Assembly (NCBI GenBank): GCA_024655945.1
Contig: JANLFK010000002.1
Coordinates: 62,001-126,000 of the forward strand
Origin: a candidate division KSB1 bacterium
GTDB lineage: Bacteria > Zhuqueibacterota > Zhuqueibacteria > JANLFK01 > Oleimicrobiaceae
Reading direction: 5' to 3'
Length of the DNA: 64,000 nt
This document shows, piece by piece, positions 1-64,000 of the stretch. The notes under the pieces are model-generated. The model was not told the DNA's origin. It ran no database searches and saw only the letters and a list, made by a program, of their open reading frames with translations. Each line of letters opens with the position of its first letter. Positions within the stretch are counted from its first letter, which is position 1. Position numbers and translations under genes: made by a program.

Positions 1-1049
1 AACCGGGCGAGTGGATTGAGGAGTCAGAAGGCTACCGTTTTCGCAGCTACGCCTTGAAAAACGGCTGCATTGTCGAAGTCGCACAGCAAGACGAGTATCC
101 ATCTTTCGAGGAGTTCAAGCGGACCATCCGCCGCAACACCCTGGTGCGGGACACCTTTGACGCTACCGTCACAGTGAGCTACACTACCTCTGCCGGAGAT
201 GTCATGCAATTTGCCTACCATGGCGAACGGCGTCTGAACGGCACGCCCATCAATTTCGCCGACTATGGTCTGTTCAAGGGGCCGTTCCTCAACGCCGAAG
301 TCGGAAGTCGCCGCCTGTTCATCGAGCACGGCGGGCAAGGGGTCGTAGTGGACTTTGCGGCGGCGGAACGTGCTCTCATTTTGCCCGTGGTGACCTGCGT
401 GCGCACGCCGCAGGCTCCAGCGCTGGACGGCTCGCTGACCGACCCCGTCTGGGACAAGGCCCACCCTATCGTGCTGAGCGACGCCATCACAGGAGCTTCT
501 CCTCGCTACCGCACTGAGGTACGCCTGCTTTACGATGAGAGCCATCTGTACGTGGGCTTCCGCTGCGAGGACGAGCACGCCTGGGGCAGCGTCAGTAAAC
601 GCGACGGTCCCATCTACGAAGAAGAGTGCGTGGAGGTCTTCCTCAATCCTGCAAGCTCCACGCACCAGTACTATGAAGTCAACCTGAGCCCGCGCAACGT
701 GGTCTTCGATGCTTGCATCGTCAACGATCGCACGCCGCAGCGAGCGGATGCCACCTTCAAGAGTCTCAAGGAGTGGGACGCTGAAGGGCTGCGGACTGCC
801 ACCGCCGTCGACGGGAAGCTTAATGCGCCGGGGAAGGCGCGCGCTTGGACCGCAGAGATGGCCATCCCGTTGAGCCAGCTCTATGGTGCTCCGCACCGGC
901 CGGTGAAGTCTAGGGAGACCTGGCGGGCGAACTTTTACCGCATTGACACGCCCGAAAGAAAGAAGGCTCAGGAGCTCTATGCCTGGAGCCCCACTGGCAG
1001 GCAGGCATGCCACCTGCCCTGGCGCTTCGGTTACCTCCGCTTCGAGTGA
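1..1049 (+). CDS. 5'-truncated protein with C-terminal CBM9-like domain
   Basis: The frame is open from base 3 with no start codon in the window, so the N-terminus lies upstream; 348 residues are visible. The first ~130 residues are a beta-rich segment I do not recognise. From about visible residue 130 to the end the protein reads as a carbohydrate-binding family 9 (DOMON-like) sandwich: 'APALDGSLTDPVWDKA' opens the domain, followed by 'YDESHLYVGFRCED', the acidic 'EECVEVFLNP', 'YYEVNLSP' and 'AEMAIPLSQL'. Such domains commonly sit at the C-terminus of secreted bacterial glycan-active proteins, with sugar binding the usual role. It is followed after 95 bases by the amidohydrolase gene on the same strand. 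The catalytic part, if any, is outside the window, so no enzyme activity is assigned. Confidence 0.75.
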   Translation, partial: PGEWIEESEGYRFRSYALKNGCIVEVAQQDEYPSFEEFKRTIRRNTLVRDTFDATVTVSYTTSAGDVMQFAYHGERRLNGTPINFADYGLFKGPFLNAEVGSRRLFIEHGGQGVVVDFAAAERALILPVVTCVRTPQAPALDGSLTDPVWDKAHPIVLSDAITGASPRYRTEVRLLYDESHLYVGFRCEDEHAWGSVSKRDGPIYEEECVEVFLNPASSTHQYYEVNLSPRNVVFDACIVNDRTPQRADATFKSLKEWDAEGLRTATAVDGKLNAPGKARAWTAEMAIPLSQLYGAPHRPVKSRETWRANFYRIDTPERKKAQELYAWSPTGRQACHLPWRFGYLRFE

Positions 1050-1128
1050 GAAAGGCACCACATTGTCCAGGCGCAACGGCGCGAAACTGTGCCGCCGCGC
1101 CTTCAGCGCAGAGAGGGAAGCATTGACC

Positions 1129-1134
1129 AGGAGG
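1129..1134 (+). promoter_or_regulatory. Ribosome binding site for the amidohydrolase gene
   Basis: AGGAGG lies ten bases before a GTG codon at 1145. An ATG at 1135 directly after it is out of frame with the gene, so this site fixes the GTG start. Confidence 0.7.
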
Positions 1135-1144
1135 ATGACCAAGC

Positions 1145-2794
1145 GTGGCTCTTAACCGCGACCAGGGAAGCACTAACCTATCGGAGCAGAGGCAAACCAT
1201 CTACTTCGACTGTTTCGCGGCGATCGGCAGAAGGGCCGCCAAAGATCCGCGCGCGCCGTGGAGCACTGCGGCGCTGTTGGCGGAAATGGAGCGCTGCCAG
1301 GTGCATGGGGCGCTGGTCTTCGCCCATCAGGCGCGGGAGACGCACCCGGCCGTGGGTAACCCTCTGGTCACGGAGGAGTGCAGGCGGCACCCACGGCTGT
1401 TCCCATGCTGGGTGGGCATTCCCCACCACACCGGCGAGTTCCCCCCTCCCGAGCAATTGGTGCGCGCGATGGAGGCCGCTAACGTCCGCGCCTTGAAGAT
1501 CTTTCCACGACTCTTCGAGTTTCGCGTGGACGAAGCCACCTTGGGCCCGCTGCTTTCCTGCTTGGAAGAAGCCGGCATTTTGCTGATTGTCGACGCCGGG
1601 CGCTACGACGAGGCAGTGCAGATCGATTGGCAGGAGGTGAACTGGATCTGCAGTCGTTTTCCCCGCCTCAACCTTCTGTTGCACAGCGTGCGCTGGGAGA
1701 GCACGCGCACACTGGTCCCGCTTGCCCAGCGCCATCCGAACCTGTACTTCGAATTCTCCAACTACCAGGGTAATCGGATGCTGGAGTTCTGGTGTGAGGT
1801 GATTGGCCATGAGCGCCTCCTGTTCGGCTCGGAGGCACTCGTAAAGAGCATGGGGGCAGCGCGCGCGTATGTGGATTACGCAGAGCTCACCGAGGCGCAG
1901 CGGCGCGCCATCGCCAGCGGCAACCTGCAACGCCTATTGCGCCTGCCCTCACTCCCTCCGCCCTACCCGACAAAACCCAAGCAGGAGGACCACGTGCTTC
2001 AGTGCGCACTGCGCGGTGAAGCGGTGCGCGATTCGGTGGTCATCGACGCGCACGCCCACATTGTGCAGGCTGCCGGGAAAGGTGCTTCGCGGGTGGCAAT
2101 GAATCGCGCAGATGCGCAGGCAGTCGTAGAGCGCAACCGCCGCCTCGGCGTCGCCAAGACCTGCGTCAGTGCCTGGACCGCAGTCTGGGGCGACTACGTG
2201 CTCGGTAACCAGGACACGCTGCAGGCCATGCGCGCCTTCCCAGAGGAGATTGTCGGCTACGCAGTGCTCGACCCAAACTATGTGACCGACTGGGAACGGG
2301 AATGCCGATTCTACCATCTGGAATGCCGTTTCTTGGGGATGAAGCCCTATTACCCACGCCAGAAGGTCCCCTACAACGACCCGTTGTTTACGCCCTGGTA
2401 CCGCTTTGGCGACGAACACAGGCTCTTTTGCCTGCTGCACTACTCGGACAAGTTCAAGGAAGAGGTGAGCGACATCGCCCCGCGTTACCCCAACATTGCC
2501 TTCATCCTGGCCCACTCAGGGACGAGCTGGAAAGTGGCCCGCGAGCACGTGGCCTTGGCCAAGCAGTTTCCCAATGTGTTCTTGGAAATCACCTTCACCT
2601 CGGTGACCAATGGCGTGATCGAGTTCATGCTGGAGGAACTCGGCTCGGAGCGCGTGCTTTACGGCTCTGATGCACCCATGCGCGATCCATACCCCCAGTT
2701 TGGCTGGGTGGCATACGCGGACCTCCCCGAGGAGGACAAGCGCAACATCCTCGGCCGGAACATGCAGCGAATCTTGGACAGGGTGGCGCTGTAG
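1145..2794 (+). CDS. Tandem amidohydrolase_2-type TIM-barrel protein, N-terminal copy degenerate
   Basis: 549 residues made of two consecutive amidohydrolase-2-like barrels. The C-terminal barrel (about residues 295-549) carries the expected metal ligands: D301-A-H303-A-H305, H457 in 'LAHSGTSW' and D509 in 'GSDAPMRDP'. The N-terminal barrel (about 18-275) keeps the fold landmarks but not the ligands: the HxH position reads D22-C23-F24, there is 'LHSVRW' at 180, and the terminal Asp is Glu in 'GSE' (228-230). Family members hydrolyse or decarboxylate cyclic amide, ester or carboxylate substrates; which one applies here is unknown. The start is GTG at 1145 behind an AGGAGG site. It ends 7 bases from the convergent UroD gene, with no terminator between them. 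I infer a metal-dependent hydrolase with one active and one structural or regulatory half. Confidence 0.8.
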   Translation: MALNRDQGSTNLSEQRQTIYFDCFAAIGRRAAKDPRAPWSTAALLAEMERCQVHGALVFAHQARETHPAVGNPLVTEECRRHPRLFPCWVGIPHHTGEFPPPEQLVRAMEAANVRALKIFPRLFEFRVDEATLGPLLSCLEEAGILLIVDAGRYDEAVQIDWQEVNWICSRFPRLNLLLHSVRWESTRTLVPLAQRHPNLYFEFSNYQGNRMLEFWCEVIGHERLLFGSEALVKSMGAARAYVDYAELTEAQRRAIASGNLQRLLRLPSLPPPYPTKPKQEDHVLQCALRGEAVRDSVVIDAHAHIVQAAGKGASRVAMNRADAQAVVERNRRLGVAKTCVSAWTAVWGDYVLGNQDTLQAMRAFPEEIVGYAVLDPNYVTDWERECRFYHLECRFLGMKPYYPRQKVPYNDPLFTPWYRFGDEHRLFCLLHYSDKFKEEVSDIAPRYPNIAFILAHSGTSWKVAREHVALAKQFPNVFLEITFTSVTNGVIEFMLEELGSERVLYGSDAPMRDPYPQFGWVAYADLPEEDKRNILGRNMQRILDRVAL

Positions 2795-2801
2795 GGGTGG
2801 G

Positions 2802-3905
2802 TCAGATGGGGTCTTGGTAGCCTTGTAGGCGCCGCCTGATATCGGCTGCGCGGTCGAAGATCTCCTCCCGGCTCACTCCTGCCGCCGCGAAAAGGGCAAA
2901 GATGTTCTCGTCCGGGGTCTCTGGCGGAATGGTGTGCGAAGCGGCCAAGATGTATCCCCCGCCGTCGCGGCTCATCAGCTCGATAAGCTCGCCGGTGGAG
3001 CGATAAACCTCCTCTGACGTCCCGTAGGGAATAACGCGCAGGTTGTCCAGCCCGCCCATAAAGGAGAGGCTCTCCCCAAAATCCTCTTTGAGCGCTCCCG
3101 GCTCCATGCCTGGACAATTGCACTGAATCGGGTTGAGGACATCAACACCGATCTCGATGAGGTCGGGGATTATCTCGCGGAGGGCACCACAGCAGTGGTA
3201 GGCAACCCAAAGACCCCTCTCCTTGCCCACGGCCACGACGCGCCGCAGATGCGGCTTGACGAGCCGGCGCCACGTCTCTGGGCTCATCATCAAGCCGCGG
3301 TGCGACGCAACATCGTCGCCGGTCCATAGCCAGTCCAAAGGGAAACGATCACACGCCTCCTGTGCGAGCACGACGGCAAAGTCCGCACAGCGCGCCAGGA
3401 GACCCGAGGCGAGCTCCTCATCGGTGGCGAGGTCAAGGAGGGCCTGTTCCATCCCCCGCAGCCGGCAGTGTATCTCAAAGACGCAGGGCGAAACATCGCA
3501 GCCGATGAAGCAGGTCTCCTTCTGGCGCACGACGGGCTGCATTTGCGCAAGAAGTTCCTCGACATGCTCGGCTGGAAAAGCATACGCCTCCACCTCCTCT
3601 CGGGAGTCCCTTTCCAGCGGATAAGCCTCCGCCTGATTGAAAGCGCCGCGCTTTACCCATTTGATTCCCCAAAAGTCGACGTGCCACTCCCCTTCGTGTG
3701 CATGGGTTATGCCCTCCATGGCGTAGTTGTTGTTCACCCAGGCCTGGCGGACATCGTTGCCCATGGCTTCGCCGACGAATGAAGGCGGGATGCCCAGGGA
3801 GCGGCCCAAGCGCTGGGCAGTGTCCGGGTGAAACCACATGAAAATGGGCACCCGGTCGGCGGGCTCGCGCCGCAGCGCGGCATGCACGCGTTCTTTGCTC
3901 GTCAT
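2802..3905 (-). CDS. UroD-family protein (paralogue 1, HCCG motif)
   Basis: 367 residues, a single uroporphyrinogen-decarboxylase/MtaA-type TIM barrel. It begins 'MTSKERVHAAL', like paralogue 4 at 21343-22482. The metal-site strand reads H237-C238-C239-G240, followed by the 'EIGVDVLNPIQ' segment typical of UroD-like methyltransferases, and the C-terminal loop is 'SHTIPPETPDENI'. The N-terminal arginine-rich substrate signature of haem-pathway HemE is absent, so haem synthesis is unlikely. Known relatives with an H-x-C site move methyl groups between corrinoid proteins and thiols. The ATG overlaps the stop of the upstream UroD gene by 4 bases (ATGA), so it is translationally coupled and last in a nine-gene operon. 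No corrinoid protein is encoded nearby, so the acceptor and substrate are unknown. Confidence 0.8.
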   Translation of the reverse strand: MTSKERVHAALRREPADRVPIFMWFHPDTAQRLGRSLGIPPSFVGEAMGNDVRQAWVNNNYAMEGITHAHEGEWHVDFWGIKWVKRGAFNQAEAYPLERDSREEVEAYAFPAEHVEELLAQMQPVVRQKETCFIGCDVSPCVFEIHCRLRGMEQALLDLATDEELASGLLARCADFAVVLAQEACDRFPLDWLWTGDDVASHRGLMMSPETWRRLVKPHLRRVVAVGKERGLWVAYHCCGALREIIPDLIEIGVDVLNPIQCNCPGMEPGALKEDFGESLSFMGGLDNLRVIPYGTSEEVYRSTGELIELMSRDGGGYILAASHTIPPETPDENIFALFAAAGVSREEIFDRAADIRRRLQGYQDPI

Positions 3906-5002
3906 CGGACCCGGCGCGAGCCTCCTTTGCGTGACCTTGCTCGTCCAGATGGATCAGCGCCCGAGCTCTTCGCGAAGAGCTCGGGCACGCGCTCCCATTC
4001 TTCGTACACGGCCATCACCGTGACCGGATTTGCCCCCGCACCGAATTCGAGCTGGGCGATGATGCCCCCTGCAGGGTCATACAAATGCTTGGCAACCTCT
4101 CGCACTGCCTTCCTCCCCTCTTCTGGGTCAGGAGAGGGTAAGATGTGCTGCCGGTCGATTTCACCCCAAAAAGTGATCTTCCCTTTCACCCGCCTTGCCA
4201 AATCGGCAATGTCCATGCAAAACAGCTGCGAGTTTATGGCGTCCACGCCCATCTCGACCAGGTCCTCGAAAATCTCTGAGATGTTGCCGTCAGAGTGCAT
4301 GAAGGCAAACTTCCCGTAGCCGTGGGAGAATTCACAATAGTCCCGATAAAGCGGCTTGAACAGCTCCCGCCACGTGTCCGGATGAATGAGCAGGCCGTGT
4401 TGACTGCCCCAGTCGTCCATGAAGCTGATCGCGTCCACCTCGGTGGTCACCCAAAACTGCATTTCCGCAAGGTAAAAGTCGTGGATGAGGTTGAGCAGTT
4501 CCACGACTTCCTCGCCAGGCGCGGCCATGTCCATGAGGCTCTGCTCGCTGCCTCTGATGAACTGGTAGCGCTCCCATGGGCGCGGGCAGCAGCCTGCCAA
4601 CACGAACTTGTCCGACTTGGCGTAGAATTTGTTGACAACGCTTCTGGCCTTTTCCGGCTCCTGTGGCAGGATCTCGTAGGGTGGTTTCACCTCCTGCCAC
4701 CGGCGCAGGTCGACCAGCAGGGGCTCTCGCACCTCTCCTTGTACGCCGTCTTGAATGTTCACGAACCGGCATCCCCATTCGTCCACAAACGTGCCCTTGC
4801 GGTACATCTCCCCTTTCGACCTGGGCGAGGCCTTGTAGACGATGGGGGAGCCGGCGAAATCCGAGGGAAACCGGCGTTGCACCTCGGCCACCGCCTCCGG
4901 AGAGTGGTCAGTGGCCCAGGGAAGTACCCAGAGGTCGCGGGGAATGCGCTCCGGATGCCGGAACGTAATTGCCTTGCGTACAATCTCGCGGGGAATGGTC
5001 AT
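3902..5002 (-). CDS. UroD-family protein (paralogue 2, HSDG motif) with palindrome-encoded tail
   Basis: 366 residues, UroD/MtaA-like barrel. The metal-site strand reads H236-S237-D238-G239-N240, so the cysteine of the zinc-binding H-x-C motif is replaced by aspartate; 'MGVDAINSQ' follows. The last ~28 residues ('ELFAKSSGAD' then a basic Arg/Ser/Gly tail) look unrelated to the family and are encoded over a 28-base perfect palindrome at 3959-3986. The same tail DNA supplies an AAAGGAGG about 15 bases before the next gene's start. Both ends show 4-base ATGA overlaps, with the deoxyhypusine-synthase-like gene upstream and UroD paralogue 1 downstream. The function is probably a UroD-superfamily lyase or methyltransferase; the substrate cannot be read from sequence. 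Confidence 0.78.
   Translation of the reverse strand: MTIPREIVRKAITFRHPERIPRDLWVLPWATDHSPEAVAEVQRRFPSDFAGSPIVYKASPRSKGEMYRKGTFVDEWGCRFVNIQDGVQGEVREPLLVDLRRWQEVKPPYEILPQEPEKARSVVNKFYAKSDKFVLAGCCPRPWERYQFIRGSEQSLMDMAAPGEEVVELLNLIHDFYLAEMQFWVTTEVDAISFMDDWGSQHGLLIHPDTWRELFKPLYRDYCEFSHGYGKFAFMHSDGNISEIFEDLVEMGVDAINSQLFCMDIADLARRVKGKITFWGEIDRQHILPSPDPEEGRKAVREVAKHLYDPAGGIIAQLEFGAGANPVTVMAVYEEWERVPELFAKSSGADPSGRARSRKGGSRRVR
3959..3986. repeat. 28-base perfect palindrome inside the 3' end of the UroD paralogue 2 gene
   Basis: The sequence is its own reverse complement over all 28 bases, centred on TTCGCGAA (core AGCTCTTCGCGAAGAGCT). It lies in coding sequence, within the non-conserved C-terminal tail, about 55 bases before the next ATG. 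As RNA it would form a GC-rich hairpin, but no T-tract follows, so it is not a classical terminator. Confidence 0.85.
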
Positions 5003-6006
5003 GGTGTGGCCCCCCTTGACTGTTCGCTCAGTCGTGGTGATCCTGCCAGCAGCTGCGTGATGTGCCAGTACAGCGCGGGCAGCGTGCGCCGATGCTCGCC
5101 GCGCACATAGACACTGGCTCCACCATCGCGCACGCTGCGCACGAGGATTGTCTTGTACGGCCGGAAATAGTAGCGGGGATCGCTCTTTGGGGGTTCCCCG
5201 TCAAGCTCGCCTCCCAGATCGAGCAGGTCAAAAACCGCGGTGGTAAAGGCGCGAATCTGCCTGCCCTGCTGCCGCGCCACGTTGCGCGCCATGGACAGCG
5301 CCTTGAGAAAGACCTCAGGTCCCATCACCGCAGTGCCGTAGTTGAGCAGCACCCCGCCCTCAAGTCTTGCCACTGTGTTGGCCAGAATGAGAAAGTCGGT
5401 GTAGGAAGTAGCCCCCAGGGCGGCGCCGTCGCAGTTGGCGTGCTCGTGGATGATGTCGTAGCCGATGCCCACGTGGACCGTGACAGGAACCCCCCGGCGG
5501 AAGCCGGCAGCCAGGATGCTCACTTCTCGCTGTGGGAACTGCTCCTGCTCGATCATTCGACCGATGGCCTCGCCCATGCCGATCTGGTCGCGCGCCCCTT
5601 GGACAATAGCGTCGTTGATCCTGCCGGTCTCCTGCCAAAGCCCGAATTGCCCCTCGCTGATGTAGCGAGCCACACTTTCTGAGGTTGCCCCCGCCAGCGC
5701 CAGCTCAAAGTCGTGGATAGTCACGGCCCCGTTCATGCCCACGTGCGTGACGATGCCACGCTCGATGAGGTCGATGACCAGGCGCGACAGTCCCGACTTG
5801 ACCACGTGCGCCCCCAGCATGAGCACGACCTGCTTGCCCTGCCGGTGCGCGGTGGCCACCGCCAGTGCTACCCTCAGAATCTCCTCGCTATGGAGTTCAT
5901 CACGCGCCTCATCTGGGCGCAGAAGGTCCGCAAGGGTGACCAGGTGTTGCCGCTCGGCCAGCGGCTTCAAATGAATCTTGGTTCGATCGAATGTCGCAAA
6001 AGGCAT
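4999..6006 (-). CDS. Deoxyhypusine synthase-like protein
   Basis: 335 residues, apparently cytosolic. The central region 'GAHVVKSGLSRLVIDLIERG' followed by 'VGMNGAVTIHDFELALAGAT' and 'GRINDAI' resembles the NAD-binding core of deoxyhypusine-synthase-superfamily proteins as found in bacteria and archaea. Bacteria with such proteins generally lack eIF5A, so a true deoxyhypusine synthase role is improbable and a homospermidine-synthase-like or other NAD-dependent reaction on an amine or carbonyl is more likely; this is inference. A conserved 'HVGIGYDIIHEHANCDGAALG' region provides several candidate polar residues. It overlaps the UroD paralogue 2 start by 4 bases and begins 3 bases after the HAD gene, so it is a core member of this operon. 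The family assignment is tentative. Confidence 0.5.
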   Translation of the reverse strand: MPFATFDRTKIHLKPLAERQHLVTLADLLRPDEARDELHSEEILRVALAVATAHRQGKQVVLMLGAHVVKSGLSRLVIDLIERGIVTHVGMNGAVTIHDFELALAGATSESVARYISEGQFGLWQETGRINDAIVQGARDQIGMGEAIGRMIEQEQFPQREVSILAAGFRRGVPVTVHVGIGYDIIHEHANCDGAALGATSYTDFLILANTVARLEGGVLLNYGTAVMGPEVFLKALSMARNVARQQGRQIRAFTTAVFDLLDLGGELDGEPPKSDPRYYFRPYKTILVRSVRDGGASVYVRGEHRRTLPALYWHITQLLAGSPRLSEQSRGATP

Positions 6007-6009
6007 AGT

Positions 6010-6963
6010 CTATCTCTCGGCAAAAAGGAGTGCAACCAGGGAGTGCCAGTTCCTGAAGTCCGGAATGATGATGTCTGCACCGGCTGCAATGAGCACGCTG
6101 CGCTTGCGCTGGTCAACGCCGCTTCTCCTCACCTCGTCAGAGGCGACGCCCACTGCAAGTCCCCCGACCTTCTTGGTGTCTTCAATTTCGACGTAGCCGT
6201 CACCAAAGGTGACCAGCTCAGGGCCACGCACCTGTTGTTCGGCGAAGATGGCATGAATGGCTACCATCTTGGCATCCTCGGCCCGCTCATCCTGGGCGCC
6301 ATGGATGGCGGCGAAGTACCCTGCGATACCCAACGCGGCTGCTTCCTCCCTCACATCGGGCTCATCGGTGCCGGAGGCAAGGTAGCAGCGTACCCCGCGC
6401 TCGCAAAGCGCGCGCAGCATGTCCACTGCTCCTGGGACCATTATCTGTTCTGGGGGCGTTTGCCCGCTCTTCACCGCGTACACCCGCCCCTTGATGTGCT
6501 CCCAGAGACGGGACAGATACTCCCTCTTGTAGACACCGGGGGGTTCTGGTTTCCCGCCCCGCTTGCGCACCTCTTCGGCCAGAAGCATCATCTGAAAAAT
6601 GGTCTGCTGCCCCGTGGTGACGGTGACCAGCTCCTCCACAAACTGCTGCAGCTCAGCCTCAGGCTCGTGCTGGGGGGTCCTAAGCAGCACTTCCACCATC
6701 AGCGGGATCATGACCTGCTGCCAACCTTGCCGTAGCAGCGAAATCGTGCCGTCAAAGTCGAACAGGGCGTGGCGAATGATGCCATTCATGCGCTCGGCCC
6801 TGATGATTTCGATGGCATACTCGCGCACCCTTGCGAGCGAGTCACCTGCGCTCGTCGCGGTTTCGCCTCGCGAGCTGCGACGGGAGACTCCGGGGCGGTT
6901 CCTGCGGCTACCACGCGTGCCACCCGTGCTGGGCGAACGCAAATGTGCCCGCTCTTTCACCAT
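6010..6963 (-). CDS. HAD-superfamily hydrolase
   Basis: 317 residues with the classic phosphatase motifs: 'FDFDGTISLL' (motif I nucleophile and acid Asp, about residues 67-76), 'ASGTDEPD' (motif II) and 'TFGDGYVEI' (motif IV acidic pair). A helical cap lies between motifs I and II. The likely role is phosphate-monoester hydrolysis of a small metabolite. The first ~58 residues are Arg/Ser/Gly-rich and a shorter start (ATG at 6789) is possible, but the long reading frame overlaps the nitroreductase stop (ATGGTGA), a typical coupled arrangement. It lies 3 bases from the deoxyhypusine-synthase-like gene. The substrate probably comes from the sugar or amine handled by the operon; that is inference. 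Confidence 0.8.
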   Translation of the reverse strand: MVKERAHLRSPSTGGTRGSRRNRPGVSRRSSRGETATSAGDSLARVREYAIEIIRAERMNGIIRHALFDFDGTISLLRQGWQQVMIPLMVEVLLRTPQHEPEAELQQFVEELVTVTTGQQTIFQMMLLAEEVRKRGGKPEPPGVYKREYLSRLWEHIKGRVYAVKSGQTPPEQIMVPGAVDMLRALCERGVRCYLASGTDEPDVREEAAALGIAGYFAAIHGAQDERAEDAKMVAIHAIFAEQQVRGPELVTFGDGYVEIEDTKKVGGLAVGVASDEVRRSGVDQRKRSVLIAAGADIIIPDFRNWHSLVALLFAER

Positions 6964-7466
6964 CGGTCATAGTGCACAAGTTCGGACAAAGGCTTGCGGC
7001 TCTTGGGGCGTGGCGAATCGGCCGGGTAGCCGAGTGGCGTGAAAGCGAGCGGCTCCACACCTTTGGGCAGGCCCAATACCTCGCGCGCCGCCACCGGGTC
7101 AAACGCCGCGACCCAGCATGTGCCCAGCCCAAGGTCAGCGGCTGCCAGTATCAAGTGGTCCATCGCGATGGTCGCGTCGACATCGGCGTAGCTCTTGCCG
7201 TCCATGCGCGACCAGGCTTTGTCCGACAGCGCGCACACCCCGATGACCAGAGGCGCCTGGGTGAACCAGGCGGCCTTGTAGATGCGCCGCAGCTCATCCT
7301 CTCGCCCCTTGGTTTTGATTACCAGCAGGGCAAAAGGCTGGCGGTTGGCTGCAGTTGGCGCCAGACGCGCCGCCTCCAAGACCGCTGCCAGCTTGTCCTC
7401 CTCGACCGGCCGATCTTGGTAAGCACGCACACTATAGCGCGCTCGGATAAGAGCCGAAAATTCCAT
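6957..7466 (-). CDS. Nitroreductase-family flavoprotein
   Basis: 169 residues, the normal length for a compact nitroreductase. 'ARYSVRAYQDRPV' near the N-terminus is the FMN-phosphate-binding signature, 'AARLAPTAANRQPF' follows, and 'MDHLILAAADLGLGTCWVAAFD' and 'PLGYPA' complete the fold. The protein would use FMN and NAD(P)H to reduce nitro groups, quinones or enone-like compounds; the natural substrate is unknown. It has a strong ribosome site, GGAGGTG at 7472-7478. It is the third-from-last type of activity before the UroD pair in the operon, with a 76-base gap to the activase gene upstream. Confidence 0.85.
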   Translation of the reverse strand: MEFSALIRARYSVRAYQDRPVEEDKLAAVLEAARLAPTAANRQPFALLVIKTKGREDELRRIYKAAWFTQAPLVIGVCALSDKAWSRMDGKSYADVDATIAMDHLILAAADLGLGTCWVAAFDPVAAREVLGLPKGVEPLAFTPLGYPADSPRPKSRKPLSELVHYDRW

Positions 7467-7542
7467 GTCTCACCTCCACGTCTTCAGGTACACCTGCGCG
7501 GACGATGCCTGCAGCGCCCGCGGGGCTCCTTAATCAGAAACG

Positions 7543-8481
7543 TCAGGAGAGAACCTGGAATCCATACGAGGCTACCACCCGACGCAGCGTCTCGAGCTTC
7601 TCCTCAGGCGGAGCTTCCAACTGCGCCGCACGGTAGCGCATGCCCAGAGCCGAGTACTTGTCCGCCGCCAGCCTGTGGAAGCGAAGGAGCTCGAAGGCGA
7701 CCCTTGGCTCGCCGTTCGCCCCTTGTCTGGAAGGCGGCATCAGGCGGCGTACAGTCTCGGCAATGAGGCTCATGTCTTTCTCGCTGTCGTTGAAGCCAGG
7801 AATCACCGGCACGCGGATGCACACTTCGGTGTCGGTCTGCAGCAACCGCTCCATATTGGCAAGGATGGCCCGACAGTCTGCGCCGGTAGCCTGCCTGTGC
7901 TTGTCGTCGTGCACGTGTTTGATGTCCAAGAGGACCAGGTCGGTATACGGCAACAGCAGAGCCAATTGCTCCCAGCGCCCCACTGCCGCAGTGTCCAGCG
8001 CCGTGTGTAGCCCCGCCTTCTTGCAGCGGGCCAAAACCGCCGCAGCGAAAGCCGCCTGTCGCAATGGTTCACCCCCAGAGATCGTCACCCCTCCCTGCGA
8101 GCTCTCGTAGAAGACTCGGTCCCCGAGGACGGCCTCCACCACCTCCTCTTCGCTCATGAGCTGCCCACACATGAGTAGAGCCCCTGTTGGACAACCAGAA
8201 GTGCATTGCCCGCACGCCTTGCACGCCCGTCGCGTGAATTGATGCTGCCTGTGTCGGACGGTATGTGCCCCTTCTGGACATACCTGTGCACATTCACCGC
8301 AACCAATGCATCGCGAGGGGTGATACTGCAACTCCGGCTTTTCGCGGAGGCCCTCTGGGTTGTGACACCAGAAACAGCGCAGGGGACATCCCTTGAGAAA
8401 GACCGTCGTCCTGATGCCCGGCCCGTCATGGATCGAGTAACGCTGGATGTTGAACACTACCCCGGTCACGTCTTTCGCCAC
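7543..8481 (-). CDS. Glycyl-radical-enzyme activating protein (radical SAM, PFL-AE type)
   Basis: 312 residues. The radical-SAM cluster motif C32-x3-C36-x2-C39 sits in 'GCPLRCFWCHNPEG'. An inserted two-cluster ferredoxin domain follows, with C58/C61/C64/C68 and C87/C90/C93/C97. 'GGVTISGGEPL' is the SAM-binding glycine motif. This layout is that of activases for pyruvate-formate-lyase-like enzymes of the choline-, glycerol- or sulfonate-lyase type rather than PflA itself, which lacks the ferredoxin insert. It starts at GTG, 15 bases after the UroD paralogue 3 stop. No glycyl-radical enzyme is encoded in this window, which is unusual because the pair is normally adjacent; a UroD-family gene occupies the adjacent place here. 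Confidence 0.9.
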   Translation of the reverse strand: MAKDVTGVVFNIQRYSIHDGPGIRTTVFLKGCPLRCFWCHNPEGLREKPELQYHPSRCIGCGECAQVCPEGAHTVRHRQHQFTRRACKACGQCTSGCPTGALLMCGQLMSEEEVVEAVLGDRVFYESSQGGVTISGGEPLRQAAFAAAVLARCKKAGLHTALDTAAVGRWEQLALLLPYTDLVLLDIKHVHDDKHRQATGADCRAILANMERLLQTDTEVCIRVPVIPGFNDSEKDMSLIAETVRRLMPPSRQGANGEPRVAFELLRFHRLAADKYSALGMRYRAAQLEAPPEEKLETLRRVVASYGFQVLS

Positions 8482-8496
8482 CTTGCCCCCTGCAAC

Positions 8497-9600
8497 TCAG
8501 GGGACGGCGCCACATTCCACGGCCTCGTCCACCATGGCGAGGTAGTTGGCCACCGGGACGTAGCTGGGAATAGAATTGCCCGATCCAACTGCGTAGCGCC
8601 CACGCGGGCCGCACGTCTCAATCAGGGTGCGCGTCCTCTGCCGCACCTGCTGAGGAGTTCCGGCAGCAAGGATATTGACGTCTACGCCCCCAAGCGCTGC
8701 TACACGCCCTTGGTAGCGCTCCTGGAACTCTTCCACTGGGAGGATGGCGTCTTCGAAAGAGTGCTTGCCGTCGATGCCCACCGTCCCCAGCAGGTCCTCC
8801 ATGATCGCCTCGAGATTGCCACACGAGTGCAGGAAGTACGGTACCCCGTGCTCATGAGCAAGGGCAGCAAACCGCTTGTGCCAGGGCAGCACGTATTGGC
8901 GCAAATGCTGCGGCGCGATCAACGTGCCTGTGCGGAACCCCATGTCATCGCCTTGGAAGATAGCCACCAAGTGGGGAAGTGAAAGGAGTCTTCGATAGTA
9001 CTCCTCGAAAGTGCGCCCCAGGCGGTCCACCAGTTCCTGCACCAGGTCTGGGTCATCATGGAGCGCCAGACACAAGCCTTCGTAGGACATGATCTGCGAC
9101 AGGTGTTCGAAAATGCCCCCCGCATGGCAGCTCAGCAGACCCATGCCTTCCGGCAGGTGCGCATTCACGTATTCAAGCTCGAAAAGGTCGGCATCTTCAA
9201 CCTTAGGCCATTCGTACTGCAGCAAGTCTTCGCGCGTCCGGATCACCCCGCCGTGCAGGTCTGCCCATGCCCTGTCCTTTTGGAAGCTCGTGCCTGGGTC
9301 CTGCGCCACGGCGAACTTTTTCAAAAATGGCAATGGACGTTCCAATCGCACACAATCGTAGCCAAGCCTGTACCACACTTCTATGAAGTTGTCCAAGGAG
9401 TGAACCTGCTGCGCCCGCTCTGTGTTCCAGGCCACCCATTCTCTGCCGAGAAGCTCAGTGACAATCGGCTGCAGCACGACGTCGTCGACGATGTACTCCA
9501 CCAGCGGCACGCGACGCGGTTCCTGGCGGCCAAGGAGAAGACTGATGAACTCTGCCGCGTTTGGCCTTGGCCGTTTCACTGGCAGATTCCGCAACTCCAC
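8497..9600 (-). CDS. UroD-family protein (paralogue 3, HSCG motif)
   Basis: 367 residues. The metal-site strand reads H258-S259-C260-G261-N262, the canonical H-x-C-G-N of methylcobamide:thiol methyltransferase-type UroD proteins. The C-terminal loop 'AVGSGNSIPSYVPVANY' is also family-like. The start region contains 'NAAEFISLLLGRQ'. Of the five paralogues in the window this keeps the most typical zinc motif. It sits between the heparinase-like gene (55 bases upstream) and the glycyl-radical activase (15 bases downstream). A methyl-transfer or decarboxylation step on a product of the operon's pathway is plausible but not shown. Confidence 0.82.
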   Translation of the reverse strand: MELRNLPVKRPRPNAAEFISLLLGRQEPRRVPLVEYIVDDVVLQPIVTELLGREWVAWNTERAQQVHSLDNFIEVWYRLGYDCVRLERPLPFLKKFAVAQDPGTSFQKDRAWADLHGGVIRTREDLLQYEWPKVEDADLFELEYVNAHLPEGMGLLSCHAGGIFEHLSQIMSYEGLCLALHDDPDLVQELVDRLGRTFEEYYRRLLSLPHLVAIFQGDDMGFRTGTLIAPQHLRQYVLPWHKRFAALAHEHGVPYFLHSCGNLEAIMEDLLGTVGIDGKHSFEDAILPVEEFQERYQGRVAALGGVDVNILAAGTPQQVRQRTRTLIETCGPRGRYAVGSGNSIPSYVPVANYLAMVDEAVECGAVP

Positions 9601-9655
9601 ATTGCCTCCTGTGGTTGAGAAAACAGCTGAAATGACTGACCACTCCCTGCCGGCC

Positions 9656-11710
9656 TCAGGTTGTCAAGCTCTCCACTTCGAATTCGGGCAGGGTGCCACG
9701 GTCGAAGACCAGCAGGTGCAGCTGCTTGTCATGCAAGGCGACCTGTAGGTTCCACACCTCCTTCTCGCGGCTGAGGCGAATCACCGGGTCTGGGTCGTCC
9801 GGCCTCAAGGGGCACCCGACGGTGAGCAGCAGCTGTTCAGTAGCGCGCTCCGTGGTGGCAAGCTCGGCGAACGGGAATATCCCCACCGTCTCTGGGACTG
9901 GATGCCTGTCTGCCCTCACCACGATCGGCACTGACCCAGCGCAGGCTGCGGCGAAGCGCGCTTGCGGTCGCAGGATAGTGAAGAGATTGTCGCGGCACAC
10001 CACCTCGCCCTTGCCGTCGCTGTTTTCCGCGTGCCACCTTGCGGCAAAGAGTGAGGCATCGCTCCTTTTACGCAATTTGTCCACCACCACCAGGCAAGGG
10101 ATGCCAGGCACAATGATCACCGTCCTGGTGACGGCATCTATGTCCGGATTGACCAGCTGGTAAGCGGCGGTGGCATCGCTCGCCCAAAACATGTACCCTT
10201 GCCGTTCGCCGATGCGCACCACCTTCGCAGAGGCCTGGGAGGCATTAGTCCCTTCTTTCCCGTCGTGGTACTGGTGCCCAATGCCTTCGACGAGCACCGT
10301 GTTGTGCGCGGGGGAAGTGCGGAGCAGCCACGCAGGATGGCGGTGGTCGTACGGAGGTCGCTTGATGTCGGCAAGTAGGACCTCGCCATAGCACTTGAGC
10401 ACCACGGAGTTGCGGTCGGCATGCTCGTGGTTGGCCGGTCCACCGCTGCGCATGGCCACCACCAAGTCGTCAAGCTCGTAACCGGTGCGCGCGATGACCC
10501 AGTCCAGGGCCAAGTGTTTGAGATGTTCGCGCTGAGATGGACTCGATGGGGTCACGCTTTCATCGAACCAGATGATCGAGTAGTGACTTTGCCGGTCTGC
10601 GTGATGCGTTGCCACGTGCTGGGCCAGGCCATCACGCGAGCGTCGAGCGATCCACAGGCCCGCACCAGAGTCAAAGCCGCGGCCACTGTCGCCAAAATTC
10701 ACCAGATAGTGCGGATTGTCGTAGTGGGGCATTTGCAGCGCCAGAATGAACTCCATCATGCCAGGGTAGTTTGCCAAGTCGAAAAGGTGCAAGCCTCTCT
10801 TGCGCGCGAGCATTTCCACGGTGAGCGCCATGTGCAGTGCCGTATAGTCCCAATAGGAACCACCCTCGTCATAGCTGCCGTCCCACGCAAAGCGGTTGAC
10901 AAAGGTGCGGTAGCTATACTCCACCATCTCCCACCATCGTTCAGTCCGCTGGTCAAAGCCCTCTAACGCTGCTGCGCCAACGGCAAGGGCACCCATGGGC
11001 ACAGCTTTCAGGTTCGTTTTGTCCAAGATCTCCGGCCAGCGACGCATGTCGCGCTCTTCCCAATAGCTCTCGCGGTCAAACCCCCATCCCACCACCTTCT
11101 CCGGATACCGCATGCCAAAGAGCGAGCGATAACACGGTTCGCAGCCTTTGTCACCAATCTGCCTTCGCATCTCTTGGCGCTCATCCTTGTCCAAAAGGCC
11201 GCCTAGCCAATCGTAGGCAAGCGACATGGCAATGGTGGTGGCCGGAGCGCGCTGCAGGCCGATTGTGTACACGCCAGCTTCCAGAAAATAGTCCCATTTC
11301 GGGTATTCAAGCAGACGCTTGACGGCCAAATGGGCCAGGGCCCCCCTGTTCCGCGTGCCGGTAATCAGGTAGACGAAGGCCTCCCGTTCTAAGATCTTGC
11401 ATGCCCGGTCGATGTCACGCAGGTGGTTGTGCAGGTCGATCTCCTTTTCCAGGAAACGCCGGTCCGGGGCGATGTCCATGTCAAGCAGCCCCTGCCAGTA
11501 GCTGCGCAACAGAGGGGTATTCACTTTCCGCTGGAGGGCCGGCACATCGTTCGCCGAAAAGAGGAGGCCGAGCGGGACATGCGCCTGGGCAGCCCCGCCC
11601 TTGCTGCCGGCTCGCACAATCGCTGGCGCTGCAGCCAGTAGGCTGGCGGCCATGCCTGCGTCGCGGAGAAACTCCCTGCGCGTCACTCCTCCTCTGCTAT
11701 GGTTTGCCAT
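9656..11710 (-). CDS. Heparinase II/III-like protein with twin-arginine signal
   Basis: 684 residues. The N-terminus 'TRREFLRDAGMAASLLAAA' is a twin-arginine (Tat) signal, so the protein should be exported folded. Residues ~45-390 form the alpha/alpha-toroid expected of polysaccharide lyases ('AWDGSYDEGGSYWDYTALHMAL'). The beta-sandwich carries the heparinase II/III signature N427-H428-E429-H430-A431-D432 in 'GPANHEHADRNSVVL'. Relatives cleave uronate-containing glycans such as heparin, heparan or alginate by beta-elimination, though many members remain untested. A GAGGAGG ribosome site precedes the ATG. It is second in its operon, 36 bases after the symporter. Confidence 0.82.
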   Translation of the reverse strand: MANHSRGGVTRREFLRDAGMAASLLAAAPAIVRAGSKGGAAQAHVPLGLLFSANDVPALQRKVNTPLLRSYWQGLLDMDIAPDRRFLEKEIDLHNHLRDIDRACKILEREAFVYLITGTRNRGALAHLAVKRLLEYPKWDYFLEAGVYTIGLQRAPATTIAMSLAYDWLGGLLDKDERQEMRRQIGDKGCEPCYRSLFGMRYPEKVVGWGFDRESYWEERDMRRWPEILDKTNLKAVPMGALAVGAAALEGFDQRTERWWEMVEYSYRTFVNRFAWDGSYDEGGSYWDYTALHMALTVEMLARKRGLHLFDLANYPGMMEFILALQMPHYDNPHYLVNFGDSGRGFDSGAGLWIARRSRDGLAQHVATHHADRQSHYSIIWFDESVTPSSPSQREHLKHLALDWVIARTGYELDDLVVAMRSGGPANHEHADRNSVVLKCYGEVLLADIKRPPYDHRHPAWLLRTSPAHNTVLVEGIGHQYHDGKEGTNASQASAKVVRIGERQGYMFWASDATAAYQLVNPDIDAVTRTVIIVPGIPCLVVVDKLRKRSDASLFAARWHAENSDGKGEVVCRDNLFTILRPQARFAAACAGSVPIVVRADRHPVPETVGIFPFAELATTERATEQLLLTVGCPLRPDDPDPVIRLSREKEVWNLQVALHDKQLHLLVFDRGTLPEFEVESLTT

Positions 11711-11746
11711 GACTTTTCCTCCTCTTTGTGAAGGCTGGCCTGCTCA

Positions 11747-13624
11747 TCATGTTCGCATCGCCGCTTTCTGTGTCCTCGTGCCAAAATAGGCAAAAACGCC
11801 GCCGGTCGCGCATAGAATCCCCCCAACGGCCAGCCGCACCGGGATGGCGTCCCGGCATGCGGGATCCATCATCTGCAGGAATACCACTGCCCCAACGGTT
11901 ATAGCCAGCCTCCCCACCAACGGCAAACTCGACGCCATGCGCCTGCCTGAACCGTAGACTTCGCGTTGGACGTCGATTGGCACCGCCAACTTGGCGAAAA
12001 ACTTCTCAACTTGCGCCAGGTCCTGGGTGGACTCCCGCGCATTGAGCCTGGCGAAAAAGTGCAGGGCGAAGGCAAAGAGTGCCGACACCAGGCACACCAG
12101 CGCCACGCCGGTCGCGCTGAGCGGCGCAAAATGGAGCACCACCATCGCCTGTGCCGCAGCCCACAGAAGTGCTAACCCCGCACTCGCGACAGGGTTCTTC
12201 CTGTGCAAATGAGCAAACGGCCTTGCCAGGAGAAGAGTAGCAAATGTGAGTCCGATGGTCGCATAGAGCTGGAACCCCACCGGCCAATGGAGCACAAACC
12301 GGGTTACCGCGCTGGCAAGCGTACCAGCGATCACCGCATTGGCGGCCGACCAGCGCGGGAGACTCTTGAACACCAAGCCAAAGGCGAGGGGGATGGCCAA
12401 GGGCATGTAGAAGAGCGACAGGAAGACAACCATCAAGTTGAAGATGCCGAGGTTGCTCTTGGCATAGAGGATGGCTGTACCCATGGTCACAATGCCCAGA
12501 AAGACGGTAGCCATTCGGCCTACAAACAGAATCTGTCGATCGGTTGCTCGCTTGTTGATGAGCCCGGCGTACAGGTCCCTGGAGATAACCGAGGAGTCAA
12601 GGTTGTAGCCAGCGTTGATCGTGCTCAAGGTTGCGGCAAACATCGCCACAAGGAAGAAACCAATCAGACCCTTGGGCAGTGTCTTCAACACAATGCCGAC
12701 GTAGACGAGGTCCTCCGGCTTGAACTGGCCCGAGAAGAAGGGGGTTTGGGAAAGGTCCGGCCAGAGCACAGATGCCACCAGCGGCGGTATGCCAAACAGC
12801 ACCGGAACGGTGAGAAAAAGGAGACTTCCCATCAAACCCACTCTCTTTGCCTCTTTCTCATCCGGGACGCTGTAGTAGCGCTGCGCCGGTGCCCAATTGG
12901 CGTTCACGATGTTGAAGGCGGTGATGGCAATCAAGTAGTGAATATCATAATCAAGGCCGCTGTACGAATGGGAGAACTTGAGTGGGGGAATCTGCTCCAA
13001 GAGGGGCCCAAGGCCCCCGACCAGCTGCAGGCTCAAGGGCATGACCACAGCAGTGACGGCGATGAGGATCAGAAATTGCACCACGTCGGCAATGGTCACT
13101 GCCCACAAGCCGCCGAGCATGGTGTAGACCAGGATCACCACCCCGGCTGCGACAATCACCCACTCGATGGGGAGGCCAATGGTGGACGCAATAATCTTGG
13201 AGACCGCAGTCAGGGTAATGCCCCTGCCCAGCATGCCGCTGAGCACCATGACGTACCCCACCATCTGCCGTGTCGTGGCGTTGTAGCGCGTAGTTGTGTA
13301 CTCCACCGGCGACACCACGCGCGCGCGCCGCCATCGCGCTGCAGTCATCCGATAGCCGATGAAGAACGCCACTGACCAGGTGAGAAAGTAGATGACCCCG
13401 AACAGCCCAGTGTGGTACACGAATCCCGCCGCCCCAGTAAAAGTCCAGGCAGTAAAATTCCCCATGTACAGCGATATGCCGCTCACCCACCACGGTATCA
13501 TGTTGCCACCGGCGAAAAATTCCTTGGCACCCTTCATGAACCTGGAGAAGTAGACGCCTATCCCCACCAGGAGGACGGCGTAGACCAGGAGAGCATAGTA
13601 GTCAGCGGGTGCCAGATTGCGCAT
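11747..13624 (-). CDS. Sodium:solute symporter family transporter
   Basis: 625 residues, highly hydrophobic, with roughly 13-14 membrane helices. The start 'ADYYALLVYAVLLVGIGVYFSRFMKGAKEFFAGGN' and the following 'WWVSGISLYMGNFTAWTFTGAAG' match the first helices of SSS-family sodium symporters, and 'ATLSTINAGYNLDSSVISRDLY' is the family's TM8-region segment. It would bring a sugar, sugar acid or related solute into the cell using the sodium gradient. It heads the nine-gene operon down to 2802, so it likely imports that pathway's substrate. I see no clear ribosome site at the ATG. Confidence 0.9.
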   Translation of the reverse strand: MRNLAPADYYALLVYAVLLVGIGVYFSRFMKGAKEFFAGGNMIPWWVSGISLYMGNFTAWTFTGAAGFVYHTGLFGVIYFLTWSVAFFIGYRMTAARWRRARVVSPVEYTTTRYNATTRQMVGYVMVLSGMLGRGITLTAVSKIIASTIGLPIEWVIVAAGVVILVYTMLGGLWAVTIADVVQFLILIAVTAVVMPLSLQLVGGLGPLLEQIPPLKFSHSYSGLDYDIHYLIAITAFNIVNANWAPAQRYYSVPDEKEAKRVGLMGSLLFLTVPVLFGIPPLVASVLWPDLSQTPFFSGQFKPEDLVYVGIVLKTLPKGLIGFFLVAMFAATLSTINAGYNLDSSVISRDLYAGLINKRATDRQILFVGRMATVFLGIVTMGTAILYAKSNLGIFNLMVVFLSLFYMPLAIPLAFGLVFKSLPRWSAANAVIAGTLASAVTRFVLHWPVGFQLYATIGLTFATLLLARPFAHLHRKNPVASAGLALLWAAAQAMVVLHFAPLSATGVALVCLVSALFAFALHFFARLNARESTQDLAQVEKFFAKLAVPIDVQREVYGSGRRMASSLPLVGRLAITVGAVVFLQMMDPACRDAIPVRLAVGGILCATGGVFAYFGTRTQKAAMRT

Positions 13625-13693
13625 GTCTTATGCCCAAGGCTCCACCTGTTCATACTGAGCGGCCAAGCGCCGCCTGCTTGCTACAAAAACAGC

Positions 13694-13742
13694 TTGATTT
13701 TCTCGTCGCGGGAGCATACTTTTCGGGGTCACCGTGCCACAA
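13694..13742. promoter_or_regulatory. Candidate overlapping divergent promoters between symporter operon and aminotransferase
   Basis: The 143-base gap separates divergent genes. On the plus strand TTGATT (13694-13699) lies 17 bases before TACTTT (13717-13722). On the minus strand TTGTGG (13737-13742) lies 18 bases before TATGCT (13713-13718). The two -10 boxes would overlap around AGCATACT. Both are weak matches, so this is a suggestion only. Confidence 0.3.
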
Positions 13743-13767
13743 GCGAAGCTGAGAAAGGACCGACGTT

Positions 13768-14967
13768 ATGACGCCTGCTCATCGCCAGCACTACGAAAGG
13801 GCCCTCCAGGTTATCCCCTGGGCAACCCAGACGAATGCCAAGCGGTACAGACCCGAGTGGCCGCACATGCCGCCTTTTATCCGTCGCGGCGCAGGTTGCC
13901 GGCTGTGGGACCTGGATGGGCGCGAGTACATCGACTTCCGTTGCGCCCTGGGGCCGATTATCTTAGGATACCAGCACCCGGTGGTGGACGAAGCGGTCCG
14001 CGCTCAAATGTCCAGCGGCGTGCTGTTCAGCATGGCCGGCCCAGTGGAACTGGAAGCTGCCGAGGCGGTGGTGCGCACCGTGCCCTGGATAGAGCAAATC
14101 CGCTTCCTGAAAACGGGAGCCGATGCATGCACGGCCTGTGTGCGGCTGGCTCGCGCCTTCACCGCCCGCGACCACGTCCTGAGCGTCGGCTACCACGGCT
14201 ACCACGGCTGGTCGGTGCCAGACTGGCCACATGCAGGCGTGCCGGCAACGGTTCGCGGCTACACCCACGTGATCCCCTATGGCGACGTGCCGGCTGCGGA
14301 GCGCGCCTTCGCCGACTGGGGCGAGCAGCTCGCCGCTGCCATCGTGGAACCGTACGACTGGCAGCACCCTGACGGGGCGCCGTTTCTCCGCCGCCTGCGC
14401 GAGCTGTGCACCGCGCACGGGGCCCTGCTCATCTACGACGAAGTGCTCACCGGCTTCCGTCTGGCGCGCGGTGGGGCACAAGAGTACTTCGGTGTAACCC
14501 CAGATTTGGCTGCCTATGCCAAGGCCATGGCAAACGGCTATCCCCTCTCCGCGTTCGCCGGAAAACGGCGCTTCATGCAGCAGCTGGAAAAGACCGTCAT
14601 CACCATCACCCATGGCGGCGAGACGCTCTCTCTGGCTGCCTGCAAGGCTACGATGCAGGTGATGCACGCCCAGCCGGTCCACGAGCACATCTTTGCCATG
14701 GGCGAGCGGCTGATGAATGGCTTTGCCGATATCATCCGGGAGCTTCAAGCGCCAGCCAAGGTCATAGGGCTTCCCCCCGCTCCCGTCCTCACCTTCGTCA
14801 CTGGCGAGCCGCAGCGCGATACCCAGCTACGAAACGCCTTCTTCGACGGACTCTACGCCGCCGGCATCTTCGCAAACGACCGCTGGTTCATCAGCTACGC
14901 CCATCAGCCAGAGGACATCGACCAGACGTTAGAAAAGGCCCGAAAGAGCCTACAGGCGCTGCTTTAG
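13768..14967 (+). CDS. Class III aminotransferase, glutamate-1-semialdehyde aminomutase-like
   Basis: 399 residues, PLP-dependent fold type I. The Schiff-base lysine is K252 in 'AYAKAMANGYPLSAF' and the pyridine-nitrogen Asp is D224 in 'IYDEVLTGFR'. 'DLDGREYIDFRCALGPIILGYQHP' is the family's N-terminal core. The similarity pattern is closest to GSA-2,1-aminomutase-like enzymes that serve amino-sugar or secondary-metabolite pathways rather than HemL itself, judged from the non-standard active-site surroundings. AAAGGA at 13753-13758 is the ribosome site. It is the only plus-strand gene between 2802 and 63995 and is transcribed divergently from the symporter operon, so it may share that promoter region. 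Its amino-group substrate is unknown. Confidence 0.82.
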   Translation: MTPAHRQHYERALQVIPWATQTNAKRYRPEWPHMPPFIRRGAGCRLWDLDGREYIDFRCALGPIILGYQHPVVDEAVRAQMSSGVLFSMAGPVELEAAEAVVRTVPWIEQIRFLKTGADACTACVRLARAFTARDHVLSVGYHGYHGWSVPDWPHAGVPATVRGYTHVIPYGDVPAAERAFADWGEQLAAAIVEPYDWQHPDGAPFLRRLRELCTAHGALLIYDEVLTGFRLARGGAQEYFGVTPDLAAYAKAMANGYPLSAFAGKRRFMQQLEKTVITITHGGETLSLAACKATMQVMHAQPVHEHIFAMGERLMNGFADIIRELQAPAKVIGLPPAPVLTFVTGEPQRDTQLRNAFFDGLYAAGIFANDRWFISYAHQPEDIDQTLEKARKSLQALL

Positions 14968-14977
14968 AAGCCTCGCC

Positions 14978-16063
14978 TCAATGCTCGCTGCCAGCGCGCA
15001 TTGGCCGCGGCGGCTTCCTTTCTTCGCAAAGACTACGTTCGGGGCCGGCTGCAGGGCTTGCCCCATCCTGGAGCACCGCCGCTTTGTGACAATACTCCCG
15101 CAGCAGGCTCAGATATTCGCGATACTGCTGCAATGACACGTGCGGTGGCGTCTGGTGGTCCGCCGAGGGGATAAACCCGCCCTGGCGCATCACAGGCAGG
15201 AGGCGCTCAAACTCCGCACGGATAGCCTCAGGCCCTTTGTCCAGTACCAACTTGTCAAAAGCGCCGATCAGCTTGAAGCGCGGGTGGCGCTGGCGGATCT
15301 TTGCCACGTCCACGCCGGCCATCCGTTCCAAGGGCGCGATCCCCTCGATGCCGACCTCCTCCAGCCAGGGTATGAGTTCAGTGACGTCGCCATCAGAGTC
15401 CACGAATGGGATGATCCCATAGCTCTTCAACACTGGGACGATCTCGCGGTAATAGGGGGCCAGAAACTCGTCGAACATCGCCTTGGACAGCATCGGCCCG
15501 TGGTTGTAGGACATGTCCTCCGCGAAAGTCATGTATTCGGGTCGAAGGATGCTGCACAACTCGTGCACCACGTGCAAGTTGAACGCCAGCAAGTCCGCGT
15601 TGATTTCGTGGATGAGCTCCGGCTGGTCGTAGAAGGCCAACAGATGTTCCTCGATGCCAAGCAGCTCCCTAGGGCCCCAAAAGAAACCATCTAATGTCAA
15701 CCAGACTACAAGCTCACCACGGGCGTGAGGCTGCACCCACGAGCGCGCCACCGCCTCCTCGAAGGCCGGCCAAGGGTAGAGAAAGCGCTTAAAGTCGACG
15801 TACTCCTGCCGGCTGCGAACGAGCCGAGCACCATGAGAGGCCGGCTTTGGGCAAGCCGGGGCAAGCGGGGTTACCCAAATCTGCCGGTACGGGTCGTGGC
15901 CCAGGTATACGTTGATTTCAGTAAAGTCCGTCAGGTGGCGAGGCAGACCCTCTTCGTACCATCGCTCTAAGGTCTTGTCCCACCACATGGCCCACTCGAT
16001 CATCGGGAGCCTGTCCACCGGCTCGAACGCCATGACCCGCCGAAAGCGCTCCACGTGCGTCAT
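14978..16063 (-). CDS. UroD-family protein (paralogue 5, degenerate DSDG motif)
   Basis: 361 residues with the UroD barrel and N-terminal 'HVERFRRVMAFEPVDRLPMIEW'. At the metal site both usual ligands are gone: the strand reads D222-S223-D224-G225-D226 in place of H-x-C-G-N. The C-terminal loop 'SADHQTPPHVSL' is retained in position. The final ~30 residues are Pro/Arg-rich and look unstructured. It is the last gene of the 28343-to-14978 operon, 23 bases after a glycosidase-like gene, and converges on the aminotransferase gene 10 bases away. With zinc ligands missing, a methyltransferase role is doubtful; a metal-independent decarboxylase-type or carboxylate-binding role is possible. Confidence 0.75.
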   Translation of the reverse strand: MTHVERFRRVMAFEPVDRLPMIEWAMWWDKTLERWYEEGLPRHLTDFTEINVYLGHDPYRQIWVTPLAPACPKPASHGARLVRSRQEYVDFKRFLYPWPAFEEAVARSWVQPHARGELVVWLTLDGFFWGPRELLGIEEHLLAFYDQPELIHEINADLLAFNLHVVHELCSILRPEYMTFAEDMSYNHGPMLSKAMFDEFLAPYYREIVPVLKSYGIIPFVDSDGDVTELIPWLEEVGIEGIAPLERMAGVDVAKIRQRHPRFKLIGAFDKLVLDKGPEAIRAEFERLLPVMRQGGFIPSADHQTPPHVSLQQYREYLSLLREYCHKAAVLQDGASPAAGPERSLCEERKPPRPMRAGSEH

Positions 16064-16086
16064 GAGTCTGCGCCCTGTCCTGTCCC

Positions 16087-18426
16087 CTACAGCATCAACT
16101 CGGCGGCCCTGCGCTCCATGTAGCCTTCTTCGATGAACGGTTCGTCATCCATGTGCTTGCGCATGAGCTCAATGCGACGGTCAAGAAGTTCGCCCAGATT
16201 GTCGCCATACATGAGGGGTGTCTCCCCTTTGTCTGTCAATGACATGAACGCCACCGAGCTTACCCAGAGCTTTTTCAGGCGCTCGGTATTTTCGATTTCC
16301 TTCTCCATGAGATCGCGCACCATGTCGCGGTAGCGTCTCTTCTTTGCCGCAGTGGTGGCGTTCATGTACCCATGCACCCCAGCGATCCACGCCGCCACGT
16401 TTCGCTGGGTCATAAACCAGCAGCGGAGAGCGCGCAGCCGCACAAGGTGGTCTACGATGACATTTCCTTGCCCAAGGTCAGCCGTGGCCTCCTCGCCGAT
16501 TGCCTCCAACTTCTCGATAGCACTGTCCAATGGGTCCCAGAGATACCTGTCGATCCTCTCCACATCCAATTCGCTCTTCTCTGGCGTGGTCAAGTGGAAG
16601 AGCACGTCACGGCTCAAATCCACGTTGTTCGGGTTGTGGGGCGTCGAGCACACAAAGTCCTGATAGAAAGCCTTCTCACTGTCCGGTATCGCGTCAAGGT
16701 TCGGGACCAGGGGGCGCGCCCACAGACGGTACCAGGTGAAGCCAAACGTGGCATAGAGCGGCGTCACAATGGGGAAAGCCAGAATTGCCTCCTCGGCGAG
16801 ATTCCAGGCCGTTAGCAACGTGCGGGAAAGACGCTCCCCCGCCCACTTGCGAGCAAGGATCTCCAGTTCTGCATCAAAATCCATACTCGGGTCAAAGAGA
16901 TAGCGCCAGGCAATTTCGTGATTCACGTTGTAGGGAACCAACTCAGGCGGGTATGTGCCGCCGGAATGCGCAAGGTACTGCACGCCGCCTGCATGCATAG
17001 CGCGCAGCTTGCGATAGGTCAGCTTTGGATATGGCACACCCAGCAGGGGGTCAAACATGAGGTGAGGCCCGGCCGTAAAGTAGAAGTGGGCCCACGCTCC
17101 CTTTTCAGCCAGCTCCACCATCAACTTCTTTTCGCGCGCGTCAAAGTCAAGCTGATACACGCTGCCGGCATTGATGGCCTTGTTCTCTGGATACTGCGGG
17201 TGGGCATAGGGCACATCCCATCCGCGAGCAATCAGGGTTGCCGCCTCGACGTCGACACCGTCGCCGAGCCCAGCCCACACAGTGTCGTGTTCGCCGTAGA
17301 AGGATTCCAGGCGGGTCATGACCCGAAACTCAGGGTTGACCTCCCGAGCGGCATCACGCAACAGTCTGAGGAAGCGGAGCGCGTTTTCTCCTGCCACCTC
17401 GGCAATTTCCTTGTCATCCTTCCATTCGCGAATCAAGTACGCGCCGCCGTTCCGGCCCACGTAGAGCGACTTGGTATGCTCAAAGCCCGCGCCGCTATCG
17501 TTCGTCCACACGGCCAGGAAGCCCAACTCTGGTACCTCGCGCATCAGCTTCCTCATCATCTCTGCGTAATGGGCGCGCACGCGTGGGTGAGCAGTGGTCA
17601 TATTGTAGCGTGGCTTGAAGCTCCGGAAAGGGTGATCCACGCGCGCCCCCCTGAGCATCGGGTAGCGCGCAAAAAACTCTTCAGGCACCGAACGCGGTTC
17701 GAAACAGAGAAGCCCGGGCGTCAGGCCGTACTTGCGTGCCAACTGCGCATTTTCCTTCAGATTGGCGAGGTTAGCAGAGAGGTAGTAGAGCGGATAGATG
17801 CCCTTGTTCAGTTCCGTGGAGACAAACTGGTCTAAGGCAGGACAGTAGGTGTAGAACATCGGATAGACTTCGCCCTTGGGCCCGGTCTCCAGTCCCATGG
17901 GGAAGGCGAGGCCATTCACCTCGATGTGCGTGAAGCCCAGGCGCGCGAGCTCGCGGATATACCGCTCTTTGTCCATGCCCCGCTGCACGCGCCCCTCCTG
18001 CGTGAGAAAGTAGTCGTACGAGACGCGCTGCCACTTGAAGGCCGTCGGGAAGACCCTACCCTTGTCAAATGGGGCGAGGTCACGATCCGCCAGGTGTTCG
18101 ACCACGTAGCGCATGAAGCTGTACAGCAAATTGGCCCTGGAGGTGAGCAGCACACCGGAGCCATCGGCCTGCAGCTGCAGGTAGGCAAATTCGTTGGCAA
18201 GGTCTGCCCGAAGCTGGTGCACGGCATCCACAGCGAGCGGGCAATGTTCCACTGTCCCGACGCATAACATGCCTGGTCTGGGCTTCGCGCGGCGCGTGCG
18301 CGTTGCCTCCACCGAGGCTCCGGGCAGCCGGAACGCCAATTCGTGTGCCACGGTTTGCGCTACCAGCGGTCCCTGTGCCTTGTACACAATCACGCGCACC
18401 TTCTGCAAGGCGTCTTTCACCTTCAT
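16087..18426 (-). CDS. Putative glycoside hydrolase (GH20/GH67-like layout), family not identified
   Basis: 779 residues without a signal peptide. The first ~135 residues look like the small alpha/beta domain that precedes the barrel in GH20, GH67 and GH84 enzymes. A TIM barrel of about 350 residues follows ('SYDYFLTQEGRV', 'LARLGFTHIEVNGLAFP', 'FLAVWTNDSGAGFEHT', 'VMTRLESFYGEHDTVW'), and then a long helical C-terminal region. An acid/base or nucleophile pair may be D and E in 'TNDSGAGFE', but I cannot prove it. GGAGG eight bases before the ATG is a good ribosome site. Its place next to two glycosidases, a heparinase-like protein and a sugar dehydrogenase supports cytosolic breakdown of imported oligosaccharides. 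Confidence 0.6.
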   Translation of the reverse strand: MKVKDALQKVRVIVYKAQGPLVAQTVAHELAFRLPGASVEATRTRRAKPRPGMLCVGTVEHCPLAVDAVHQLRADLANEFAYLQLQADGSGVLLTSRANLLYSFMRYVVEHLADRDLAPFDKGRVFPTAFKWQRVSYDYFLTQEGRVQRGMDKERYIRELARLGFTHIEVNGLAFPMGLETGPKGEVYPMFYTYCPALDQFVSTELNKGIYPLYYLSANLANLKENAQLARKYGLTPGLLCFEPRSVPEEFFARYPMLRGARVDHPFRSFKPRYNMTTAHPRVRAHYAEMMRKLMREVPELGFLAVWTNDSGAGFEHTKSLYVGRNGGAYLIREWKDDKEIAEVAGENALRFLRLLRDAAREVNPEFRVMTRLESFYGEHDTVWAGLGDGVDVEAATLIARGWDVPYAHPQYPENKAINAGSVYQLDFDAREKKLMVELAEKGAWAHFYFTAGPHLMFDPLLGVPYPKLTYRKLRAMHAGGVQYLAHSGGTYPPELVPYNVNHEIAWRYLFDPSMDFDAELEILARKWAGERLSRTLLTAWNLAEEAILAFPIVTPLYATFGFTWYRLWARPLVPNLDAIPDSEKAFYQDFVCSTPHNPNNVDLSRDVLFHLTTPEKSELDVERIDRYLWDPLDSAIEKLEAIGEEATADLGQGNVIVDHLVRLRALRCWFMTQRNVAAWIAGVHGYMNATTAAKKRRYRDMVRDLMEKEIENTERLKKLWVSSVAFMSLTDKGETPLMYGDNLGELLDRRIELMRKHMDDEPFIEEGYMERRAAELML

Positions 18427-18490
18427 TGCGAAATCCTCCGTGGGAATCTGGTCAGTACCGATTCGTTCGACTGGTGGTCACTGGTGCTTT

Positions 18491-20092
18491 TCAAGGCCTG
18501 GCCGCCTCCAGCCGCAGCAATATCTCCTCGGAGCCGGTCACGTGCAGCGCGGCCTCCACGTACTGGCTCTCCTCCACTGTCACGCGCTGGAACTCCATTT
18601 CGCGGCCATTCACCAACAGCCGGCTGGCAGTCCCCCCCTCAGGCACCAGCAGGTGCAGGTTGAGCAGACAGGGTCTGCACTTCAAGTTCAGGCGGACCGC
18701 GTCACCCAGGTTTTCGTAGTGGTATGCGAAGGAGCGCCCAGATACCGCGTAGCACAGATTGGCCTCGCACCTTTCCACGCCTGCTGCCGGCCAGCGGGGT
18801 GCCAGCCGTACCACTGAAAACAGCTTCAGCTGGTCTTCGACGCCAACAAGGCCTTCCAAAAAGGCGTTAAGCATGGCGCTGGACCCCCAGCCATCGGTGG
18901 GAGTGGCCTCAGGACTGGTGCTCGTCTCCCGGGTAGACGGCGTCCCGTCCGGGAAGTACCACAGATACGTGGCGTTGCTCGTGCGGATCATCTGGTAGTA
19001 CCTGCGCAGGATGTCCACGCCATACCATTCGAAGCCGTGCTCGAGGGCTGCCTTCGCTAACTCGCCCCCCACCAGGGGCATGATGCCGCCGTTGACATAG
19101 GCACCGCGCACCAACTTCTCATCGCCAAGGATGCCGTCCGGGAAGGGCGGGTCGATGGAATACCACTCGGCGAAGGCGCGCCCTTGTTCCTTGCGTCGAA
19201 GATACTCGCGAATGATGGCGGCGGCCATCTCCTGCGTGCACACACCCCGGTTGATGTCCATCGGGTTGCTCAGGCTGAGTTGCTCAGCCTCGTCCACTCC
19301 AGCGATCTCCACCGGCGTCAGTTTCACAAAATGCGTGTAGAACCTGCCGTTCCAACAGACTTGGTTCATGCGACGCCGGATCTCCCGGGCGCGCCGCCGC
19401 CAGTAAGAGGCACGTTTGCGTTGCCCAAAGTAGTCGTGGAGCAAGGCCATGATCTGGAAGGCCTGGTAGTAGCCACTGTTGTCGCCATGCATGATCCCCC
19501 AGTAGGTGTCCCCGGTAATCTGGAACTGCAGCCAGTCATGTTTGCCAGCCGTGTAGGCGAAGTCCCACGTGTCGACCGTGTAGGCTCGCTTTACCAGCTG
19601 GTGCTCCTGGTCCCAGCGCCACGGGTTGGTGAGCACGTAGTTCAGCGCCTTTTCCATCTTGGGCAGCATGCGGCATATCCAGCCGTCGTCGCCAGTGGCC
19701 TGCCAGGCAAGGAAGGCGGCCTTCGCAAAGCGGTATTCAACATCGGCTTCTACCGGCACGCGCACATACTTGGCCCAGTTCTCCCGCTCAGAGGGAAGCT
19801 TCTCCGGCACCGTCGTGAAAAAGTCAAATATGCGGCCGTTCTCGGCCTGCGTCTCCGCAAAGTGCTCCACGGCCGAGGTCAAGTCGCGCTCGAAGTACTT
19901 GAAACCGCGCATCATCTCACTGTGGTCGCGGATCCAGATGGACTTGCTATCCGGCGAACGGTAGCCGCGAATAGGCTTGGCGTCGATGACCAGGTCCAGG
20001 GTGTCTTGCTCCAGGAAAGCCCGGACACGAGGATAGAGCTCGTCAAACTCCGGTCGGGCCGTCGCAACATATGTCGCCTGCGATGGGCTCAT
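18491..20092 (-). CDS. Six-hairpin (alpha/alpha)6-barrel glycosidase-like protein
   Basis: 533 residues, no signal peptide. 'DSKSIWIRDHSEMMRGFKYFE', 'VPVEADVEYRFAKAAFLAWQ', 'DTWDFAYT', 'DGWGSSAMLNAFLEGLVGV' and a C-terminal beta-sandwich are characteristic of the six-hairpin glycosidase superfamily (GH15/63/78/95-like). Candidate acids are the Asp of 'WIRDHSEM' and the Glu of 'VEADVEY'. The linkage specificity is unknown. It overlaps the dehydrogenase gene by 4 bases (ATGA), so the two are coupled. It probably acts on oligosaccharides in the cytosol. Confidence 0.68.
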   Translation of the reverse strand: MSPSQATYVATARPEFDELYPRVRAFLEQDTLDLVIDAKPIRGYRSPDSKSIWIRDHSEMMRGFKYFERDLTSAVEHFAETQAENGRIFDFFTTVPEKLPSERENWAKYVRVPVEADVEYRFAKAAFLAWQATGDDGWICRMLPKMEKALNYVLTNPWRWDQEHQLVKRAYTVDTWDFAYTAGKHDWLQFQITGDTYWGIMHGDNSGYYQAFQIMALLHDYFGQRKRASYWRRRAREIRRRMNQVCWNGRFYTHFVKLTPVEIAGVDEAEQLSLSNPMDINRGVCTQEMAAAIIREYLRRKEQGRAFAEWYSIDPPFPDGILGDEKLVRGAYVNGGIMPLVGGELAKAALEHGFEWYGVDILRRYYQMIRTSNATYLWYFPDGTPSTRETSTSPEATPTDGWGSSAMLNAFLEGLVGVEDQLKLFSVVRLAPRWPAAGVERCEANLCYAVSGRSFAYHYENLGDAVRLNLKCRPCLLNLHLLVPEGGTASRLLVNGREMEFQRVTVEESQYVEAALHVTGSEEILLRLEAARP

Positions 20093-21321
20093 GCGGATGC
20101 GCTTCCCTGTGCGTCAGCCTGCGGAAACGACCGGTAGCCGATCAACCTTACCTCCTTGCCGCGAACAGCCCACGGCACCCCTATTTCGCTGGGCAGAGCG
20201 TTGCGCCCATAGGCCTGCAGCAGCCCCTGGTTCACCGCCGGGACATAGGTGAGGCGCTTGCCGGGCTCTCCTTTCACAAGCACGATCTCTGCAGGAAACG
20301 GCGTAACTTCGGGCACTGATTCGTGCATGCCATTGATGCAGACGGTGTGGGCCATAGCGGCTTCGATTCCGCACAGGGGCCTCTCCCCCGTGCGCACGGA
20401 GGCGGTCGCCTGCCACATCTTGTCCAGGTAGTGCGCGTCCGGGGCGCCGTAGTTTTTTTGCCTGCCGTCGCGCCAACGCGCCACGAACTCAGAATGCCAG
20501 CCGGCGTAAGTCACGGTAGCGTGCTCAAATTCGTAGGAGATGAGCGGCCCCACCTCCTCTTCCACGGCGTGTGAGCCGTAGAAGAGGATTTCGACGCCTT
20601 GGTCGGTGTGAATCCGGGCGGCAAAGGTGTCAAAGTTCTCAATGTCGTTTGCGCGGTACAGCTCGGCAATCACCCACGCGGGGGTGGCACTGCCGTCCTT
20701 CCGCTCGCCCAGCAGGTAGAGCATGTTGTGCAGGTAGTGGGCTAACGCGTTGTTCGCGGGGCTGTCCAAGACCCAACGGCCTTGGTTATCCCGCTGTCGC
20801 CCGGCCCAGTCGTTGCGCCGATAGTAGCTCTCATCTCTGGGCCACAGGGCGATGGTTTTTAGGCGGACGGGCGCCCCGAATTCTCCCTTGCGGATGTCTT
20901 GTTTCAGTTCCTGGATGGTGCTGGTGAACGACCACTGATAGCCGATGGAGACAAACCTGCCTGCCACATCGCGCGCACGCAACATCTCCCAGCCTTCCTG
21001 GACAGTGGCACCCAAAGGTTTCTCGCAAAGAACGTGGCTCCCGTGCGCCAGGCACAGGCATGTCTGGGGGCAGTGGAGCTGAATGGGCGACGAGATGATG
21101 GCCAGATCCGCTTTGTGAAAACCGTAGAATTCTTCCAAACTGCGGAAGATGGGCACACCCAGGGCCTGCAGTTCGGTGAGCCGGGTACACCGCTCGGGCT
21201 CTGGGTCAACGCCACCGACTATGGTCACATCTGGGTCCATCTTCCGGTCAAGAAGCCCTTCCAGGTACACCAGTCCATAGCCTCCCAACGCAACGACAAG
21301 GATGTCCACGTTCTTTGCCAC
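20089..21321 (-). CDS. Gfo/Idh/MocA-family oxidoreductase
   Basis: 410 residues. An N-terminal Rossmann fold ('VVALGGYGLVYLEGLL') binds NAD(P); the hallmark 'CEKPLG' has its catalytic lysine at K101, and 'NNALAHYLHNMLYLLG' carries the expected substrate-side histidine region. The family oxidises or epimerises sugar and sugar-acid hydroxyls, and some members are NAD-dependent glycosidase partners. It lies in the middle of the glycan operon, 21 bases after UroD paralogue 4 and overlapping the six-hairpin glycosidase gene. Confidence 0.85.
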   Translation of the reverse strand: MAKNVDILVVALGGYGLVYLEGLLDRKMDPDVTIVGGVDPEPERCTRLTELQALGVPIFRSLEEFYGFHKADLAIISSPIQLHCPQTCLCLAHGSHVLCEKPLGATVQEGWEMLRARDVAGRFVSIGYQWSFTSTIQELKQDIRKGEFGAPVRLKTIALWPRDESYYRRNDWAGRQRDNQGRWVLDSPANNALAHYLHNMLYLLGERKDGSATPAWVIAELYRANDIENFDTFAARIHTDQGVEILFYGSHAVEEEVGPLISYEFEHATVTYAGWHSEFVARWRDGRQKNYGAPDAHYLDKMWQATASVRTGERPLCGIEAAMAHTVCINGMHESVPEVTPFPAEIVLVKGEPGKRLTYVPAVNQGLLQAYGRNALPSEIGVPWAVRGKEVRLIGYRSFPQADAQGSASA

Positions 21322-21342
21322 AGATTCGCTCCTTCGCCTACG

Positions 21343-22482
21343 TCAATAGGCACAAAGCTTATGGTATTCGTCCAGCATGGCCAGGAAGTTGTCGTAACGC
21401 GAACCGACGGCGATGGAATGGCTGCTGCCGAGGATAAATCGCCCTCCTTGTCTGGCGCAGGCCATGGCGCGCTGCACGTCCCTGCGCACGTCCTTGGGGG
21501 TACCACTCACCAGATGCTCCACGGCCACGCCTCCCCACAGGGTCAGCACCTTGCCGACGCTCTTTTTCAGCTCGCAGATGTCCATGCCAGCGGTGGGCTG
21601 GATGGACTGGTACGCGTCGTAGCCGATTTCCACGAATGCATCCAGGAGAGCATGGACGTTGCCGCAGCAGTGCTTCATGACCTTCTTCCCGAACACCTCG
21701 TGAATCTGCCGAACTCTAAGCTTGTTTGCCTCCAGGAATAGCTCCCGGAAAAGATGCGGGCTGATGAACGGCCCTCCCTTGTGCGCAAAGTCAGCGGCCC
21801 AGAGCACGGCGTCGCTGTCCGGGTGCACTAACACGCGGTCGGCGGCCATCTGCTGCTCGAACAGTTGCTGTGTGGCAGCTTTGACGGCCTCCACGTTGTC
21901 CGCCAGCTCCATGCAGCCGCGCTCCAATCCGCCGAGGAAGACGATGCCTATTTCCCCTCCTGAGGGCCCGCAGATGAACTTCTGATCTTTGAACTCCTGG
22001 ATTACCCCGTCTAAGATGGCCCAGGAGCGCTCGTCTCGCTTTGGCACCTCGAGCGGTGCGGCGAACATCTCCGGGCGGAACTCGGTCTTCTCCAAGACCG
22101 GGTCCTTTATGCAGGTGATGTCCGCGGTGATGGGCGAGTAGCGGTAGACGCGCCCGTAGCGGTCCTCCCACGTCACTTCGTCCACACGGCGCGGCGGAGG
22201 GTCGTCCGTCTCCGGGGGAATCTCCCACGTTGCCATGGGGAAAGTGACGATGTCCAGCTCCAGCTTGCGATGCAGCTCGATGTGGTCGCGCAGGTAGCTT
22301 TCGGCCACCTCATCGTGCCGGCCTTCCCAAAAGGCGATCTGGGATTTGGCCTTTGCGCGCAGATAGGTTTCGTGCCCAAGGAGTTTCTCCACCGTGTCAA
22401 AGTCGATGGCAAACTCCCCGGTGGGGACGCGGTCGGGCTCTTCGCCAGCCAGCGTGGCTAACACACGCTCCTTGGACGTCAT
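21343..22482 (-). CDS. UroD-family protein (paralogue 4, HCCG motif)
   Basis: 379 residues. It starts 'MTSKERVLATLAGEEPDRVPTGEF', very like paralogue 1 at 2802. The metal-site strand reads H271-C272-C273-G274-N275, followed by 'IGYDAYQSIQPTAGMD', and the C-terminal loop is 'GSSHSIAVGSRYDNFLAM'. The ATG overlaps the stop of the GH38 mannosidase gene (ATGA), so a UroD-type step is directly coupled to a glycosidase. Haem-pathway arginines are missing. A methyltransferase-like or decarboxylase-like reaction is possible but unassigned. Confidence 0.8.
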   Translation of the reverse strand: MTSKERVLATLAGEEPDRVPTGEFAIDFDTVEKLLGHETYLRAKAKSQIAFWEGRHDEVAESYLRDHIELHRKLELDIVTFPMATWEIPPETDDPPPRRVDEVTWEDRYGRVYRYSPITADITCIKDPVLEKTEFRPEMFAAPLEVPKRDERSWAILDGVIQEFKDQKFICGPSGGEIGIVFLGGLERGCMELADNVEAVKAATQQLFEQQMAADRVLVHPDSDAVLWAADFAHKGGPFISPHLFRELFLEANKLRVRQIHEVFGKKVMKHCCGNVHALLDAFVEIGYDAYQSIQPTAGMDICELKKSVGKVLTLWGGVAVEHLVSGTPKDVRRDVQRAMACARQGGRFILGSSHSIAVGSRYDNFLAMLDEYHKLCAY

Positions 22483-24983
22483 GGTCGGACGATTTCTCGC
22501 TCCAGCAGGTCGACCTCCACCAACCGGCGCGCCTCGGGGCGAAAAAGAAGCGTCTTCACTTCGAAGGGCCTTAAGTGAACGTCCGCCGCCAGCGGCACCC
22601 AGGGCAGTTCAACGCGCGTTGTGCGCGCCTGACCCGTGGGTTCGAAGAGCCTGATGATTAGTCCATCGCCCTGCTCGGCCTTCTTGATTGCGGTCACCAG
22701 CACGGCCGGACCGTCGACCCTCACCCCCGGGCCTGGCAGCTTTCCCTCCCCGGGCGGGAAGAACGAGAGCGCATAGGGGCGTTCGTTCTTGACCAGCGCC
22801 TCCCGGTGGATGGCCATCAGGCGCTGGCTGGCGGAGCCGGCGGTGAGCCAGAAGCGGAACAGCCGCTCGCCCTGGTCAATGCGCGGAGTAAAACGGTCTT
22901 GGGGTACAATCGGCCGCTCTTCGATGGGGTGGCCGGAGTAGGCCGGTGCGCGCAGCAACGAGAGCCGCAGCTCCCCACGCCAGTAGTCCGCCCCATAAGT
23001 GCCCTCGTTCACGCAGGTGAGCGCACGGCGGTTCTGCTCGTCCACCACTGCCAGCCACTTCTGCGCCACCACTTCATCCCCGTTTGCGGGGAGCTCATCC
23101 ATGCCGTAGACGACCTGGCCCAGGAAGCGTCCCTGCGCAAACGGCGTGGGAATGGAAAGCTTGAGCATCCGGTTCGTCTCCCCCCAGTAGACGCGGAGTT
23201 CGACCTCGATTTCGCTCCCCTGCTTGGGCAGTTTGTAACGCTGGCAAATGGCGGAGCTCCCATAGGCAAAACAGGCTTCGACCACCGTGCGAACAGGCCC
23301 GTCTTCGACCACGCGGACCGGCTTCAGTGTCTTCTGTCTCACGCCAGCAAACTGCGCCGCCTGCGCCCCGCTCATGAGGGCAAACTTGCCTACCACGTCG
23401 CGAAAGCGCCGCACGCGCATCCCCCATGGGTCCTCATTGTCGTCGATGACCAGGGCGCGAAAGGCCCCTTTCTGCAAATAGTCGACCTCCCCCACACGCC
23501 AGCGGTCGATGAGGCCAGTGCGCGTGTTGATGGTGACCTCCATCGCCGGAGTCGTAAACACCAGCTTGCCGTCGCGCTCGCGCAGCTGCTCTCGAGCCTT
23601 GGCGGGCACGAGCTTAGGACGGCAGTCGAAGCGGTTCATCTGGCTTGGCGCCAGTTCTACAGTGAACACCACCCTCTTGCGCCAATCGATGCTCAGGTTG
23701 CTCAGCTCCTTTTCCACTTGTGCAGCCAGAGGCCTTCCTTGGTGCAGGACCTCGATCTCGGTAAATAGGGTCTGATCCCAGTTTATGTCGGCCAGCTGGA
23801 ACTCGCACTCCACAGTCTCGCGCACCGGAAACGGGTGCGGGTTGTAGACCAGCACCGGGATCTCGCCCTCCGCGGCCTTTGGCTGCCCCTTGGCTAAGGC
23901 AAAGAAGGTGCGCGCCTTGACCCGCGAGAGGATTTCCAAGCCGTGGTCCATGAGGCGCAACGAGGCCTCCTCCACCGGCTGAATGGAACTGCCGGGCAGG
24001 ATGTCGTGGAACTCGCTGGTCAGCAGGTCAAGAAGCGCGTCGCGGAGTTCCTCCTCCGGATAGGGCAGAAGGCCCTGCGCTGCTGCCGTTGTGGCCATCT
24101 TCTCGACCATGAAAAGCTCGTTCTCCAGCCGACGGTGGCGCTGCTTAATCCTGGCCATCGAGGTGTAGCACCCTACGCCCCACGGGTTGATGTCGCGGCG
24201 GCGCACAGAGAAACTTTCCGCGCGTGTCCGCAACTCGCGGAAGTAGGCCTCAGGGGTAGAATGCACGATCTCTGTTTCGCGCACCTCTTGCATGAGTGCC
24301 GAAAGTTGCTCCAAGTCGATCTTTGAAGGCCCGCCTCCGTGGTTGCCCACGCCCCAAAGGACGATCCCCACCTCCTCAGAGGGGTGCTCGGCCATCCAGG
24401 TCTCTACTTTGCGGCGCGCCCCTCCCAAGGGACTGTTGTAGAAGCTCTCCACCCGGCTGGCCAGCACCGTCGACCCGTCGTACCCTTCCCACCAGAAGTT
24501 TTCCGCGGGCAAGGTGCAGAAAGTGGAGTCGGGGCGGCAGAACAAGTAGGAATCATAGCCTGCCTTGGCCAGAATCTGTGCCAACCCCCGGCTGTGCCCG
24601 AAAGGATCGAAGTTGATGGCCGTGGTGGGCTCCACTCCGAACTTTTCGCGAAAATAACTCTTGCCCACCAGAATCTGCCTGACCAGCGATTCGCCGCTGG
24701 GCATGTTGCAGTCCGGCTGCAGAAACCAGCCGCCCATTATGTGCCAGTTGCCCGCGCGCACCAGCCCCTGGATGCGCCGAAAGAGCTCCGGCTCGTACTC
24801 TTCCACCCAGCGGTAGAGAATCGCCTCGTTATGATTGAAGACAAAGCCGGTGAATTCGTCGAGCAGGTCTGCTGCGGTGCGGAAAGTGGCGATTGCTGCG
24901 GCCGCGCCTTCTTCCCACTCCCATAGCCACACCGGGTCCATGTGTGCGTTGCACACCAAATGCAGTCGCTTCTTCCCTTTCAC
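22479..24983 (-). CDS. GH38 alpha-mannosidase-like glycosidase
   Basis: 834 residues counted from GTG at 24983. An upstream in-frame ATG at 24989 touches the GGGAGG ribosome site, whereas the GTG lies 6 bases from it, so the GTG is preferred. Zinc ligands H14 and D16 sit in 'CNAHMDPVWLWEWEEG', and the nucleophile/ligand D126 is in 'INFDPFGHS'. Three-helix and beta-sandwich C-terminal domains fill the rest. GH38 enzymes are retaining alpha-mannosidases. No signal peptide, so it should act in the cytosol on oligosaccharides. It overlaps UroD paralogue 4 by 4 bases and lies 45 bases after the heparinase-like gene. Confidence 0.85.
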   Translation of the reverse strand: MKGKKRLHLVCNAHMDPVWLWEWEEGAAAAIATFRTAADLLDEFTGFVFNHNEAILYRWVEEYEPELFRRIQGLVRAGNWHIMGGWFLQPDCNMPSGESLVRQILVGKSYFREKFGVEPTTAINFDPFGHSRGLAQILAKAGYDSYLFCRPDSTFCTLPAENFWWEGYDGSTVLASRVESFYNSPLGGARRKVETWMAEHPSEEVGIVLWGVGNHGGGPSKIDLEQLSALMQEVRETEIVHSTPEAYFRELRTRAESFSVRRRDINPWGVGCYTSMARIKQRHRRLENELFMVEKMATTAAAQGLLPYPEEELRDALLDLLTSEFHDILPGSSIQPVEEASLRLMDHGLEILSRVKARTFFALAKGQPKAAEGEIPVLVYNPHPFPVRETVECEFQLADINWDQTLFTEIEVLHQGRPLAAQVEKELSNLSIDWRKRVVFTVELAPSQMNRFDCRPKLVPAKAREQLRERDGKLVFTTPAMEVTINTRTGLIDRWRVGEVDYLQKGAFRALVIDDNEDPWGMRVRRFRDVVGKFALMSGAQAAQFAGVRQKTLKPVRVVEDGPVRTVVEACFAYGSSAICQRYKLPKQGSEIEVELRVYWGETNRMLKLSIPTPFAQGRFLGQVVYGMDELPANGDEVVAQKWLAVVDEQNRRALTCVNEGTYGADYWRGELRLSLLRAPAYSGHPIEERPIVPQDRFTPRIDQGERLFRFWLTAGSASQRLMAIHREALVKNERPYALSFFPPGEGKLPGPGVRVDGPAVLVTAIKKAEQGDGLIIRLFEPTGQARTTRVELPWVPLAADVHLRPFEVKTLLFRPEARRLVEVDLLEREIVRP

Positions 24984-25028
24984 GCACATCCTCCCTCGAA
25001 CGAGCTTGCTTTTCGGCGCGGTTTACTG

Positions 25029-27344
25029 TCACTTGCCTGCTGTTTTCAGCCGCACCTCGTCACGCCAGTAGCGGATCTTACCCACGCCGGGCATGTCCGG
25101 GCTACCATCAAAGGCAAGGCCGAAGAGGGCCGGCCTCGGGTCGTAGAGCACCTGGTCGCCGTACCGCGCCCCGCTGATGTTGACTGCAGTATACGAAAGC
25201 ACGTCCCCGCTGCGGACGAAGAAGAGAAAGTCGGCGTTGGTTTGAAATCCGCCGTATCGGATCTTGCCGGCTTCGTAGGTGTACTTGGGGCGGCGCCAAT
25301 CGCGCACCATGTCCATGCGCAAGTCGCGTTTGGCGCCAACCACGATGGTCCGATCCCCGTCGGCGATCTCCACCATCAGGCCCTTGCCCTCCGGGTCGGG
25401 TTCCACATAGCGTACTTTGCCCACCAGCTGTTCAGGCCGGACGGCAGCCCGGTGCGGAATCAGCACCGTGACGAAGGCGGTCGTCTGGCCCAGCTCAAAG
25501 TGCTGAGCGGTGGTCTGGTGAATCACCAGCTCATCCTGGTAGTAGCGGCGCTCCCGCTCTATCCCCTCCAGCTTGTAGTGCGTTTCTGGGAACACGATGA
25601 GCAGCCGCGTATCCGTGGGAAAGGCTACGGTCTGGAGCGAGTCATACACGGTGTCGTACCAGTGCTCCCCTTGTGCCAGGATTCTGCGCGTGTGCCAGAG
25701 GTTCGCGGCAGTGAAGAAGGCCGGGACGCGCGCCTTGACAATGTCAAAGACCACGAACAACTCCGGCTGCTTCACATAAGCGATGACGCGATCCTGTTCA
25801 TAGCCGAGCAGCTCATCAATCACCCTTGTACGAGTGTAGTCGAATTCGGGCAGCGTGATAAAGTCCACCTTCTGCGTGCGCACCTCGCGATAGGACCCGG
25901 CATTGTGCAAAAAGTCCAGGACCGACTGGCCCGGAACAGCATCGCGAATGCTGTAACGGTACTGCCCCTGCCTCTGGCCCATGAAGATTTTCTCCTGCCG
26001 CACGCAGACGCGATTGTGGAAGTAGTCCTGCCGATAGGCGCCAAAGGGTCCACTGGGCATGTAGTCGCGATACCCGCCGTCATGCAGGAGCAAGGACCCG
26101 CCAGCCATGAGCAGCACAATGCTGTTTTCGTCGGCGTGACCATGGGTCATCTTCTCCTCTTCCACCGGGATGGTGTCCCGCAGGTAGTCCCTATACAAGA
26201 GTCCCGCGTCTCCCTCGTCCTTGTAGTTGAGCAGAAGATAGGTTGAAGTTGGTTGCCAGCCGTTGCGCATGACAATCTTCTTGCCCTGCGCGTCTTCCAT
26301 GACTTCGCAACTCAGTGCCGCAGGGATTTGCGGAGTGAGCCTGTCGGTGCCGAAGCGGTAACAATCGAGGAGCAGATAGGCGAGTCCTGTGTCAGGCAGG
26401 TTCTTCCAGTCGAGAAAGCGCCCGGCGATGGTGGCCGCAGCCCATTTCAATTGCGGCGAGTTGTAGGCACGCGCAGCCGCCTCAAAGAATACCAGGAATC
26501 TGCTCCAGTTGGATCGCCAGTGGGAATCGCCAAAGTCGGGAATCATCCCATCCGGGCACATCAGGTGCAGGAAATACTGGGCATAGTAGTACATTTCGGG
26601 CAATTGGAACAGCTCGCTCAGCTCGTTCTTCGCATCGGCGTAGCTCAACAACGAGTAGAGCCAGACGGCATTGTAGAGGCTGGCGTCCTCTATCTCCCAG
26701 TTGCCCCAGTTATCGGCACGCAGAGCCTCTTCCAAGACCTTCCAGTACCTGACCTCGGGGTGGTTTGGTACCGCGCGGATAGCCCACGCCAGCGTTTCGC
26801 CCCGCAGCATGCCGCGGTTCATCGCCCCCCACTCTTGTGTGCGGAAAAGATACTCGATGCTTTCGCCAATGGTTGTGTCGATCCTTTGCTGTTCTGCAGG
26901 GGTTAGGAAGCCTTTGCGCTTCAACGAGTCGTAGGCGCGGACGTAACGCATGGTGGTGAAAAAGTCGGGGAGTGCAGGCACGCCGTCTTCGTAATCGGTG
27001 CGCTTGCGTGCTGCCGAGTCGGGATAGAAGGCACGGTAGTCGCCGTAGGTGAGCAAGACCTTCTTGGCCCGCTCGGCATAGCTTGTTCGCCCCGTTACCT
27101 CGTAAAGGTAGCCGTAGATGGCGGCCATTTCCAGAAAGCGCGGCGGCGGGCGGTAACCGAACACATTGTCCGGGTCGATGGTCTTCTTCCACTCGGCTTC
27201 CAAAGAGTCATAGTGCTGCCAGGTCCAATCGGCGGAGGCCCTGGCGAAATCAAGGTAGCGCTGCATCGGTACCGCTCGCTGCGCCAGCGCAGCCGCCCCG
27301 ACCACAGACAGGAGAAGCACGACAAGCACCCTTACCGCACGCAT
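25029..27344 (-). CDS. Secreted heparinase II/III-like protein
   Basis: 771 residues from the second of two adjacent ATGs; the second (27344) has the better spacing (5 bases) to AGGAGG. 'MRAVRVLVVLLLSVVGAAALAQ' is a Sec signal peptide. An alpha/alpha-toroid (about residues 30-370) is followed by a beta-sandwich with 'MTHGHADENSIVLL', whose histidines at about 401 and 403 match the heparinase II/III signature. It shares this architecture with the Tat-exported protein at 9656 but is clearly a different branch. The predicted role is beta-elimination or binding of uronate-containing glycans in the periplasm. It lies 10 bases from the isochorismatase-like gene. Confidence 0.78.
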   Translation of the reverse strand: MRAVRVLVVLLLSVVGAAALAQRAVPMQRYLDFARASADWTWQHYDSLEAEWKKTIDPDNVFGYRPPPRFLEMAAIYGYLYEVTGRTSYAERAKKVLLTYGDYRAFYPDSAARKRTDYEDGVPALPDFFTTMRYVRAYDSLKRKGFLTPAEQQRIDTTIGESIEYLFRTQEWGAMNRGMLRGETLAWAIRAVPNHPEVRYWKVLEEALRADNWGNWEIEDASLYNAVWLYSLLSYADAKNELSELFQLPEMYYYAQYFLHLMCPDGMIPDFGDSHWRSNWSRFLVFFEAAARAYNSPQLKWAAATIAGRFLDWKNLPDTGLAYLLLDCYRFGTDRLTPQIPAALSCEVMEDAQGKKIVMRNGWQPTSTYLLLNYKDEGDAGLLYRDYLRDTIPVEEEKMTHGHADENSIVLLMAGGSLLLHDGGYRDYMPSGPFGAYRQDYFHNRVCVRQEKIFMGQRQGQYRYSIRDAVPGQSVLDFLHNAGSYREVRTQKVDFITLPEFDYTRTRVIDELLGYEQDRVIAYVKQPELFVVFDIVKARVPAFFTAANLWHTRRILAQGEHWYDTVYDSLQTVAFPTDTRLLIVFPETHYKLEGIERERRYYQDELVIHQTTAQHFELGQTTAFVTVLIPHRAAVRPEQLVGKVRYVEPDPEGKGLMVEIADGDRTIVVGAKRDLRMDMVRDWRRPKYTYEAGKIRYGGFQTNADFLFFVRSGDVLSYTAVNISGARYGDQVLYDPRPALFGLAFDGSPDMPGVGKIRYWRDEVRLKTAGK

Positions 27345-27353
27345 CATGACCTC

Positions 27354-28343
27354 CTATCCCTCTTTCGCTACCTTGCGTCGCGCCACACGATTGCACGCGG
27401 CGACGAAATCGGCAGCGCTGTGCACGTAGCCGAACATGAGGCTCGTGCGCCACAGAGCCTCTTGCTTGTGCAGTTCACCCCGCACGCTCTCTTTGTTCTC
27501 CACCGCCGTCACTGCCTCCTTGATGCAGGAACAGCGGTAGCCCAGCCGTGACATGTCTACCATCCCGCCTGGCGAAAACCACAGGCACCAGTTTATGGCA
27601 AAGCCCACGTAGATGAGCTGCCATATGCCAAGCTCGCGCAGTACTGCGTTCAGCTGGTGCGTGGTCAGAGCGACATACTCGTCGCCCTGAGGTTTGGCCA
27701 CCTCGGGGAAGTCCAGGCGTTCGCCATACCACTCCACCGCCTCTGGAAAGCGCGGGCCGAAGAGGAGCTTGCCTTTCTCCGAATCCGGGTACGGTTCCTG
27801 CTCCGGGCGTCTGGCGGTGGGCAAACCAGGCGGCTCCGGGCCAGCCAGTGCCATTGCCCGATGGTAGCCTGGATACCTGCGCGCATAGCTTTCGTCCGAG
27901 GCCACGTGGATCACGCGCACCCCCGCGGCGCGCGCACCCGCGAGCACAGGCGGAATCACCTCGCGCGTGATGGCAACGGAACGCGCAGCCCACTCCAGCA
28001 TCTCCATGACTGGCCCTGCTGGGCCCTGCGGCGCGAAAGGCAGCACCGGGTGAACACCCACATTCCAGATGTGCATGGCGACCAAGGCAGTCTCGGCAAC
28101 GGGCACAACGACGGGAACAGTCTGGCCCCAGCCAAGAAATCCGCGCGCGCCAAGCTTCCCCTGCGAAAAGTCCACCGGGTAGTGGCGGTAGTACTCTCCT
28201 TTCAGCTCCAGCAAGGGACCAGAGGACTGTCGTGTGGCCCTCGCCCGCTTGCCCAAATTCGGTCGGGCGAGGACTTTGGCTCGCATCGCCATCAGGGACG
28301 CAGCGGCCCAGGACACAGTGGTCAAAAAGGCACGTCGGTTCAT
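27354..28343 (-). CDS. Exported isochorismatase-like cysteine hydrolase with altered triad
   Basis: 329 residues from ATG 28343. An earlier in-frame ATG at 28415 is unlikely because its leader would run through a hairpin. 'MNRRAFLTTVSWAAASL' is a Tat-type signal. The core resembles the isochorismatase fold: 'VRVIHVASDESY', 'GIWQLIYVGFAINWC' with the candidate catalytic Cys at 253, and 'LGYRCSCIKEAVTA'. The first triad residue, normally Asp in 'ALLVIDMQ', reads H91 in 'ALVAMHIWN'. It may therefore be an unusual amidohydrolase or a non-catalytic relative. It is the first gene of the operon that ends at 14978. Confidence 0.65.
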   Translation of the reverse strand: MNRRAFLTTVSWAAASLMAMRAKVLARPNLGKRARATRQSSGPLLELKGEYYRHYPVDFSQGKLGARGFLGWGQTVPVVVPVAETALVAMHIWNVGVHPVLPFAPQGPAGPVMEMLEWAARSVAITREVIPPVLAGARAAGVRVIHVASDESYARRYPGYHRAMALAGPEPPGLPTARRPEQEPYPDSEKGKLLFGPRFPEAVEWYGERLDFPEVAKPQGDEYVALTTHQLNAVLRELGIWQLIYVGFAINWCLWFSPGGMVDMSRLGYRCSCIKEAVTAVENKESVRGELHKQEALWRTSLMFGYVHSAADFVAACNRVARRKVAKEG

Positions 28344-28359
28344 GTCACCCCGCAGAAAA

Positions 28360-28398
28360 CCGGCGAGGCAGCCTGCGAGTTGCTCGCTGCCTCGCCGG
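28360..28398 (-). terminator. Hairpin with short T-tract just upstream of the isochorismatase-like gene
   Basis: A 12-base perfect inverted repeat (28360-28371 with 28387-28398, arm CCGGCGAGGCAG) encloses a 15-base loop that itself holds a CGAG/CTCG mini-stem. On the minus strand it is followed by GTTTTC. It lies 17 bases before the ATG at 28343, so it is either a second, back-up terminator for the PorV operon or a leader hairpin of the next operon. Confidence 0.55.
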
Positions 28399-28416
28399 CA
28401 GTCGATGCCCTGCATA

Positions 28417-28452
28417 CGAAAAACTCCCAGAGTTGCCTCTGGGAGTTTTTCG
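28417..28452 (-). terminator. Rho-independent terminator of the TonB receptor/PorV operon
   Basis: A 16-base perfect inverted repeat with loop TTGC. The arms are 28417-28432 and 28437-28452 and each contains CTCCCAGAG or its complement. The A-rich end of the left arm gives a T-run on the minus strand and vice versa, so it could act in both directions. It lies 50 bases after the stop of the PorV-like gene. Confidence 0.85.
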
Positions 28453-28502
28453 CTAAAGCAACACTTACCTACACACAGCCGTTTGCGCTACGGACGGCTC
28501 CG

Positions 28503-29513
28503 TTAGAACTGGAATCTCAGGCTGAACCTGTGCGTGTTGTCGAACGTGGTGAACTGCGTGAATGCATAATCCAGCCACAGGTTCATGCCGGAGATGGGCA
28601 GCGCCAGGCCGGCCCCAAAGGATGCGCCTTCGTCGGTCTGTTTCAGCCGCGTCAGCTCATCCTGGAAACCGGAGTAGTTGAACTTGTACCCGGCACGCAG
28701 CGCCAGCTTGTCGTAGAGCGTCCATTCGCCGCCCACGAAGTACAGCTGCGGGCAGTCTTTCGGCTTGGTGAGGTCGACGAACGCCTTCAGCGCGGTGTTC
28801 TCCTCCTTCGCCACACTCATAGAAGCGCCGATGGCGAAGTACAACGGCAGCGAGGCCCCGATGGCGTAAAACTTTAGGTCGCTGCCCACGTTGTTGATGC
28901 GCGCGCCAAAGGTTAGGTCGCGAAAGCCCGTCTCGTACACGGCGCCAAAGTCGAACGCCCAGGCTTGGGCCGCCACGTTATCGATGCTCTCGCGGATGTA
29001 CTTGCCCGAAAGACCCATGCGGAAGCGGTCGGTGAACTGCTTGCTGTAGCCCAGCGTGACCGCCAGATCGTAGTAGTTGTACGTGTCATAGCGGCCAAGC
29101 CCTGGCTCTTCAGGCACCGGTTCGGTGTAGCCCGGGGGGGCCAGGTCGCGGTCTGCAGCAAGGTCCGACATGCCCATGTAGATGACGCCGAGGCCAAAGC
29201 TGCCCAGGTCGCCGAAGCCATGGGTCACGGCCAGCGCGGTGTGGTCGATGTCAATCAACCACTTGTTGTAGTTGAGCCCAACGAGCGTCTTCCCGGCATC
29301 GGTCTGGATACCCGCCGGGTTCCAGAAAATCTGGTTGGGGTCGCCGTAGATGGTGGTCGCCGCAGAACCCAGAGCCACCATCCGTGCGCCCACACCGATT
29401 TTCAGAAACGCGGCGCCGTCGATGCCCGGTTTCCTCAACTGCCCGGCGGCCGCCACAGAGGCCACCAGGAGCAGGAACACCAGAACGAGGCCTACGGTTC
29501 TTGACACCTTCAT
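28503..29513 (-). CDS. PorV/PorQ-family outer-membrane protein (module A)
   Basis: 336 residues with signal peptide 'VGLVLVFLLLVASVAAA'. 'AAFLKIGVGARMVALGSA' then 'YGDPNQIFWNPAGI' is the signature start of the PorV/PorQ family; the rest alternates as a 14-strand-type beta-barrel and ends in aromatic 'HRFSLRFQF'. PorV shuttles T9SS cargo to the attachment complex at the cell surface, while diverged relatives next to receptors have unknown roles. AAGGAG is 8 bases before the ATG. It is the last gene of the module, 44 bases after the sorted protein, and is followed by a strong terminator. A paralogue takes the same place in the second module at 44273. Confidence 0.85.
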   Translation of the reverse strand: MKVSRTVGLVLVFLLLVASVAAAGQLRKPGIDGAAFLKIGVGARMVALGSAATTIYGDPNQIFWNPAGIQTDAGKTLVGLNYNKWLIDIDHTALAVTHGFGDLGSFGLGVIYMGMSDLAADRDLAPPGYTEPVPEEPGLGRYDTYNYYDLAVTLGYSKQFTDRFRMGLSGKYIRESIDNVAAQAWAFDFGAVYETGFRDLTFGARINNVGSDLKFYAIGASLPLYFAIGASMSVAKEENTALKAFVDLTKPKDCPQLYFVGGEWTLYDKLALRAGYKFNYSGFQDELTRLKQTDEGASFGAGLALPISGMNLWLDYAFTQFTTFDNTHRFSLRFQF

Positions 29514-29557
29514 ATCTGTATCTCCTTCGGTTAGGGATTGTCAGGTCGCGACCACTA

Positions 29558-32092
29558 CTACCGGATGATGGCAAAGGTGCCGTGCTGCTGGCCACCTTTG
29601 TACTTGACCACCCAAATGTACAGGCCGCTTGCCACCTCGTTCCCATTTTGGGAATACATATCCCAGAAGTAGGTGCCGTTGGTAGCAACCGGCGCCGCGT
29701 AGTCGACCTCCTGCACCAGCATGCCGGCGAGGTCGTAAATCTGGATGGTGCAGCGCGAGGGCAGGTTGTAGAACATCACCTGGTGCTTGCCGCTGGCATC
29801 GTGGAATGCCACCCGCTTGTACGGGTTCGGCCGCACGCCGATCTTCGCCCCGCCCATCTCGATATCAGCCACAGTGGCCGTCGGAGATACAAGCACAAAG
29901 ACAGCGCCGAGTTTCTTCAGCCCCTCGATGTCGCTCTCCTTGGGGTAGTCGGAGGTCTTCCATGCCCACGGCCAGGTGTTCTCCCAGTAGCCACTCCGAC
30001 CGTTGATGTTAACCTTGCCGCTCTCCAACCAGCTCACGTTGTCCAGTCCCTGGTAGGCCGGCGGCACCGTCGCAGCAGCGCCCTCCTTGTAACTGGACAC
30101 GTAGTACCAATAGCTCTGGCCAGGAGCGGTGTAACTATCGTCCTCCCACGCATAGGGGTAGGTGGCAGCGTCGGTGTCGGTGTTCTTGTAGTTGGCGAAC
30201 TCAGACTTCGGCACTACCTTGACCAACGAATAGGGGCCCCAATAGTCGCCCTGCTGGGGTTTGAGATACTCGGTGTTGGTCATCAGCGGGTTGATCTCAT
30301 CCTTGCCAGGGTCGACTGCCGGGTCCATGGTCTTCCACCACGTTCCGTGCGTGGGGTAGAGCTTTTCGGTGGAGTTGTAGCGCGGCCAGGCGACGCATTT
30401 GTAGATCTTGATGCCGTCGCAGGCGCCCAACTTGCTCGGGTCCTGCCACTTGATGAGCGGTCTGACGTTCTTGGAGCCGCTCACCTTGATCTCCGGCACC
30501 GGCGGGCCAGAGGGTACGTCGTAGGAGCCGTCCGGCTTAATGGACTTGAACACCGCGCGCGCCATCTTCACCGTCTTGCGCAGGCCAAGAATGCGGAAGC
30601 CCGAACCACGGTAGAAGTAGAGCCTGATCCTCTCGCCCACTTCCATGGAGAAGGGGCCGATAGCGCAGATCGGGTCGCCATCGAACTGGTACTGGCTAAT
30701 CAGGCCTTCCTTAATAATGTTCGGCTCCATAGCCTGGCCACGCGGCGGGGCGTCAATGGGGTTAATCCCCAAGGGTTGACCAGTCACCGGGTCATTGACC
30801 ACGACCGGGGTCGCCTTCTCGCGCGCACCATCCGGATAGGTCCACTGCGACAGATCCTTTACGACAAAGGTCGTCGGGTCTCCAGCCGTACCTCCGGAGA
30901 AGATGGCCGGGTTAGGATTGAGGTCGAACTTGGCCCCATCGCCGCTCTTGCCACCATCCACGAAGAAGCAGCCCATGCTGGCAATGTGGCCCTTCTTGGG
31001 GGTACCGTCGAAGACGCCGCCCCAGCCAGGCTGGTTGGTGTGGAACCAGCCGCGCTGTACGCCCTCACCCACGGCCGGGACAATCTGGTTGCCGCTGGCG
31101 TCCTTGAACGCGAGGAACTTCTCCTCCCACTGCAAGGCGTTGGGGTTCCACTTCTTCGCGCCCAGCCAGCCGTAGCCGTTGTAGGCGTCAAAGTACTCGC
31201 CGAAATCCGTCACGGCCGGGTGGTCATTGGCACGCACCGTAGTGGAGCCGATGGCCTGGCAGTGAATGTCCCACGGGTGACCGTTCTCATCCGGGGTCAG
31301 GTCGATGATGCTGGCCCGATAGCGGTTGTTGTTCACATAGTAGGCGCGTCCGCCATCGTAGTAGATGTAGAAGTGGAAACACCCTGGCCAGTAGAAGAGG
31401 TTCAGAGCGTTGATGCGGTTGTTGGTCAACTCCACCACGCCGTCGGCATTGAGGTCAGTCTGGCCGGTATTGTACAGCTCGATCTCGATGATGTGAAAGT
31501 CGTCCAGATTGCCCCACGGCATGGTCCACGAATGAGCGGTCAGCTTCACATCTACGCCCAGGGTGGTTGGCCACGCGGAGGTCGCCCACGCGTGGGTGCG
31601 ATCCGCCGACAGGTAGCACCCGCCCACCGGGTCATGGTAATTGCGGAGCGGGTCCTTTGCCCCTGCCACGTTCGGCGTGTACTTCAGGTAGGCATAGTTC
31701 TCGCTCCCCGCGGGCCCGAGCGCACCTTGGATGGCAGCAAAGGCCGGGTCGGGGTTGTACTCCACCGCGTTGAGGCCATTGCTGAAGTCGACAGCCAGCC
31801 GCCCAGACATCCAGCTCCAGGGCGGGTTGCCGAACAGACCGCTGGTGATCAAGCGGTTGTTCTGGAAGATGCACCCCTGGGGGTGGCCGTAGCCAATGTT
31901 CTTCACATCGGTCTGGATGGCCAGTCGTGGCCAGGGGTAGTCGTAATTGGCGGGGATGTACGTGCACCACGTCTCTCCCGCGACAATTACCATGTTCTTC
32001 TGCGGTCCCTCCGCCCAGGCCGAGAGCTGGATCAGGGTTACCGCTGCTACCACCAGAAACAAGGTGGTAAAGAGTTTTGAGTGCCTTTGCAT
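29558..32092 (-). CDS. Large sorted surface protein partnered with a TonB receptor (module A)
   Basis: 844 residues from ATG 32092; a GAGGAGA ribosome site 8 bases upstream decides against the in-frame ATG at 32110, which would contain it. The signal peptide runs to about 'LSAWAEG', with no lipobox. A DLNADGVVE loop looks like a calcium site. Then come beta-domains with 'PFSMEVGERIRLYFYRG', a fibronectin-like segment starting 'RPLIKWQDPSK', and a C-terminal sorting/FlgD-like domain 'GVRPNPYKRVAF … FAIIR'. The order and motifs parallel the protein at 45246, so the two are paralogues. It lies between the TonB receptor and PorV, so it probably captures substrate outside the outer membrane, a SusD-like job done by an unrelated protein; this is inference. 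Confidence 0.7.
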   Translation of the reverse strand: MQRHSKLFTTLFLVVAAVTLIQLSAWAEGPQKNMVIVAGETWCTYIPANYDYPWPRLAIQTDVKNIGYGHPQGCIFQNNRLITSGLFGNPPWSWMSGRLAVDFSNGLNAVEYNPDPAFAAIQGALGPAGSENYAYLKYTPNVAGAKDPLRNYHDPVGGCYLSADRTHAWATSAWPTTLGVDVKLTAHSWTMPWGNLDDFHIIEIELYNTGQTDLNADGVVELTNNRINALNLFYWPGCFHFYIYYDGGRAYYVNNNRYRASIIDLTPDENGHPWDIHCQAIGSTTVRANDHPAVTDFGEYFDAYNGYGWLGAKKWNPNALQWEEKFLAFKDASGNQIVPAVGEGVQRGWFHTNQPGWGGVFDGTPKKGHIASMGCFFVDGGKSGDGAKFDLNPNPAIFSGGTAGDPTTFVVKDLSQWTYPDGAREKATPVVVNDPVTGQPLGINPIDAPPRGQAMEPNIIKEGLISQYQFDGDPICAIGPFSMEVGERIRLYFYRGSGFRILGLRKTVKMARAVFKSIKPDGSYDVPSGPPVPEIKVSGSKNVRPLIKWQDPSKLGACDGIKIYKCVAWPRYNSTEKLYPTHGTWWKTMDPAVDPGKDEINPLMTNTEYLKPQQGDYWGPYSLVKVVPKSEFANYKNTDTDAATYPYAWEDDSYTAPGQSYWYYVSSYKEGAAATVPPAYQGLDNVSWLESGKVNINGRSGYWENTWPWAWKTSDYPKESDIEGLKKLGAVFVLVSPTATVADIEMGGAKIGVRPNPYKRVAFHDASGKHQVMFYNLPSRCTIQIYDLAGMLVQEVDYAAPVATNGTYFWDMYSQNGNEVASGLYIWVVKYKGGQQHGTFAIIR

Positions 32093-32132
32093 GTGCCAGT
32101 CTCCTCTCAAATGCTCTGCGCAAACCTGCGGT

Positions 32133-35100
32133 TTAGAACCCTATCTCCAGACCGGCCCAGATCTGGCGCGCTGGCCCATAGAGTGGACGGCCCAGCCAGT
32201 CGAAAGGCACGTTCCAGTAGCCTTTCGGGTCACCTTCGTCACCGGTCTTGGGCTTGCGGTCCCGCCCCAACTCGAAGATCTGCTGGTCGATGTTCTCATA
32301 GAAGGGCGTGCGGTTGTAGGCCAGGATGTTCTCCTTGTTGGTGACGTTGTCCACCTGGACGAAAGGCCGGAAACGAATGCCTGCCAGCTTCCCTTCCCAG
32401 GTGAGCCGCAGGTTCAGCCAGTAGTTCCACGGGCCCTCACGCATCTTGGGGCTGACTGCGAACCACGGATCGAGGTCGATGTTCTCCGTGGGCAGGTACT
32501 TGAAGCCGCTCATGGCGTTGCCCACTGCTGACAGCTGGAAGTCGAGCGGCAGGTAGAACATCAACGTTGCGCCAAAGCGGTGGGTGCGGTCAAAGCCTCC
32601 TGCCAGCGGGTTCTCGGTCTCGCGCAGCACGATGTTGTCCTCGCGGTACGGGTAGTAGTCCGCCCACTTCAGCGGCAGCTGACCATAGTTCGCGCTGTCG
32701 GTCCTGGCGCTGAAAGCGGTCAACTGCGTCGGGTCGTTGCCCGTCCTGACCTGGGCCGCCTTGATGTAGGAGTAGGCATAGGTGACTCGCCCTGACCAGA
32801 AGCCGGTACGACGCTTCTCGATGGTCAGCTCGATGCCGCGCGAGTCGGCATGGCCCCAGGAGCTCCGGATGTAGAGTCCCTGACCCTTGTACGGCGTCAA
32901 TCCCCACAGCCGATTGCCATAGTTCTCCACGTCGCGGTAGTAGACCACCGCGTCCAAGGCGATGTCCAGAACCGGCGCCCACTGCAAGCCGATTTCGTAC
33001 GCCGTGGAGCGCATAGGCTCCTGGTCCACCCACACCGTGGTCATCGACGGAGAGGCCGAGTAGTTGGTGAAGTTGTAATCGGTATACAGCGAGGCAAAGT
33101 TCGGGTACTGGATGAACTTGCCAAAGGAGTAGTGCATCGCCATGCGATCAGAGATCGGGTGCGACACACCCAAGCGCGGGCTGAAGAACCACTTCCAACC
33201 CACCTTCCCGCCACGCACCGGGCGCAGTTCCCAGAGCGCGCCGGTCGCATCGGCAATGTAGTCCCAGGGGTGGAAATCGTTCACGAAGCGCCGCGTGTCG
33301 TTGTCATAGCCGTCCACCCGCGCGCCGACGTTGACGATCATACCCACGTACTCGATGCGGTCCTGCAGGTAGAAGCCGAACTCCTTCGGGTAGAACGTGT
33401 GCTTGTCCAGGTGGAAGCACTCCATCGGGTACTGGTGACCAGCGCCACCGAGCTCCGCTTGCTTGTTGTCGACATCCACGTAGTGGTAGCGGAACTGGAA
33501 TCCGGTCTTGATCTGGTGGTTGTAGGTGATCTGGCTGGTCAGGTCGCCCTTGATGGTGCTCACGTTCCGCGTGGTGCGGCTGTAGAGCGCTGCCGGGTAG
33601 CGCGGACGGAACAGGCCGCCAGTGGTCCAGAAATTGACCTTGTTCTCCATGTAGGTCTGGTCGATGGCACTGTAGAAAAAGGTGCGTCTGGGGTCCCTCG
33701 GCCCGAGCACAGCATCAGGGTTTTCGTTGAGGAAGTTGCCCACGTAGCCGTTGACCGTGGTCCAGTCGATGTAGGTGATGCCGGTGGCCGGATCGGTCTT
33801 GGTTACGCCGCCCACGTAGCGGAGGTACTCCTCCCGCGAGTCGAAGTCGATAAAGTCGCCCTTTTCGTCGATGTCGCAGTAGCCATCGCCGTTGTCATCC
33901 GGGTAGCCGAGCTCGCTGGTCTTATTGCTCTGGCTGATCTGGATCTCGTAGAACGTCTTTGGCGACAGCGTGTGGGTCCACTTGGCGTACGCCACCAAGC
34001 CCAGGTCCTTGTAGCGGGGCGCACCCTCCATGTAGTACAACCACTTCGGGTTGAACTTCCAGTTGACAAAGTTGAACAGCTTGCCGCCATCATCGACCTG
34101 GCCGTAGAGGGTCACGCGCATATCCTTGGTGAAATCATAGTGCAGCTTCAAGCTGCTGACGATGCGCTTGTCCAGGTCGAAGGGCATGGCGGAAGTGCGC
34201 AGGTTCTGGTAGCGCCCTGTCAAGAAGAAGCCGCCCTTACCACCGGTGAAAGGCAACGGTCCACTCAGATTGCCTTCAACCTCGTAGGAGCGGCCCAGGC
34301 CCACCGAGTCGTCGGGATCATAGTAGTACTTGTCCCGGCACAGCTGCTCGTTCCATGTGTACAGCTGCGCAGAACGCTGGTCCTTGATCTGCGACGAAGC
34401 AGCAAGCGTGTTCCGCTCGTCAAAGTAGCCAATCTGAAGAATTTTGTCTTGCGCGTCCTTCTTGCTGTCCTTCATGTAGTAAGGGTTGGTGCCAAAGTGC
34501 TCGATCTTGTCCAGAGGCGTGCCCCGCACGAAGATCTTGCCGCTGTAGTTTTGGCCACCAGACTTGGTGACCATGTTCACGATGCCAGCAGAAGCGGTGG
34601 GGTACTCAGCGGTAAAGGTGCCGGCGTAGACGTTCAGTTCCTGGATGGCGCTCGACAGCATCTCCGTCATGGCCGTCTCGCGCAGCTCGGAACGCCGGAA
34701 CGCCTGGTAGACGTGCCCAACATCCAGAGTGCCGAACGCGCCGGTGCCACCCGAGAAGTACGTGTCGGACACATCGACGCCATCCACCAAGTACCTGGTC
34801 TCGTACTTGCGGCCGCCGCGCACGTAGCCGCTGAAGGTGCTCGCTGCCGTCTCCACCAGGTCGCGGTAGCTGCCCACGGGCAAGCGGTGGTCCAGCTCCT
34901 GGGCTTCCATGGTGGTCTTGGACTGGGTGAGGGTCTTCTCCACCAAGGGCCGTTCGGCAACCACGGTGACCGCCTGGCCTTCGATGACGGTTGGGCTGAG
35001 CTGGAAATCGAGCTCAGTGGTCAGCCCAGTCACCGCGCGCACGCCGGTCTTGGTCACGGCCGTGTAGCCCATAAATGATGCCTTAACGGAATAGACGCCT

Positions 35101-35324
35101 GCGGGGACGTTGAGGATAAAGTACCGACCTTGCAGGTCAGTGGAGGCTCCCATTGTCGTGCCTTCGATGATGACGTTCACGCCGGGCAGCGGCTCACCCG
35201 TGTCGGCATCCGTCACCCGTCCAGCAATCTTGCCGGTGACCGCGAACACAGGCACGGCCGCTGCCAGCGACAAGACCAGGACAATGGGAACAAGAAGCGC
35301 CAGTTGTAGGATGCGTTTGTGCAT
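32133..35324 (-). CDS. TonB-dependent outer-membrane receptor with carboxypeptidase-regulatory-like domain (module A)
   Basis: 1063 residues from the second ATG (35324), which is 7 bases from AGGAG; the first (35330) is 1 base from it. After the signal peptide comes a carboxypeptidase-D-regulatory-like domain ('GKIAGRVTDADTGEPLPGVN' to about residue 110), the plug ('LVEKTLTQSKTTMEAQELDH', 'RYLVDGVDVSDTYF'), and a long beta-barrel ending in 'RQIWAGLEIGF'. An extracellular-looking loop holds 'DDNGDGYCDID', an EF-hand-like calcium motif. It would import a large ligand, probably oligosaccharide, using TonB energy. It is first in a three-gene operon read from the promoter at 35604-35632 through a 270-base leader. 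Confidence 0.88.
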   Translation of the reverse strand: MHKRILQLALLVPIVLVLSLAAAVPVFAVTGKIAGRVTDADTGEPLPGVNVIIEGTTMGASTDLQGRYFILNVPAGVYSVKASFMGYTAVTKTGVRAVTGLTTELDFQLSPTVIEGQAVTVVAERPLVEKTLTQSKTTMEAQELDHRLPVGSYRDLVETAASTFSGYVRGGRKYETRYLVDGVDVSDTYFSGGTGAFGTLDVGHVYQAFRRSELRETAMTEMLSSAIQELNVYAGTFTAEYPTASAGIVNMVTKSGGQNYSGKIFVRGTPLDKIEHFGTNPYYMKDSKKDAQDKILQIGYFDERNTLAASSQIKDQRSAQLYTWNEQLCRDKYYYDPDDSVGLGRSYEVEGNLSGPLPFTGGKGGFFLTGRYQNLRTSAMPFDLDKRIVSSLKLHYDFTKDMRVTLYGQVDDGGKLFNFVNWKFNPKWLYYMEGAPRYKDLGLVAYAKWTHTLSPKTFYEIQISQSNKTSELGYPDDNGDGYCDIDEKGDFIDFDSREEYLRYVGGVTKTDPATGITYIDWTTVNGYVGNFLNENPDAVLGPRDPRRTFFYSAIDQTYMENKVNFWTTGGLFRPRYPAALYSRTTRNVSTIKGDLTSQITYNHQIKTGFQFRYHYVDVDNKQAELGGAGHQYPMECFHLDKHTFYPKEFGFYLQDRIEYVGMIVNVGARVDGYDNDTRRFVNDFHPWDYIADATGALWELRPVRGGKVGWKWFFSPRLGVSHPISDRMAMHYSFGKFIQYPNFASLYTDYNFTNYSASPSMTTVWVDQEPMRSTAYEIGLQWAPVLDIALDAVVYYRDVENYGNRLWGLTPYKGQGLYIRSSWGHADSRGIELTIEKRRTGFWSGRVTYAYSYIKAAQVRTGNDPTQLTAFSARTDSANYGQLPLKWADYYPYREDNIVLRETENPLAGGFDRTHRFGATLMFYLPLDFQLSAVGNAMSGFKYLPTENIDLDPWFAVSPKMREGPWNYWLNLRLTWEGKLAGIRFRPFVQVDNVTNKENILAYNRTPFYENIDQQIFELGRDRKPKTGDEGDPKGYWNVPFDWLGRPLYGPARQIWAGLEIGF

Positions 35325-35396
35325 GTCCATGCTCCTCTAGTTTAGGGCTCTCTCGCACAACACTCCTCCGACTCGCTACCGCCTACCCTCCGGCAT

Positions 35397-35408
35397 TCAC
35401 CTCCTTTC
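35397..35408 (-). promoter_or_regulatory. Extended Shine-Dalgarno-like element in leader, not at a gene start
   Basis: GAAAGGAGGTGA, 12 bases complementary to the usual 16S rRNA 3' tail, lies between the leader terminator and the receptor start, about 70 bases from the latter. An ATG follows after only 3 bases from GGAGG and opens a 6-codon frame, so ordinary initiation there looks poor. Confidence 0.6.
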
Positions 35409-35425
35409 CGCTTGAGACCCAGGCC

Positions 35426-35487
35426 AAAAAAGAGAGGGAATAGAGCTCTCCCGCCCGGGGCCCACGGGCAGAAGACTCTATTCCCTC
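35426..35487 (-). terminator. Intrinsic terminator inside the leader (attenuator candidate)
   Basis: Arms 35434-35445 and 35476-35487 are a 12-base perfect inverted repeat (GAGGGAATAGAG and its complement) with a GCCCG/CGGGC inner stem. On the minus strand it is followed at once by TC and six Ts (35431-35426). It lies downstream of the promoter at 35604 and upstream of the receptor ATG, so it can stop that transcript at about 170 nt. It could also end the transcript of the GxGYxYP gene upstream. Confidence 0.75.
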
Positions 35488-35603
35488 AACCACTGCCTCA
35501 ATCCTCCCCACCATCACATCTGCATGAAGCGTCCGCAAAGTTACCATTGTGCTCCACTCGATGATGCTCGGGGAAGCGACTTGCCTTAAATGTGCTACCA
35601 CCT

Positions 35604-35632
35604 ATTATAACATATTCGCAACAAAAAGTCAA
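35604..35632 (-). promoter_or_regulatory. Sigma-70-type promoter of the module A operon
   Basis: On the minus strand TTGACT (35627-35632), a 17-base spacer and TATAAT (35604-35609), preceded by an A/T-rich AAATTTTT tract. It shares 30 of 40 bases with the promoter at 60278-60306. Confidence 0.8.
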
Positions 35633-35669
35633 GAGAAAAATTTCGTTCAGTGCGTTTTCGCGCAGTTTT

Positions 35670-37736
35670 TTACCTGGCGAGGAAGCGCTCTGCAAAGGTT
35701 GGCTGGCTCCCGGCCATCACCACGAAGACATCCAGGGGCACTACCTCGAACTCTGGCCCCAACTTGCTCAAGATATTCTTGACCCGCTTCACGTCGCTGG
35801 CCTCCCTGACGTGCATGAGCAAGAAGTACGGCCGCACTTTGTTGATGGTCGCCAGCTCCCGCAAGTCGGCGACCGCTTCTTCCTCTGGCTTTGTGGGTGA
35901 CAGGTAGTAGTCGTACGAGATGAGCGGCCTGCCGTTCTTGACCGCGAACGTGAATGATGGGGCATAACCGTTGAGAAAACCGATCACGTCAGGCATGCCC
36001 TGGTAGTAAGCCTCAACCACCTCCCTGGTCAGCTCCGTGTTTCCCTCGACGGTGGCTCCTTCCGAGTAGTCCATGATCTCGAAGACGCGCAGGTCAAGCT
36101 TCTCCATGAATTCCTTGGCCTTGCCGATGAGTCCAGGCAGAAGCTGCGCCGGGACCGCCTTCGGGTAGAGGTAGCCCGGGCCAGACAAACAGCCGATAAG
36201 ATAGTCATTGGGGGTTGCCGTGCGGTAGTAGTATTCCTGCATGGCGGGCTCCAGCCACAGCCGATTCATGATTACCTCCCAGGCGTAGGGGAGCTCGCCC
36301 CGACCTGGCCGGTGCCATGACCCAATCCCCATGCCGTCGGTCTGCACACAGGCAATGTAGACCTTCTTGCCCGGTTTGTAGCGCTTGCCCGGCACCACAT
36401 TGTGATTGTTCTTAAAGACGAAGCCAGGGGTCGGCGGCACTTGATGGCTGAAGCTCAGGTTTGGGATCGTGTGCAGCCCTTCCACCCGCAGGCCGTAGCT
36501 CGATGCCAACTTGACGTGGTCTCGCTCTTTGTCCTTGGCGTAGGAATGCCAGCCCATCACCATGGACGTGGGATTCATCTGGCTGAGCAGCTTGTTGGCG
36601 AGTGCGTATTCCTCGACGTCTTCTGGCTTGGTGGAAAGGTCGTTGAAGAAACAGCGGTTGTAGATTCCCCAATCGGCAACGCCGGGCTTCATGACGGGAC
36701 CCGCATCGCCTCCCATCCAGATGACGATGTCGCGGCTGCAGCGGTCCCAGTAGCGGTCGTAGGCCCACTGATAGATCTGGGCATCGTTCATGCCCACAAA
36801 CTTGCCGCGCAGGTCCGCTACCATCTTGAGGCCGCACTCTTCTGCCAGTGGGATAAAGTCCTCGCTCACCACCAGCGCCTTCTCCACGCCGGCGATGGTA
36901 AAGGCCACAATCAACGAGGTGCGCACCTGCAGGTCCCACACGACGTACCCGGCCAAGGCGTGCTTGAAGGTTTTCACCGCCTCAGGAACAGACTTGAGCT
37001 CGGTGAAAGTGAAGTAGCGCTTCTCTTGCACGAATTGGAAGAATGGCTTGACATAGTTGAAGGGCCATGTCTCTGGATACAGGAGGTAGAGCCTGGGACC
37101 GCTGCCATTGGCTAAGCCCTGCAGGCTGATGAGCAGCGCCTGCTCAGCAAGACCGTCCGCCACTTCCCAATTGTCCTTGAGGCGAAAGAAGAACGCTTCG
37201 CGCTTGCCGGCCTTTTTCAGCACATAGTGGAGCGGGCCAGAGGTGCGCGTTGACCGCGAAATCTCGTACACCAATATGTCACCGCCCTCGCGCAGTTCGT
37301 AGGTGTGCACACATGTCACCGGAGTTGGCCCCTGGGAGCCACGCACGCTAAAGCGCTCCTCGACCCTGAGCACCGTGCCGCCCTTGTCCCAGCGGGCCAC
37401 CAGCTGGCGTTCACCTCCCACCGGCATGGAAAGCCCCATGAACACATTGGTGGGAAACACCCGGTCCTTGATGGGAAGCTTGGTCACCGAACCATCGGTA
37501 CGGAGGTCGAGAGAATCCACAAAGCGACGGCTCGTGCCCCATGTCTGCACGAGCAGAATCCCGTCTTCCTTGGTCGTCGCGTCGATGGCTAAGGTGGCGT
37601 AGAGGTCGATTTCGGTGCTCACTTCGGGAAGAAGCTTCCAAGTACCGTTGAACTCCGGATTCCCCTGCGCCAAGAGAGTCCCCCCTGCTCCGACCAACGC
37701 CGCCACCAGGGCGAGCACAACGGCGATGTGTTTCAT
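35670..37736 (-). CDS. GxGYxYP-family putative glycoside hydrolase, secreted
   Basis: 688 residues with a Sec signal peptide ('MKHIAVVLALVAALVGAGG'). After a ~175-residue N-terminal beta-domain the protein contains the name-giving motif of the GxGYxYP putative glycoside hydrolase family, G519-P-G521-Y522-L-Y524-P525 in 'CLSGPGYLYPKAVP'. Other conserved-looking parts are 'QTDGMGIGSWHRPGRGELPY' and 'VIGFLNGYAPSF'. The family's enzymatic activity was inferred from fold prediction and gene context in gut bacteria. GGAGG is 5 bases plus a short spacer before the ATG. It lies 103 bases after the GH38 homologue and runs toward the next operon's promoter. Confidence 0.82.
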   Translation of the reverse strand: MKHIAVVLALVAALVGAGGTLLAQGNPEFNGTWKLLPEVSTEIDLYATLAIDATTKEDGILLVQTWGTSRRFVDSLDLRTDGSVTKLPIKDRVFPTNVFMGLSMPVGGERQLVARWDKGGTVLRVEERFSVRGSQGPTPVTCVHTYELREGGDILVYEISRSTRTSGPLHYVLKKAGKREAFFFRLKDNWEVADGLAEQALLISLQGLANGSGPRLYLLYPETWPFNYVKPFFQFVQEKRYFTFTELKSVPEAVKTFKHALAGYVVWDLQVRTSLIVAFTIAGVEKALVVSEDFIPLAEECGLKMVADLRGKFVGMNDAQIYQWAYDRYWDRCSRDIVIWMGGDAGPVMKPGVADWGIYNRCFFNDLSTKPEDVEEYALANKLLSQMNPTSMVMGWHSYAKDKERDHVKLASSYGLRVEGLHTIPNLSFSHQVPPTPGFVFKNNHNVVPGKRYKPGKKVYIACVQTDGMGIGSWHRPGRGELPYAWEVIMNRLWLEPAMQEYYYRTATPNDYLIGCLSGPGYLYPKAVPAQLLPGLIGKAKEFMEKLDLRVFEIMDYSEGATVEGNTELTREVVEAYYQGMPDVIGFLNGYAPSFTFAVKNGRPLISYDYYLSPTKPEEEAVADLRELATINKVRPYFLLMHVREASDVKRVKNILSKLGPEFEVVPLDVFVVMAGSQPTFAERFLAR

Positions 37737-37839
37737 GGTTTCCTCCGTACAGGTTAGTTGTGCCCTACAGCAGAACTTGCCTCAGCTCTCCTTCGCATCC
37801 CCCTTTTCCCCTCCTTCGGAAACGAAAGGAACAAGCGCC

Positions 37840-40617
37840 TCAGTCCAACCAGACCTCAACGCTCACGATCTTGTTCTTGCTGGCCACCACCTCCACACTT
37901 CTTCCGGCCACCTCGGCTGGGCCTATGGGCTTCTCATTCAGCTTCACTAGCTGCGCCTTGCGAACTGGCCGCCAGAAAGTGATTGTCCCTTTCACCTCCT
38001 CTTCGGTGGGATTGAACACCCTGACGATGAGCCCGTCTGTGCGCGATGACCTCTTCACCGCCGAGAGCACGAGCGTGGCCGGCTGGATATCGAGGAAGCT
38101 GAGAGTCGGGGGCAACGTGCCAGTGCTGCGCCCGCACTGCGCGAGGCGAAGTTTGAGGTTGAAACGATTGGCCTGCTCGTACACGCCGGCTTGCTCCCAT
38201 GTGCCTGCATAGGGAAAGATCGCGTAGTCGAAGGTGAATGGTCGCAGGCATTGGCACATCACCTGGGTCTCGTCGGTCGCCACATTCTCCGGGTCCGCGC
38301 CGATGATGGGGAAGCGGTAGGTGCGCACCAAGGTGAGGGCAATGCTGCGCTGTTCGTCCTCGAAAACGGCATACTCGGGCAATCCGATGTTGAGGATCGC
38401 CAGCCCGTGTCCCTCTCCCTGCACGCCGCAGAACATGTATTGCGGGTAGTACGGCAGCATCGGCTCCTTCCAGGTGGAAGTGTCCGGGAGGTGGATGTCC
38501 CGCTCCGTCACGTCAAAGTGCGTCTCTGAGTAGGACCTTCGCGCGGCGCCATAGCCCGATGGGAACATGGCCAGCAGCTTGTGGTCGCGCACATGGTTGG
38601 TGAGCTCGGTTCGCACCTCCAGGCAAGGCGAGCCCTTCTTCAATGTCACATACGAGACAATCTCAAACGGCACTCTTTCTGGATTGCGCCGACTTCCATC
38701 GGCAAGGGCGTCTTTGGGCAGCATCATCGTCACCTTGACGCGATACTGGACCATGAGCGGGCCGTCAAGCACCTTGCCTACCTCGGCCTGCGCTCCAATG
38801 CTGGTGATGACTTCGTCGAGGTCGGCCGACCGCTGCGTGGCGTGGTCACCCACATCGGAAAAATCCTGAAAATAGTGCAAGCCCTGGTAGGTCGTGCCGC
38901 TGGTCTTGCACAGGAGGTCAATCCGCCCATCGTCGGCAATCTCGGCGCGCAGGTGTTCATTCTCCAACACATTCGCGGCAGGCGACAGGCTGCCGTAGTT
39001 CAGCTTGCGCCCAGGTTGTGGCTTGATGACGAACGACCGGTAGCCCACGCCAGGGACCTCACTCAGCGCAATGGCGCAATGCACCCGGCGTGCCTTGTAC
39101 GGGATGGGAAACTCGTACGGGTTCTTGACGATGGGGCCAAAAGGGTAGGAACGGATGAACTGCACGGGAAGCTGAGCGCCTGACTCGTCCTCCACAGTGA
39201 ACCATCTGGCTGCAGTCTCCTCGGGGAGGTCGATCACTGCGGTTACCACTTCGGAGCGCCGGTATTGCGTCGGATTGAAGGCCACAAGGCAGATGGCGTC
39301 TCCGGGCAGACGGGCGTTGTCAATCTTGGCGACGATGTGCGCCAGTGCCCGCCTGGTAACGTTGTCGGCGAGATGGCGGACCTGCCGATTGCCGTACTCC
39401 ACGTCCTCGTGCACCAGGTCCACACTGCACCCCGCAATGCTGTCGTGGGACTGGTTGGCCAGGTGATATTTCCAGGCCAGGCGCAGCAGGCCTTCCGGGT
39501 ACTCCATGCCCAAGAGACTAGCAAGGGCTGCCCAAGTGTCGGCGTTCTTCTGCAACTTGAGCTCGCAGGTCCGGTTCTGTTGCTTCAGGTACATCCTGGC
39601 GCACAGCATGCCTGGAAAGAGATTCTGCCAGAGCCCGTCCACCATGGTGTAGCGAAACTCGCTACGCATGACCTTAAGGTCTTTGGCCCGCGCCTTGACT
39701 GCCTGCACATAGTCGTAAAACGAGCTGTGGATGTAGGTATCGCCCGTGTTGAGTTTGTTGGCCTCAGCGATAATTTCGGGCGTGCGCGGATAGGGATTGA
39801 CCTGGTCCATGCCGTCCAAGTAGAGAAGCTGGTCGCAGGTGGCGCCTTTGATCGCGTGACCCTTTATCTCCGCGAGCGCCCTTGGCAAGTTCTCCAGGTA
39901 CAGCTTGTCCAGGTGTTTTCCTTCCAGAAGCCAGTAGTCAAAGCCGCACAGCTCCTCATCGCAGGGATGAAACGGCAGTTGCCCCTCGCGCCAGTGGTAA
40001 TCCCATTCAAACGGCCATTTGTTCAGGGCCACTGGACGATAGACATGCACATACCAGTTGGCGCGCCCGTACGGGTTCACCGCGCGCATGCCCATGATCC
40101 TGCTGCCATCTGGCGCTTCCCAAATGAACTCGTGCTTTGTGATGCGGTCATTGTTCCCCCTGTAGAAGAACATGTGGTCGAGGTCGAACCCTAAGTAGAT
40201 TTGGGGCATTTGCGAGGATTGACCAAAGGAGAACGGGCTGTAGCCTGACCACTTCTGCCCTTCCCACTCTTCAGTGATGAGGGTACCCATGAGCAGATTG
40301 CGCACAATGGACTCGCCGCTGATTTCCGGCGTGTCCGGGAGCGTGTACCATGGCCCAATCTGGATGCGTCCTTCAGCAACCAGGCGCCGCAGCACCGGCT
40401 CGTTTTCCGGCTTGATGGCCAGATGGTCTTCCAGAGGAATAGTCTGGGAATCCAGCAGAAAGTACTTATACTCGGGATTGGTTTCCAGAAGCTTGATGAG
40501 CGCATCGAACATGTCCACCAGAAGCATGCGGAACTCCTGGAACGGGTAGCGCCATTCGCGGTCCCAATGGGTGTGGGATACGACGTGGATGGTGTAAGGG
40601 CCATGTACGTCTTGCAT
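37840..40617 (-). CDS. GH38-family homologue lacking the catalytic Asp
   Basis: 925 residues with complete GH38 architecture: catalytic-type alpha/beta domain (about 8-300), helical bundle, and beta-sandwiches to the end. The first ligands are present, H17 and D19 in 'SHTHWDREW'. The nucleophile motif, normally P-D-x-F-G-H, reads P128-F129-S130-F131-G132-Q133, so the Asp that is both nucleophile and zinc ligand is Phe and the following His is Gln. The codon is TTC and the flanking 'SSQMPQIYLGF' aligns well, so this is not a frameshift. It may be a binding or regulatory protein or use another residue. It is preceded by a good promoter (40657-40685) and AAGGAG. Confidence 0.8.
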   Translation of the reverse strand: MQDVHGPYTIHVVSHTHWDREWRYPFQEFRMLLVDMFDALIKLLETNPEYKYFLLDSQTIPLEDHLAIKPENEPVLRRLVAEGRIQIGPWYTLPDTPEISGESIVRNLLMGTLITEEWEGQKWSGYSPFSFGQSSQMPQIYLGFDLDHMFFYRGNNDRITKHEFIWEAPDGSRIMGMRAVNPYGRANWYVHVYRPVALNKWPFEWDYHWREGQLPFHPCDEELCGFDYWLLEGKHLDKLYLENLPRALAEIKGHAIKGATCDQLLYLDGMDQVNPYPRTPEIIAEANKLNTGDTYIHSSFYDYVQAVKARAKDLKVMRSEFRYTMVDGLWQNLFPGMLCARMYLKQQNRTCELKLQKNADTWAALASLLGMEYPEGLLRLAWKYHLANQSHDSIAGCSVDLVHEDVEYGNRQVRHLADNVTRRALAHIVAKIDNARLPGDAICLVAFNPTQYRRSEVVTAVIDLPEETAARWFTVEDESGAQLPVQFIRSYPFGPIVKNPYEFPIPYKARRVHCAIALSEVPGVGYRSFVIKPQPGRKLNYGSLSPAANVLENEHLRAEIADDGRIDLLCKTSGTTYQGLHYFQDFSDVGDHATQRSADLDEVITSIGAQAEVGKVLDGPLMVQYRVKVTMMLPKDALADGSRRNPERVPFEIVSYVTLKKGSPCLEVRTELTNHVRDHKLLAMFPSGYGAARRSYSETHFDVTERDIHLPDTSTWKEPMLPYYPQYMFCGVQGEGHGLAILNIGLPEYAVFEDEQRSIALTLVRTYRFPIIGADPENVATDETQVMCQCLRPFTFDYAIFPYAGTWEQAGVYEQANRFNLKLRLAQCGRSTGTLPPTLSFLDIQPATLVLSAVKRSSRTDGLIVRVFNPTEEEVKGTITFWRPVRKAQLVKLNEKPIGPAEVAGRSVEVVASKNKIVSVEVWLD

Positions 40618-40656
40618 AGGCTTCTCCTTCCTGCTCTACGCCGGACGCGGAGCGCT

Positions 40657-40685
40657 AATCTACCAAATCCGCGCGGGATTGTCAA
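40657..40685 (-). promoter_or_regulatory. Promoter of the GH38-homologue/GxGYxYP unit
   Basis: On the minus strand a consensus TTGACA (40680-40685), 17-base spacer and TAGATT (40657-40662). The start codon at 40617 follows after a short leader. Confidence 0.65.
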
Positions 40686-40723
40686 GCAATTCTTGAGCTG
40701 CCAGAAGCTCCAGGGGCTTTCGT

Positions 40724-41545
40724 CTACGGTGTTCCCCCGTGCGGGAATGCCCTTCTCCTTTCGTCACAGGCCGGGCAGGTACCGGGTGCGCAGAGGAGCA
40801 GATACGGGTGTTTCCGGAAGAAGCGCAACCCCTCACTGAGGAGCAAATCCAACTGCAGCAGGTAGGCCCAAAAGGGGCCCCGGGTCACGCGCCGCACCTT
40901 CTTGCGGCTAAGGAGGTACCTTTCAAACGCCACAAAGTTCTTGGAGCAGCCTGGCACTTCACGAAGGGGCTGCTCTCCTGCCACTGAGACCCCCACCGGC
41001 AAGACACCGATGTGGTTCCATGGAAAATGCCCAGCCCAGGGCACGGGCGCTTTGACCTCCAGATAGTGGCAGAAGCTCAGAGCCGAAAAGTCTACACCAA
41101 GCAAGAGCGCGCACGCCTGTGCCTGTTCGGCCAGCCAGGCCAGGACGCTTCCGTCTCCGAGCGGACTCTCAGGAGCATTGTCCTCTCCGATGCTCCGGGC
41201 CGCTTCGCCCCAGAGCAAGAAGGAGTGGGTGGCAGAGCGAGTCCTGACGACCTCGGGCATAGTGCGAAACACTTCGGAAAGGGCTCCCACCTTGCCGGGC
41301 GTAGACGCCGCATCGAACACCTCGCACGGGCCGCGCTGGCGTTTGAAACAGTAGGTAAACGCCGGCATCACTACCGACCCTGACGGCCCCACATGCTGCT
41401 GCACCACCTCGATGAGCCTCTCAGCAGTTATTCCAGGAAAGGCAGAGCGCAGTCTGCGCAGCGAGGCATGCACGATGACGTGCTGACCAGGGCGCAGCCC
41501 GAGCTCGTCAAGAAAGTCCTCGAAGAGTGTGGTTCTTTCGCGCAT
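40724..41545 (-). CDS. AAC(3)-fold acyl-CoA N-acetyltransferase
   Basis: 273 residues starting at ATG 41545; the reading frame is open further upstream but that part overlaps the membrane-protein gene. 'FLDELGLRPGQHVIVHASLRRL' and 'GPSGSVVMPAFTYCF' match the start of the aminoglycoside 3-N-acetyltransferase family, followed by 'THSFLLWG' and 'LLGVDFSALSFCHYLE'. Many members of this fold modify amino sugars or precursors rather than drugs. Given neighbouring glycan genes and the HGSNAT-like gene just upstream, acetylation of an amino sugar is a reasonable inference. A drug-resistance role is not supported by context. The C-terminal 'CAPGTCPACDERRR' is a possible Cys-x5-type metal or redox tail. 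Confidence 0.7.
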   Translation of the reverse strand: MRERTTLFEDFLDELGLRPGQHVIVHASLRRLRSAFPGITAERLIEVVQQHVGPSGSVVMPAFTYCFKRQRGPCEVFDAASTPGKVGALSEVFRTMPEVVRTRSATHSFLLWGEAARSIGEDNAPESPLGDGSVLAWLAEQAQACALLLGVDFSALSFCHYLEVKAPVPWAGHFPWNHIGVLPVGVSVAGEQPLREVPGCSKNFVAFERYLLSRKKVRRVTRGPFWAYLLQLDLLLSEGLRFFRKHPYLLLCAPGTCPACDERRRAFPHGGTP

Positions 41546-41726
41546 GTATTCTGGTTCCTCTTCCCCTGCGTAGCATTCGCTGTCCCTGCGGCAAGACATG
41601 TGGCGTTCTATTCGCTGGCTCGTCGAGATTTCACGCTGGGAAACATGCACCACTGCGCGGAGGCAAGGCCCGGGCTCGCCGTCAGCCGCCTGGGGCGGGA
41701 AGGTGTCAGGGCAACAACCAACGGCC

Positions 41727-42830
41727 TCAGACCTTCCAGAAGAGCTTGCGGCGGTACATCCAGTAGACCACCAGCCACCAGAAAAAGAGGTAGGCACAGG
41801 TGTAGGCCCAGGACCCCGTGGTCACCCCGAGATGGCAATCCAGCCACCGCCATAATGCCTCGCGCAACAAGAGAGTGCCCCCACCAACTGCGACCTGCCA
41901 CTCCTGCAAGGTGTGCACGCGCACCATGATGGATACAAAGTAGACGGTGATGGCGTTCATCCCGAAGACCACGAAGGGGAACGCCCAACGCCTGCAGCCT
42001 CTGCCTTCAATCAGCCAGTGGAAGAGCGCCAACAGGAGCGTGGCAATTCCTACAGCGAAGAGGATGAACGAGGCAGTCCACAGCGCTTTGAGGAGCGGAT
42101 GCTGGATGCTCCACAACAGGCCCAGCCCAAGGGTCGCCACACCTATGAGCACAAGGAGGCGCACGCGGCTCACCACGCCGCCAGTCCCACTGCGCAGGAG
42201 GTCGCCCACCAGGCTGCCACCGCCCACCAGCGCGCCGGTGGGCACGATGGAAATCGCGCCGGCTAAGTGATATCGCGCCAAGTACCTCTGGTTCAAATAG
42301 CCGATGATGTTTCGGTCTGCCAAGAGAGTGCCGCCGGGACAGCCCGCAAATGGCACGAAGGAAAGAAGCGCCCAATGCGCAACAAGGAGAAGCACCACAA
42401 GGGCGGCGCGCAGCGGCGGCGAAAGCAGATATGCCAGCGCTCCCACCAGGTACGCGAGGCCGATTAGCTGCAGCACATCAAGGCCGACCACCACCCGCCT
42501 GGCAATGCTGGAAACCAGCACTATGCCCAGGAGCACCAGCACCGTCGTCCGCCGCAGCGCCTTTGCCAAGTAGGCGCGCTGTGGGCCGCCCTTCGCTCTG
42601 AAGGCAGCGTACGAAAACGGAATGGCCACCCCCACGCAAAAGAGAAACAAGGGAAAGATCAAATCACAGAAGGTAACCCCTTCTCCCCAGGCTGCATGAC
42701 GAAACCAGGAGGGGTACGCCTGGTCATGGACAGTGTTGTTGACCATCAGCATTGCGGCAATGGTGAACCCGCGCAAGGCATCTAACGAGGCAAGCCGGGT
42801 GGTGGCGGGTTTGCGCGGCGGCTGTCTCAT
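41727..42830 (-). CDS. HGSNAT-like membrane acetyltransferase (DUF5009/DUF1624 type)
   Basis: 367 residues from ATG 42830, 13 bases after the upstream gene; the longer frame to 43256 lies over another gene. 'TRLASLDALRGFTIAAMLMVNN' and 'VTFCDLIFPLFLFCVGVAIPFSY' are the signature of bacterial homologues of heparan-alpha-glucosaminide N-acetyltransferase. About ten membrane helices follow, ending 'FFWWLVVYWMYRRKLFWKV'. The human enzyme transfers acetyl groups across a membrane onto terminal glucosamine of heparan; bacterial relatives are thought to do the same for amino-sugar glycans. It is the last gene of the operon that starts at 54239. 181 bases separate it from the AAC(3)-like gene. Confidence 0.78.
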   Translation of the reverse strand: MRQPPRKPATTRLASLDALRGFTIAAMLMVNNTVHDQAYPSWFRHAAWGEGVTFCDLIFPLFLFCVGVAIPFSYAAFRAKGGPQRAYLAKALRRTTVLVLLGIVLVSSIARRVVVGLDVLQLIGLAYLVGALAYLLSPPLRAALVVLLLVAHWALLSFVPFAGCPGGTLLADRNIIGYLNQRYLARYHLAGAISIVPTGALVGGGSLVGDLLRSGTGGVVSRVRLLVLIGVATLGLGLLWSIQHPLLKALWTASFILFAVGIATLLLALFHWLIEGRGCRRWAFPFVVFGMNAITVYFVSIMVRVHTLQEWQVAVGGGTLLLREALWRWLDCHLGVTTGSWAYTCAYLFFWWLVVYWMYRRKLFWKV

Positions 42831-42843
42831 TGACGAGAGGTTC

Positions 42844-43491
42844 TCAGAAAGCAATCTGCAAACCCAAAGTGCAGAAAAGGCTCTGCAGGCCGCTGACATT
42901 TTCCAGACGGAGAGCGAGCGCTGGCCAGAGCTCGCCCACGATGAGACGATATCCCATTTCCACGACCAAGCCAAAACGCCAAACCACGTCCATACGTGCC
43001 CCCAGGCTGCCCTCGAAGGCCCAGCTCCATTCCTCCTGTTGGCGGGCAGGCACCAACACTTCCTCCAGCTGGTAGGCTCCGCGCCTGCTCCGCCAGTGAT
43101 GAAGGCCAACGCCTCCCCCGACGAAGGAATGCACGCCCTGCCACGACGCCAAGGCATAGCTTCCGCGCACTGTTGCGCTTGTCGAACTGAAGGACAGGTC
43201 CAAGTCGCGGTAGTAGAGACGCGAAGTGTTCTCCTGTGCGAATTCCAAAAACTCAACCCCCGCTCGCCAGGACCAACCCCTGTTCAGCCATTTCCTCGCT
43301 TCAATTCCCACCAGCCGCGCGCTCGGCGCGAACCAATTTTGCAAGCTGCCAATGGGTGCGGCCATGCCCCAGTGCACTTGTGCGCACCATTGACCTGAGT
43401 CTTCAGCGCCGCACACGCCGGCCGTTATCAAGTTGAAGGTCATCCCCAGCAGGAGGGCCATTTTCTTGTGGGCTCCGACGTCAGCCACCAA
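42844..43491 (-). CDS. Small outer-membrane beta-barrel protein
   Basis: About 215 residues from TTG 43491 (GTG at 43488 also possible). A signal peptide covers 'KKMALLLGMTFNLITAGVCGA'. The mature part has alternating polar/aromatic strands, such as 'GWSWRAGVEFLEFAQ', 'SATVRGSYALASW', 'HSFVGGGVGLHHW' and 'LFCTLGLQIAF', typical of an eight-stranded barrel. No enzymatic motif is visible. It is flanked by another small barrel (14 bases upstream) and the membrane acetyltransferase. Confidence 0.6.
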   Translation of the reverse strand: MVADVGAHKKMALLLGMTFNLITAGVCGAEDSGQWCAQVHWGMAAPIGSLQNWFAPSARLVGIEARKWLNRGWSWRAGVEFLEFAQENTSRLYYRDLDLSFSSTSATVRGSYALASWQGVHSFVGGGVGLHHWRSRRGAYQLEEVLVPARQQEEWSWAFEGSLGARMDVVWRFGLVVEMGYRLIVGELWPALALRLENVSGLQSLFCTLGLQIAF

Positions 43492-43504
43492 CGCTCAGTC
43501 TCCC

Positions 43505-44257
43505 TCAGTACACAAACACCAATGCACACGCCAGTTCCGCTACGCTTGTCACAGGGAAACGCTCGTACTGGCCCCCACGTTTCGGGAACACCGTGCTGTA
43601 CCTTCCGCTTAGGCGAAAGTGCAGGAAGCGTTGCACCATGAGCTCGGCGCCCACCTCAAAGGTCGCCGCGTAGACTACGCCCTTACGCACCTCAGCGTGG
43701 TTGTAATAGTCGTAGGCAAAGACATAGCCAAGCTCGGGGAATTCTTTCTGCCAGACCTCGTGCAAGCGCAGCGTGCGCTCATAGAACCAAGGTCCGGCGC
43801 CGGTGGTCAGGCACAGGGCAGCCCTGCTGGTCTGCGGCCAGCGCAGAGCAACGAACGGCACCAGTTGTCTCATGTACAGGTGTTGATCTGGCGTCAAAGT
43901 GGCCCGATATGACTTGTCCCTGGACTGCAAGTCACGCACATAGTTGCCGTAGAATCGCTGCCAGAACGCCCAGTTCCACTGCTCGACCGCTCTGTCCTGC
44001 TCGATCGTCAGGTCGCAATAGCCAACCCGCACCCCCACGGCCACGAGGCGCGACAGGCGCAGTGAGGCTGCTCCTCCTGCTCCCCAACCGGTCGCCTGGC
44101 GCAGATGCTGGTCTTTCTTCAGCCCGAGCCCCTGACCGGAGGAGGCCCAGGCCGCAAGCGATTCCAGACGCGGCCTCTGACCAGAGGCCACAGGACAGGT
44201 CGCGCCCAGAACTATGGCGACCCACGAGGTCACGTGGAGGACGAATTTCCACTTCAC
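43505..44257 (-). CDS. Outer-membrane beta-barrel protein
   Basis: 250 residues from GTG 44257, 8 bases from AGGAAG. Signal peptide 'KFVLHVTSWVAIVLGATCPVASG'. Strand-like segments 'LVAVGVRVGYCDLTI', 'LVPFVALRW', 'AALCLTTGAGPWFYERTL', 'AATFEVGAELMVQRFLHFRLSGRYSTVF' and a C-terminal 'LACALVFVY' indicate a barrel. It belongs to no family I recognise. It lies between PorV (16 bases) and the second small barrel. Confidence 0.6.
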   Translation of the reverse strand: MKWKFVLHVTSWVAIVLGATCPVASGQRPRLESLAAWASSGQGLGLKKDQHLRQATGWGAGGAASLRLSRLVAVGVRVGYCDLTIEQDRAVEQWNWAFWQRFYGNYVRDLQSRDKSYRATLTPDQHLYMRQLVPFVALRWPQTSRAALCLTTGAGPWFYERTLRLHEVWQKEFPELGYVFAYDYYNHAEVRKGVVYAATFEVGAELMVQRFLHFRLSGRYSTVFPKRGGQYERFPVTSVAELACALVFVY

Positions 44258-44272
44258 AGCGACACTTCCTCA

Positions 44273-45241
44273 TCAAAACTCGGCGCAGAAACTCATGCGC
44301 AGCACCGACTGCAGGCGACGGTAGTCAGTGTGGGCAAGGTCAAAGCCAACGAGCCCACGCCCAGTGCTCTTCTTGAAGCCGCACCCTATGGTGAGGCCAT
44401 CCTCGTCGTAGTTGAACTTGTAACCAACGCGCAGCGCCACCACATTGGCCAACCAGCATTCTGCGCCCACGTGCAGGCGCTCGCTGTAGTCGCTCGGATG
44501 CAGCGCATCGGCGGCCAGAGTCAGACGATATGGGCTGCTCTGCCCACCCAGCAGTTCTATAGCCGCACCGAGCCGAAAGACCATAGGCATCTTGAACGAG
44601 TCGCCGATGTAGCGGCTGTCCACCCCAAAGTTCTGCACATAGCCGCCAATGCGAAAAGACCGGAACCCAGTGGTGTAGACCATCCCCAAGTCGACGAGCA
44701 CGTTGTCTGAGGTGTAGACCGCGATGCGCTCCCGGACGTAGCGAAGGGTAAGACCGTAAGCAAACCAGGCCGTTGCCTGCTGGGCAAAGGAGAGCCCAAT
44801 GGCCGCCGCATCTGCCGTGTAGGTGCCGCGCACAATATAAGCGCCACCCGGGTTGTCAACGTCCGCGTTGAGCGTCTCCACCATCTCACCCAGGTCCAGC
44901 CGGTTGATGCTGACGCCGCACACCCCCATGCGCCGCGGAAGCCTTAGGGCAATAGAGCAGGCCTGGTGGCTTGTCTCGGCAAGATAGGAGGCATACGACA
45001 CGCTCAGCGCACGGCTACCCGCAAGGTGAGCGAGAAGCGCTGGGTTGACGAACAGCGCCTCGGGCCCTCCATCCAGCAGCGCCACACCCACCTCGCCCAT
45101 AGCCGCCGCACGCGCGGTGACTGGGATCTCCAGGAAGGTGTAGCCCGCCGTGCCAACCTTGCGGAACTGCCCCTTTCCCGGGGTGGCCATGCAGGCCAGC
45201 AGCACGAAGACAAAGACCAACCGTGACACCGCGCGTGCCAT
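44273..45241 (-). CDS. PorV/PorQ-family outer-membrane protein (module B)
   Basis: 322 residues, signal peptide 'LVFVFVLLACMATPGKG'. 'GYTFLEIPVTARAAAMGEVGVALLDGGPEALFVNPALL' is the PorV/PorQ N-terminal signature, the barrel runs through 'LRVGYKFNYDEDGLTIGCGF' and the end is 'VLRMSFCAEF'. Its segment 'RVGYKFNYDEDGL' resembles 'RAGYKFNYSGFQDEL' of the module A paralogue at 28503. A GGTGAAGG site precedes the ATG, which lies 4 bases after the stop of the sorted protein. The likely role is export or surface assembly of the sorted partner. Confidence 0.82.
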   Translation of the reverse strand: MARAVSRLVFVFVLLACMATPGKGQFRKVGTAGYTFLEIPVTARAAAMGEVGVALLDGGPEALFVNPALLAHLAGSRALSVSYASYLAETSHQACSIALRLPRRMGVCGVSINRLDLGEMVETLNADVDNPGGAYIVRGTYTADAAAIGLSFAQQATAWFAYGLTLRYVRERIAVYTSDNVLVDLGMVYTTGFRSFRIGGYVQNFGVDSRYIGDSFKMPMVFRLGAAIELLGGQSSPYRLTLAADALHPSDYSERLHVGAECWLANVVALRVGYKFNYDEDGLTIGCGFKKSTGRGLVGFDLAHTDYRRLQSVLRMSFCAEF

Positions 45242-45245
45242 GCCT

Positions 45246-47372
45246 TCACCTCACAATGCAAAACTTGCCGATGCGCGTAGCCCCTCTCGTGGCCGGCGCA
45301 TGGGAGGTGATATGGTAAATGTAGAACCCACTCTCGGCAAATTGGCCAAAATCGGTCACCTGATCCCACTGCGCAATCCCCGTGTCTTCGGTGTGCTCGA
45401 TCCTTGCCACCAGGTCGCCGCGAATCGTGTAGATGCGAATGGTGCACGGGCTGGGGATATTCATGAACGATATCACATCCTGGGCACCGGGAGTAATGAA
45501 ACCGGACCGCATGACGAATGGGTTAGGCACCACGAGTATCTGGTCGAGCGTCGTATTCACCGGCGAGAAGGTGGCCACAAATGGGGAAACCGTATGGTTC
45601 GGGTAGTATGAGCTCTCCAGACTGGGGACACGGTTGCTGTTTGTCTCCGGAAACACGGCTGCGGGATCAGGCGGCCAATGGTCATGCCCGGTATCGAAGG
45701 CCGAAACCGCATAGTAGTAGCCGAAGCCCACCACGACCCCAGTGTCGACGAACGTGTAAATGTGTGCAACCGGGTCGAAGAGGCTGGGGTCCCTGGCTGC
45801 CACCTCGGCGATCTGCTGCCATGGACCTATGGGCAGATAGTCGGAGCGATAGATGCGATAGCCTGCCAGGTCGTAGGCCTCTGCACCGGAGTAGTCAGAA
45901 TCGGGCAGGTACTGGCCGGCATCATCCCAGCGGATGACGTTTCCCACTCTGGCCCCGGTCAGTCGCGAAAGCTCAATCCTGTCCGGTGCCGCTGGTGGAT
46001 CCGGCACGTTGTAGTGATGGTCGAAGTTGAACTGTGCCCGCTGAGCCGTGGCATTGAGGTCGGCCAAACTCCCCATGGCAATGTCCTGCTCTGTAACGTT
46101 GGCAGCAAACGCTATCTCGGAACGCACACTGCCGATCACCTCGGCCATCACCACACGCAGCGAGTCTCCAGGGCGCAAATCCCAAGGGCCGAGGGATACC
46201 ATGGTCCACATGCGCGCCTTGCCCCAGCGCTCGTCAGCCAGACCTTGCGGAAAGAGGATGGCCTGATAGGCGTTGCGCAGATCGCGCATGGCATTGTACC
46301 ATTGTTCGTTCGTCTCCAGGCCAGTGAACGGGAAGGCATGGGCAGGGTCGCTCACCGACCAGCCAACCTGGTTGATAGTATTTGCCTGACCGCGCTTGTC
46401 CGGCGAGACGTAGAGAAACTTTATCCCTGCGAAGGCAGGCGCCAACCACTCCTTGCCGCTGCGCGGCCCACCGCGGCCGTAGAGGTACGGGTCAAACTTC
46501 TCATTGCCGGCGGCCTGCGTGTAGTCGTCCGCCCAGCCGTAGACCATCCGTTGGCGTGCATCATACAAGAAGCGGTTGTTCAAGGCACCCGGTGGCAGCT
46601 GGGGAAAGAGCATAGTCCAACCCCGCGCATTGATGGCGAACGCGTAGGTGAAAAGAAGATACAGGTCCTGCAGAGTGGAATCCTGGGCCAAGATGCGGTA
46701 CACTTCGGGTGAGGCCACCCCGGGGTCGAAGATGTGCGGTTCGCGGGCAATGTTGGTGATGACATAGTCGATGATGATGTACTTTTCGTCCTTCGCCGAG
46801 CCACTCCAGCAACGGACAGTGCGCTTCACGCGCACCGGCAAGAAGCGCGGCGGGCGATAGGGGAAGCGGTACTGCGGATTGAATTCCCAGGCGGTGTCCA
46901 CCACCTCTTCGCCCTCGCCCGGATCCGTTCGCAACCAGTGGTTCTCCCCATTTGGCCAACGCAGACCATGGCGGAGCAACAAGTAAGGACTGTCGGTCGT
47001 GGAGAGCCCCACCGAGGTGGCAAACATGGCCCAGTCGGCAACCCCCCAGACGCTGTCCTGGGTGGAGGCGCGCAACGCTCCTGCCCAAAATCCGCCGCCC
47101 ACGTGGTGGCTGGTGCCCCCGCCCACCTGTTGCGGAATCAGCTCAGGGTCAAAGCCGGGCCAATCCATGCCATAGCCCTTGCGGGCCCAATTCTGGAAGA
47201 CTGGTCCCATCTTGGCCACATTCACCGTCTCCCACAACTGCCCACGCGTCAGCGAAATGGCAGTGGCCTCCACCTGCGCGGTGCTCCTCGTAGCGGAAAG
47301 CATACACGTCGCAGCACACGCTATCAAGAGCCGGCGGCGGACCGCAATTCTTTGTCGCAGCCGAGAGAGCAT
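45246..47372 (-). CDS. Large sorted surface protein partnered with a TonB receptor (module B)
   Basis: 708 residues. An Arg-rich N-region and 'LLIACAATCMLSATRSTAQ' form a signal peptide. The body has 'KYIIIDYVITNIAREPH', 'GPWDLRPGDSLRVVMAEVIG', a fibronectin-like 'NVIRWDDAGQYLP … AYDLAGYRIYRSD', then the C-terminal domain 'ILVVPNPFVMRSGF', 'ISFMNIPSPCTIRIYTIRGD' and a final 'RIGKFCIVR'. Each of these has a counterpart in the 29558 protein, including the ending in I-(V/I)-R. It starts 2 bases after the TonB receptor stop. I infer an extracellular substrate-capturing or receptor-lid protein; the binding specificity is unknown. Confidence 0.7.
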   Translation of the reverse strand: MLSRLRQRIAVRRRLLIACAATCMLSATRSTAQVEATAISLTRGQLWETVNVAKMGPVFQNWARKGYGMDWPGFDPELIPQQVGGGTSHHVGGGFWAGALRASTQDSVWGVADWAMFATSVGLSTTDSPYLLLRHGLRWPNGENHWLRTDPGEGEEVVDTAWEFNPQYRFPYRPPRFLPVRVKRTVRCWSGSAKDEKYIIIDYVITNIAREPHIFDPGVASPEVYRILAQDSTLQDLYLLFTYAFAINARGWTMLFPQLPPGALNNRFLYDARQRMVYGWADDYTQAAGNEKFDPYLYGRGGPRSGKEWLAPAFAGIKFLYVSPDKRGQANTINQVGWSVSDPAHAFPFTGLETNEQWYNAMRDLRNAYQAILFPQGLADERWGKARMWTMVSLGPWDLRPGDSLRVVMAEVIGSVRSEIAFAANVTEQDIAMGSLADLNATAQRAQFNFDHHYNVPDPPAAPDRIELSRLTGARVGNVIRWDDAGQYLPDSDYSGAEAYDLAGYRIYRSDYLPIGPWQQIAEVAARDPSLFDPVAHIYTFVDTGVVVGFGYYYAVSAFDTGHDHWPPDPAAVFPETNSNRVPSLESSYYPNHTVSPFVATFSPVNTTLDQILVVPNPFVMRSGFITPGAQDVISFMNIPSPCTIRIYTIRGDLVARIEHTEDTGIAQWDQVTDFGQFAESGFYIYHITSHAPATRGATRIGKFCIVR

Positions 47373-47374
47373 AA

Positions 47375-50311
47375 TCAGAATCCCAATCCAACCGTGAAAT
47401 AGACCTCCCGCGGCGCGTTGCGATAGGCCCGGAAGTAATTGAGCTTGTAGATCTTCGCCTGCGGGTCGTTCGGGTTATCGCTCGTGGGCGGTGTGTCCCT
47501 GCTCACGCCGTACTCCACCCAGTTGCGGAGCTCTTCCCCGGCAAGTGGCGTAAGCCAGCGATTATTGAACAGGTTCTCAATGCGCACCGAGAGGCGAGGT
47601 TGCAGCGTGCCGAGGGCGACCCGCACCGAGATACCCAAATCGGTCTTGGCCTCCAGCGGGTAGCGCCTATTGTTGACCACGTCGGTAAACTCATCGTAGC
47701 TGGTCACGTAAGTGAATGGCGATCCACTGCGTGCCTGGTATATCATGGTGAACACCAGGTCCTTGAGCGGTTCACCACCCAGCAGTTCTCGCCACAGGTG
47801 ACCGGGCACCGTGTAGGAAACCAATGCGCGAAATGAGTGAGTTCGGTCCTCTTCGGCGAGAAAGTCGTTGGCGCTGCGCCGCTCCACCACGCTTCGCGGG
47901 TCATTGGGGTCCTGGTAGATGTCGATGGCACCGTAGGCTCCTTGGGACGTGCGGGCAAAGGCGTAACTCAAGCGATATTTCCAGTCCCCCGGGGCTACCT
48001 TTTCCAGGGCCACTTCGATGCCGCGCGAGGCGCCGTAGCCATTGTTCTCATAGGTGAGGTAATAGGGATTCTGGGGCGCCTCCTGCTGCGAACCGGTGGG
48101 TGAGTGCACGCGGGCACTCACCGTCTGGCTCACGCGGTCATTGTAGTAGGCAGCCAGATCCACGCGATGGGTGCCGCCGAGGCTTTGCTGCAATCCCACT
48201 TCATAGCTGATGGTCTTTTTGAATCCGAGGTCGGCATTGCCGTACATGCGCCATCCCTGCCATGTGTTCCTGGAGAGCGCATGCCGGAAGAGCGGCATGG
48301 AGTGGAAGTGGCCATACTGCAGACGGAAGGCGGTGTGCTCCCCTACCGGGAACGAGAGCCCGAAACGAGGGGCAACGGCAAGGTGACTCTCAGGGCGCCG
48401 TGTCCGCGGGTCGCCCACATCGCCCACGTACGGGCCCCCTCCTTGGCCTGTTCCCTGGTAGAACGGTCGAAAACGGTCTAGGGGCACGGGTATGTTCATG
48501 TTGAAGGCGTCGAAACGCAACCCGGCGTTGACCACCATGCCTTGGAACTCCATCTTGTCCTGCACATACGTGGCAACGTATCGCGGATAGGCGTGATAGT
48601 ACTCGGCAAAGCCCGAGTAGGCGACAAAGGCATTGATACGCGCTCCGGACTCGCCCGCGTAGCGTGTGTCCCAATACTGTCCGCGAACGCCACATTTCAC
48701 TTGGTGTCGTGCGTTCACCTGACTGGTCAAGTCCGCGCTCAGGTTCCAGACATCTGTTTGCGCATCGAGCGCATAGAGGGAAGTAAACTCGTAGACGATG
48801 CGCCGGAAATCTTCGTCCCACGGGCCGGCAGGAACCAACCTCGGGTCAGTCGAGGTGATAATCGGCAGGTTCCGCTCGATGTAGCGCTCACGCTGATGCC
48901 ACGCCGTCAGCTCGAAAAAGGTGCGTGGGCTGAAGACCTTTGTCCAGGTGAGCGTCTGCGTGGTGGTGATTTCGTCTTTTGGGCTTTCCAAGACCAGGCA
49001 GTACTTCCAGGTGGGGTATTGACCGATCACCGAGGCCCAGCGCACATCCTCCGAACCCGACCAGACCGCGCCGTGATGTGCCTGATACTGGCCCATGAGC
49101 TTGAGCTTATCGGCACTGCCCGCCCGCCAGCTCAGATTCAGGACGTAGTTTTGATAGACCTGCACTCGTTCAACGCTGGGGATGCGCAGGGGTGCGCGCC
49201 GGTATTCGCCGGACAGATAGAAGCGCAAACGGTCGCCTCCCCCAAGAGGGCCACCGACCCCGAACATGTAGCGCTGATAGACCAGTCTGCGATAGTCGTA
49301 CACACCCAGCGGGTTCGAGGAGTTGTTTGGCCCGGGGCTATGGTTAGCCACCCAGCGGTCGTAGTAGAACGTCCTCAGCGAATCGTCCGAGATGCCCGGC
49401 GCGTTCTTGTCCCGCCACTCCTGCCACTTGGCGAACGTGCCCCAGCGCTGCCATTCGATTGTCTCTGGCCCGTACAGATAGGGGCCAAAGTGGTATTTGC
49501 CGGGCGGGCGGAGCTCGACCCGAAACTCGCCATGAAAGCGCTCCTCGCCCTCTTTGGTCACCACCTTGACCACCCCGGATTGGGCGTTTCCATATTCCGC
49601 GCTAAAGCCGCCGGAGATGATTTCCATCTGTTTCACGCCCAGTGGGTTAAAGTCGTATTTCCAGCTTGTGTTGGATTTTTCTCCGTAGAGGTTGTAACCT
49701 GGAACGCCGGTGTTCGAGGAGATCTGCTCCACGCCGTTGACCTGGAATTGCAGCTCAAATGCGCCGCCGCCGCGGATGGAAAAAGTGCCGTTGGGGTTCC
49801 GCGTCACTCCGGCATCCAGCTCCAGGACACGGCGCAGCCCCTCCACCGGCGCGGTCTCGATTTCCCGCGCCTCCATCACCTTTGCCGTGGCGGTCAGGTC
49901 ACGCACCACTGCCGGCCGACTTGCCTCCACCACCAGAGGGGCCATCTCCAGCACAGTCGCCTCCAGGGAGAAATCTACGGTGCTGGTCCGGTCCACCACC
50001 ACCGTCACGCCCCGCACCACCATGCTGCGGTAGCCAATCATGCGGGCTGCCACCGTGTAAGTGCCCGGGGGCACGTTGAGGATGTAATACTCCCCGTCTC
50101 TGCCGGTTGCCGCCCCGAGCGTGGTCCCCTGGATGACCACGTTGGCCCCAGGCAGGCCCTGCTTTGTCTCGGCGTCAATGACCTTCCCCGCGATCTTTCC
50201 CTTTGGCACCTGGGCCAAGGTCTGGGCCTGCCACACCCACAAGATGCCAAACGCTCCTGCGGCAGTCGCCACTCTGCGCAAGGCACGGGTGATTTTCTTG
50301 AACGCCTTCAT
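47375..50311 (-). CDS. TonB-dependent outer-membrane receptor with carboxypeptidase-regulatory-like domain (module B)
   Basis: 978 residues. Signal region, then a regulatory-like domain 'GKIAGKVIDAETKQGLPGAN' to about residue 120, plug ('DLTATAKVMEAREIETAPVE', 'FQVNGVEQISSNTG', 'ISGGFSAEYGNAQSGVVKVVTK') and a barrel ending 'EVYFTVGLGF'. The plug and first domain are the same type as in the 32133 receptor. It overlaps the GHL10-golvesin gene by 4 bases (ATGA), so surface hydrolase and receptor are translationally coupled. It would import products released by that hydrolase. Confidence 0.88.
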   Translation of the reverse strand: MKAFKKITRALRRVATAAGAFGILWVWQAQTLAQVPKGKIAGKVIDAETKQGLPGANVVIQGTTLGAATGRDGEYYILNVPPGTYTVAARMIGYRSMVVRGVTVVVDRTSTVDFSLEATVLEMAPLVVEASRPAVVRDLTATAKVMEAREIETAPVEGLRRVLELDAGVTRNPNGTFSIRGGGAFELQFQVNGVEQISSNTGVPGYNLYGEKSNTSWKYDFNPLGVKQMEIISGGFSAEYGNAQSGVVKVVTKEGEERFHGEFRVELRPPGKYHFGPYLYGPETIEWQRWGTFAKWQEWRDKNAPGISDDSLRTFYYDRWVANHSPGPNNSSNPLGVYDYRRLVYQRYMFGVGGPLGGGDRLRFYLSGEYRRAPLRIPSVERVQVYQNYVLNLSWRAGSADKLKLMGQYQAHHGAVWSGSEDVRWASVIGQYPTWKYCLVLESPKDEITTTQTLTWTKVFSPRTFFELTAWHQRERYIERNLPIITSTDPRLVPAGPWDEDFRRIVYEFTSLYALDAQTDVWNLSADLTSQVNARHQVKCGVRGQYWDTRYAGESGARINAFVAYSGFAEYYHAYPRYVATYVQDKMEFQGMVVNAGLRFDAFNMNIPVPLDRFRPFYQGTGQGGGPYVGDVGDPRTRRPESHLAVAPRFGLSFPVGEHTAFRLQYGHFHSMPLFRHALSRNTWQGWRMYGNADLGFKKTISYEVGLQQSLGGTHRVDLAAYYNDRVSQTVSARVHSPTGSQQEAPQNPYYLTYENNGYGASRGIEVALEKVAPGDWKYRLSYAFARTSQGAYGAIDIYQDPNDPRSVVERRSANDFLAEEDRTHSFRALVSYTVPGHLWRELLGGEPLKDLVFTMIYQARSGSPFTYVTSYDEFTDVVNNRRYPLEAKTDLGISVRVALGTLQPRLSVRIENLFNNRWLTPLAGEELRNWVEYGVSRDTPPTSDNPNDPQAKIYKLNYFRAYRNAPREVYFTVGLGF

Positions 50312-52839
50312 CGAATCAAGAGTAGCTTACGCGTGCACGCACTGGGGAACTCGTCGCCCATTTGGTCGACATAGATCAGCCGGCAGAAGTAAAGGCCGCT
50401 GGGCACCTGCCCCAGCGCAAGGTTCACTCGATGCAGGCCAGGCGACGCCACCGACGTGGTTACCGTGTCCACCTCCTGCCCGAGCACGTTGAAGACCCTG
50501 ACCTGCGCAGTTCCCGCTCCTGGCAGCACAAAGCACACTGTGGTCTCTCCGTTGAACGGATTCGGGTAGTTCGGCAGGAGTTGCGGTGCGGGACGCACCT
50601 GGGGCCGGGTTTCTTGCCGCACCGACGTATCCAAAACCCGTCGCAGGAGGCACGCATCCGCGACCACCATTCCAGAGTCCACCGCATTGACGACCATGAT
50701 GCTGGAGAACTCGCCAGCGCGAAGATAGCGCCGTCCCAACATCGACCATCCCCCACGCCCCGCACTCTGGTCAATGTAGAGCGTGTCCTGCCCGAAATGG
50801 TGGAGGACGTAGTAAGGAACCCGACGTGCCAGTTCCATAGGGCAGTTCGGGATATTGACGCTGAGCTCATACAGTCCATCCAGCCCCACTTGCGTCCACC
50901 ATTGCGCCCGGTTCTCTCCCTTGCCCGGACCGCTCACTGCGTACCCCTGGCCCACAAAGTCGTTCCCCTCGCTCGCGATGCCCCAGTTGCCATAGGCTCT
51001 GAAGGTGGGCGCACCATCGTCCACCAGGAGCGAAACATGATCGGGAACAAAGCTGACCGTGAGTTGCTGCGTGCGGCACAGGTTGCCGGCCCTGTCCCGC
51101 ACCCCGACCAGACGGAGCCGATAAGCCTGGCCGGCAGCAAGGGGGGTTACCTGGAGGCGCACGGCACAGGCCCCACCAGAGACCACCTCTGCGGCAAGCA
51201 CGCTCCCGCCCGGCTCCAAGGCGTAGCTATCGACCCTTGTGGCCGACGTCGTGTCCACCACCCTGCTGAACTTGAGCTCGATGTGCACGCTGTCCGGCAG
51301 CAGGCAGTCATCGACTACCAGCTCTCCTACCCGGAGGAGTCGGACGGCGTCAGCGGTGACCTTGCCGCTTGCAGCGCCTCCGACGGAAATCGTCACCTTC
51401 TGCCGGTGCCGCAAGGTGTCTGCGCACAGGAAGACCCAGTCGTTGGGATTCTGGCCCTGGTCGACGACGCACGAAATTTCCGCGCTGCCCGTGAGCACGC
51501 GATAGACGACCTCCCTGGCTGCCCCTGCAATCGATGGCCATCGCGCGAAGATCTCGTAAAGCCCCTCTCGCAGCACCGAGGTCTGCCAGGTCGCTGTGGC
51601 CTGGTCAGGCCCCGCTGGCACATAGAGAGCCGTTCCTGCGTAGCCACCTTCTACCCTTTGCCAAGAGCCCGAGCATCGGAACCTAATCGGGTCGGCCTCA
51701 TCGATTATCAGCTCCGTGTGTGGCGCATTGACGCGTTCGGCAAAGACACCCTGGCCGAGCACCTGCAGCGTCTGTTCTTTCATCGCGCCGTAGTACCAAA
51801 TCGTCATGCCGCCGCAGGCCGATTCCCGCACCCGGCTCACCTGGAAGAGCAACGAGGCATCGTCCCGGTAGGCAATCCCAGGGTAAAGGGAGAAGGTAGC
51901 CGGCACAAGTGTCAGACTCAAGTTGAGTTGGTTTTGCAGGTCGGCGTCCGGCAGGTAGAGCATCGGCTCCAGGGCATCCACGTAGCCGCTGTCTGCCCAG
52001 ACGTTCCAGGCTTGCAATTTTTCTCCGGCCAAAAGCATGTAAGGCGGGGCCACTGCGGCGCTCACCAGGAGATCGGGGCGCCTGGTTTTGACGCGCTGGT
52101 AGATGCGTCTCGCTAAGGTCGTCGTCTGCCGCTCGCGCCACCGCACCCATTGTGCCCATTCCGGATGCTTGGTGTCGATGAGGAGCGGATCGGTGCCGCC
52201 GGTCTCGGCTACGTACCGGCTGCGGGCAACCTCAGAATACGAAAATTCTGTGGACGGACAACGAATCCGATCGGTCTCAATGCCATCCAGCCCGGGGTAG
52301 CGCGCCGCTACTTCGCCGAACAGGTCCTCCATGAAGCTCACCACCTCGGGATGGGCAGGATCGAGCCAGTGAAAGAACCCGTTCTCATTGGCCACCACGG
52401 AAGAGCCATTGCGCCTGATGGCCAGCCAGTCTGGGTGTGCCGCGATGAGAGGCCCACGGACGGTGCTGTCGGAAGGGTGCGTGTGCGCCATCAGGCCGTA
52501 CTCGAACCAGGCCACCACCTCCAGGCCGAAGCGATGCCCTATCTCGATGGCCTCCTGGAGCGGATCGCGGCCGGCAAACTCCGCCCGCTGCCCCGGCCCC
52601 CCTGCGGCCACCATCACCTCGCTCGGATAGATGGTTGCCCCCTGGTACTGAACGTCGACGAGCACCCGGTTGAAATGAGCCCGGGCAAGCCGGTAAAAGA
52701 CCTGTTCCATGCGCGCCGGCCCGCCAAGAATCACATCTCGGCTCATCCACACGCCGCGGGCTTCCGGCAAGGGCTCCTGTGCCCATCCAAAGGTTGGGGT
52801 GACGGATAGCAGCGCCGCGACCGCCCATGCCGCCGCCAT
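50308..52839 (-). CDS. GHL10-family putative glycosidase with two golvesin-like domains and T9SS signal
   Basis: 843 residues from ATG 52839; the frame extends upstream but over another gene and lacks coding character. Signal peptide 'MAAAWAVAALLSVTPTFGWAQ'. The barrel begins 'EARGVWMSRDVI' and has 'EVVAWFEYGLMA' and 'LDGIETDRIRCP', motifs of the GHL10 (DUF187) family. A golvesin/xly-like sandwich lies near 'REGLYEIFARWPS', a Big/SbsA-like insert follows, then a second golvesin-like unit near 'LDGLYELSVNIPN'. The sorting domain starts 'LLPNYPNPFNGETTVCFVLP'. It should be displayed on the cell surface. The sister protein is at 61565. Confidence 0.8.
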   Translation of the reverse strand: MAAAWAVAALLSVTPTFGWAQEPLPEARGVWMSRDVILGGPARMEQVFYRLARAHFNRVLVDVQYQGATIYPSEVMVAAGGPGQRAEFAGRDPLQEAIEIGHRFGLEVVAWFEYGLMAHTHPSDSTVRGPLIAAHPDWLAIRRNGSSVVANENGFFHWLDPAHPEVVSFMEDLFGEVAARYPGLDGIETDRIRCPSTEFSYSEVARSRYVAETGGTDPLLIDTKHPEWAQWVRWRERQTTTLARRIYQRVKTRRPDLLVSAAVAPPYMLLAGEKLQAWNVWADSGYVDALEPMLYLPDADLQNQLNLSLTLVPATFSLYPGIAYRDDASLLFQVSRVRESACGGMTIWYYGAMKEQTLQVLGQGVFAERVNAPHTELIIDEADPIRFRCSGSWQRVEGGYAGTALYVPAGPDQATATWQTSVLREGLYEIFARWPSIAGAAREVVYRVLTGSAEISCVVDQGQNPNDWVFLCADTLRHRQKVTISVGGAASGKVTADAVRLLRVGELVVDDCLLPDSVHIELKFSRVVDTTSATRVDSYALEPGGSVLAAEVVSGGACAVRLQVTPLAAGQAYRLRLVGVRDRAGNLCRTQQLTVSFVPDHVSLLVDDGAPTFRAYGNWGIASEGNDFVGQGYAVSGPGKGENRAQWWTQVGLDGLYELSVNIPNCPMELARRVPYYVLHHFGQDTLYIDQSAGRGGWSMLGRRYLRAGEFSSIMVVNAVDSGMVVADACLLRRVLDTSVRQETRPQVRPAPQLLPNYPNPFNGETTVCFVLPGAGTAQVRVFNVLGQEVDTVTTSVASPGLHRVNLALGQVPSGLYFCRLIYVDQMGDEFPSACTRKLLLIR

Positions 52840-52859
52840 GTGCCGCACGTTCAGGCAAC

Positions 52860-54239
52860 TCACTTCAGGAGGACCACCTTGGTAGAAGCAAGCCCTTCGC
52901 GTGCGCGGAGCTCTATCACATAGGTCCCGGTTGGCAGCTGTCCGGCGGAGAACCTCACCTCCTGCCGTCCGGCTCCCAGAGCACCGCTGAATAGCACTTG
53001 CACCTCCTCTCCCCTGGCATTGAGCACCCTCAACTGCACCACCTGCCGCTCTGCCAACTCGAAGGTGATCTTCGTCTCTGCGTTGAAGGGATTCGGATAA
53101 GCATGGAGGAGGTGGAGCGAACGTGGCGGCGTATCGGACAAACTGGAGACCCTTGAGCCTCCCCTTATGAAGGCGAAGGCGCGCCGCGCCCTGCCATCGA
53201 TCACGTAGGCGGTCTTTTCGTCGCCGCTCAAGGCCACGTCCGTCGGTTCCAGCAACGGCGCCCCGTGAGGGTCGGGGCGAGACGAACTGAAGCGGGCAGG
53301 CACCTCCTCCAGTTCCACGGCAAAGTTCCCCATTATGGAGAACGCCTTTACCCAGCGCCGTGTGCTGTCCGTGCCGCACGCGTATAGATTGCCGCTGCGG
53401 TCGCAACACAGGCCGTAAGGTGTCCACCACAGCCAGGACAGGTCAGCGGCCACGTCCGTCACCCGCTGTCCCGCGTAGCCTTTCGGGTCGGTCTGCACGC
53501 CTCCGGTCCACACCGCGACGCCGCCCATGTGTCCGCTGGAGTCGCTGTTGCGCGAGGTATAGAATGGCGTGCTGCTCAGCGAATAATCTGCCCCAGGTAT
53601 CACTGCCACATCGCGAATAATGCTCCGGCCGGTGCCATCGTGACCGCCCGGCTCTGAGGGGTGGTACTCGATGGGCAGAATAGGCACCCAGCTCCCTCGC
53701 GGCGCCGCCGCGTCCGTGAAGTTGTACACGCGGATGGAGGTGCGAAAGGAGACGGAAGCGTAGATGTACTTGTCCCTGTTCGCAGACAACCCGAGGACCC
53801 ACGTGCCGTAGCCAGAGCCCGAGTAGGTGTTGCGTTGCTGTGGGTCACCGTCCAGGTATTCATACATGATGGCCAAGGAAGGGGTTGGCGTCCCTGGCAT
53901 GCGCGAGACCACGTAAATGGTGTCGCCAATGGCCGTAATGCCCCGCGTTGACTCGATGTTCAGGTCGGTGGTGTAGTCCACCACCAGGCTGAACACTGTG
54001 TCACCAGGACTCGCCTTGAACAGGGCGTTCAACGCCCTGGGCCTGGCTGCCGAACTGGAGAGCACCCACAGGTTGTCATGGCTGTCAAAAGTGCAGAGGT
54101 AGGGATTGACCAACGAATCGGGCTGCGGGAAGCGGATGTCCATGCCAGGCTGGTAGACCCAAGGCTGCTGCGCCCTGGCGCTGAGCCCCATGCCCCATAG
54201 CAGCCCGCAAGCGACGGCAAACAGAACTCCTGCCTTCAT
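52860..54239 (-). CDS. Secreted beta-propeller-like protein with T9SS sorting domain
   Basis: 459 residues with signal peptide 'MKAGVLFAVACGLLWGMGLSARA'. The body repeats 'D.. .NLWVLS', 'GDTIYVVSR', 'RDKYIYASVS' and 'RSGNLYACGTD' strands like NHL or SMP-30-type propellers ('TPYGLCCDRSGNLYACG'). The C-terminus from 'LLHAYPNPFNAETKITFEL' to 'LASTKVVLLK' is the T9SS type A signal. GGAGG precedes the ATG. It is first in the operon that ends at 41727; no convincing promoter was found in the 185 bases upstream. The ligand is unknown. Confidence 0.72.
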   Translation of the reverse strand: MKAGVLFAVACGLLWGMGLSARAQQPWVYQPGMDIRFPQPDSLVNPYLCTFDSHDNLWVLSSSAARPRALNALFKASPGDTVFSLVVDYTTDLNIESTRGITAIGDTIYVVSRMPGTPTPSLAIMYEYLDGDPQQRNTYSGSGYGTWVLGLSANRDKYIYASVSFRTSIRVYNFTDAAAPRGSWVPILPIEYHPSEPGGHDGTGRSIIRDVAVIPGADYSLSSTPFYTSRNSDSSGHMGGVAVWTGGVQTDPKGYAGQRVTDVAADLSWLWWTPYGLCCDRSGNLYACGTDSTRRWVKAFSIMGNFAVELEEVPARFSSSRPDPHGAPLLEPTDVALSGDEKTAYVIDGRARRAFAFIRGGSRVSSLSDTPPRSLHLLHAYPNPFNAETKITFELAERQVVQLRVLNARGEEVQVLFSGALGAGRQEVRFSAGQLPTGTYVIELRAREGLASTKVVLLK

Positions 54240-54418
54240 GGCTTAACCTCCATCGGGAGGCGTTTGCGCCAAAGCTTCTCCTGCATCGGGAAAACTCGGC
54301 GGCAGCAAATGCGCGCCTCACTGTCCGGCCTTCTCGCCCGGCGGCAGGGATGAGCATCCGTCTTGGTCTCGACGAGCGGCTGCTCCCCGCAGGATAAGCG
54401 TCTAATGCATCCTTCGAG

Positions 54419-54458
54419 AAAATTGAGGGAGGCACCGGACCGAACCGATGCCTCCCTC
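54419..54458 (-). terminator. Terminator of the 1863-residue protein gene
   Basis: A 10-base perfect inverted repeat (54425-54434 and 54449-54458, arm GAGGGAGGCA) followed on the minus strand by AATTTTC. It lies 21 bases after the stop codon. Confidence 0.7.
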
Positions 54459-54464
54459 GCGCGA

Positions 54465-54474
54465 GATCACCTCC
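54465..54474 (-). promoter_or_regulatory. Shine-Dalgarno-like GGAGGTGATC just after a stop codon
   Basis: Ten bases matching the complement of the 16S rRNA 3' end lie 4 bases past the TAG at 54479 and before the terminator stem. No start codon is suitably placed after it. Confidence 0.4.
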
Positions 54475-54478
54475 GATC

Positions 54479-57400
54479 CTACTTCACCAGAACCATCCGC
54501 TTGATGCCGACAAAGTCACCGGCCTCCACCCGATAGAAGTAGACGCCGCTGGCGCAGTTTCTGCCGTCAAAGGTGAAGGTATGCACGCCGGCAGGCAAGT
54601 GGCCATGGAACAGTTCAGCCACACGCTGGCCGAGCATGTTGTACACAGTCACCCTTACCTCTGCTGTCTTCGGCAGCGCCAGCCGGAAGGTGGTGGTCGG
54701 GTTGAAGGGGTTCGGGTAGTTCTGCGTCAGTTCGAACTTGGTCGGAAGTGCGGCAGTGAGCTCTTCCACAGAGGCCGGGATGGCCTTCTTGTAGTAGGCC
54801 GCAATCCACAGGTCGACGTCAATGGCCCAGGAGAAGGTTGGGTTGAGCGTGGTGCCAAAGTCGTTGTAGGAGCCGTCACCAAAACGCTCCCACGCCCTGT
54901 TGGCACCGTTGCCCTCGCCGTCCTTGTCCATGAAAATGGCAAAGGCGTCGTTGGCAGTCGCCGGCCACTCAAAGCCGATGAACGCCGGCCCCTTGACGCG
55001 CAAAGGCGCACTGAGGAAGAACAGGTTGCCCGCGCCGGTGGTGTCCAACACATCCGTGGTGGTCACCAATGAGGCCAGCAGCGAATCCGGCGCCCCATTG
55101 GCGGCAACGGTCTTCACAACCAGCGTGAGGGTGTCGGGAGTGTCCACGACCTCCTTGTAGGCAAAGTAGTAGCGGAAGCCGAAGAGCTCGTCACCCACCT
55201 TGAAATCGAACCGCTGGTACTTGCCGATGTCGCCATAGCTGTTCGTGCCGGCAATCCACCCGGGGCCGTAGGGGTTCGGCGCTAAGATTGGGGTATTGCC
55301 GTAGAACAGCGTATCCAGGCGCTGCACCACAAAGTTGGGGTTGTTGGAGAACGCTGCCACCCCATTGTTGGTGCCCAGGATATAGTAGATGATCGTGTTG
55401 GCATCGACCGGCGCCACATCCACCGAGCCCGTGCCGTTGAGGTTGGAGGCACGGCCGATGGACGGCGAGAAGGCAATCTGGCGCGCCAACTCATCGCCCC
55501 AGGCCACATCCACCACGACCAGCTTCTCGGCATTCCCTTCACCGCGCAGATCCGGGATGTACCCGACAATGGCCTTGTGCTTGCCGTGCTCGAAGTATTT
55601 GATCTTGCTCACACCAGTGGGGAACACCGTGGTGGCAACAGTGTCGATCACCGACCCGTCAGCCCGCAAGTGCACCAACGGCCTGCCGTACGACTTGACG
55701 TAAACGGACCCGTCACCGGCTTGGGCGATATTGGGCAAGGTACTGAAAGACCCGCCCGAGCCCAGGGTGATAACCTCACCGGTGAAGGTGTGGCCGTTGT
55801 CCGAGGTGGTGAACTTGACGTAGCGGTCACCGTTAGCTACGCCGGCGTAGATGGTCAGCGTGTTGTCGCTCGCCTTCCCGTAGACGCTGATCATGTCGCC
55901 CATGCGGCCCGCGGTGCCGGTGAAGCTGATCACCGTGGTCGGTGTTGCCGTCTCGCTATCCCACCGGTACACCGTAAATGGCGTGGCCGCGGCGTCAAGC
56001 GTCATGTTGCAGACGAAGATGATGCCGTCGTCTGACACATCCACCGCATTGACCGGGAAGAAACCAACCGGTGGCTGTGGTGCCTCCATCACGCCGAGGC
56101 TATCGCCGCTGAACGCGTCGTAAATCACCACCCGATGTGGCGTACCAGAGCGCGTCACGACGTACAGCCGGTCGTTACCGTTCACCTTCCCGTAGGCCAT
56201 GCCACGGGTGTAATTGGCAGGCGCAAAATAGGCAGGCAATGTGCCGGCAGCCTGGGTCTTGGCCCACAACGGCGTGAGCTGGGCGGCCGGTTCCACCGGC
56301 ACTACCGGTTCGGTGACCGAGAAGTTGTCAAAGATCACCGTGCCGGGCGTGGCGTTGTACACGTAGATGCCCGGGTAGCCTTCGCTCAAGAATGGGCTTG
56401 CATCTGCATAGGGGCATCCAGGCAAGAGCATGCCATCGATCCACACCCAGAACAGGTTGCCGATTACCGTGACCTTGAAGTTGTGCCACCCGGTCTGCAG
56501 CGCCGGAAAGTCCACCCCTGGGTTCCAGTACTTGCTAATGTGCCAGCTGGCGCCATCGTAGCCCTGCAGGCGGATCTGGCCGTTATCGCCGGCCGTGGAG
56601 TTGCGGAACACCACTCGGTAGAACTTGAGCTCGTCATGCGCCGACTTGATCGCCAGTCCGGTGTACAATGGGAAAACCGGATCAGGCGGGCCGACCAGGT
56701 AGATGTCCGCCGAGACGGTATAGTCCTTGAACAGCGCGTTCTTCACGTGCGCAATGCCCGTGTAGCCCGAGTCGGTGAAGATCAGCACGTGGCTTCCCCA
56801 GGCACTGCCTGTGGAGTCGGCAATTGTCAGCGTCGAAGGACCCGTAGTTGCGTTGAACTCCCAATTCAGGTCAAAAGTGCCGTTGGTGGCACCCTCGAAG
56901 ATGGGGAGCTCATACGCCACGGGCGGAAGCGGCATAAAGTCCTCGCGGAACCGCCCACGCAGCGAGTAGCCGTCGTCGTACCGAGTCGCCGAGGTGGTGT
57001 ACTGGTCGCACAAGGCAATGAGGTTCATCGGCCCGCTTGGCGGCGTCCATCCATCAAGATCAGTCTCCTTGTCGATGAAGATGTAGGTGGTATCCACCCC
57101 ATCGGTGACCAGCACCCGGTTCGTGCTGCTGCTGTTCTGCCCCTCTGGAGGCCAAGCCTGGGGGTTGACGATCCAGACGTTGTTGAGCTGCACCAGCAGC
57201 GCCTCATTCTCCTCGTTGAGCTCGGGGATGGTGATCAGCTTGGGCGTCAGCACGATGCCGCTGTCCACCACCGTCACGTCACTGGCCGAGGTCGGCACGA
57301 TCTCGGTGATGCCGCGGAATTGGTCGATCTTGCCTTTCACTTCCACCAGGTCGCCCACTTTCAAGTTGAGGCTCACCGTGCCTGAGTAGAGCACGATGCC

Positions 57401-60070
57401 CGCGCTCCCTGGATCCTGCATGTAGTACTGCGTCCGCGTGCCAAAGTTCGGCGAGTTGATGACACCCCGCAAGGTCACTTCTTGGCCGAGAAGGTCCGGC
57501 CTAAAGTCACCATCGGCGTCAATCCGCGCCTCGGCTACCGTCAGAGGCCGCGTGGGTGGCAGCAACTCCACCGCACCCTCGTCCGCCCCCATGTAGGGGT
57601 AGGTGGCCGAACGCGGTTCGCCATCAATATCGGTGGTGACGGTGGCAATGGGCGTCCCGGCCAAGTCAAAGTCGCCTACCGAGGCACCGGTCAGATGCAG
57701 GTCTGTCTCGCTCACCAACTCCACGGCTTTGGCCACGGAATTGGAATCCAGACCCGACAGCGCCTGCCAGGCAGCCAACGTGGTCGCATCGGTGCCGTTC
57801 CAGAAGCCGGTACGAGCGTTGGTGGTGTCTGCCACGTAGTAATCATTGTAGTTGGCGTCCAACGTGCCTGCGGTTCCACTGCGATAGACGGCGTAGCTCT
57901 TGAAATCGCCCTCGGCAACGTAGACGATATTGTTCTTGATCGTGTTGATGCCGTTGGAGATTTCCAACCCTGTGTACAACACCACGCCAGTCCCGGGAAC
58001 GATGCTCAGGTTGCGCAGGTAGATGGTGTTGTGGAACACATTGGACACCACTCCTTCGGTGGCCAGGCGGATACCCACCATCTTCAGGTTCGGGTTGGGT
58101 GCCGTGGTGGTGGCGTCGAACCCGGTGATGAAGTTGTTGTACACGTTGTACGTGCCCTTGCTCCCGCACTGAATGCCGATGATGCCATAGTCCCCGGAGG
58201 TATTGTTGGCCGTAGACAGGAGCACAATCTTGTTGTTGTAGATGTTGAGGACATCGCTAGCCGATGCGATCGTGTACCCGAAGATGCCAAAACTCATGTA
58301 GCCGGCATCCGTCTGGTTCACATAGATCTCGTTGCCAATGATGTCCGTGCTCCCGGCCCAGTTCAAAAAGATGCCGCGGGTTCTGGCCTCGATCCTGTTG
58401 CCCTTGAAGACGATGCCCTTCATCGACTCCGGAGTGATCCCTGCTCCGGGAGTCCCGAAGGTCGAAATCGCCAGGCCTTGGGCGGTGGTACGCAGCTTGT
58501 TGATGATCTCGCAGTTTTCCACTGTGACCGTGTCAGGGAGAAAGAACTTGCCGCTATCGTAGCGATAGGTAAGCAGCACGCCGTAGGTGACGTTCTGCTG
58601 CGTGACCACCTTCAAGTTCTTCACTACCGTGTTGTTCACATCGCCCACGAGCCGCAGAGGCGTGGCATTGCTGTGCGCCGTGGGTGCAGTGGTCACCAGC
58701 ATGTCCCTGGTCGTGCCGTCGTCCTGGTTACTGCCGTCGATGACGATGTTGGTGGTTCTCACCAGCCCGGCAGTGGTGCTCAAGTCCCTGGTGCCAATGA
58801 CCCACGCTCCAGAGAATCCCGGCGAGTCGGTGCTCTGCGTGAAGGTGATCGTCGGCGTGACGCCCGGCGCAGGCTTGAAGGTAACCGTGTACGGAGCGGG
58901 ATCCACGCCCAACGCCACATTCACCGGCTCGGTCAAGTCGCTGCTGATGAGGAACGCACAGTTACCCATGATCAGGCGCTGGTTGAGCGCGTCACAGGCC
59001 GCCTTGAGCGAAGCAAACTCTGGATCGCCACCACCAGGCCTCGTTCCCGGCGCGCCGACATAGTAGAGGCCTTTTAGGAAGTTGGTGTTCACCTCATAAG
59101 CGCCAAGGCCGTTGTTAGTGCCGAGCACGAAGATGCGGTACTTCCCACCCCCAAGGTCCTGCACCGCCACGTCTCCTGTGCCATTAGGGTTGGCGTTGGT
59201 GCCCAGAGGCGGAGTAAGCGAGTAGGTCTCCGCTGCGGTGACATCGCCACCAGGTACTCTCACCACCCGAGCGTTTTCGTTGCCGGCGCCGTACTGAAAG
59301 GTGATGAAGAACTCATCTGGGCCAATGGTGCCAATGTAGCGAATGGCATTAGACCCGGTAGCTACCACGCTCCCGGGTACCGTACCGATGGGCACACCCT
59401 CGGCGGTGAACTTCATGGCGCTCTTGCCGGCCGCGTTCCAGTAGAAGCTTCCGTCAGGCAGTGGCCCCACTGAGGCGCTGCCGCCCGTAGTGCCGATGTC
59501 CAACTCTGTGGGCGTGAAGGTCGCCCCACTGTCGGCGGTGGTGAACTTGACCAAGTAGTTGGAGTTTGCAGAGGCCGCCCAGATGACTAACGAGTTGTCC
59601 GCCGCGGAACCGGTGACGGTGATCTTGTCACCCAGCCTCTTGCCCGTAGCGTCGTAGGTGATTGCAACCTTCGGCGAATCGGCCTCCGTGTTGTACACGT
59701 AGACCTTGAATGTGCCACCCACGGCCAGGTTGCACACGTAGATCTTGCCGTCTGCGGAAACACCTACGTCAGAGACCGCGTAGGTACCGCCGGCAATTCC
59801 CGTGTTGTCCAGCATGCCCAGCGAGTCGCCGGTGGCCGCGTCAAGCACGTAGATAAAGCTACCACCAAAGCGACTCACCACATACAGACGGTCATGGCCG
59901 TCCACTTTGCCGTAGTCAAAACCGCGGGTAAAGTGACCTGCGGTGTCAAACCACGGTGGCAGGGTGCCCTTGGCAACATTGCGCTCCCAGACCGTGGTAA
60001 GCTCTTCGCCGGCAAAGGCCGTCCCGGCTGCCACGACCATCAGCAGTACAACGGATAGAACCCTCCTCAT
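54479..60070 (-). CDS. 1863-residue mosaic T9SS surface protein with two DUF4623-like propellers
   Basis: Signal peptide 'RVLSVVLLMVVAAGTAFAG'. Domains in order: a DUF4623-like propeller (about 20-340, 'FDYGKVDGHDRLYVVSRFGG'); a right-handed beta-helix with Asn ladders (about 345-835, 'TNIVIDGSN', 'IFKGNRIEARTRGIFLNWAG' type repeats); an OB/DUF5689-like unit (about 840-1050, 'VGDLVEVKGKIDQFRG'); a LamG/DUF1080-like jelly roll (about 1057-1255); a second propeller (from 1265, 'MAYGKVNGNDRLYVVTRSG'); a beta-sandwich; and the sorting signal ('NYPNPFNPTTTFRLALP', last 86 residues). AGGAGG precedes the ATG. It has its own promoter, 200-base leader and terminator, so it is monocistronic. It likely is an abundant or specially regulated surface adhesin or glycan binder; no catalytic motif was found. 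Confidence 0.82.
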   Translation of the reverse strand: MRRVLSVVLLMVVAAGTAFAGEELTTVWERNVAKGTLPPWFDTAGHFTRGFDYGKVDGHDRLYVVSRFGGSFIYVLDAATGDSLGMLDNTGIAGGTYAVSDVGVSADGKIYVCNLAVGGTFKVYVYNTEADSPKVAITYDATGKRLGDKITVTGSAADNSLVIWAASANSNYLVKFTTADSGATFTPTELDIGTTGGSASVGPLPDGSFYWNAAGKSAMKFTAEGVPIGTVPGSVVATGSNAIRYIGTIGPDEFFITFQYGAGNENARVVRVPGGDVTAAETYSLTPPLGTNANPNGTGDVAVQDLGGGKYRIFVLGTNNGLGAYEVNTNFLKGLYYVGAPGTRPGGGDPEFASLKAACDALNQRLIMGNCAFLISSDLTEPVNVALGVDPAPYTVTFKPAPGVTPTITFTQSTDSPGFSGAWVIGTRDLSTTAGLVRTTNIVIDGSNQDDGTTRDMLVTTAPTAHSNATPLRLVGDVNNTVVKNLKVVTQQNVTYGVLLTYRYDSGKFFLPDTVTVENCEIINKLRTTAQGLAISTFGTPGAGITPESMKGIVFKGNRIEARTRGIFLNWAGSTDIIGNEIYVNQTDAGYMSFGIFGYTIASASDVLNIYNNKIVLLSTANNTSGDYGIIGIQCGSKGTYNVYNNFITGFDATTTAPNPNLKMVGIRLATEGVVSNVFHNTIYLRNLSIVPGTGVVLYTGLEISNGINTIKNNIVYVAEGDFKSYAVYRSGTAGTLDANYNDYYVADTTNARTGFWNGTDATTLAAWQALSGLDSNSVAKAVELVSETDLHLTGASVGDFDLAGTPIATVTTDIDGEPRSATYPYMGADEGAVELLPPTRPLTVAEARIDADGDFRPDLLGQEVTLRGVINSPNFGTRTQYYMQDPGSAGIVLYSGTVSLNLKVGDLVEVKGKIDQFRGITEIVPTSASDVTVVDSGIVLTPKLITIPELNEENEALLVQLNNVWIVNPQAWPPEGQNSSSTNRVLVTDGVDTTYIFIDKETDLDGWTPPSGPMNLIALCDQYTTSATRYDDGYSLRGRFREDFMPLPPVAYELPIFEGATNGTFDLNWEFNATTGPSTLTIADSTGSAWGSHVLIFTDSGYTGIAHVKNALFKDYTVSADIYLVGPPDPVFPLYTGLAIKSAHDELKFYRVVFRNSTAGDNGQIRLQGYDGASWHISKYWNPGVDFPALQTGWHNFKVTVIGNLFWVWIDGMLLPGCPYADASPFLSEGYPGIYVYNATPGTVIFDNFSVTEPVVPVEPAAQLTPLWAKTQAAGTLPAYFAPANYTRGMAYGKVNGNDRLYVVTRSGTPHRVVIYDAFSGDSLGVMEAPQPPVGFFPVNAVDVSDDGIIFVCNMTLDAAATPFTVYRWDSETATPTTVISFTGTAGRMGDMISVYGKASDNTLTIYAGVANGDRYVKFTTSDNGHTFTGEVITLGSGGSFSTLPNIAQAGDGSVYVKSYGRPLVHLRADGSVIDTVATTVFPTGVSKIKYFEHGKHKAIVGYIPDLRGEGNAEKLVVVDVAWGDELARQIAFSPSIGRASNLNGTGSVDVAPVDANTIIYYILGTNNGVAAFSNNPNFVVQRLDTLFYGNTPILAPNPYGPGWIAGTNSYGDIGKYQRFDFKVGDELFGFRYYFAYKEVVDTPDTLTLVVKTVAANGAPDSLLASLVTTTDVLDTTGAGNLFFLSAPLRVKGPAFIGFEWPATANDAFAIFMDKDGEGNGANRAWERFGDGSYNDFGTTLNPTFSWAIDVDLWIAAYYKKAIPASVEELTAALPTKFELTQNYPNPFNPTTTFRLALPKTAEVRVTVYNMLGQRVAELFHGHLPAGVHTFTFDGRNCASGVYFYRVEAGDFVGIKRMVLVK

Positions 60071-60165
60071 ACTGCCTCCTCAGTTGGACAGGAGAAGAAC
60101 TCACAGCCGCTTGCTTCCCCCTTTCTGCACCCCACGACAATCCTTCGCCAGAACCTTTCTCGCCC

Positions 60166-60178
60166 ATCACCTCCTTTC
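60166..60178 (-). promoter_or_regulatory. Leader Shine-Dalgarno-like element, proximal copy
   Basis: GAAAGGAGGTGAT, 13 bases complementary to the usual 16S rRNA 3' tail, lies about 95 bases before the real start at 60070. An ATG 2 bases after GGAGG opens an out-of-frame reading frame. Confidence 0.6.
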
Positions 60179-60220
60179 CGACTTGCTGCCCTAGTTGGCA
60201 CCCCACCTGTTGTTCGGCTA

Positions 60221-60234
60221 ATCACCTCCTTTCT
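60221..60234 (-). promoter_or_regulatory. Leader Shine-Dalgarno-like element, distal copy
   Basis: AGAAAGGAGGTGAT, a 14-base match to the complement of the 16S rRNA 3' end, 55 bases upstream of the proximal copy and followed directly by TAG rather than a start codon. Confidence 0.6.
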
Positions 60235-60277
60235 CTGTGAGAAACCCCTGCCGTGAACCTTGCTGCGGACGCACTAC

Positions 60278-60306
60278 AGTATAACACAGAAACGGCAAAA
60301 AGTCAA
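60278..60306 (-). promoter_or_regulatory. Sigma-70-type promoter of the 1863-residue protein gene
   Basis: On the minus strand TTGACT (60301-60306), 17-base spacer, TATACT (60278-60283), with an AAATTTT tract upstream. The TGA stop codon of the ROK regulator (60303-60305) lies inside the -35 hexamer. Confidence 0.78.
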
Positions 60307-61568
60307 GAACAAAATTTGGCCATTTGCAATTGTTGGTGGTTGCGGCTCATCACCATCGGCGGCTCAAAAATGCTCAGCAGCGCCAAGGCGATGGCTCCTC
60401 TTATGCCCGCCTCCTCTTTGAGCTTCCCCACGGCCAGCGTGCTCGCCCGGAAAGGTATGTTTGCCATTTCCTCAACCAAGATGGCCCGCACCCTACTAAC
60501 CAGGTACGCCGAATGCTCCACCACTCGCCCGGACAACACGATCAGCGTGGGGTTCAACGTCTTGACCACGGTCATGCACAGGGCCGCGAGTCCATAGGCG
60601 TACTCCTCCAGACATTGCCGCACGCGGGGCTCTCCCACATCGCCAGCTTTGAGCAAAGACAGTAGCTCCATCTCCGCTGCCATTCCCTCAGGCATCGACT
60701 CCGCCAACTCATTTCTCAGAGCGGCGATCAAGTTGTGTTCCGCAAGCAGGTCGCCGAAGAAACGTTGCCCCGCATAGAGCCGGCGCATGCGTCCGGAGTG
60801 AGCCAGCATATGTCCCACTTCCAGGTAGCCGATCTCCCCCGCGTTGCCAGCCTCACCCCGAACCAGCTGGCCATCCACGATGATCCCGGCGCCGATGCCT
60901 TCCCCAATCCAGATGCAGACCAGATTCTCCACGCCCTTGCCGGCGCCGAGGAGGCTCTCACCCAAGGCCATGACGTTGACATCGTTCTCCATTACCACCG
61001 GCACGCGGTACCGCCGGGCAAAGCGCTCCGCCAGAGGCTTCTGCGCCCAGCCGCGCAGTGTGTCTGCGAAGCTCAATCTCCCCCTGCGGTAGTCCACGAT
61101 TCCGGGGATGGCGATGCCAATGCTGACAAAGCGCTCAGGAGGAACCCCATGCCTGGCCAGGAGACCATCGACAGCCCGGAAGATCGCCCTGAGCACGTCC
61201 TCCATCGGCGCCTCGGCGGCATAGGTCACCTGCTCGCACCCCATCACCCTGGATTCCACGTTGCCCAACGCGACCAGCGAGCGCTGCCGCTTGATCTCGA
61301 TGCCTCCTACGTAGCCGCTCTCCGGGTTGAGCTTCAGCAGAATGGGGGGCTTGCCTCCCCGGCGTGTGGTTTCCCCTTTGCCAACGGTGATGATGAAGCC
61401 GGCCCGGTCCAGCCGCGCAACGATGTCGGAGGCAGCCACCTTGGAAATGTGCGCCCGCCGCGCTAACTCATTGCGCGAAATGGGGCTGTGATCGCGCAAT
61501 AGGTGCAAGAGACGAATCTCGTTGAGCTTCTTGATGAGCCTGGTGTCAGCACGCTGCACGACTTTCAC
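60303..61568 (-). CDS. ROK-family transcriptional regulator without zinc-cysteine motif
   Basis: 421 residues from GTG 61568, which overlaps the preceding stop as GTGA. The N-terminal winged helix-turn-helix is 'RLLHLLRDHSPISRNELARRAHISKVAASDIV'-like (about residues 17-60). The sugar-kinase-like ROK core has 'SIGIAIPGIVDYRRG', 'MENDVNVMALGE' and 'GEGIGAGIIVDGQ'. The expected C-x-C-G-x2-G-C zinc site after 'GEIGYLEVGHM' is absent ('LAHSGRMRRLYAG'). ROK regulators such as NagC, Mlc or XylR sense sugars or sugar phosphates. Position suggests it may control the neighbouring surface-glycan genes, including the promoter that begins within its own stop codon. Confidence 0.88.
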   Translation of the reverse strand: MKVVQRADTRLIKKLNEIRLLHLLRDHSPISRNELARRAHISKVAASDIVARLDRAGFIITVGKGETTRRGGKPPILLKLNPESGYVGGIEIKRQRSLVALGNVESRVMGCEQVTYAAEAPMEDVLRAIFRAVDGLLARHGVPPERFVSIGIAIPGIVDYRRGRLSFADTLRGWAQKPLAERFARRYRVPVVMENDVNVMALGESLLGAGKGVENLVCIWIGEGIGAGIIVDGQLVRGEAGNAGEIGYLEVGHMLAHSGRMRRLYAGQRFFGDLLAEHNLIAALRNELAESMPEGMAAEMELLSLLKAGDVGEPRVRQCLEEYAYGLAALCMTVVKTLNPTLIVLSGRVVEHSAYLVSRVRAILVEEMANIPFRASTLAVGKLKEEAGIRGAIALALLSIFEPPMVMSRNHQQLQMAKFCS

Positions 61569-63451
61569 CTCACCAGCACCATCTTGTGCACCACACTCTT
61601 GTCGCTCCCCTCGCCAAGAAGACAGAAGTAGACCCCGCTCGGCAGATTGCGCCCGTCGAAATGCGCCATCCACCGCCCCCCTCCTGTCAGACCCCCTCGC
61701 AGCTGAGCTACACACCTCCCCTGCACGTCGACAATGGACAGCGACGTGCCGTCAGGTGAGGCCCCTTCCACTGCGATGGCAGCGGTCGCATGAAAGGGAT
61801 TGGGATAGCTACTCACCGCCAAGCCGCTACCTCGTACCCGCCGGTTCTGCGATTCAGGCACGCTGCTCAAGAACCACGCCGCGCGGTTGCTGTTGCACAA
61901 CATGATGGCATCGGTGAAAAGGTAGCGGCTGCCCACACCCTCATTGGTCAGCCGCACCACGGGCCTGCTGCCTGCATGGAAGAAAAAGTCCCCAAGCTTG
62001 TGCCACCGCGCGTTGCCCGCGAGTCCTTGGTTGACCGACACCGTGTCCACGCCGCGCGCATGCATCACCTGGTAGCGAGCCTCTCGTGCCGCATTCCAGT
62101 GGTACGGGACAAATGCATAGAGCTCGTACCACCCGGCTTGCGGGATGACGGCGGAATATTCGATGGCAGCAGCTGGAGAGGCGCTGGTGTACAGGCAGCC
62201 ACCGCGGAAGCCGGCGATCCCCGTGTAAACGACCCAACTGCCTGAGCGAGTGACCGTCGAATCATCTTCGTTCACGATGATGGCGGGCTGACGCCAGCTT
62301 ACTGGCATAGCCGGAACCGAGGCCTGCTCCTGGTACACTCCAGCCGAGAGCGCGGGCAAATCATCGACGAGCGTGTCGTAGAACCAGATGACGTGCCCCG
62401 CGAGCCCTCGACTCCTTGTCGTCTGGATCATGGCGGCCAGCTGTTCCGTGGGCACAAGGTACTGGTCGAAAACGGACGTCATGCCCGGGTAGAAGCCCGT
62501 CCTGTCCAGAACGTGCGCCAACTGCAGGTCCAGTTCGGAGGCGTAGATGGCGTTGGAAGCGCGATAGATTTGCGGAGACACGACATCCAGATGGCGCCCG
62601 TTGATCCACGGTCGCCAGTCCTGGCAAAAGTTCTCGTAGCCGTAAGGGTAGACGATAGGGGTGCTGCTCACCGGCAGGTCTGGTCGTGCCCGCTTCAAAG
62701 AGTCGTAGGCGACGGCGATGAACGAGGTGAGCTTGTCCGCCCGCCACCTCATCCAGTGAGGGTCGCCGGGATTCTGCGGCGGTGGGTTGCCGTTGTGCTC
62801 TGCCTTGTAGAGAGCAACCGAGGCCTCATCGTATCCACAATCCAACTCTGGATACCTGATTCTGTCCAGCTGAACCCCGTCCACATCGTAGTTGCGGGCC
62901 ACTTCCAAGCACAAGGCGATGAGAAACTGCTGCGCCTCCGGGTTGCAGTGGCTGAGCCATTTGTACAGGTAGTCGCCATTGAAAAGCACGCTGCCGTCGC
63001 GCCTCTTAGCGAACCAATCGGGCCTTTGCCGATAGACGTGATCATTGCTGCCTTGGCAGGCCACGAAGCCGTACTCAAACCAGGCGTGCACGTGTAGGCC
63101 AACCCGGTGCCCCTCGGCGACCATTTCTGCCAGCAGGTCCCTGCCCTCGGCAAGCACCGGATCTGTGTACAGACCCGTGAGTCGATTGAACACCTGGCTG
63201 CGGAAGTACGGATAGCCATAACGCCACACGTCCACATAGACTGCGTTCATGCCGTGGGCCGCAACATCATCCATGATCGCCGCGATTCTCTCCTTGCTCG
63301 GCACGTTGGCGCCTGCCCACGCCACCCATACACCGCGCAGCTCCCCCTGGCGGCTCCACGCGAAAGGCGCCGCCGCAACAAACACCAGCAGCCAACAGAC
63401 AATTCCGGCCAGGACGCTCTCTTTCGCCTTTCTGTGCACGGTTGCCCACAT
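61565..63451 (-). CDS. GHL10-family putative glycosidase with golvesin-like domain and T9SS signal
   Basis: 628 residues. Signal 'VLAGIVCWLLVFVAAAPFAWS'. The barrel starts 'GELRGVWVAWAGANVPS' and contains 'GLHVHAWFEYGFVAC' and 'VDGVQLDRIRYPE', the GHL10 family motifs; candidate acids are the Asp of 'LDRIRYPE' and the Glu of 'WFEYG'. One golvesin-like sandwich follows ('GWYELYAFVPYHWNAAREA', 'WHKLGDFFFHAGSRPVVRLT'), then the sorting domain from 'SSYPNPFHATAAIAV' to 'VVHKMVLVR'. It is a shorter sister of the 50308 protein, which has two golvesin units. It is coupled to the ROK regulator gene, so the regulator may respond to its products. Confidence 0.82.
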   Translation of the reverse strand: MWATVHRKAKESVLAGIVCWLLVFVAAAPFAWSRQGELRGVWVAWAGANVPSKERIAAIMDDVAAHGMNAVYVDVWRYGYPYFRSQVFNRLTGLYTDPVLAEGRDLLAEMVAEGHRVGLHVHAWFEYGFVACQGSNDHVYRQRPDWFAKRRDGSVLFNGDYLYKWLSHCNPEAQQFLIALCLEVARNYDVDGVQLDRIRYPELDCGYDEASVALYKAEHNGNPPPQNPGDPHWMRWRADKLTSFIAVAYDSLKRARPDLPVSSTPIVYPYGYENFCQDWRPWINGRHLDVVSPQIYRASNAIYASELDLQLAHVLDRTGFYPGMTSVFDQYLVPTEQLAAMIQTTRSRGLAGHVIWFYDTLVDDLPALSAGVYQEQASVPAMPVSWRQPAIIVNEDDSTVTRSGSWVVYTGIAGFRGGCLYTSASPAAAIEYSAVIPQAGWYELYAFVPYHWNAAREARYQVMHARGVDTVSVNQGLAGNARWHKLGDFFFHAGSRPVVRLTNEGVGSRYLFTDAIMLCNSNRAAWFLSSVPESQNRRVRGSGLAVSSYPNPFHATAAIAVEGASPDGTSLSIVDVQGRCVAQLRGGLTGGGRWMAHFDGRNLPSGVYFCLLGEGSDKSVVHKMVLVR

Positions 63452-63530
63452 GCTGTTAGTTCGACCGACTCCCTGCGCCTGCGCTGCCGCGGCCGACCAT
63501 GATGCGGCCCGAGAATTGCCAGCTCACTCT

Positions 63531-64000
63531 CTACCTCACCAACAGCATCTTTTTGGTCGCCACCTCCTGCTCATTCACGGTGAGTCGGTACAGGTAGACG
63601 CCGGAGGCCAGCGACCCACCGTGGAAGACCACCTGATGCGTTCCGGCCTGTTGCTTCCCTTCGTACACCCTCTGAATGAGCCGCCCGCGCAGGTCGAACA
63701 CCTCGAGCCGGACCTTCCCTTCCCGGGCCAAGACATACCGGATGCGCGTCTGTGGATTGAACGGATTGGGATAGTTCTGCGCCAGCTCGTGCCGCGCCGG
63801 GCGCATCGATGCTTCGTCCCCACCATAGACTCCGGTCGGCCTGCTCCTCACGTGCACCTGCGCCGTGTCGGTAGGAAAAACACCGCTGCCGAGACTGTCC
63901 ACAAAGAAGTAGTGGTTGAATGCGACTCCCCTTCCCACCGGGTTGGCGTCAGGGAAGGCACAGAGCACTTCCCCAGCGGCCCCGCTCTGCGCCACGTACG
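63531..64000 (-). CDS. C-terminal end of a T9SS cargo protein (truncated by window)
   Basis: The frame is open to the last base, so the start lies beyond 64000; about 156 residues are visible. 'VAFNHYFFVDSLGSGVFPTDTAQVHVRS' precedes the type A sorting domain 'LAQNYPNPFNPQTRIRYVLA … EVATKKMLLVR'. The catalytic or binding part is outside the window. It lies 79 bases upstream of the GHL10 gene, and this gap shows no clear promoter or terminator. Confidence 0.85.
   Translation of the reverse strand, partial: YVAQSGAAGEVLCAFPDANPVGRGVAFNHYFFVDSLGSGVFPTDTAQVHVRSRPTGVYGGDEASMRPARHELAQNYPNPFNPQTRIRYVLAREGKVRLEVFDLRGRLIQRVYEGKQQAGTHQVVFHGGSLASGVYLYRLTVNEQEVATKKMLLVR

Follow-up and report, generated by a model that had tools for sequence, protein, structure and literature searches.

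A recurrent trio of TonB receptor, T9SS-sorted protein and PorV paralogue proposed to import glycans without SusD

SusD is the usual lid protein of SusCD importers. For the type IX secretion system (T9SS), experimental precedent for a dedicated shuttle comes from the PorP/SprF shuttles (PMC12618676, PMC9143113), but type A sorting has been described as one PorV serving all cargo, and the type A domains of F. johnsoniae are all served by a single PorV (PMC12618676). Here we analyzed a window of 64,000 nucleotides from a candidate division KSB1 bacterium, in which two gene trios, modules A and B, each encode a TonB-dependent receptor, a T9SS-sorted protein and a PorV-family protein. The order, strand and coordinates given for both trios in a preliminary description proved correct when the genes were re-checked (Table 1). 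Intergenic gaps are 40 and 44 bp in module A and 2 and 4 bp in module B, and the module A sorted protein probably does not begin at the TTG found at 32110. Neighbors of the trios in the window include GH38, GxGYxYP and GHL10 proteins, the last with a PF18962 match that is an ordinary T9SS sorting domain. An Rfam search of the window returned no match.

Table 1. Coordinates of the two trios and neighboring genes in the window, with the supporting matches.
Feature	Coordinates	Strand	Evidence and remarks
Module A TonB-dependent receptor, 1065 aa	32133..35330	-	CarboxypepD_reg + plug + barrel; PF13715 E=6.7e-19, Plug weak
Module A T9SS-sorted surface protein, divergent in family	29558..32092	-	FlgD_ig E=1.3e-4 over sorting domain
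Module A PorV/PorQ-family outer-membrane protein, presumed dedicated shuttle/anchor	28503..29513	-	NF033709 197 bits
Module B TonB-dependent receptor, 978 aa	47375..50311	-	PF13715 1e-20, Plug 4.1e-9
Module B T9SS-sorted surface protein, 708 aa	45246..47372	-	Predicted fold and family membership
Module B PorV/PorQ-family outer-membrane protein	44273..45241	-	NF033709 178 bits; within trio PorV clade
Putative glycoside hydrolase (GxGYxYP), immediately upstream of module A	35670..37736	-	PF14323 E=2.7e-50
GH38 alpha-mannosidase-like enzyme, near module A	37840..40617	-	Second copy 22479-24989; PF01074 1.5e-30 and 3.5e-55
GHL10 + Golvesin_C protein, directly upstream of module B	50308..52839	-	PF02638 7e-35, PF25275 8e-37, PF18962 4e-6

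The two window trios are not a special pair, as the genome holds 20 trios of TonB receptor, T9SS-sorted protein and PorV-family protein. Counting its 37 PorV-family matches as 37 modules was rejected, as about 15 of them sit elsewhere in the genome; PorV-family genes outside the modules include canonical PorV, PorQ-like, PorV2-like (beside PorU paralogues) and composite genes. Looking for the trio in other genomes, as the preliminary description had proposed, gave a very strongly positive result across several phyla, with carriers in Calditrichota/KSB1, Ignavibacteriota, Neomarinimicrobiota, Delongbacteria, Zixibacteria, WOR-3 and Rhodothermales/Balneolaceae. With the sorted protein as anchor, PorV lies directly downstream in 30 of 30 best-hit loci, and a TonB receptor directly upstream in all 28 loci with enough DNA. 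Gene order was kept, with few exceptions, across 80 named loci wherever the contig was long enough, in a scan that was seeded with a pair of PorVs and is thus biased to one branch; the branch of module B was examined separately. Modules C16 and C4 have no adjacent PorV, and some modules have another gene order. By our own estimate, which assumes ~24 such receptors among ~3,000-3,500 genes, a single random adjacency has a probability below 1%, placing the trio association far beyond chance. An apparent fusion of receptor and middle protein (G012 contig 181, L198) was discarded as an artefact of two reading frames bridged by a run of N; its middle protein retains its own signal peptide.

Against the SusC/RagA model TIGR04056 (cut-off 368 bits), the module A and B receptors score 51 and 67 bits, respectively, and therefore fall outside that family; both carry a CarboxypepD_reg N-terminal extension (PF13715). 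Every high-scoring receptor in the genome (24/24, of which 20 built the profile and four were found independently) has a partner from the sorted-protein family within three genes, and none of the roughly ten low-scoring TonB receptors in the genome has one. These observations bear on a different reading of the locus, that the middle protein is ordinary T9SS cargo, which a nutrient operon encodes as a surface binder or adhesin; PorV would be its shuttle, and it would not bind the receptor in a stable complex. The trio operons do include ordinary CBM or GH cargo whose sorting domains are generic, but such cargo differs between loci, whereas the sorted-protein family stays constant and accompanies each receptor of its class, even in four modules with reordered genes. 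A first mirror-tree analysis appeared to pair the receptor with the N-domain of the middle protein and PorV with the sorting domain, and two further genomes agreed on the former. We dropped this pairing as evidence of contact, as the specificity of the partial correlations was gone at an equal number of alignment columns; that equal-length comparison singles out no receptor/middle-protein pair, in keeping with ordinary cargo. Within the receptor, the N-terminal part of the middle protein nevertheless follows the barrel more closely than it does the plug in three of three genomes, a behavior shown by neither PorV nor the sorting domain, and we keep this comparison as suggestive. Taken together, we regard ordinary cargo as an unlikely account of the middle protein.

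The sorted proteins of the trios are one unnamed family, present in 56 of 59 genomes of the phylum, in which a predicted supersandwich domain is followed by an Fn3-like domain and then a type IX sorting domain. In the module B protein these span residues ~90-455, ~465-560 and ~610-708, and in the module A protein the sorting domain covers residues ~738-844; both have a Sec signal peptide and no convincing lipobox. The landmarks that the two proteins were said to share hold at the sorting ends, which were confirmed (PNPY...CTIQIYD...FAIIR in module A, PNPF...CTIRIYT...FCIVR in module B), but direct BLAST aligns only the last ~115 residues (32%). Outside the sorting domain, common descent is visible only via family profiles, both of which the module A protein matches weakly and colinearly. 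An AF2 model of the full-length module B protein was mediocre (pTM 0.66), and a model built without the sorting domain and with more relatives in the alignment reached a pTM of 0.86. Foldseek matches at E<0.001 come almost entirely from the supersandwich domains of enzymes active on carbohydrates, and the module B protein resembles the non-catalytic N-domains of GH94/GH116 enzymes. The TM-scores are low (~0.3), so the match of this predicted fold is a lead on topology and falls short of proof for sugar binding.

The absence of SusD reported for the locus extends to the whole genome, which has zero matches to PF07980, PF14322 and PF12771. The interpretation in the preliminary description is partly supported, but strict replacement of SusCD was rejected, because among 59 genomes from the phylum 22 have SusD, nearly all of them together with the sorted-protein family. 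The trio is an alternative to SusCD, best read as SusCD-like in logic with no homology to SusD.

The C-termini of the window proteins score below the cut-offs of the named Por_Secre_tail models, including TIGR04183; they are similar to FlgD_ig/PorZ/PorU and were recognized through relatives within the genome (78 and 82 bits against a sorting-domain profile). The trio sorting domains form a distinct subclass: in this genome a Cys motif occurs in 22 of 24 of them against 0 of 30 others, and elsewhere NPFN[PA] occurs in 0 of 123 against 95 of 106. The module A sorting domain groups inside this subclass. The genome encodes a T9SS translocon and sortase (SprA, 153 bits; PorU, 891 bits), as well as separate, non-trio PorV-like (239 bits, cut-off 250) and PorQ-like (198 bits, cut-off 220) genes. 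Both window PorVs pass the PorV/PorQ family model NF033709 (cut-off 90) and fail the PorV equivalog NF033710 (75 and 67 bits for modules A and B, cut-off 250), and canonical PorV and PorQ fall outside the clade that unites the trio PorVs (SH-aLRT 94). Because the sorting-signal subclass and the PorV clade are both separate, the idea of a dedicated PorV is strengthened.

Within one branch of trios, an ABC sugar importer follows PorV at 35 of 53 loci, and LacI lies upstream of the trio at 16; this ABC/LacI context belongs to a sister branch and is absent beside modules A and B. A GH2 mannosidase-like enzyme and GH130 also occur near trios, and the cultured carrier Roseithermus sacchariphilus has one trio next to GH130 and genes for an ABC importer. 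The idea that the middle protein is a capture partner is strengthened because high-scoring receptors are always accompanied by its family, the predicted fold is carbohydrate-associated and an ABC sugar importer follows one branch of trios. The flanking importers and LacI argue against the receptor being an exporter that helps the middle protein to be secreted or released, a role that has been proposed in Myxococcus for Oar and PopC. Export by Oar-type TonB transporters is possible according to work cited in PMC8406197, and the CarboxypepD_reg extension would fit it, but here the cargo carries a sorting domain for the T9SS, in a genome with SprA and PorU, and we consider this very improbable. 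It is likewise hard to credit that the trio imports lipids or hydrocarbons, with the PorV paralogue acting not as a shuttle but as a FadL-like channel through which hydrophobic substrates pass: although the PorV profile matches FadL-family TodX at 2.8e-5 and the module A PorV has a weak Toluene_X match, the closest solved structure to the trio PorV is PorV of the SprA complex (4e-33), the neighbors are sugar genes and the partner is T9SS-sorted, which suits a shuttle.

We think it likely that the trio is a glycan importer with a T9SS-sorted surface partner, which a dedicated PorV paralogue delivers and perhaps also anchors. Each trio would import nutrients across the outer membrane, oligosaccharides being the most likely substrates, with the receptor as its TonB-driven channel. 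The middle protein would cross the inner membrane via its Sec signal and the outer membrane via the T9SS, and its supersandwich domain, of sugar-binding type, would be held above the receptor as a lid or partner in capture. The neighboring PorV paralogue would be a dedicated shuttle that recognizes the special sorting-domain subclass, takes the middle protein from SprA and passes it to the receptor or keeps it there. In one branch, the sugar would then pass to a periplasmic binding protein and the trio-adjacent ABC importer. Surface location, contacts, substrate binding and anchoring by PorV are what we infer.

A search of an open library with few subscription papers and no preprints found no prior description of this many-copy module of several bacterial phyla, which apparently serves sugar capture and import without SusD. 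More tentatively, the trio might represent a third type of TonB importer with a partner, spread across much of the FCB superphylum. The T9SS, by way of ~20 PorV paralogues dedicated to the task and a private sorting-signal subclass, would fit each receptor with its own matching lid, a non-lipoprotein that captures sugar, and PorV would stay as the permanent anchor of a three-part complex. If true, this would explain glycan uptake in large parts of the superphylum with few or no SusD, account for its abundance of PorV-family genes and connect research on T9SS sorting with research on nutrient uptake through TonB. The private subclass and many PorV paralogues would directly break the single-PorV rule for type A sorting, and the trio offers a profile for finding those glycan-uptake loci that would be missed by SusCD-based predictors of polysaccharide utilization loci.

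Like SusCD, the trio has a receptor with CarboxypepD_reg, an obligate genetic partner (predicted to be on the surface in the trio), many paralogues per genome and carbohydrate gene neighborhoods. Unlike SusCD, it has no SusD homologue and its receptors are far below the SusC/RagA cut-off; its partner has no lipobox, is T9SS-sorted and has another predicted fold, and a PorV paralogue belongs to the unit. Pairs of type B CTD substrate and PorP/SprF-like shuttle in F. johnsoniae and P. gingivalis (PMC12618676, PMC9143113) resemble the trio in that the shuttle-barrel gene directly follows the sorted-protein gene and cognate recognition and anchoring are likely, but the trio has a type A-like sorting domain, a PorV-family shuttle and an upstream TonB receptor. 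Canonical PorV and PorQ share NCBIfam subfamily NF033709 with the trio PorVs, to which PorV is the closest solved structure, whereas the trio PorVs occupy their own clade, fall under the equivalog cut-offs and occur as ~20 receptor-linked copies. Finally, TbpA/TbpB with Slam (T11SS, PMC8406197) likewise groups the genes of a TonB receptor, a co-receptor at the surface and an outer-membrane protein dedicated to secretion, although the proteins are unrelated and the substrate is metal or heme rather than the sugar inferred here; Slam secretes by itself, whereas the trio PorV paralogue would act downstream of SprA.

Both trios of TonB receptor, T9SS-sorted middle protein and PorV-family protein lie where the preliminary description had placed them and in the same order; every gene is on the minus strand, and 2-44 bp separate neighbours within a trio. 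Each receptor has a CarboxypepD_reg extension and a plug and scores far under the SusC/RagA cut-off, and each third gene encodes a PorV/PorQ family member that is an orthologue of neither PorV nor PorQ. By BLAST, the likeness reported between the two middle proteins is confined to their last ~115 residues.

The window spans C2:62001-126000 of a genome (3.94 Mb, 97.7% complete) whose nearest named relatives in a genome scan are records of Calditrichota and candidate division KSB1, its probable lineage. This genome has 37 PorV-family matches, 28 of them above cut-off. We fetched the DNA around nearly all 37, called genes with a codon model, and found 20 loci in which a receptor is followed by one or two sorted proteins and then a PorV on a single strand, mostly with <120 bp between genes. 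One similarity cluster holds 20 of the 22 sorted proteins from these trios, even without the sorting domain. The module A middle protein is only weakly linked to this cluster, yet carries identical landmarks in identical order; the other outlier is the second sorted protein of a module in which a proper family member is present as well. The remaining CarboxypepD_reg receptors were also fetched and scored on a trio-receptor profile. All 24 receptors above 700 bits, trios included, have a family partner at most three genes away, with a different order or no PorV in four; the profile was built from the 20 trio receptors, leaving four extra cases as independent evidence. No family partner of their own was found for ~10 receptors scoring 52-292 bits. 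One middle-family gene on contig C7, followed by a PorV and a receptor, stops inside its sorting domain and is probably a frameshifted or decayed copy.

The trio also recurs in several phyla, as a proposed check across FCB genomes had asked. Scanning 84,980 species genomes with two of the trio PorVs yielded 80 loci from Calditrichota/KSB1, Ignavibacteriota, Neomarinimicrobiota, Delongbacteria, Zixibacteria, WOR-3, Balneolaceae and the cultured Roseithermus sacchariphilus, and the order receptor, family protein, PorV was kept, with few exceptions, wherever the contig was long enough. In a second test we used the module B type of middle protein, minus its sorting domain, as the anchor. This protein occurs in 56 of 59 phylum genomes, in up to 23 copies per genome. 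Among 30 best-hit loci, 29 of them in other genomes, PorV is directly downstream in all 30 and TonB directly upstream in 28, the remaining two being truncated by a contig end. When almost every copy, not just the best hit, was considered in two more genomes, both neighbours stood in trio order in 30/39 and the receptor was upstream in 34/39.

The genome encodes SprA, a bona fide PorU, and separate near-canonical PorV and PorQ. Judged by sequence, the middle proteins have sorting domains of a distinct class. The motif C-x-[IVL]-x-[IVL]-[YFA] is present in 22/24 of them against 0/30 others in this genome, and elsewhere in 94/123 against 2/106, the two exceptions appearing to be middle-gene fragments. 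The usual motif, NPFN[PA], is found in 0/123 middle proteins versus 95/106 others. These domains group as one set (SH-aLRT 100), in which the lone row from the others is a middle protein truncated at the edge of a fetched stretch. Trio PorVs likewise form one set (SH-aLRT 94, including one long-branch composite), separate from canonical PorV, PorQ-like and PorV2-like genes. The cysteine of the CTI motif is nearly invariant across the family and is replaced chiefly in some Ignavibacteria-type orthologues; it may serve in a disulfide, in attachment or in structure. Two partial PorU-like paralogues, additional to the main PorU, each adjoin a PorV2-like gene, the C5 pair lying ~7 kb from SprA; they may represent separate sortase/shuttle pairs.

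No Pfam family covers the N-terminal part of the middle protein. AlphaFold2 gave pLDDT 67 and pTM 0.66 for the full-length module B protein; for the region preceding the sorting domain (52-sequence alignment) the values were pLDDT 78 and pTM 0.86. The predicted order is beta-sandwich, long helix, Fn3-like domain and sorting domain. The Fn3-like part was also recovered by PDB profile search. Foldseek matches at E<0.001 were almost exclusively supersandwich domains, those of GH94 and GH161 phosphorylases, GH116, dextran dextrinase, cyclic glucan synthase and PL17; TM-scores are low (~0.3 of the query), a match in topology. The match hints at a domain of carbohydrate type that lacks the catalytic barrel.

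ABC importer genes (a sugar-type binding protein, similar to arabino-oligosaccharide and maltose binding proteins, plus permeases) lie downstream of the trio in 35 of the 53 loci with >=4.5 kb downstream in the branch found by the trio-PorV scan, and LacI lies upstream in 16 loci of that branch. One KSB1 operon includes a CBM4_9 protein whose sorting domain is of the ordinary kind, along with a GH2 mannosidase-like enzyme, Roseithermus has a GH130 phosphorylase near its trio, and modules A and B neighbour, respectively, GxGYxYP with two GH38 enzymes and a GHL10 protein. From these importers, regulators and glycan enzymes we therefore infer sugar import as the most economical reading. Some modules also encode predicted lipoproteins, among them a look-alike pair of 248 and 255 aa, which are possible extra surface glycan-binding proteins.

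Features of the two window modules and of related loci (unprefixed positions are in the window; G000 labels the genome, C its contigs, L fetched stretches)
Feature	Position	Remark
Module A receptor	32133-35330	
Module A sorted protein	29558-32092	
Module A PorV-family	28503-29513	
Module B receptor	47375-50311	
Module B sorted protein	45246-47372	CTI cysteine, e.g. 45246-45560
Module B PorV-family	44273-45241	
250-residue protein, signal peptide	43505-44257	directly after module B PorV gene; no convincing family match
Three consecutive ordinary-sorting-domain proteins	50308-54239, 54479-60070	upstream of module B; include GHL10/Golvesin_C protein and one of 1863 residues
ROK regulator	60303-61568	follows these three
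Partial PorU-like paralogues	G000 C1:271315-273480, C5:84359-86563	PorV2-like neighbours C1:268284, C5:88544
Middle-family gene, interrupted	L184:1709-4234 (C7)	
Composite frame with PorV-family domain, 1031 aa	L055:13603-16698 (C4)	after gene with sorting domain
Composite frame with PorV-family domain, 602 aa	L054:13808-15616 (C14)	after gene with sorting domain
Predicted lipoproteins	L173:7385-8575, L177:8486-9997, L183:8107-8853, L184:5550-6317	in some modules

In the mechanism we propose, the TonB receptor would work with the middle protein as a T9SS-delivered capture partner, and the dedicated PorV would be the shuttle or anchor of that partner. Evolutionary distances of the three genes correlate strongly, as expected of co-inherited units; finer pairings drawn from these distances were gone once alignment lengths were equalised. 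In a within-gene control, the N-domain tracks the receptor barrel above the plug in 3/3 genomes (+0.23, +0.09, +0.09), a suggestive result, and PorV and the sorting domain have no such barrel-over-plug preference.

The absence of SusD noted for the window holds genome-wide, with zero matches to PF07980, PF14322 and PF12771. PF07980 is absent from 37/59 phylum genomes, the others carrying 1-5 copies, and SusD is also present in trio-bearing Roseithermus and Balneolaceae genomes. Given this coexistence, the SusCD replacement first suggested is too strict a reading; the trio is instead an alternative system, more frequent in this phylum than SusCD itself.

A sorted protein with its PorV gene downstream has a published parallel in type B sorting domains, which are served by cognate PorP/SprF shuttles from the gene immediately downstream and may also be anchored by these (PMC12618676, PMC9143113); type A domains are said to have one PorV in common (PMC12618676). 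The proposed system follows a working logic similar to that of SusCD (PMC7782687), but does not qualify as SusCD. It also resembles the arrangement of TbpA/TbpB with Slam (PMC8406197), yet has no parts in common with Slam systems. We propose that the trio is a TonB importer whose partner protein is sorted by the T9SS, a variant of the known partnered importers.
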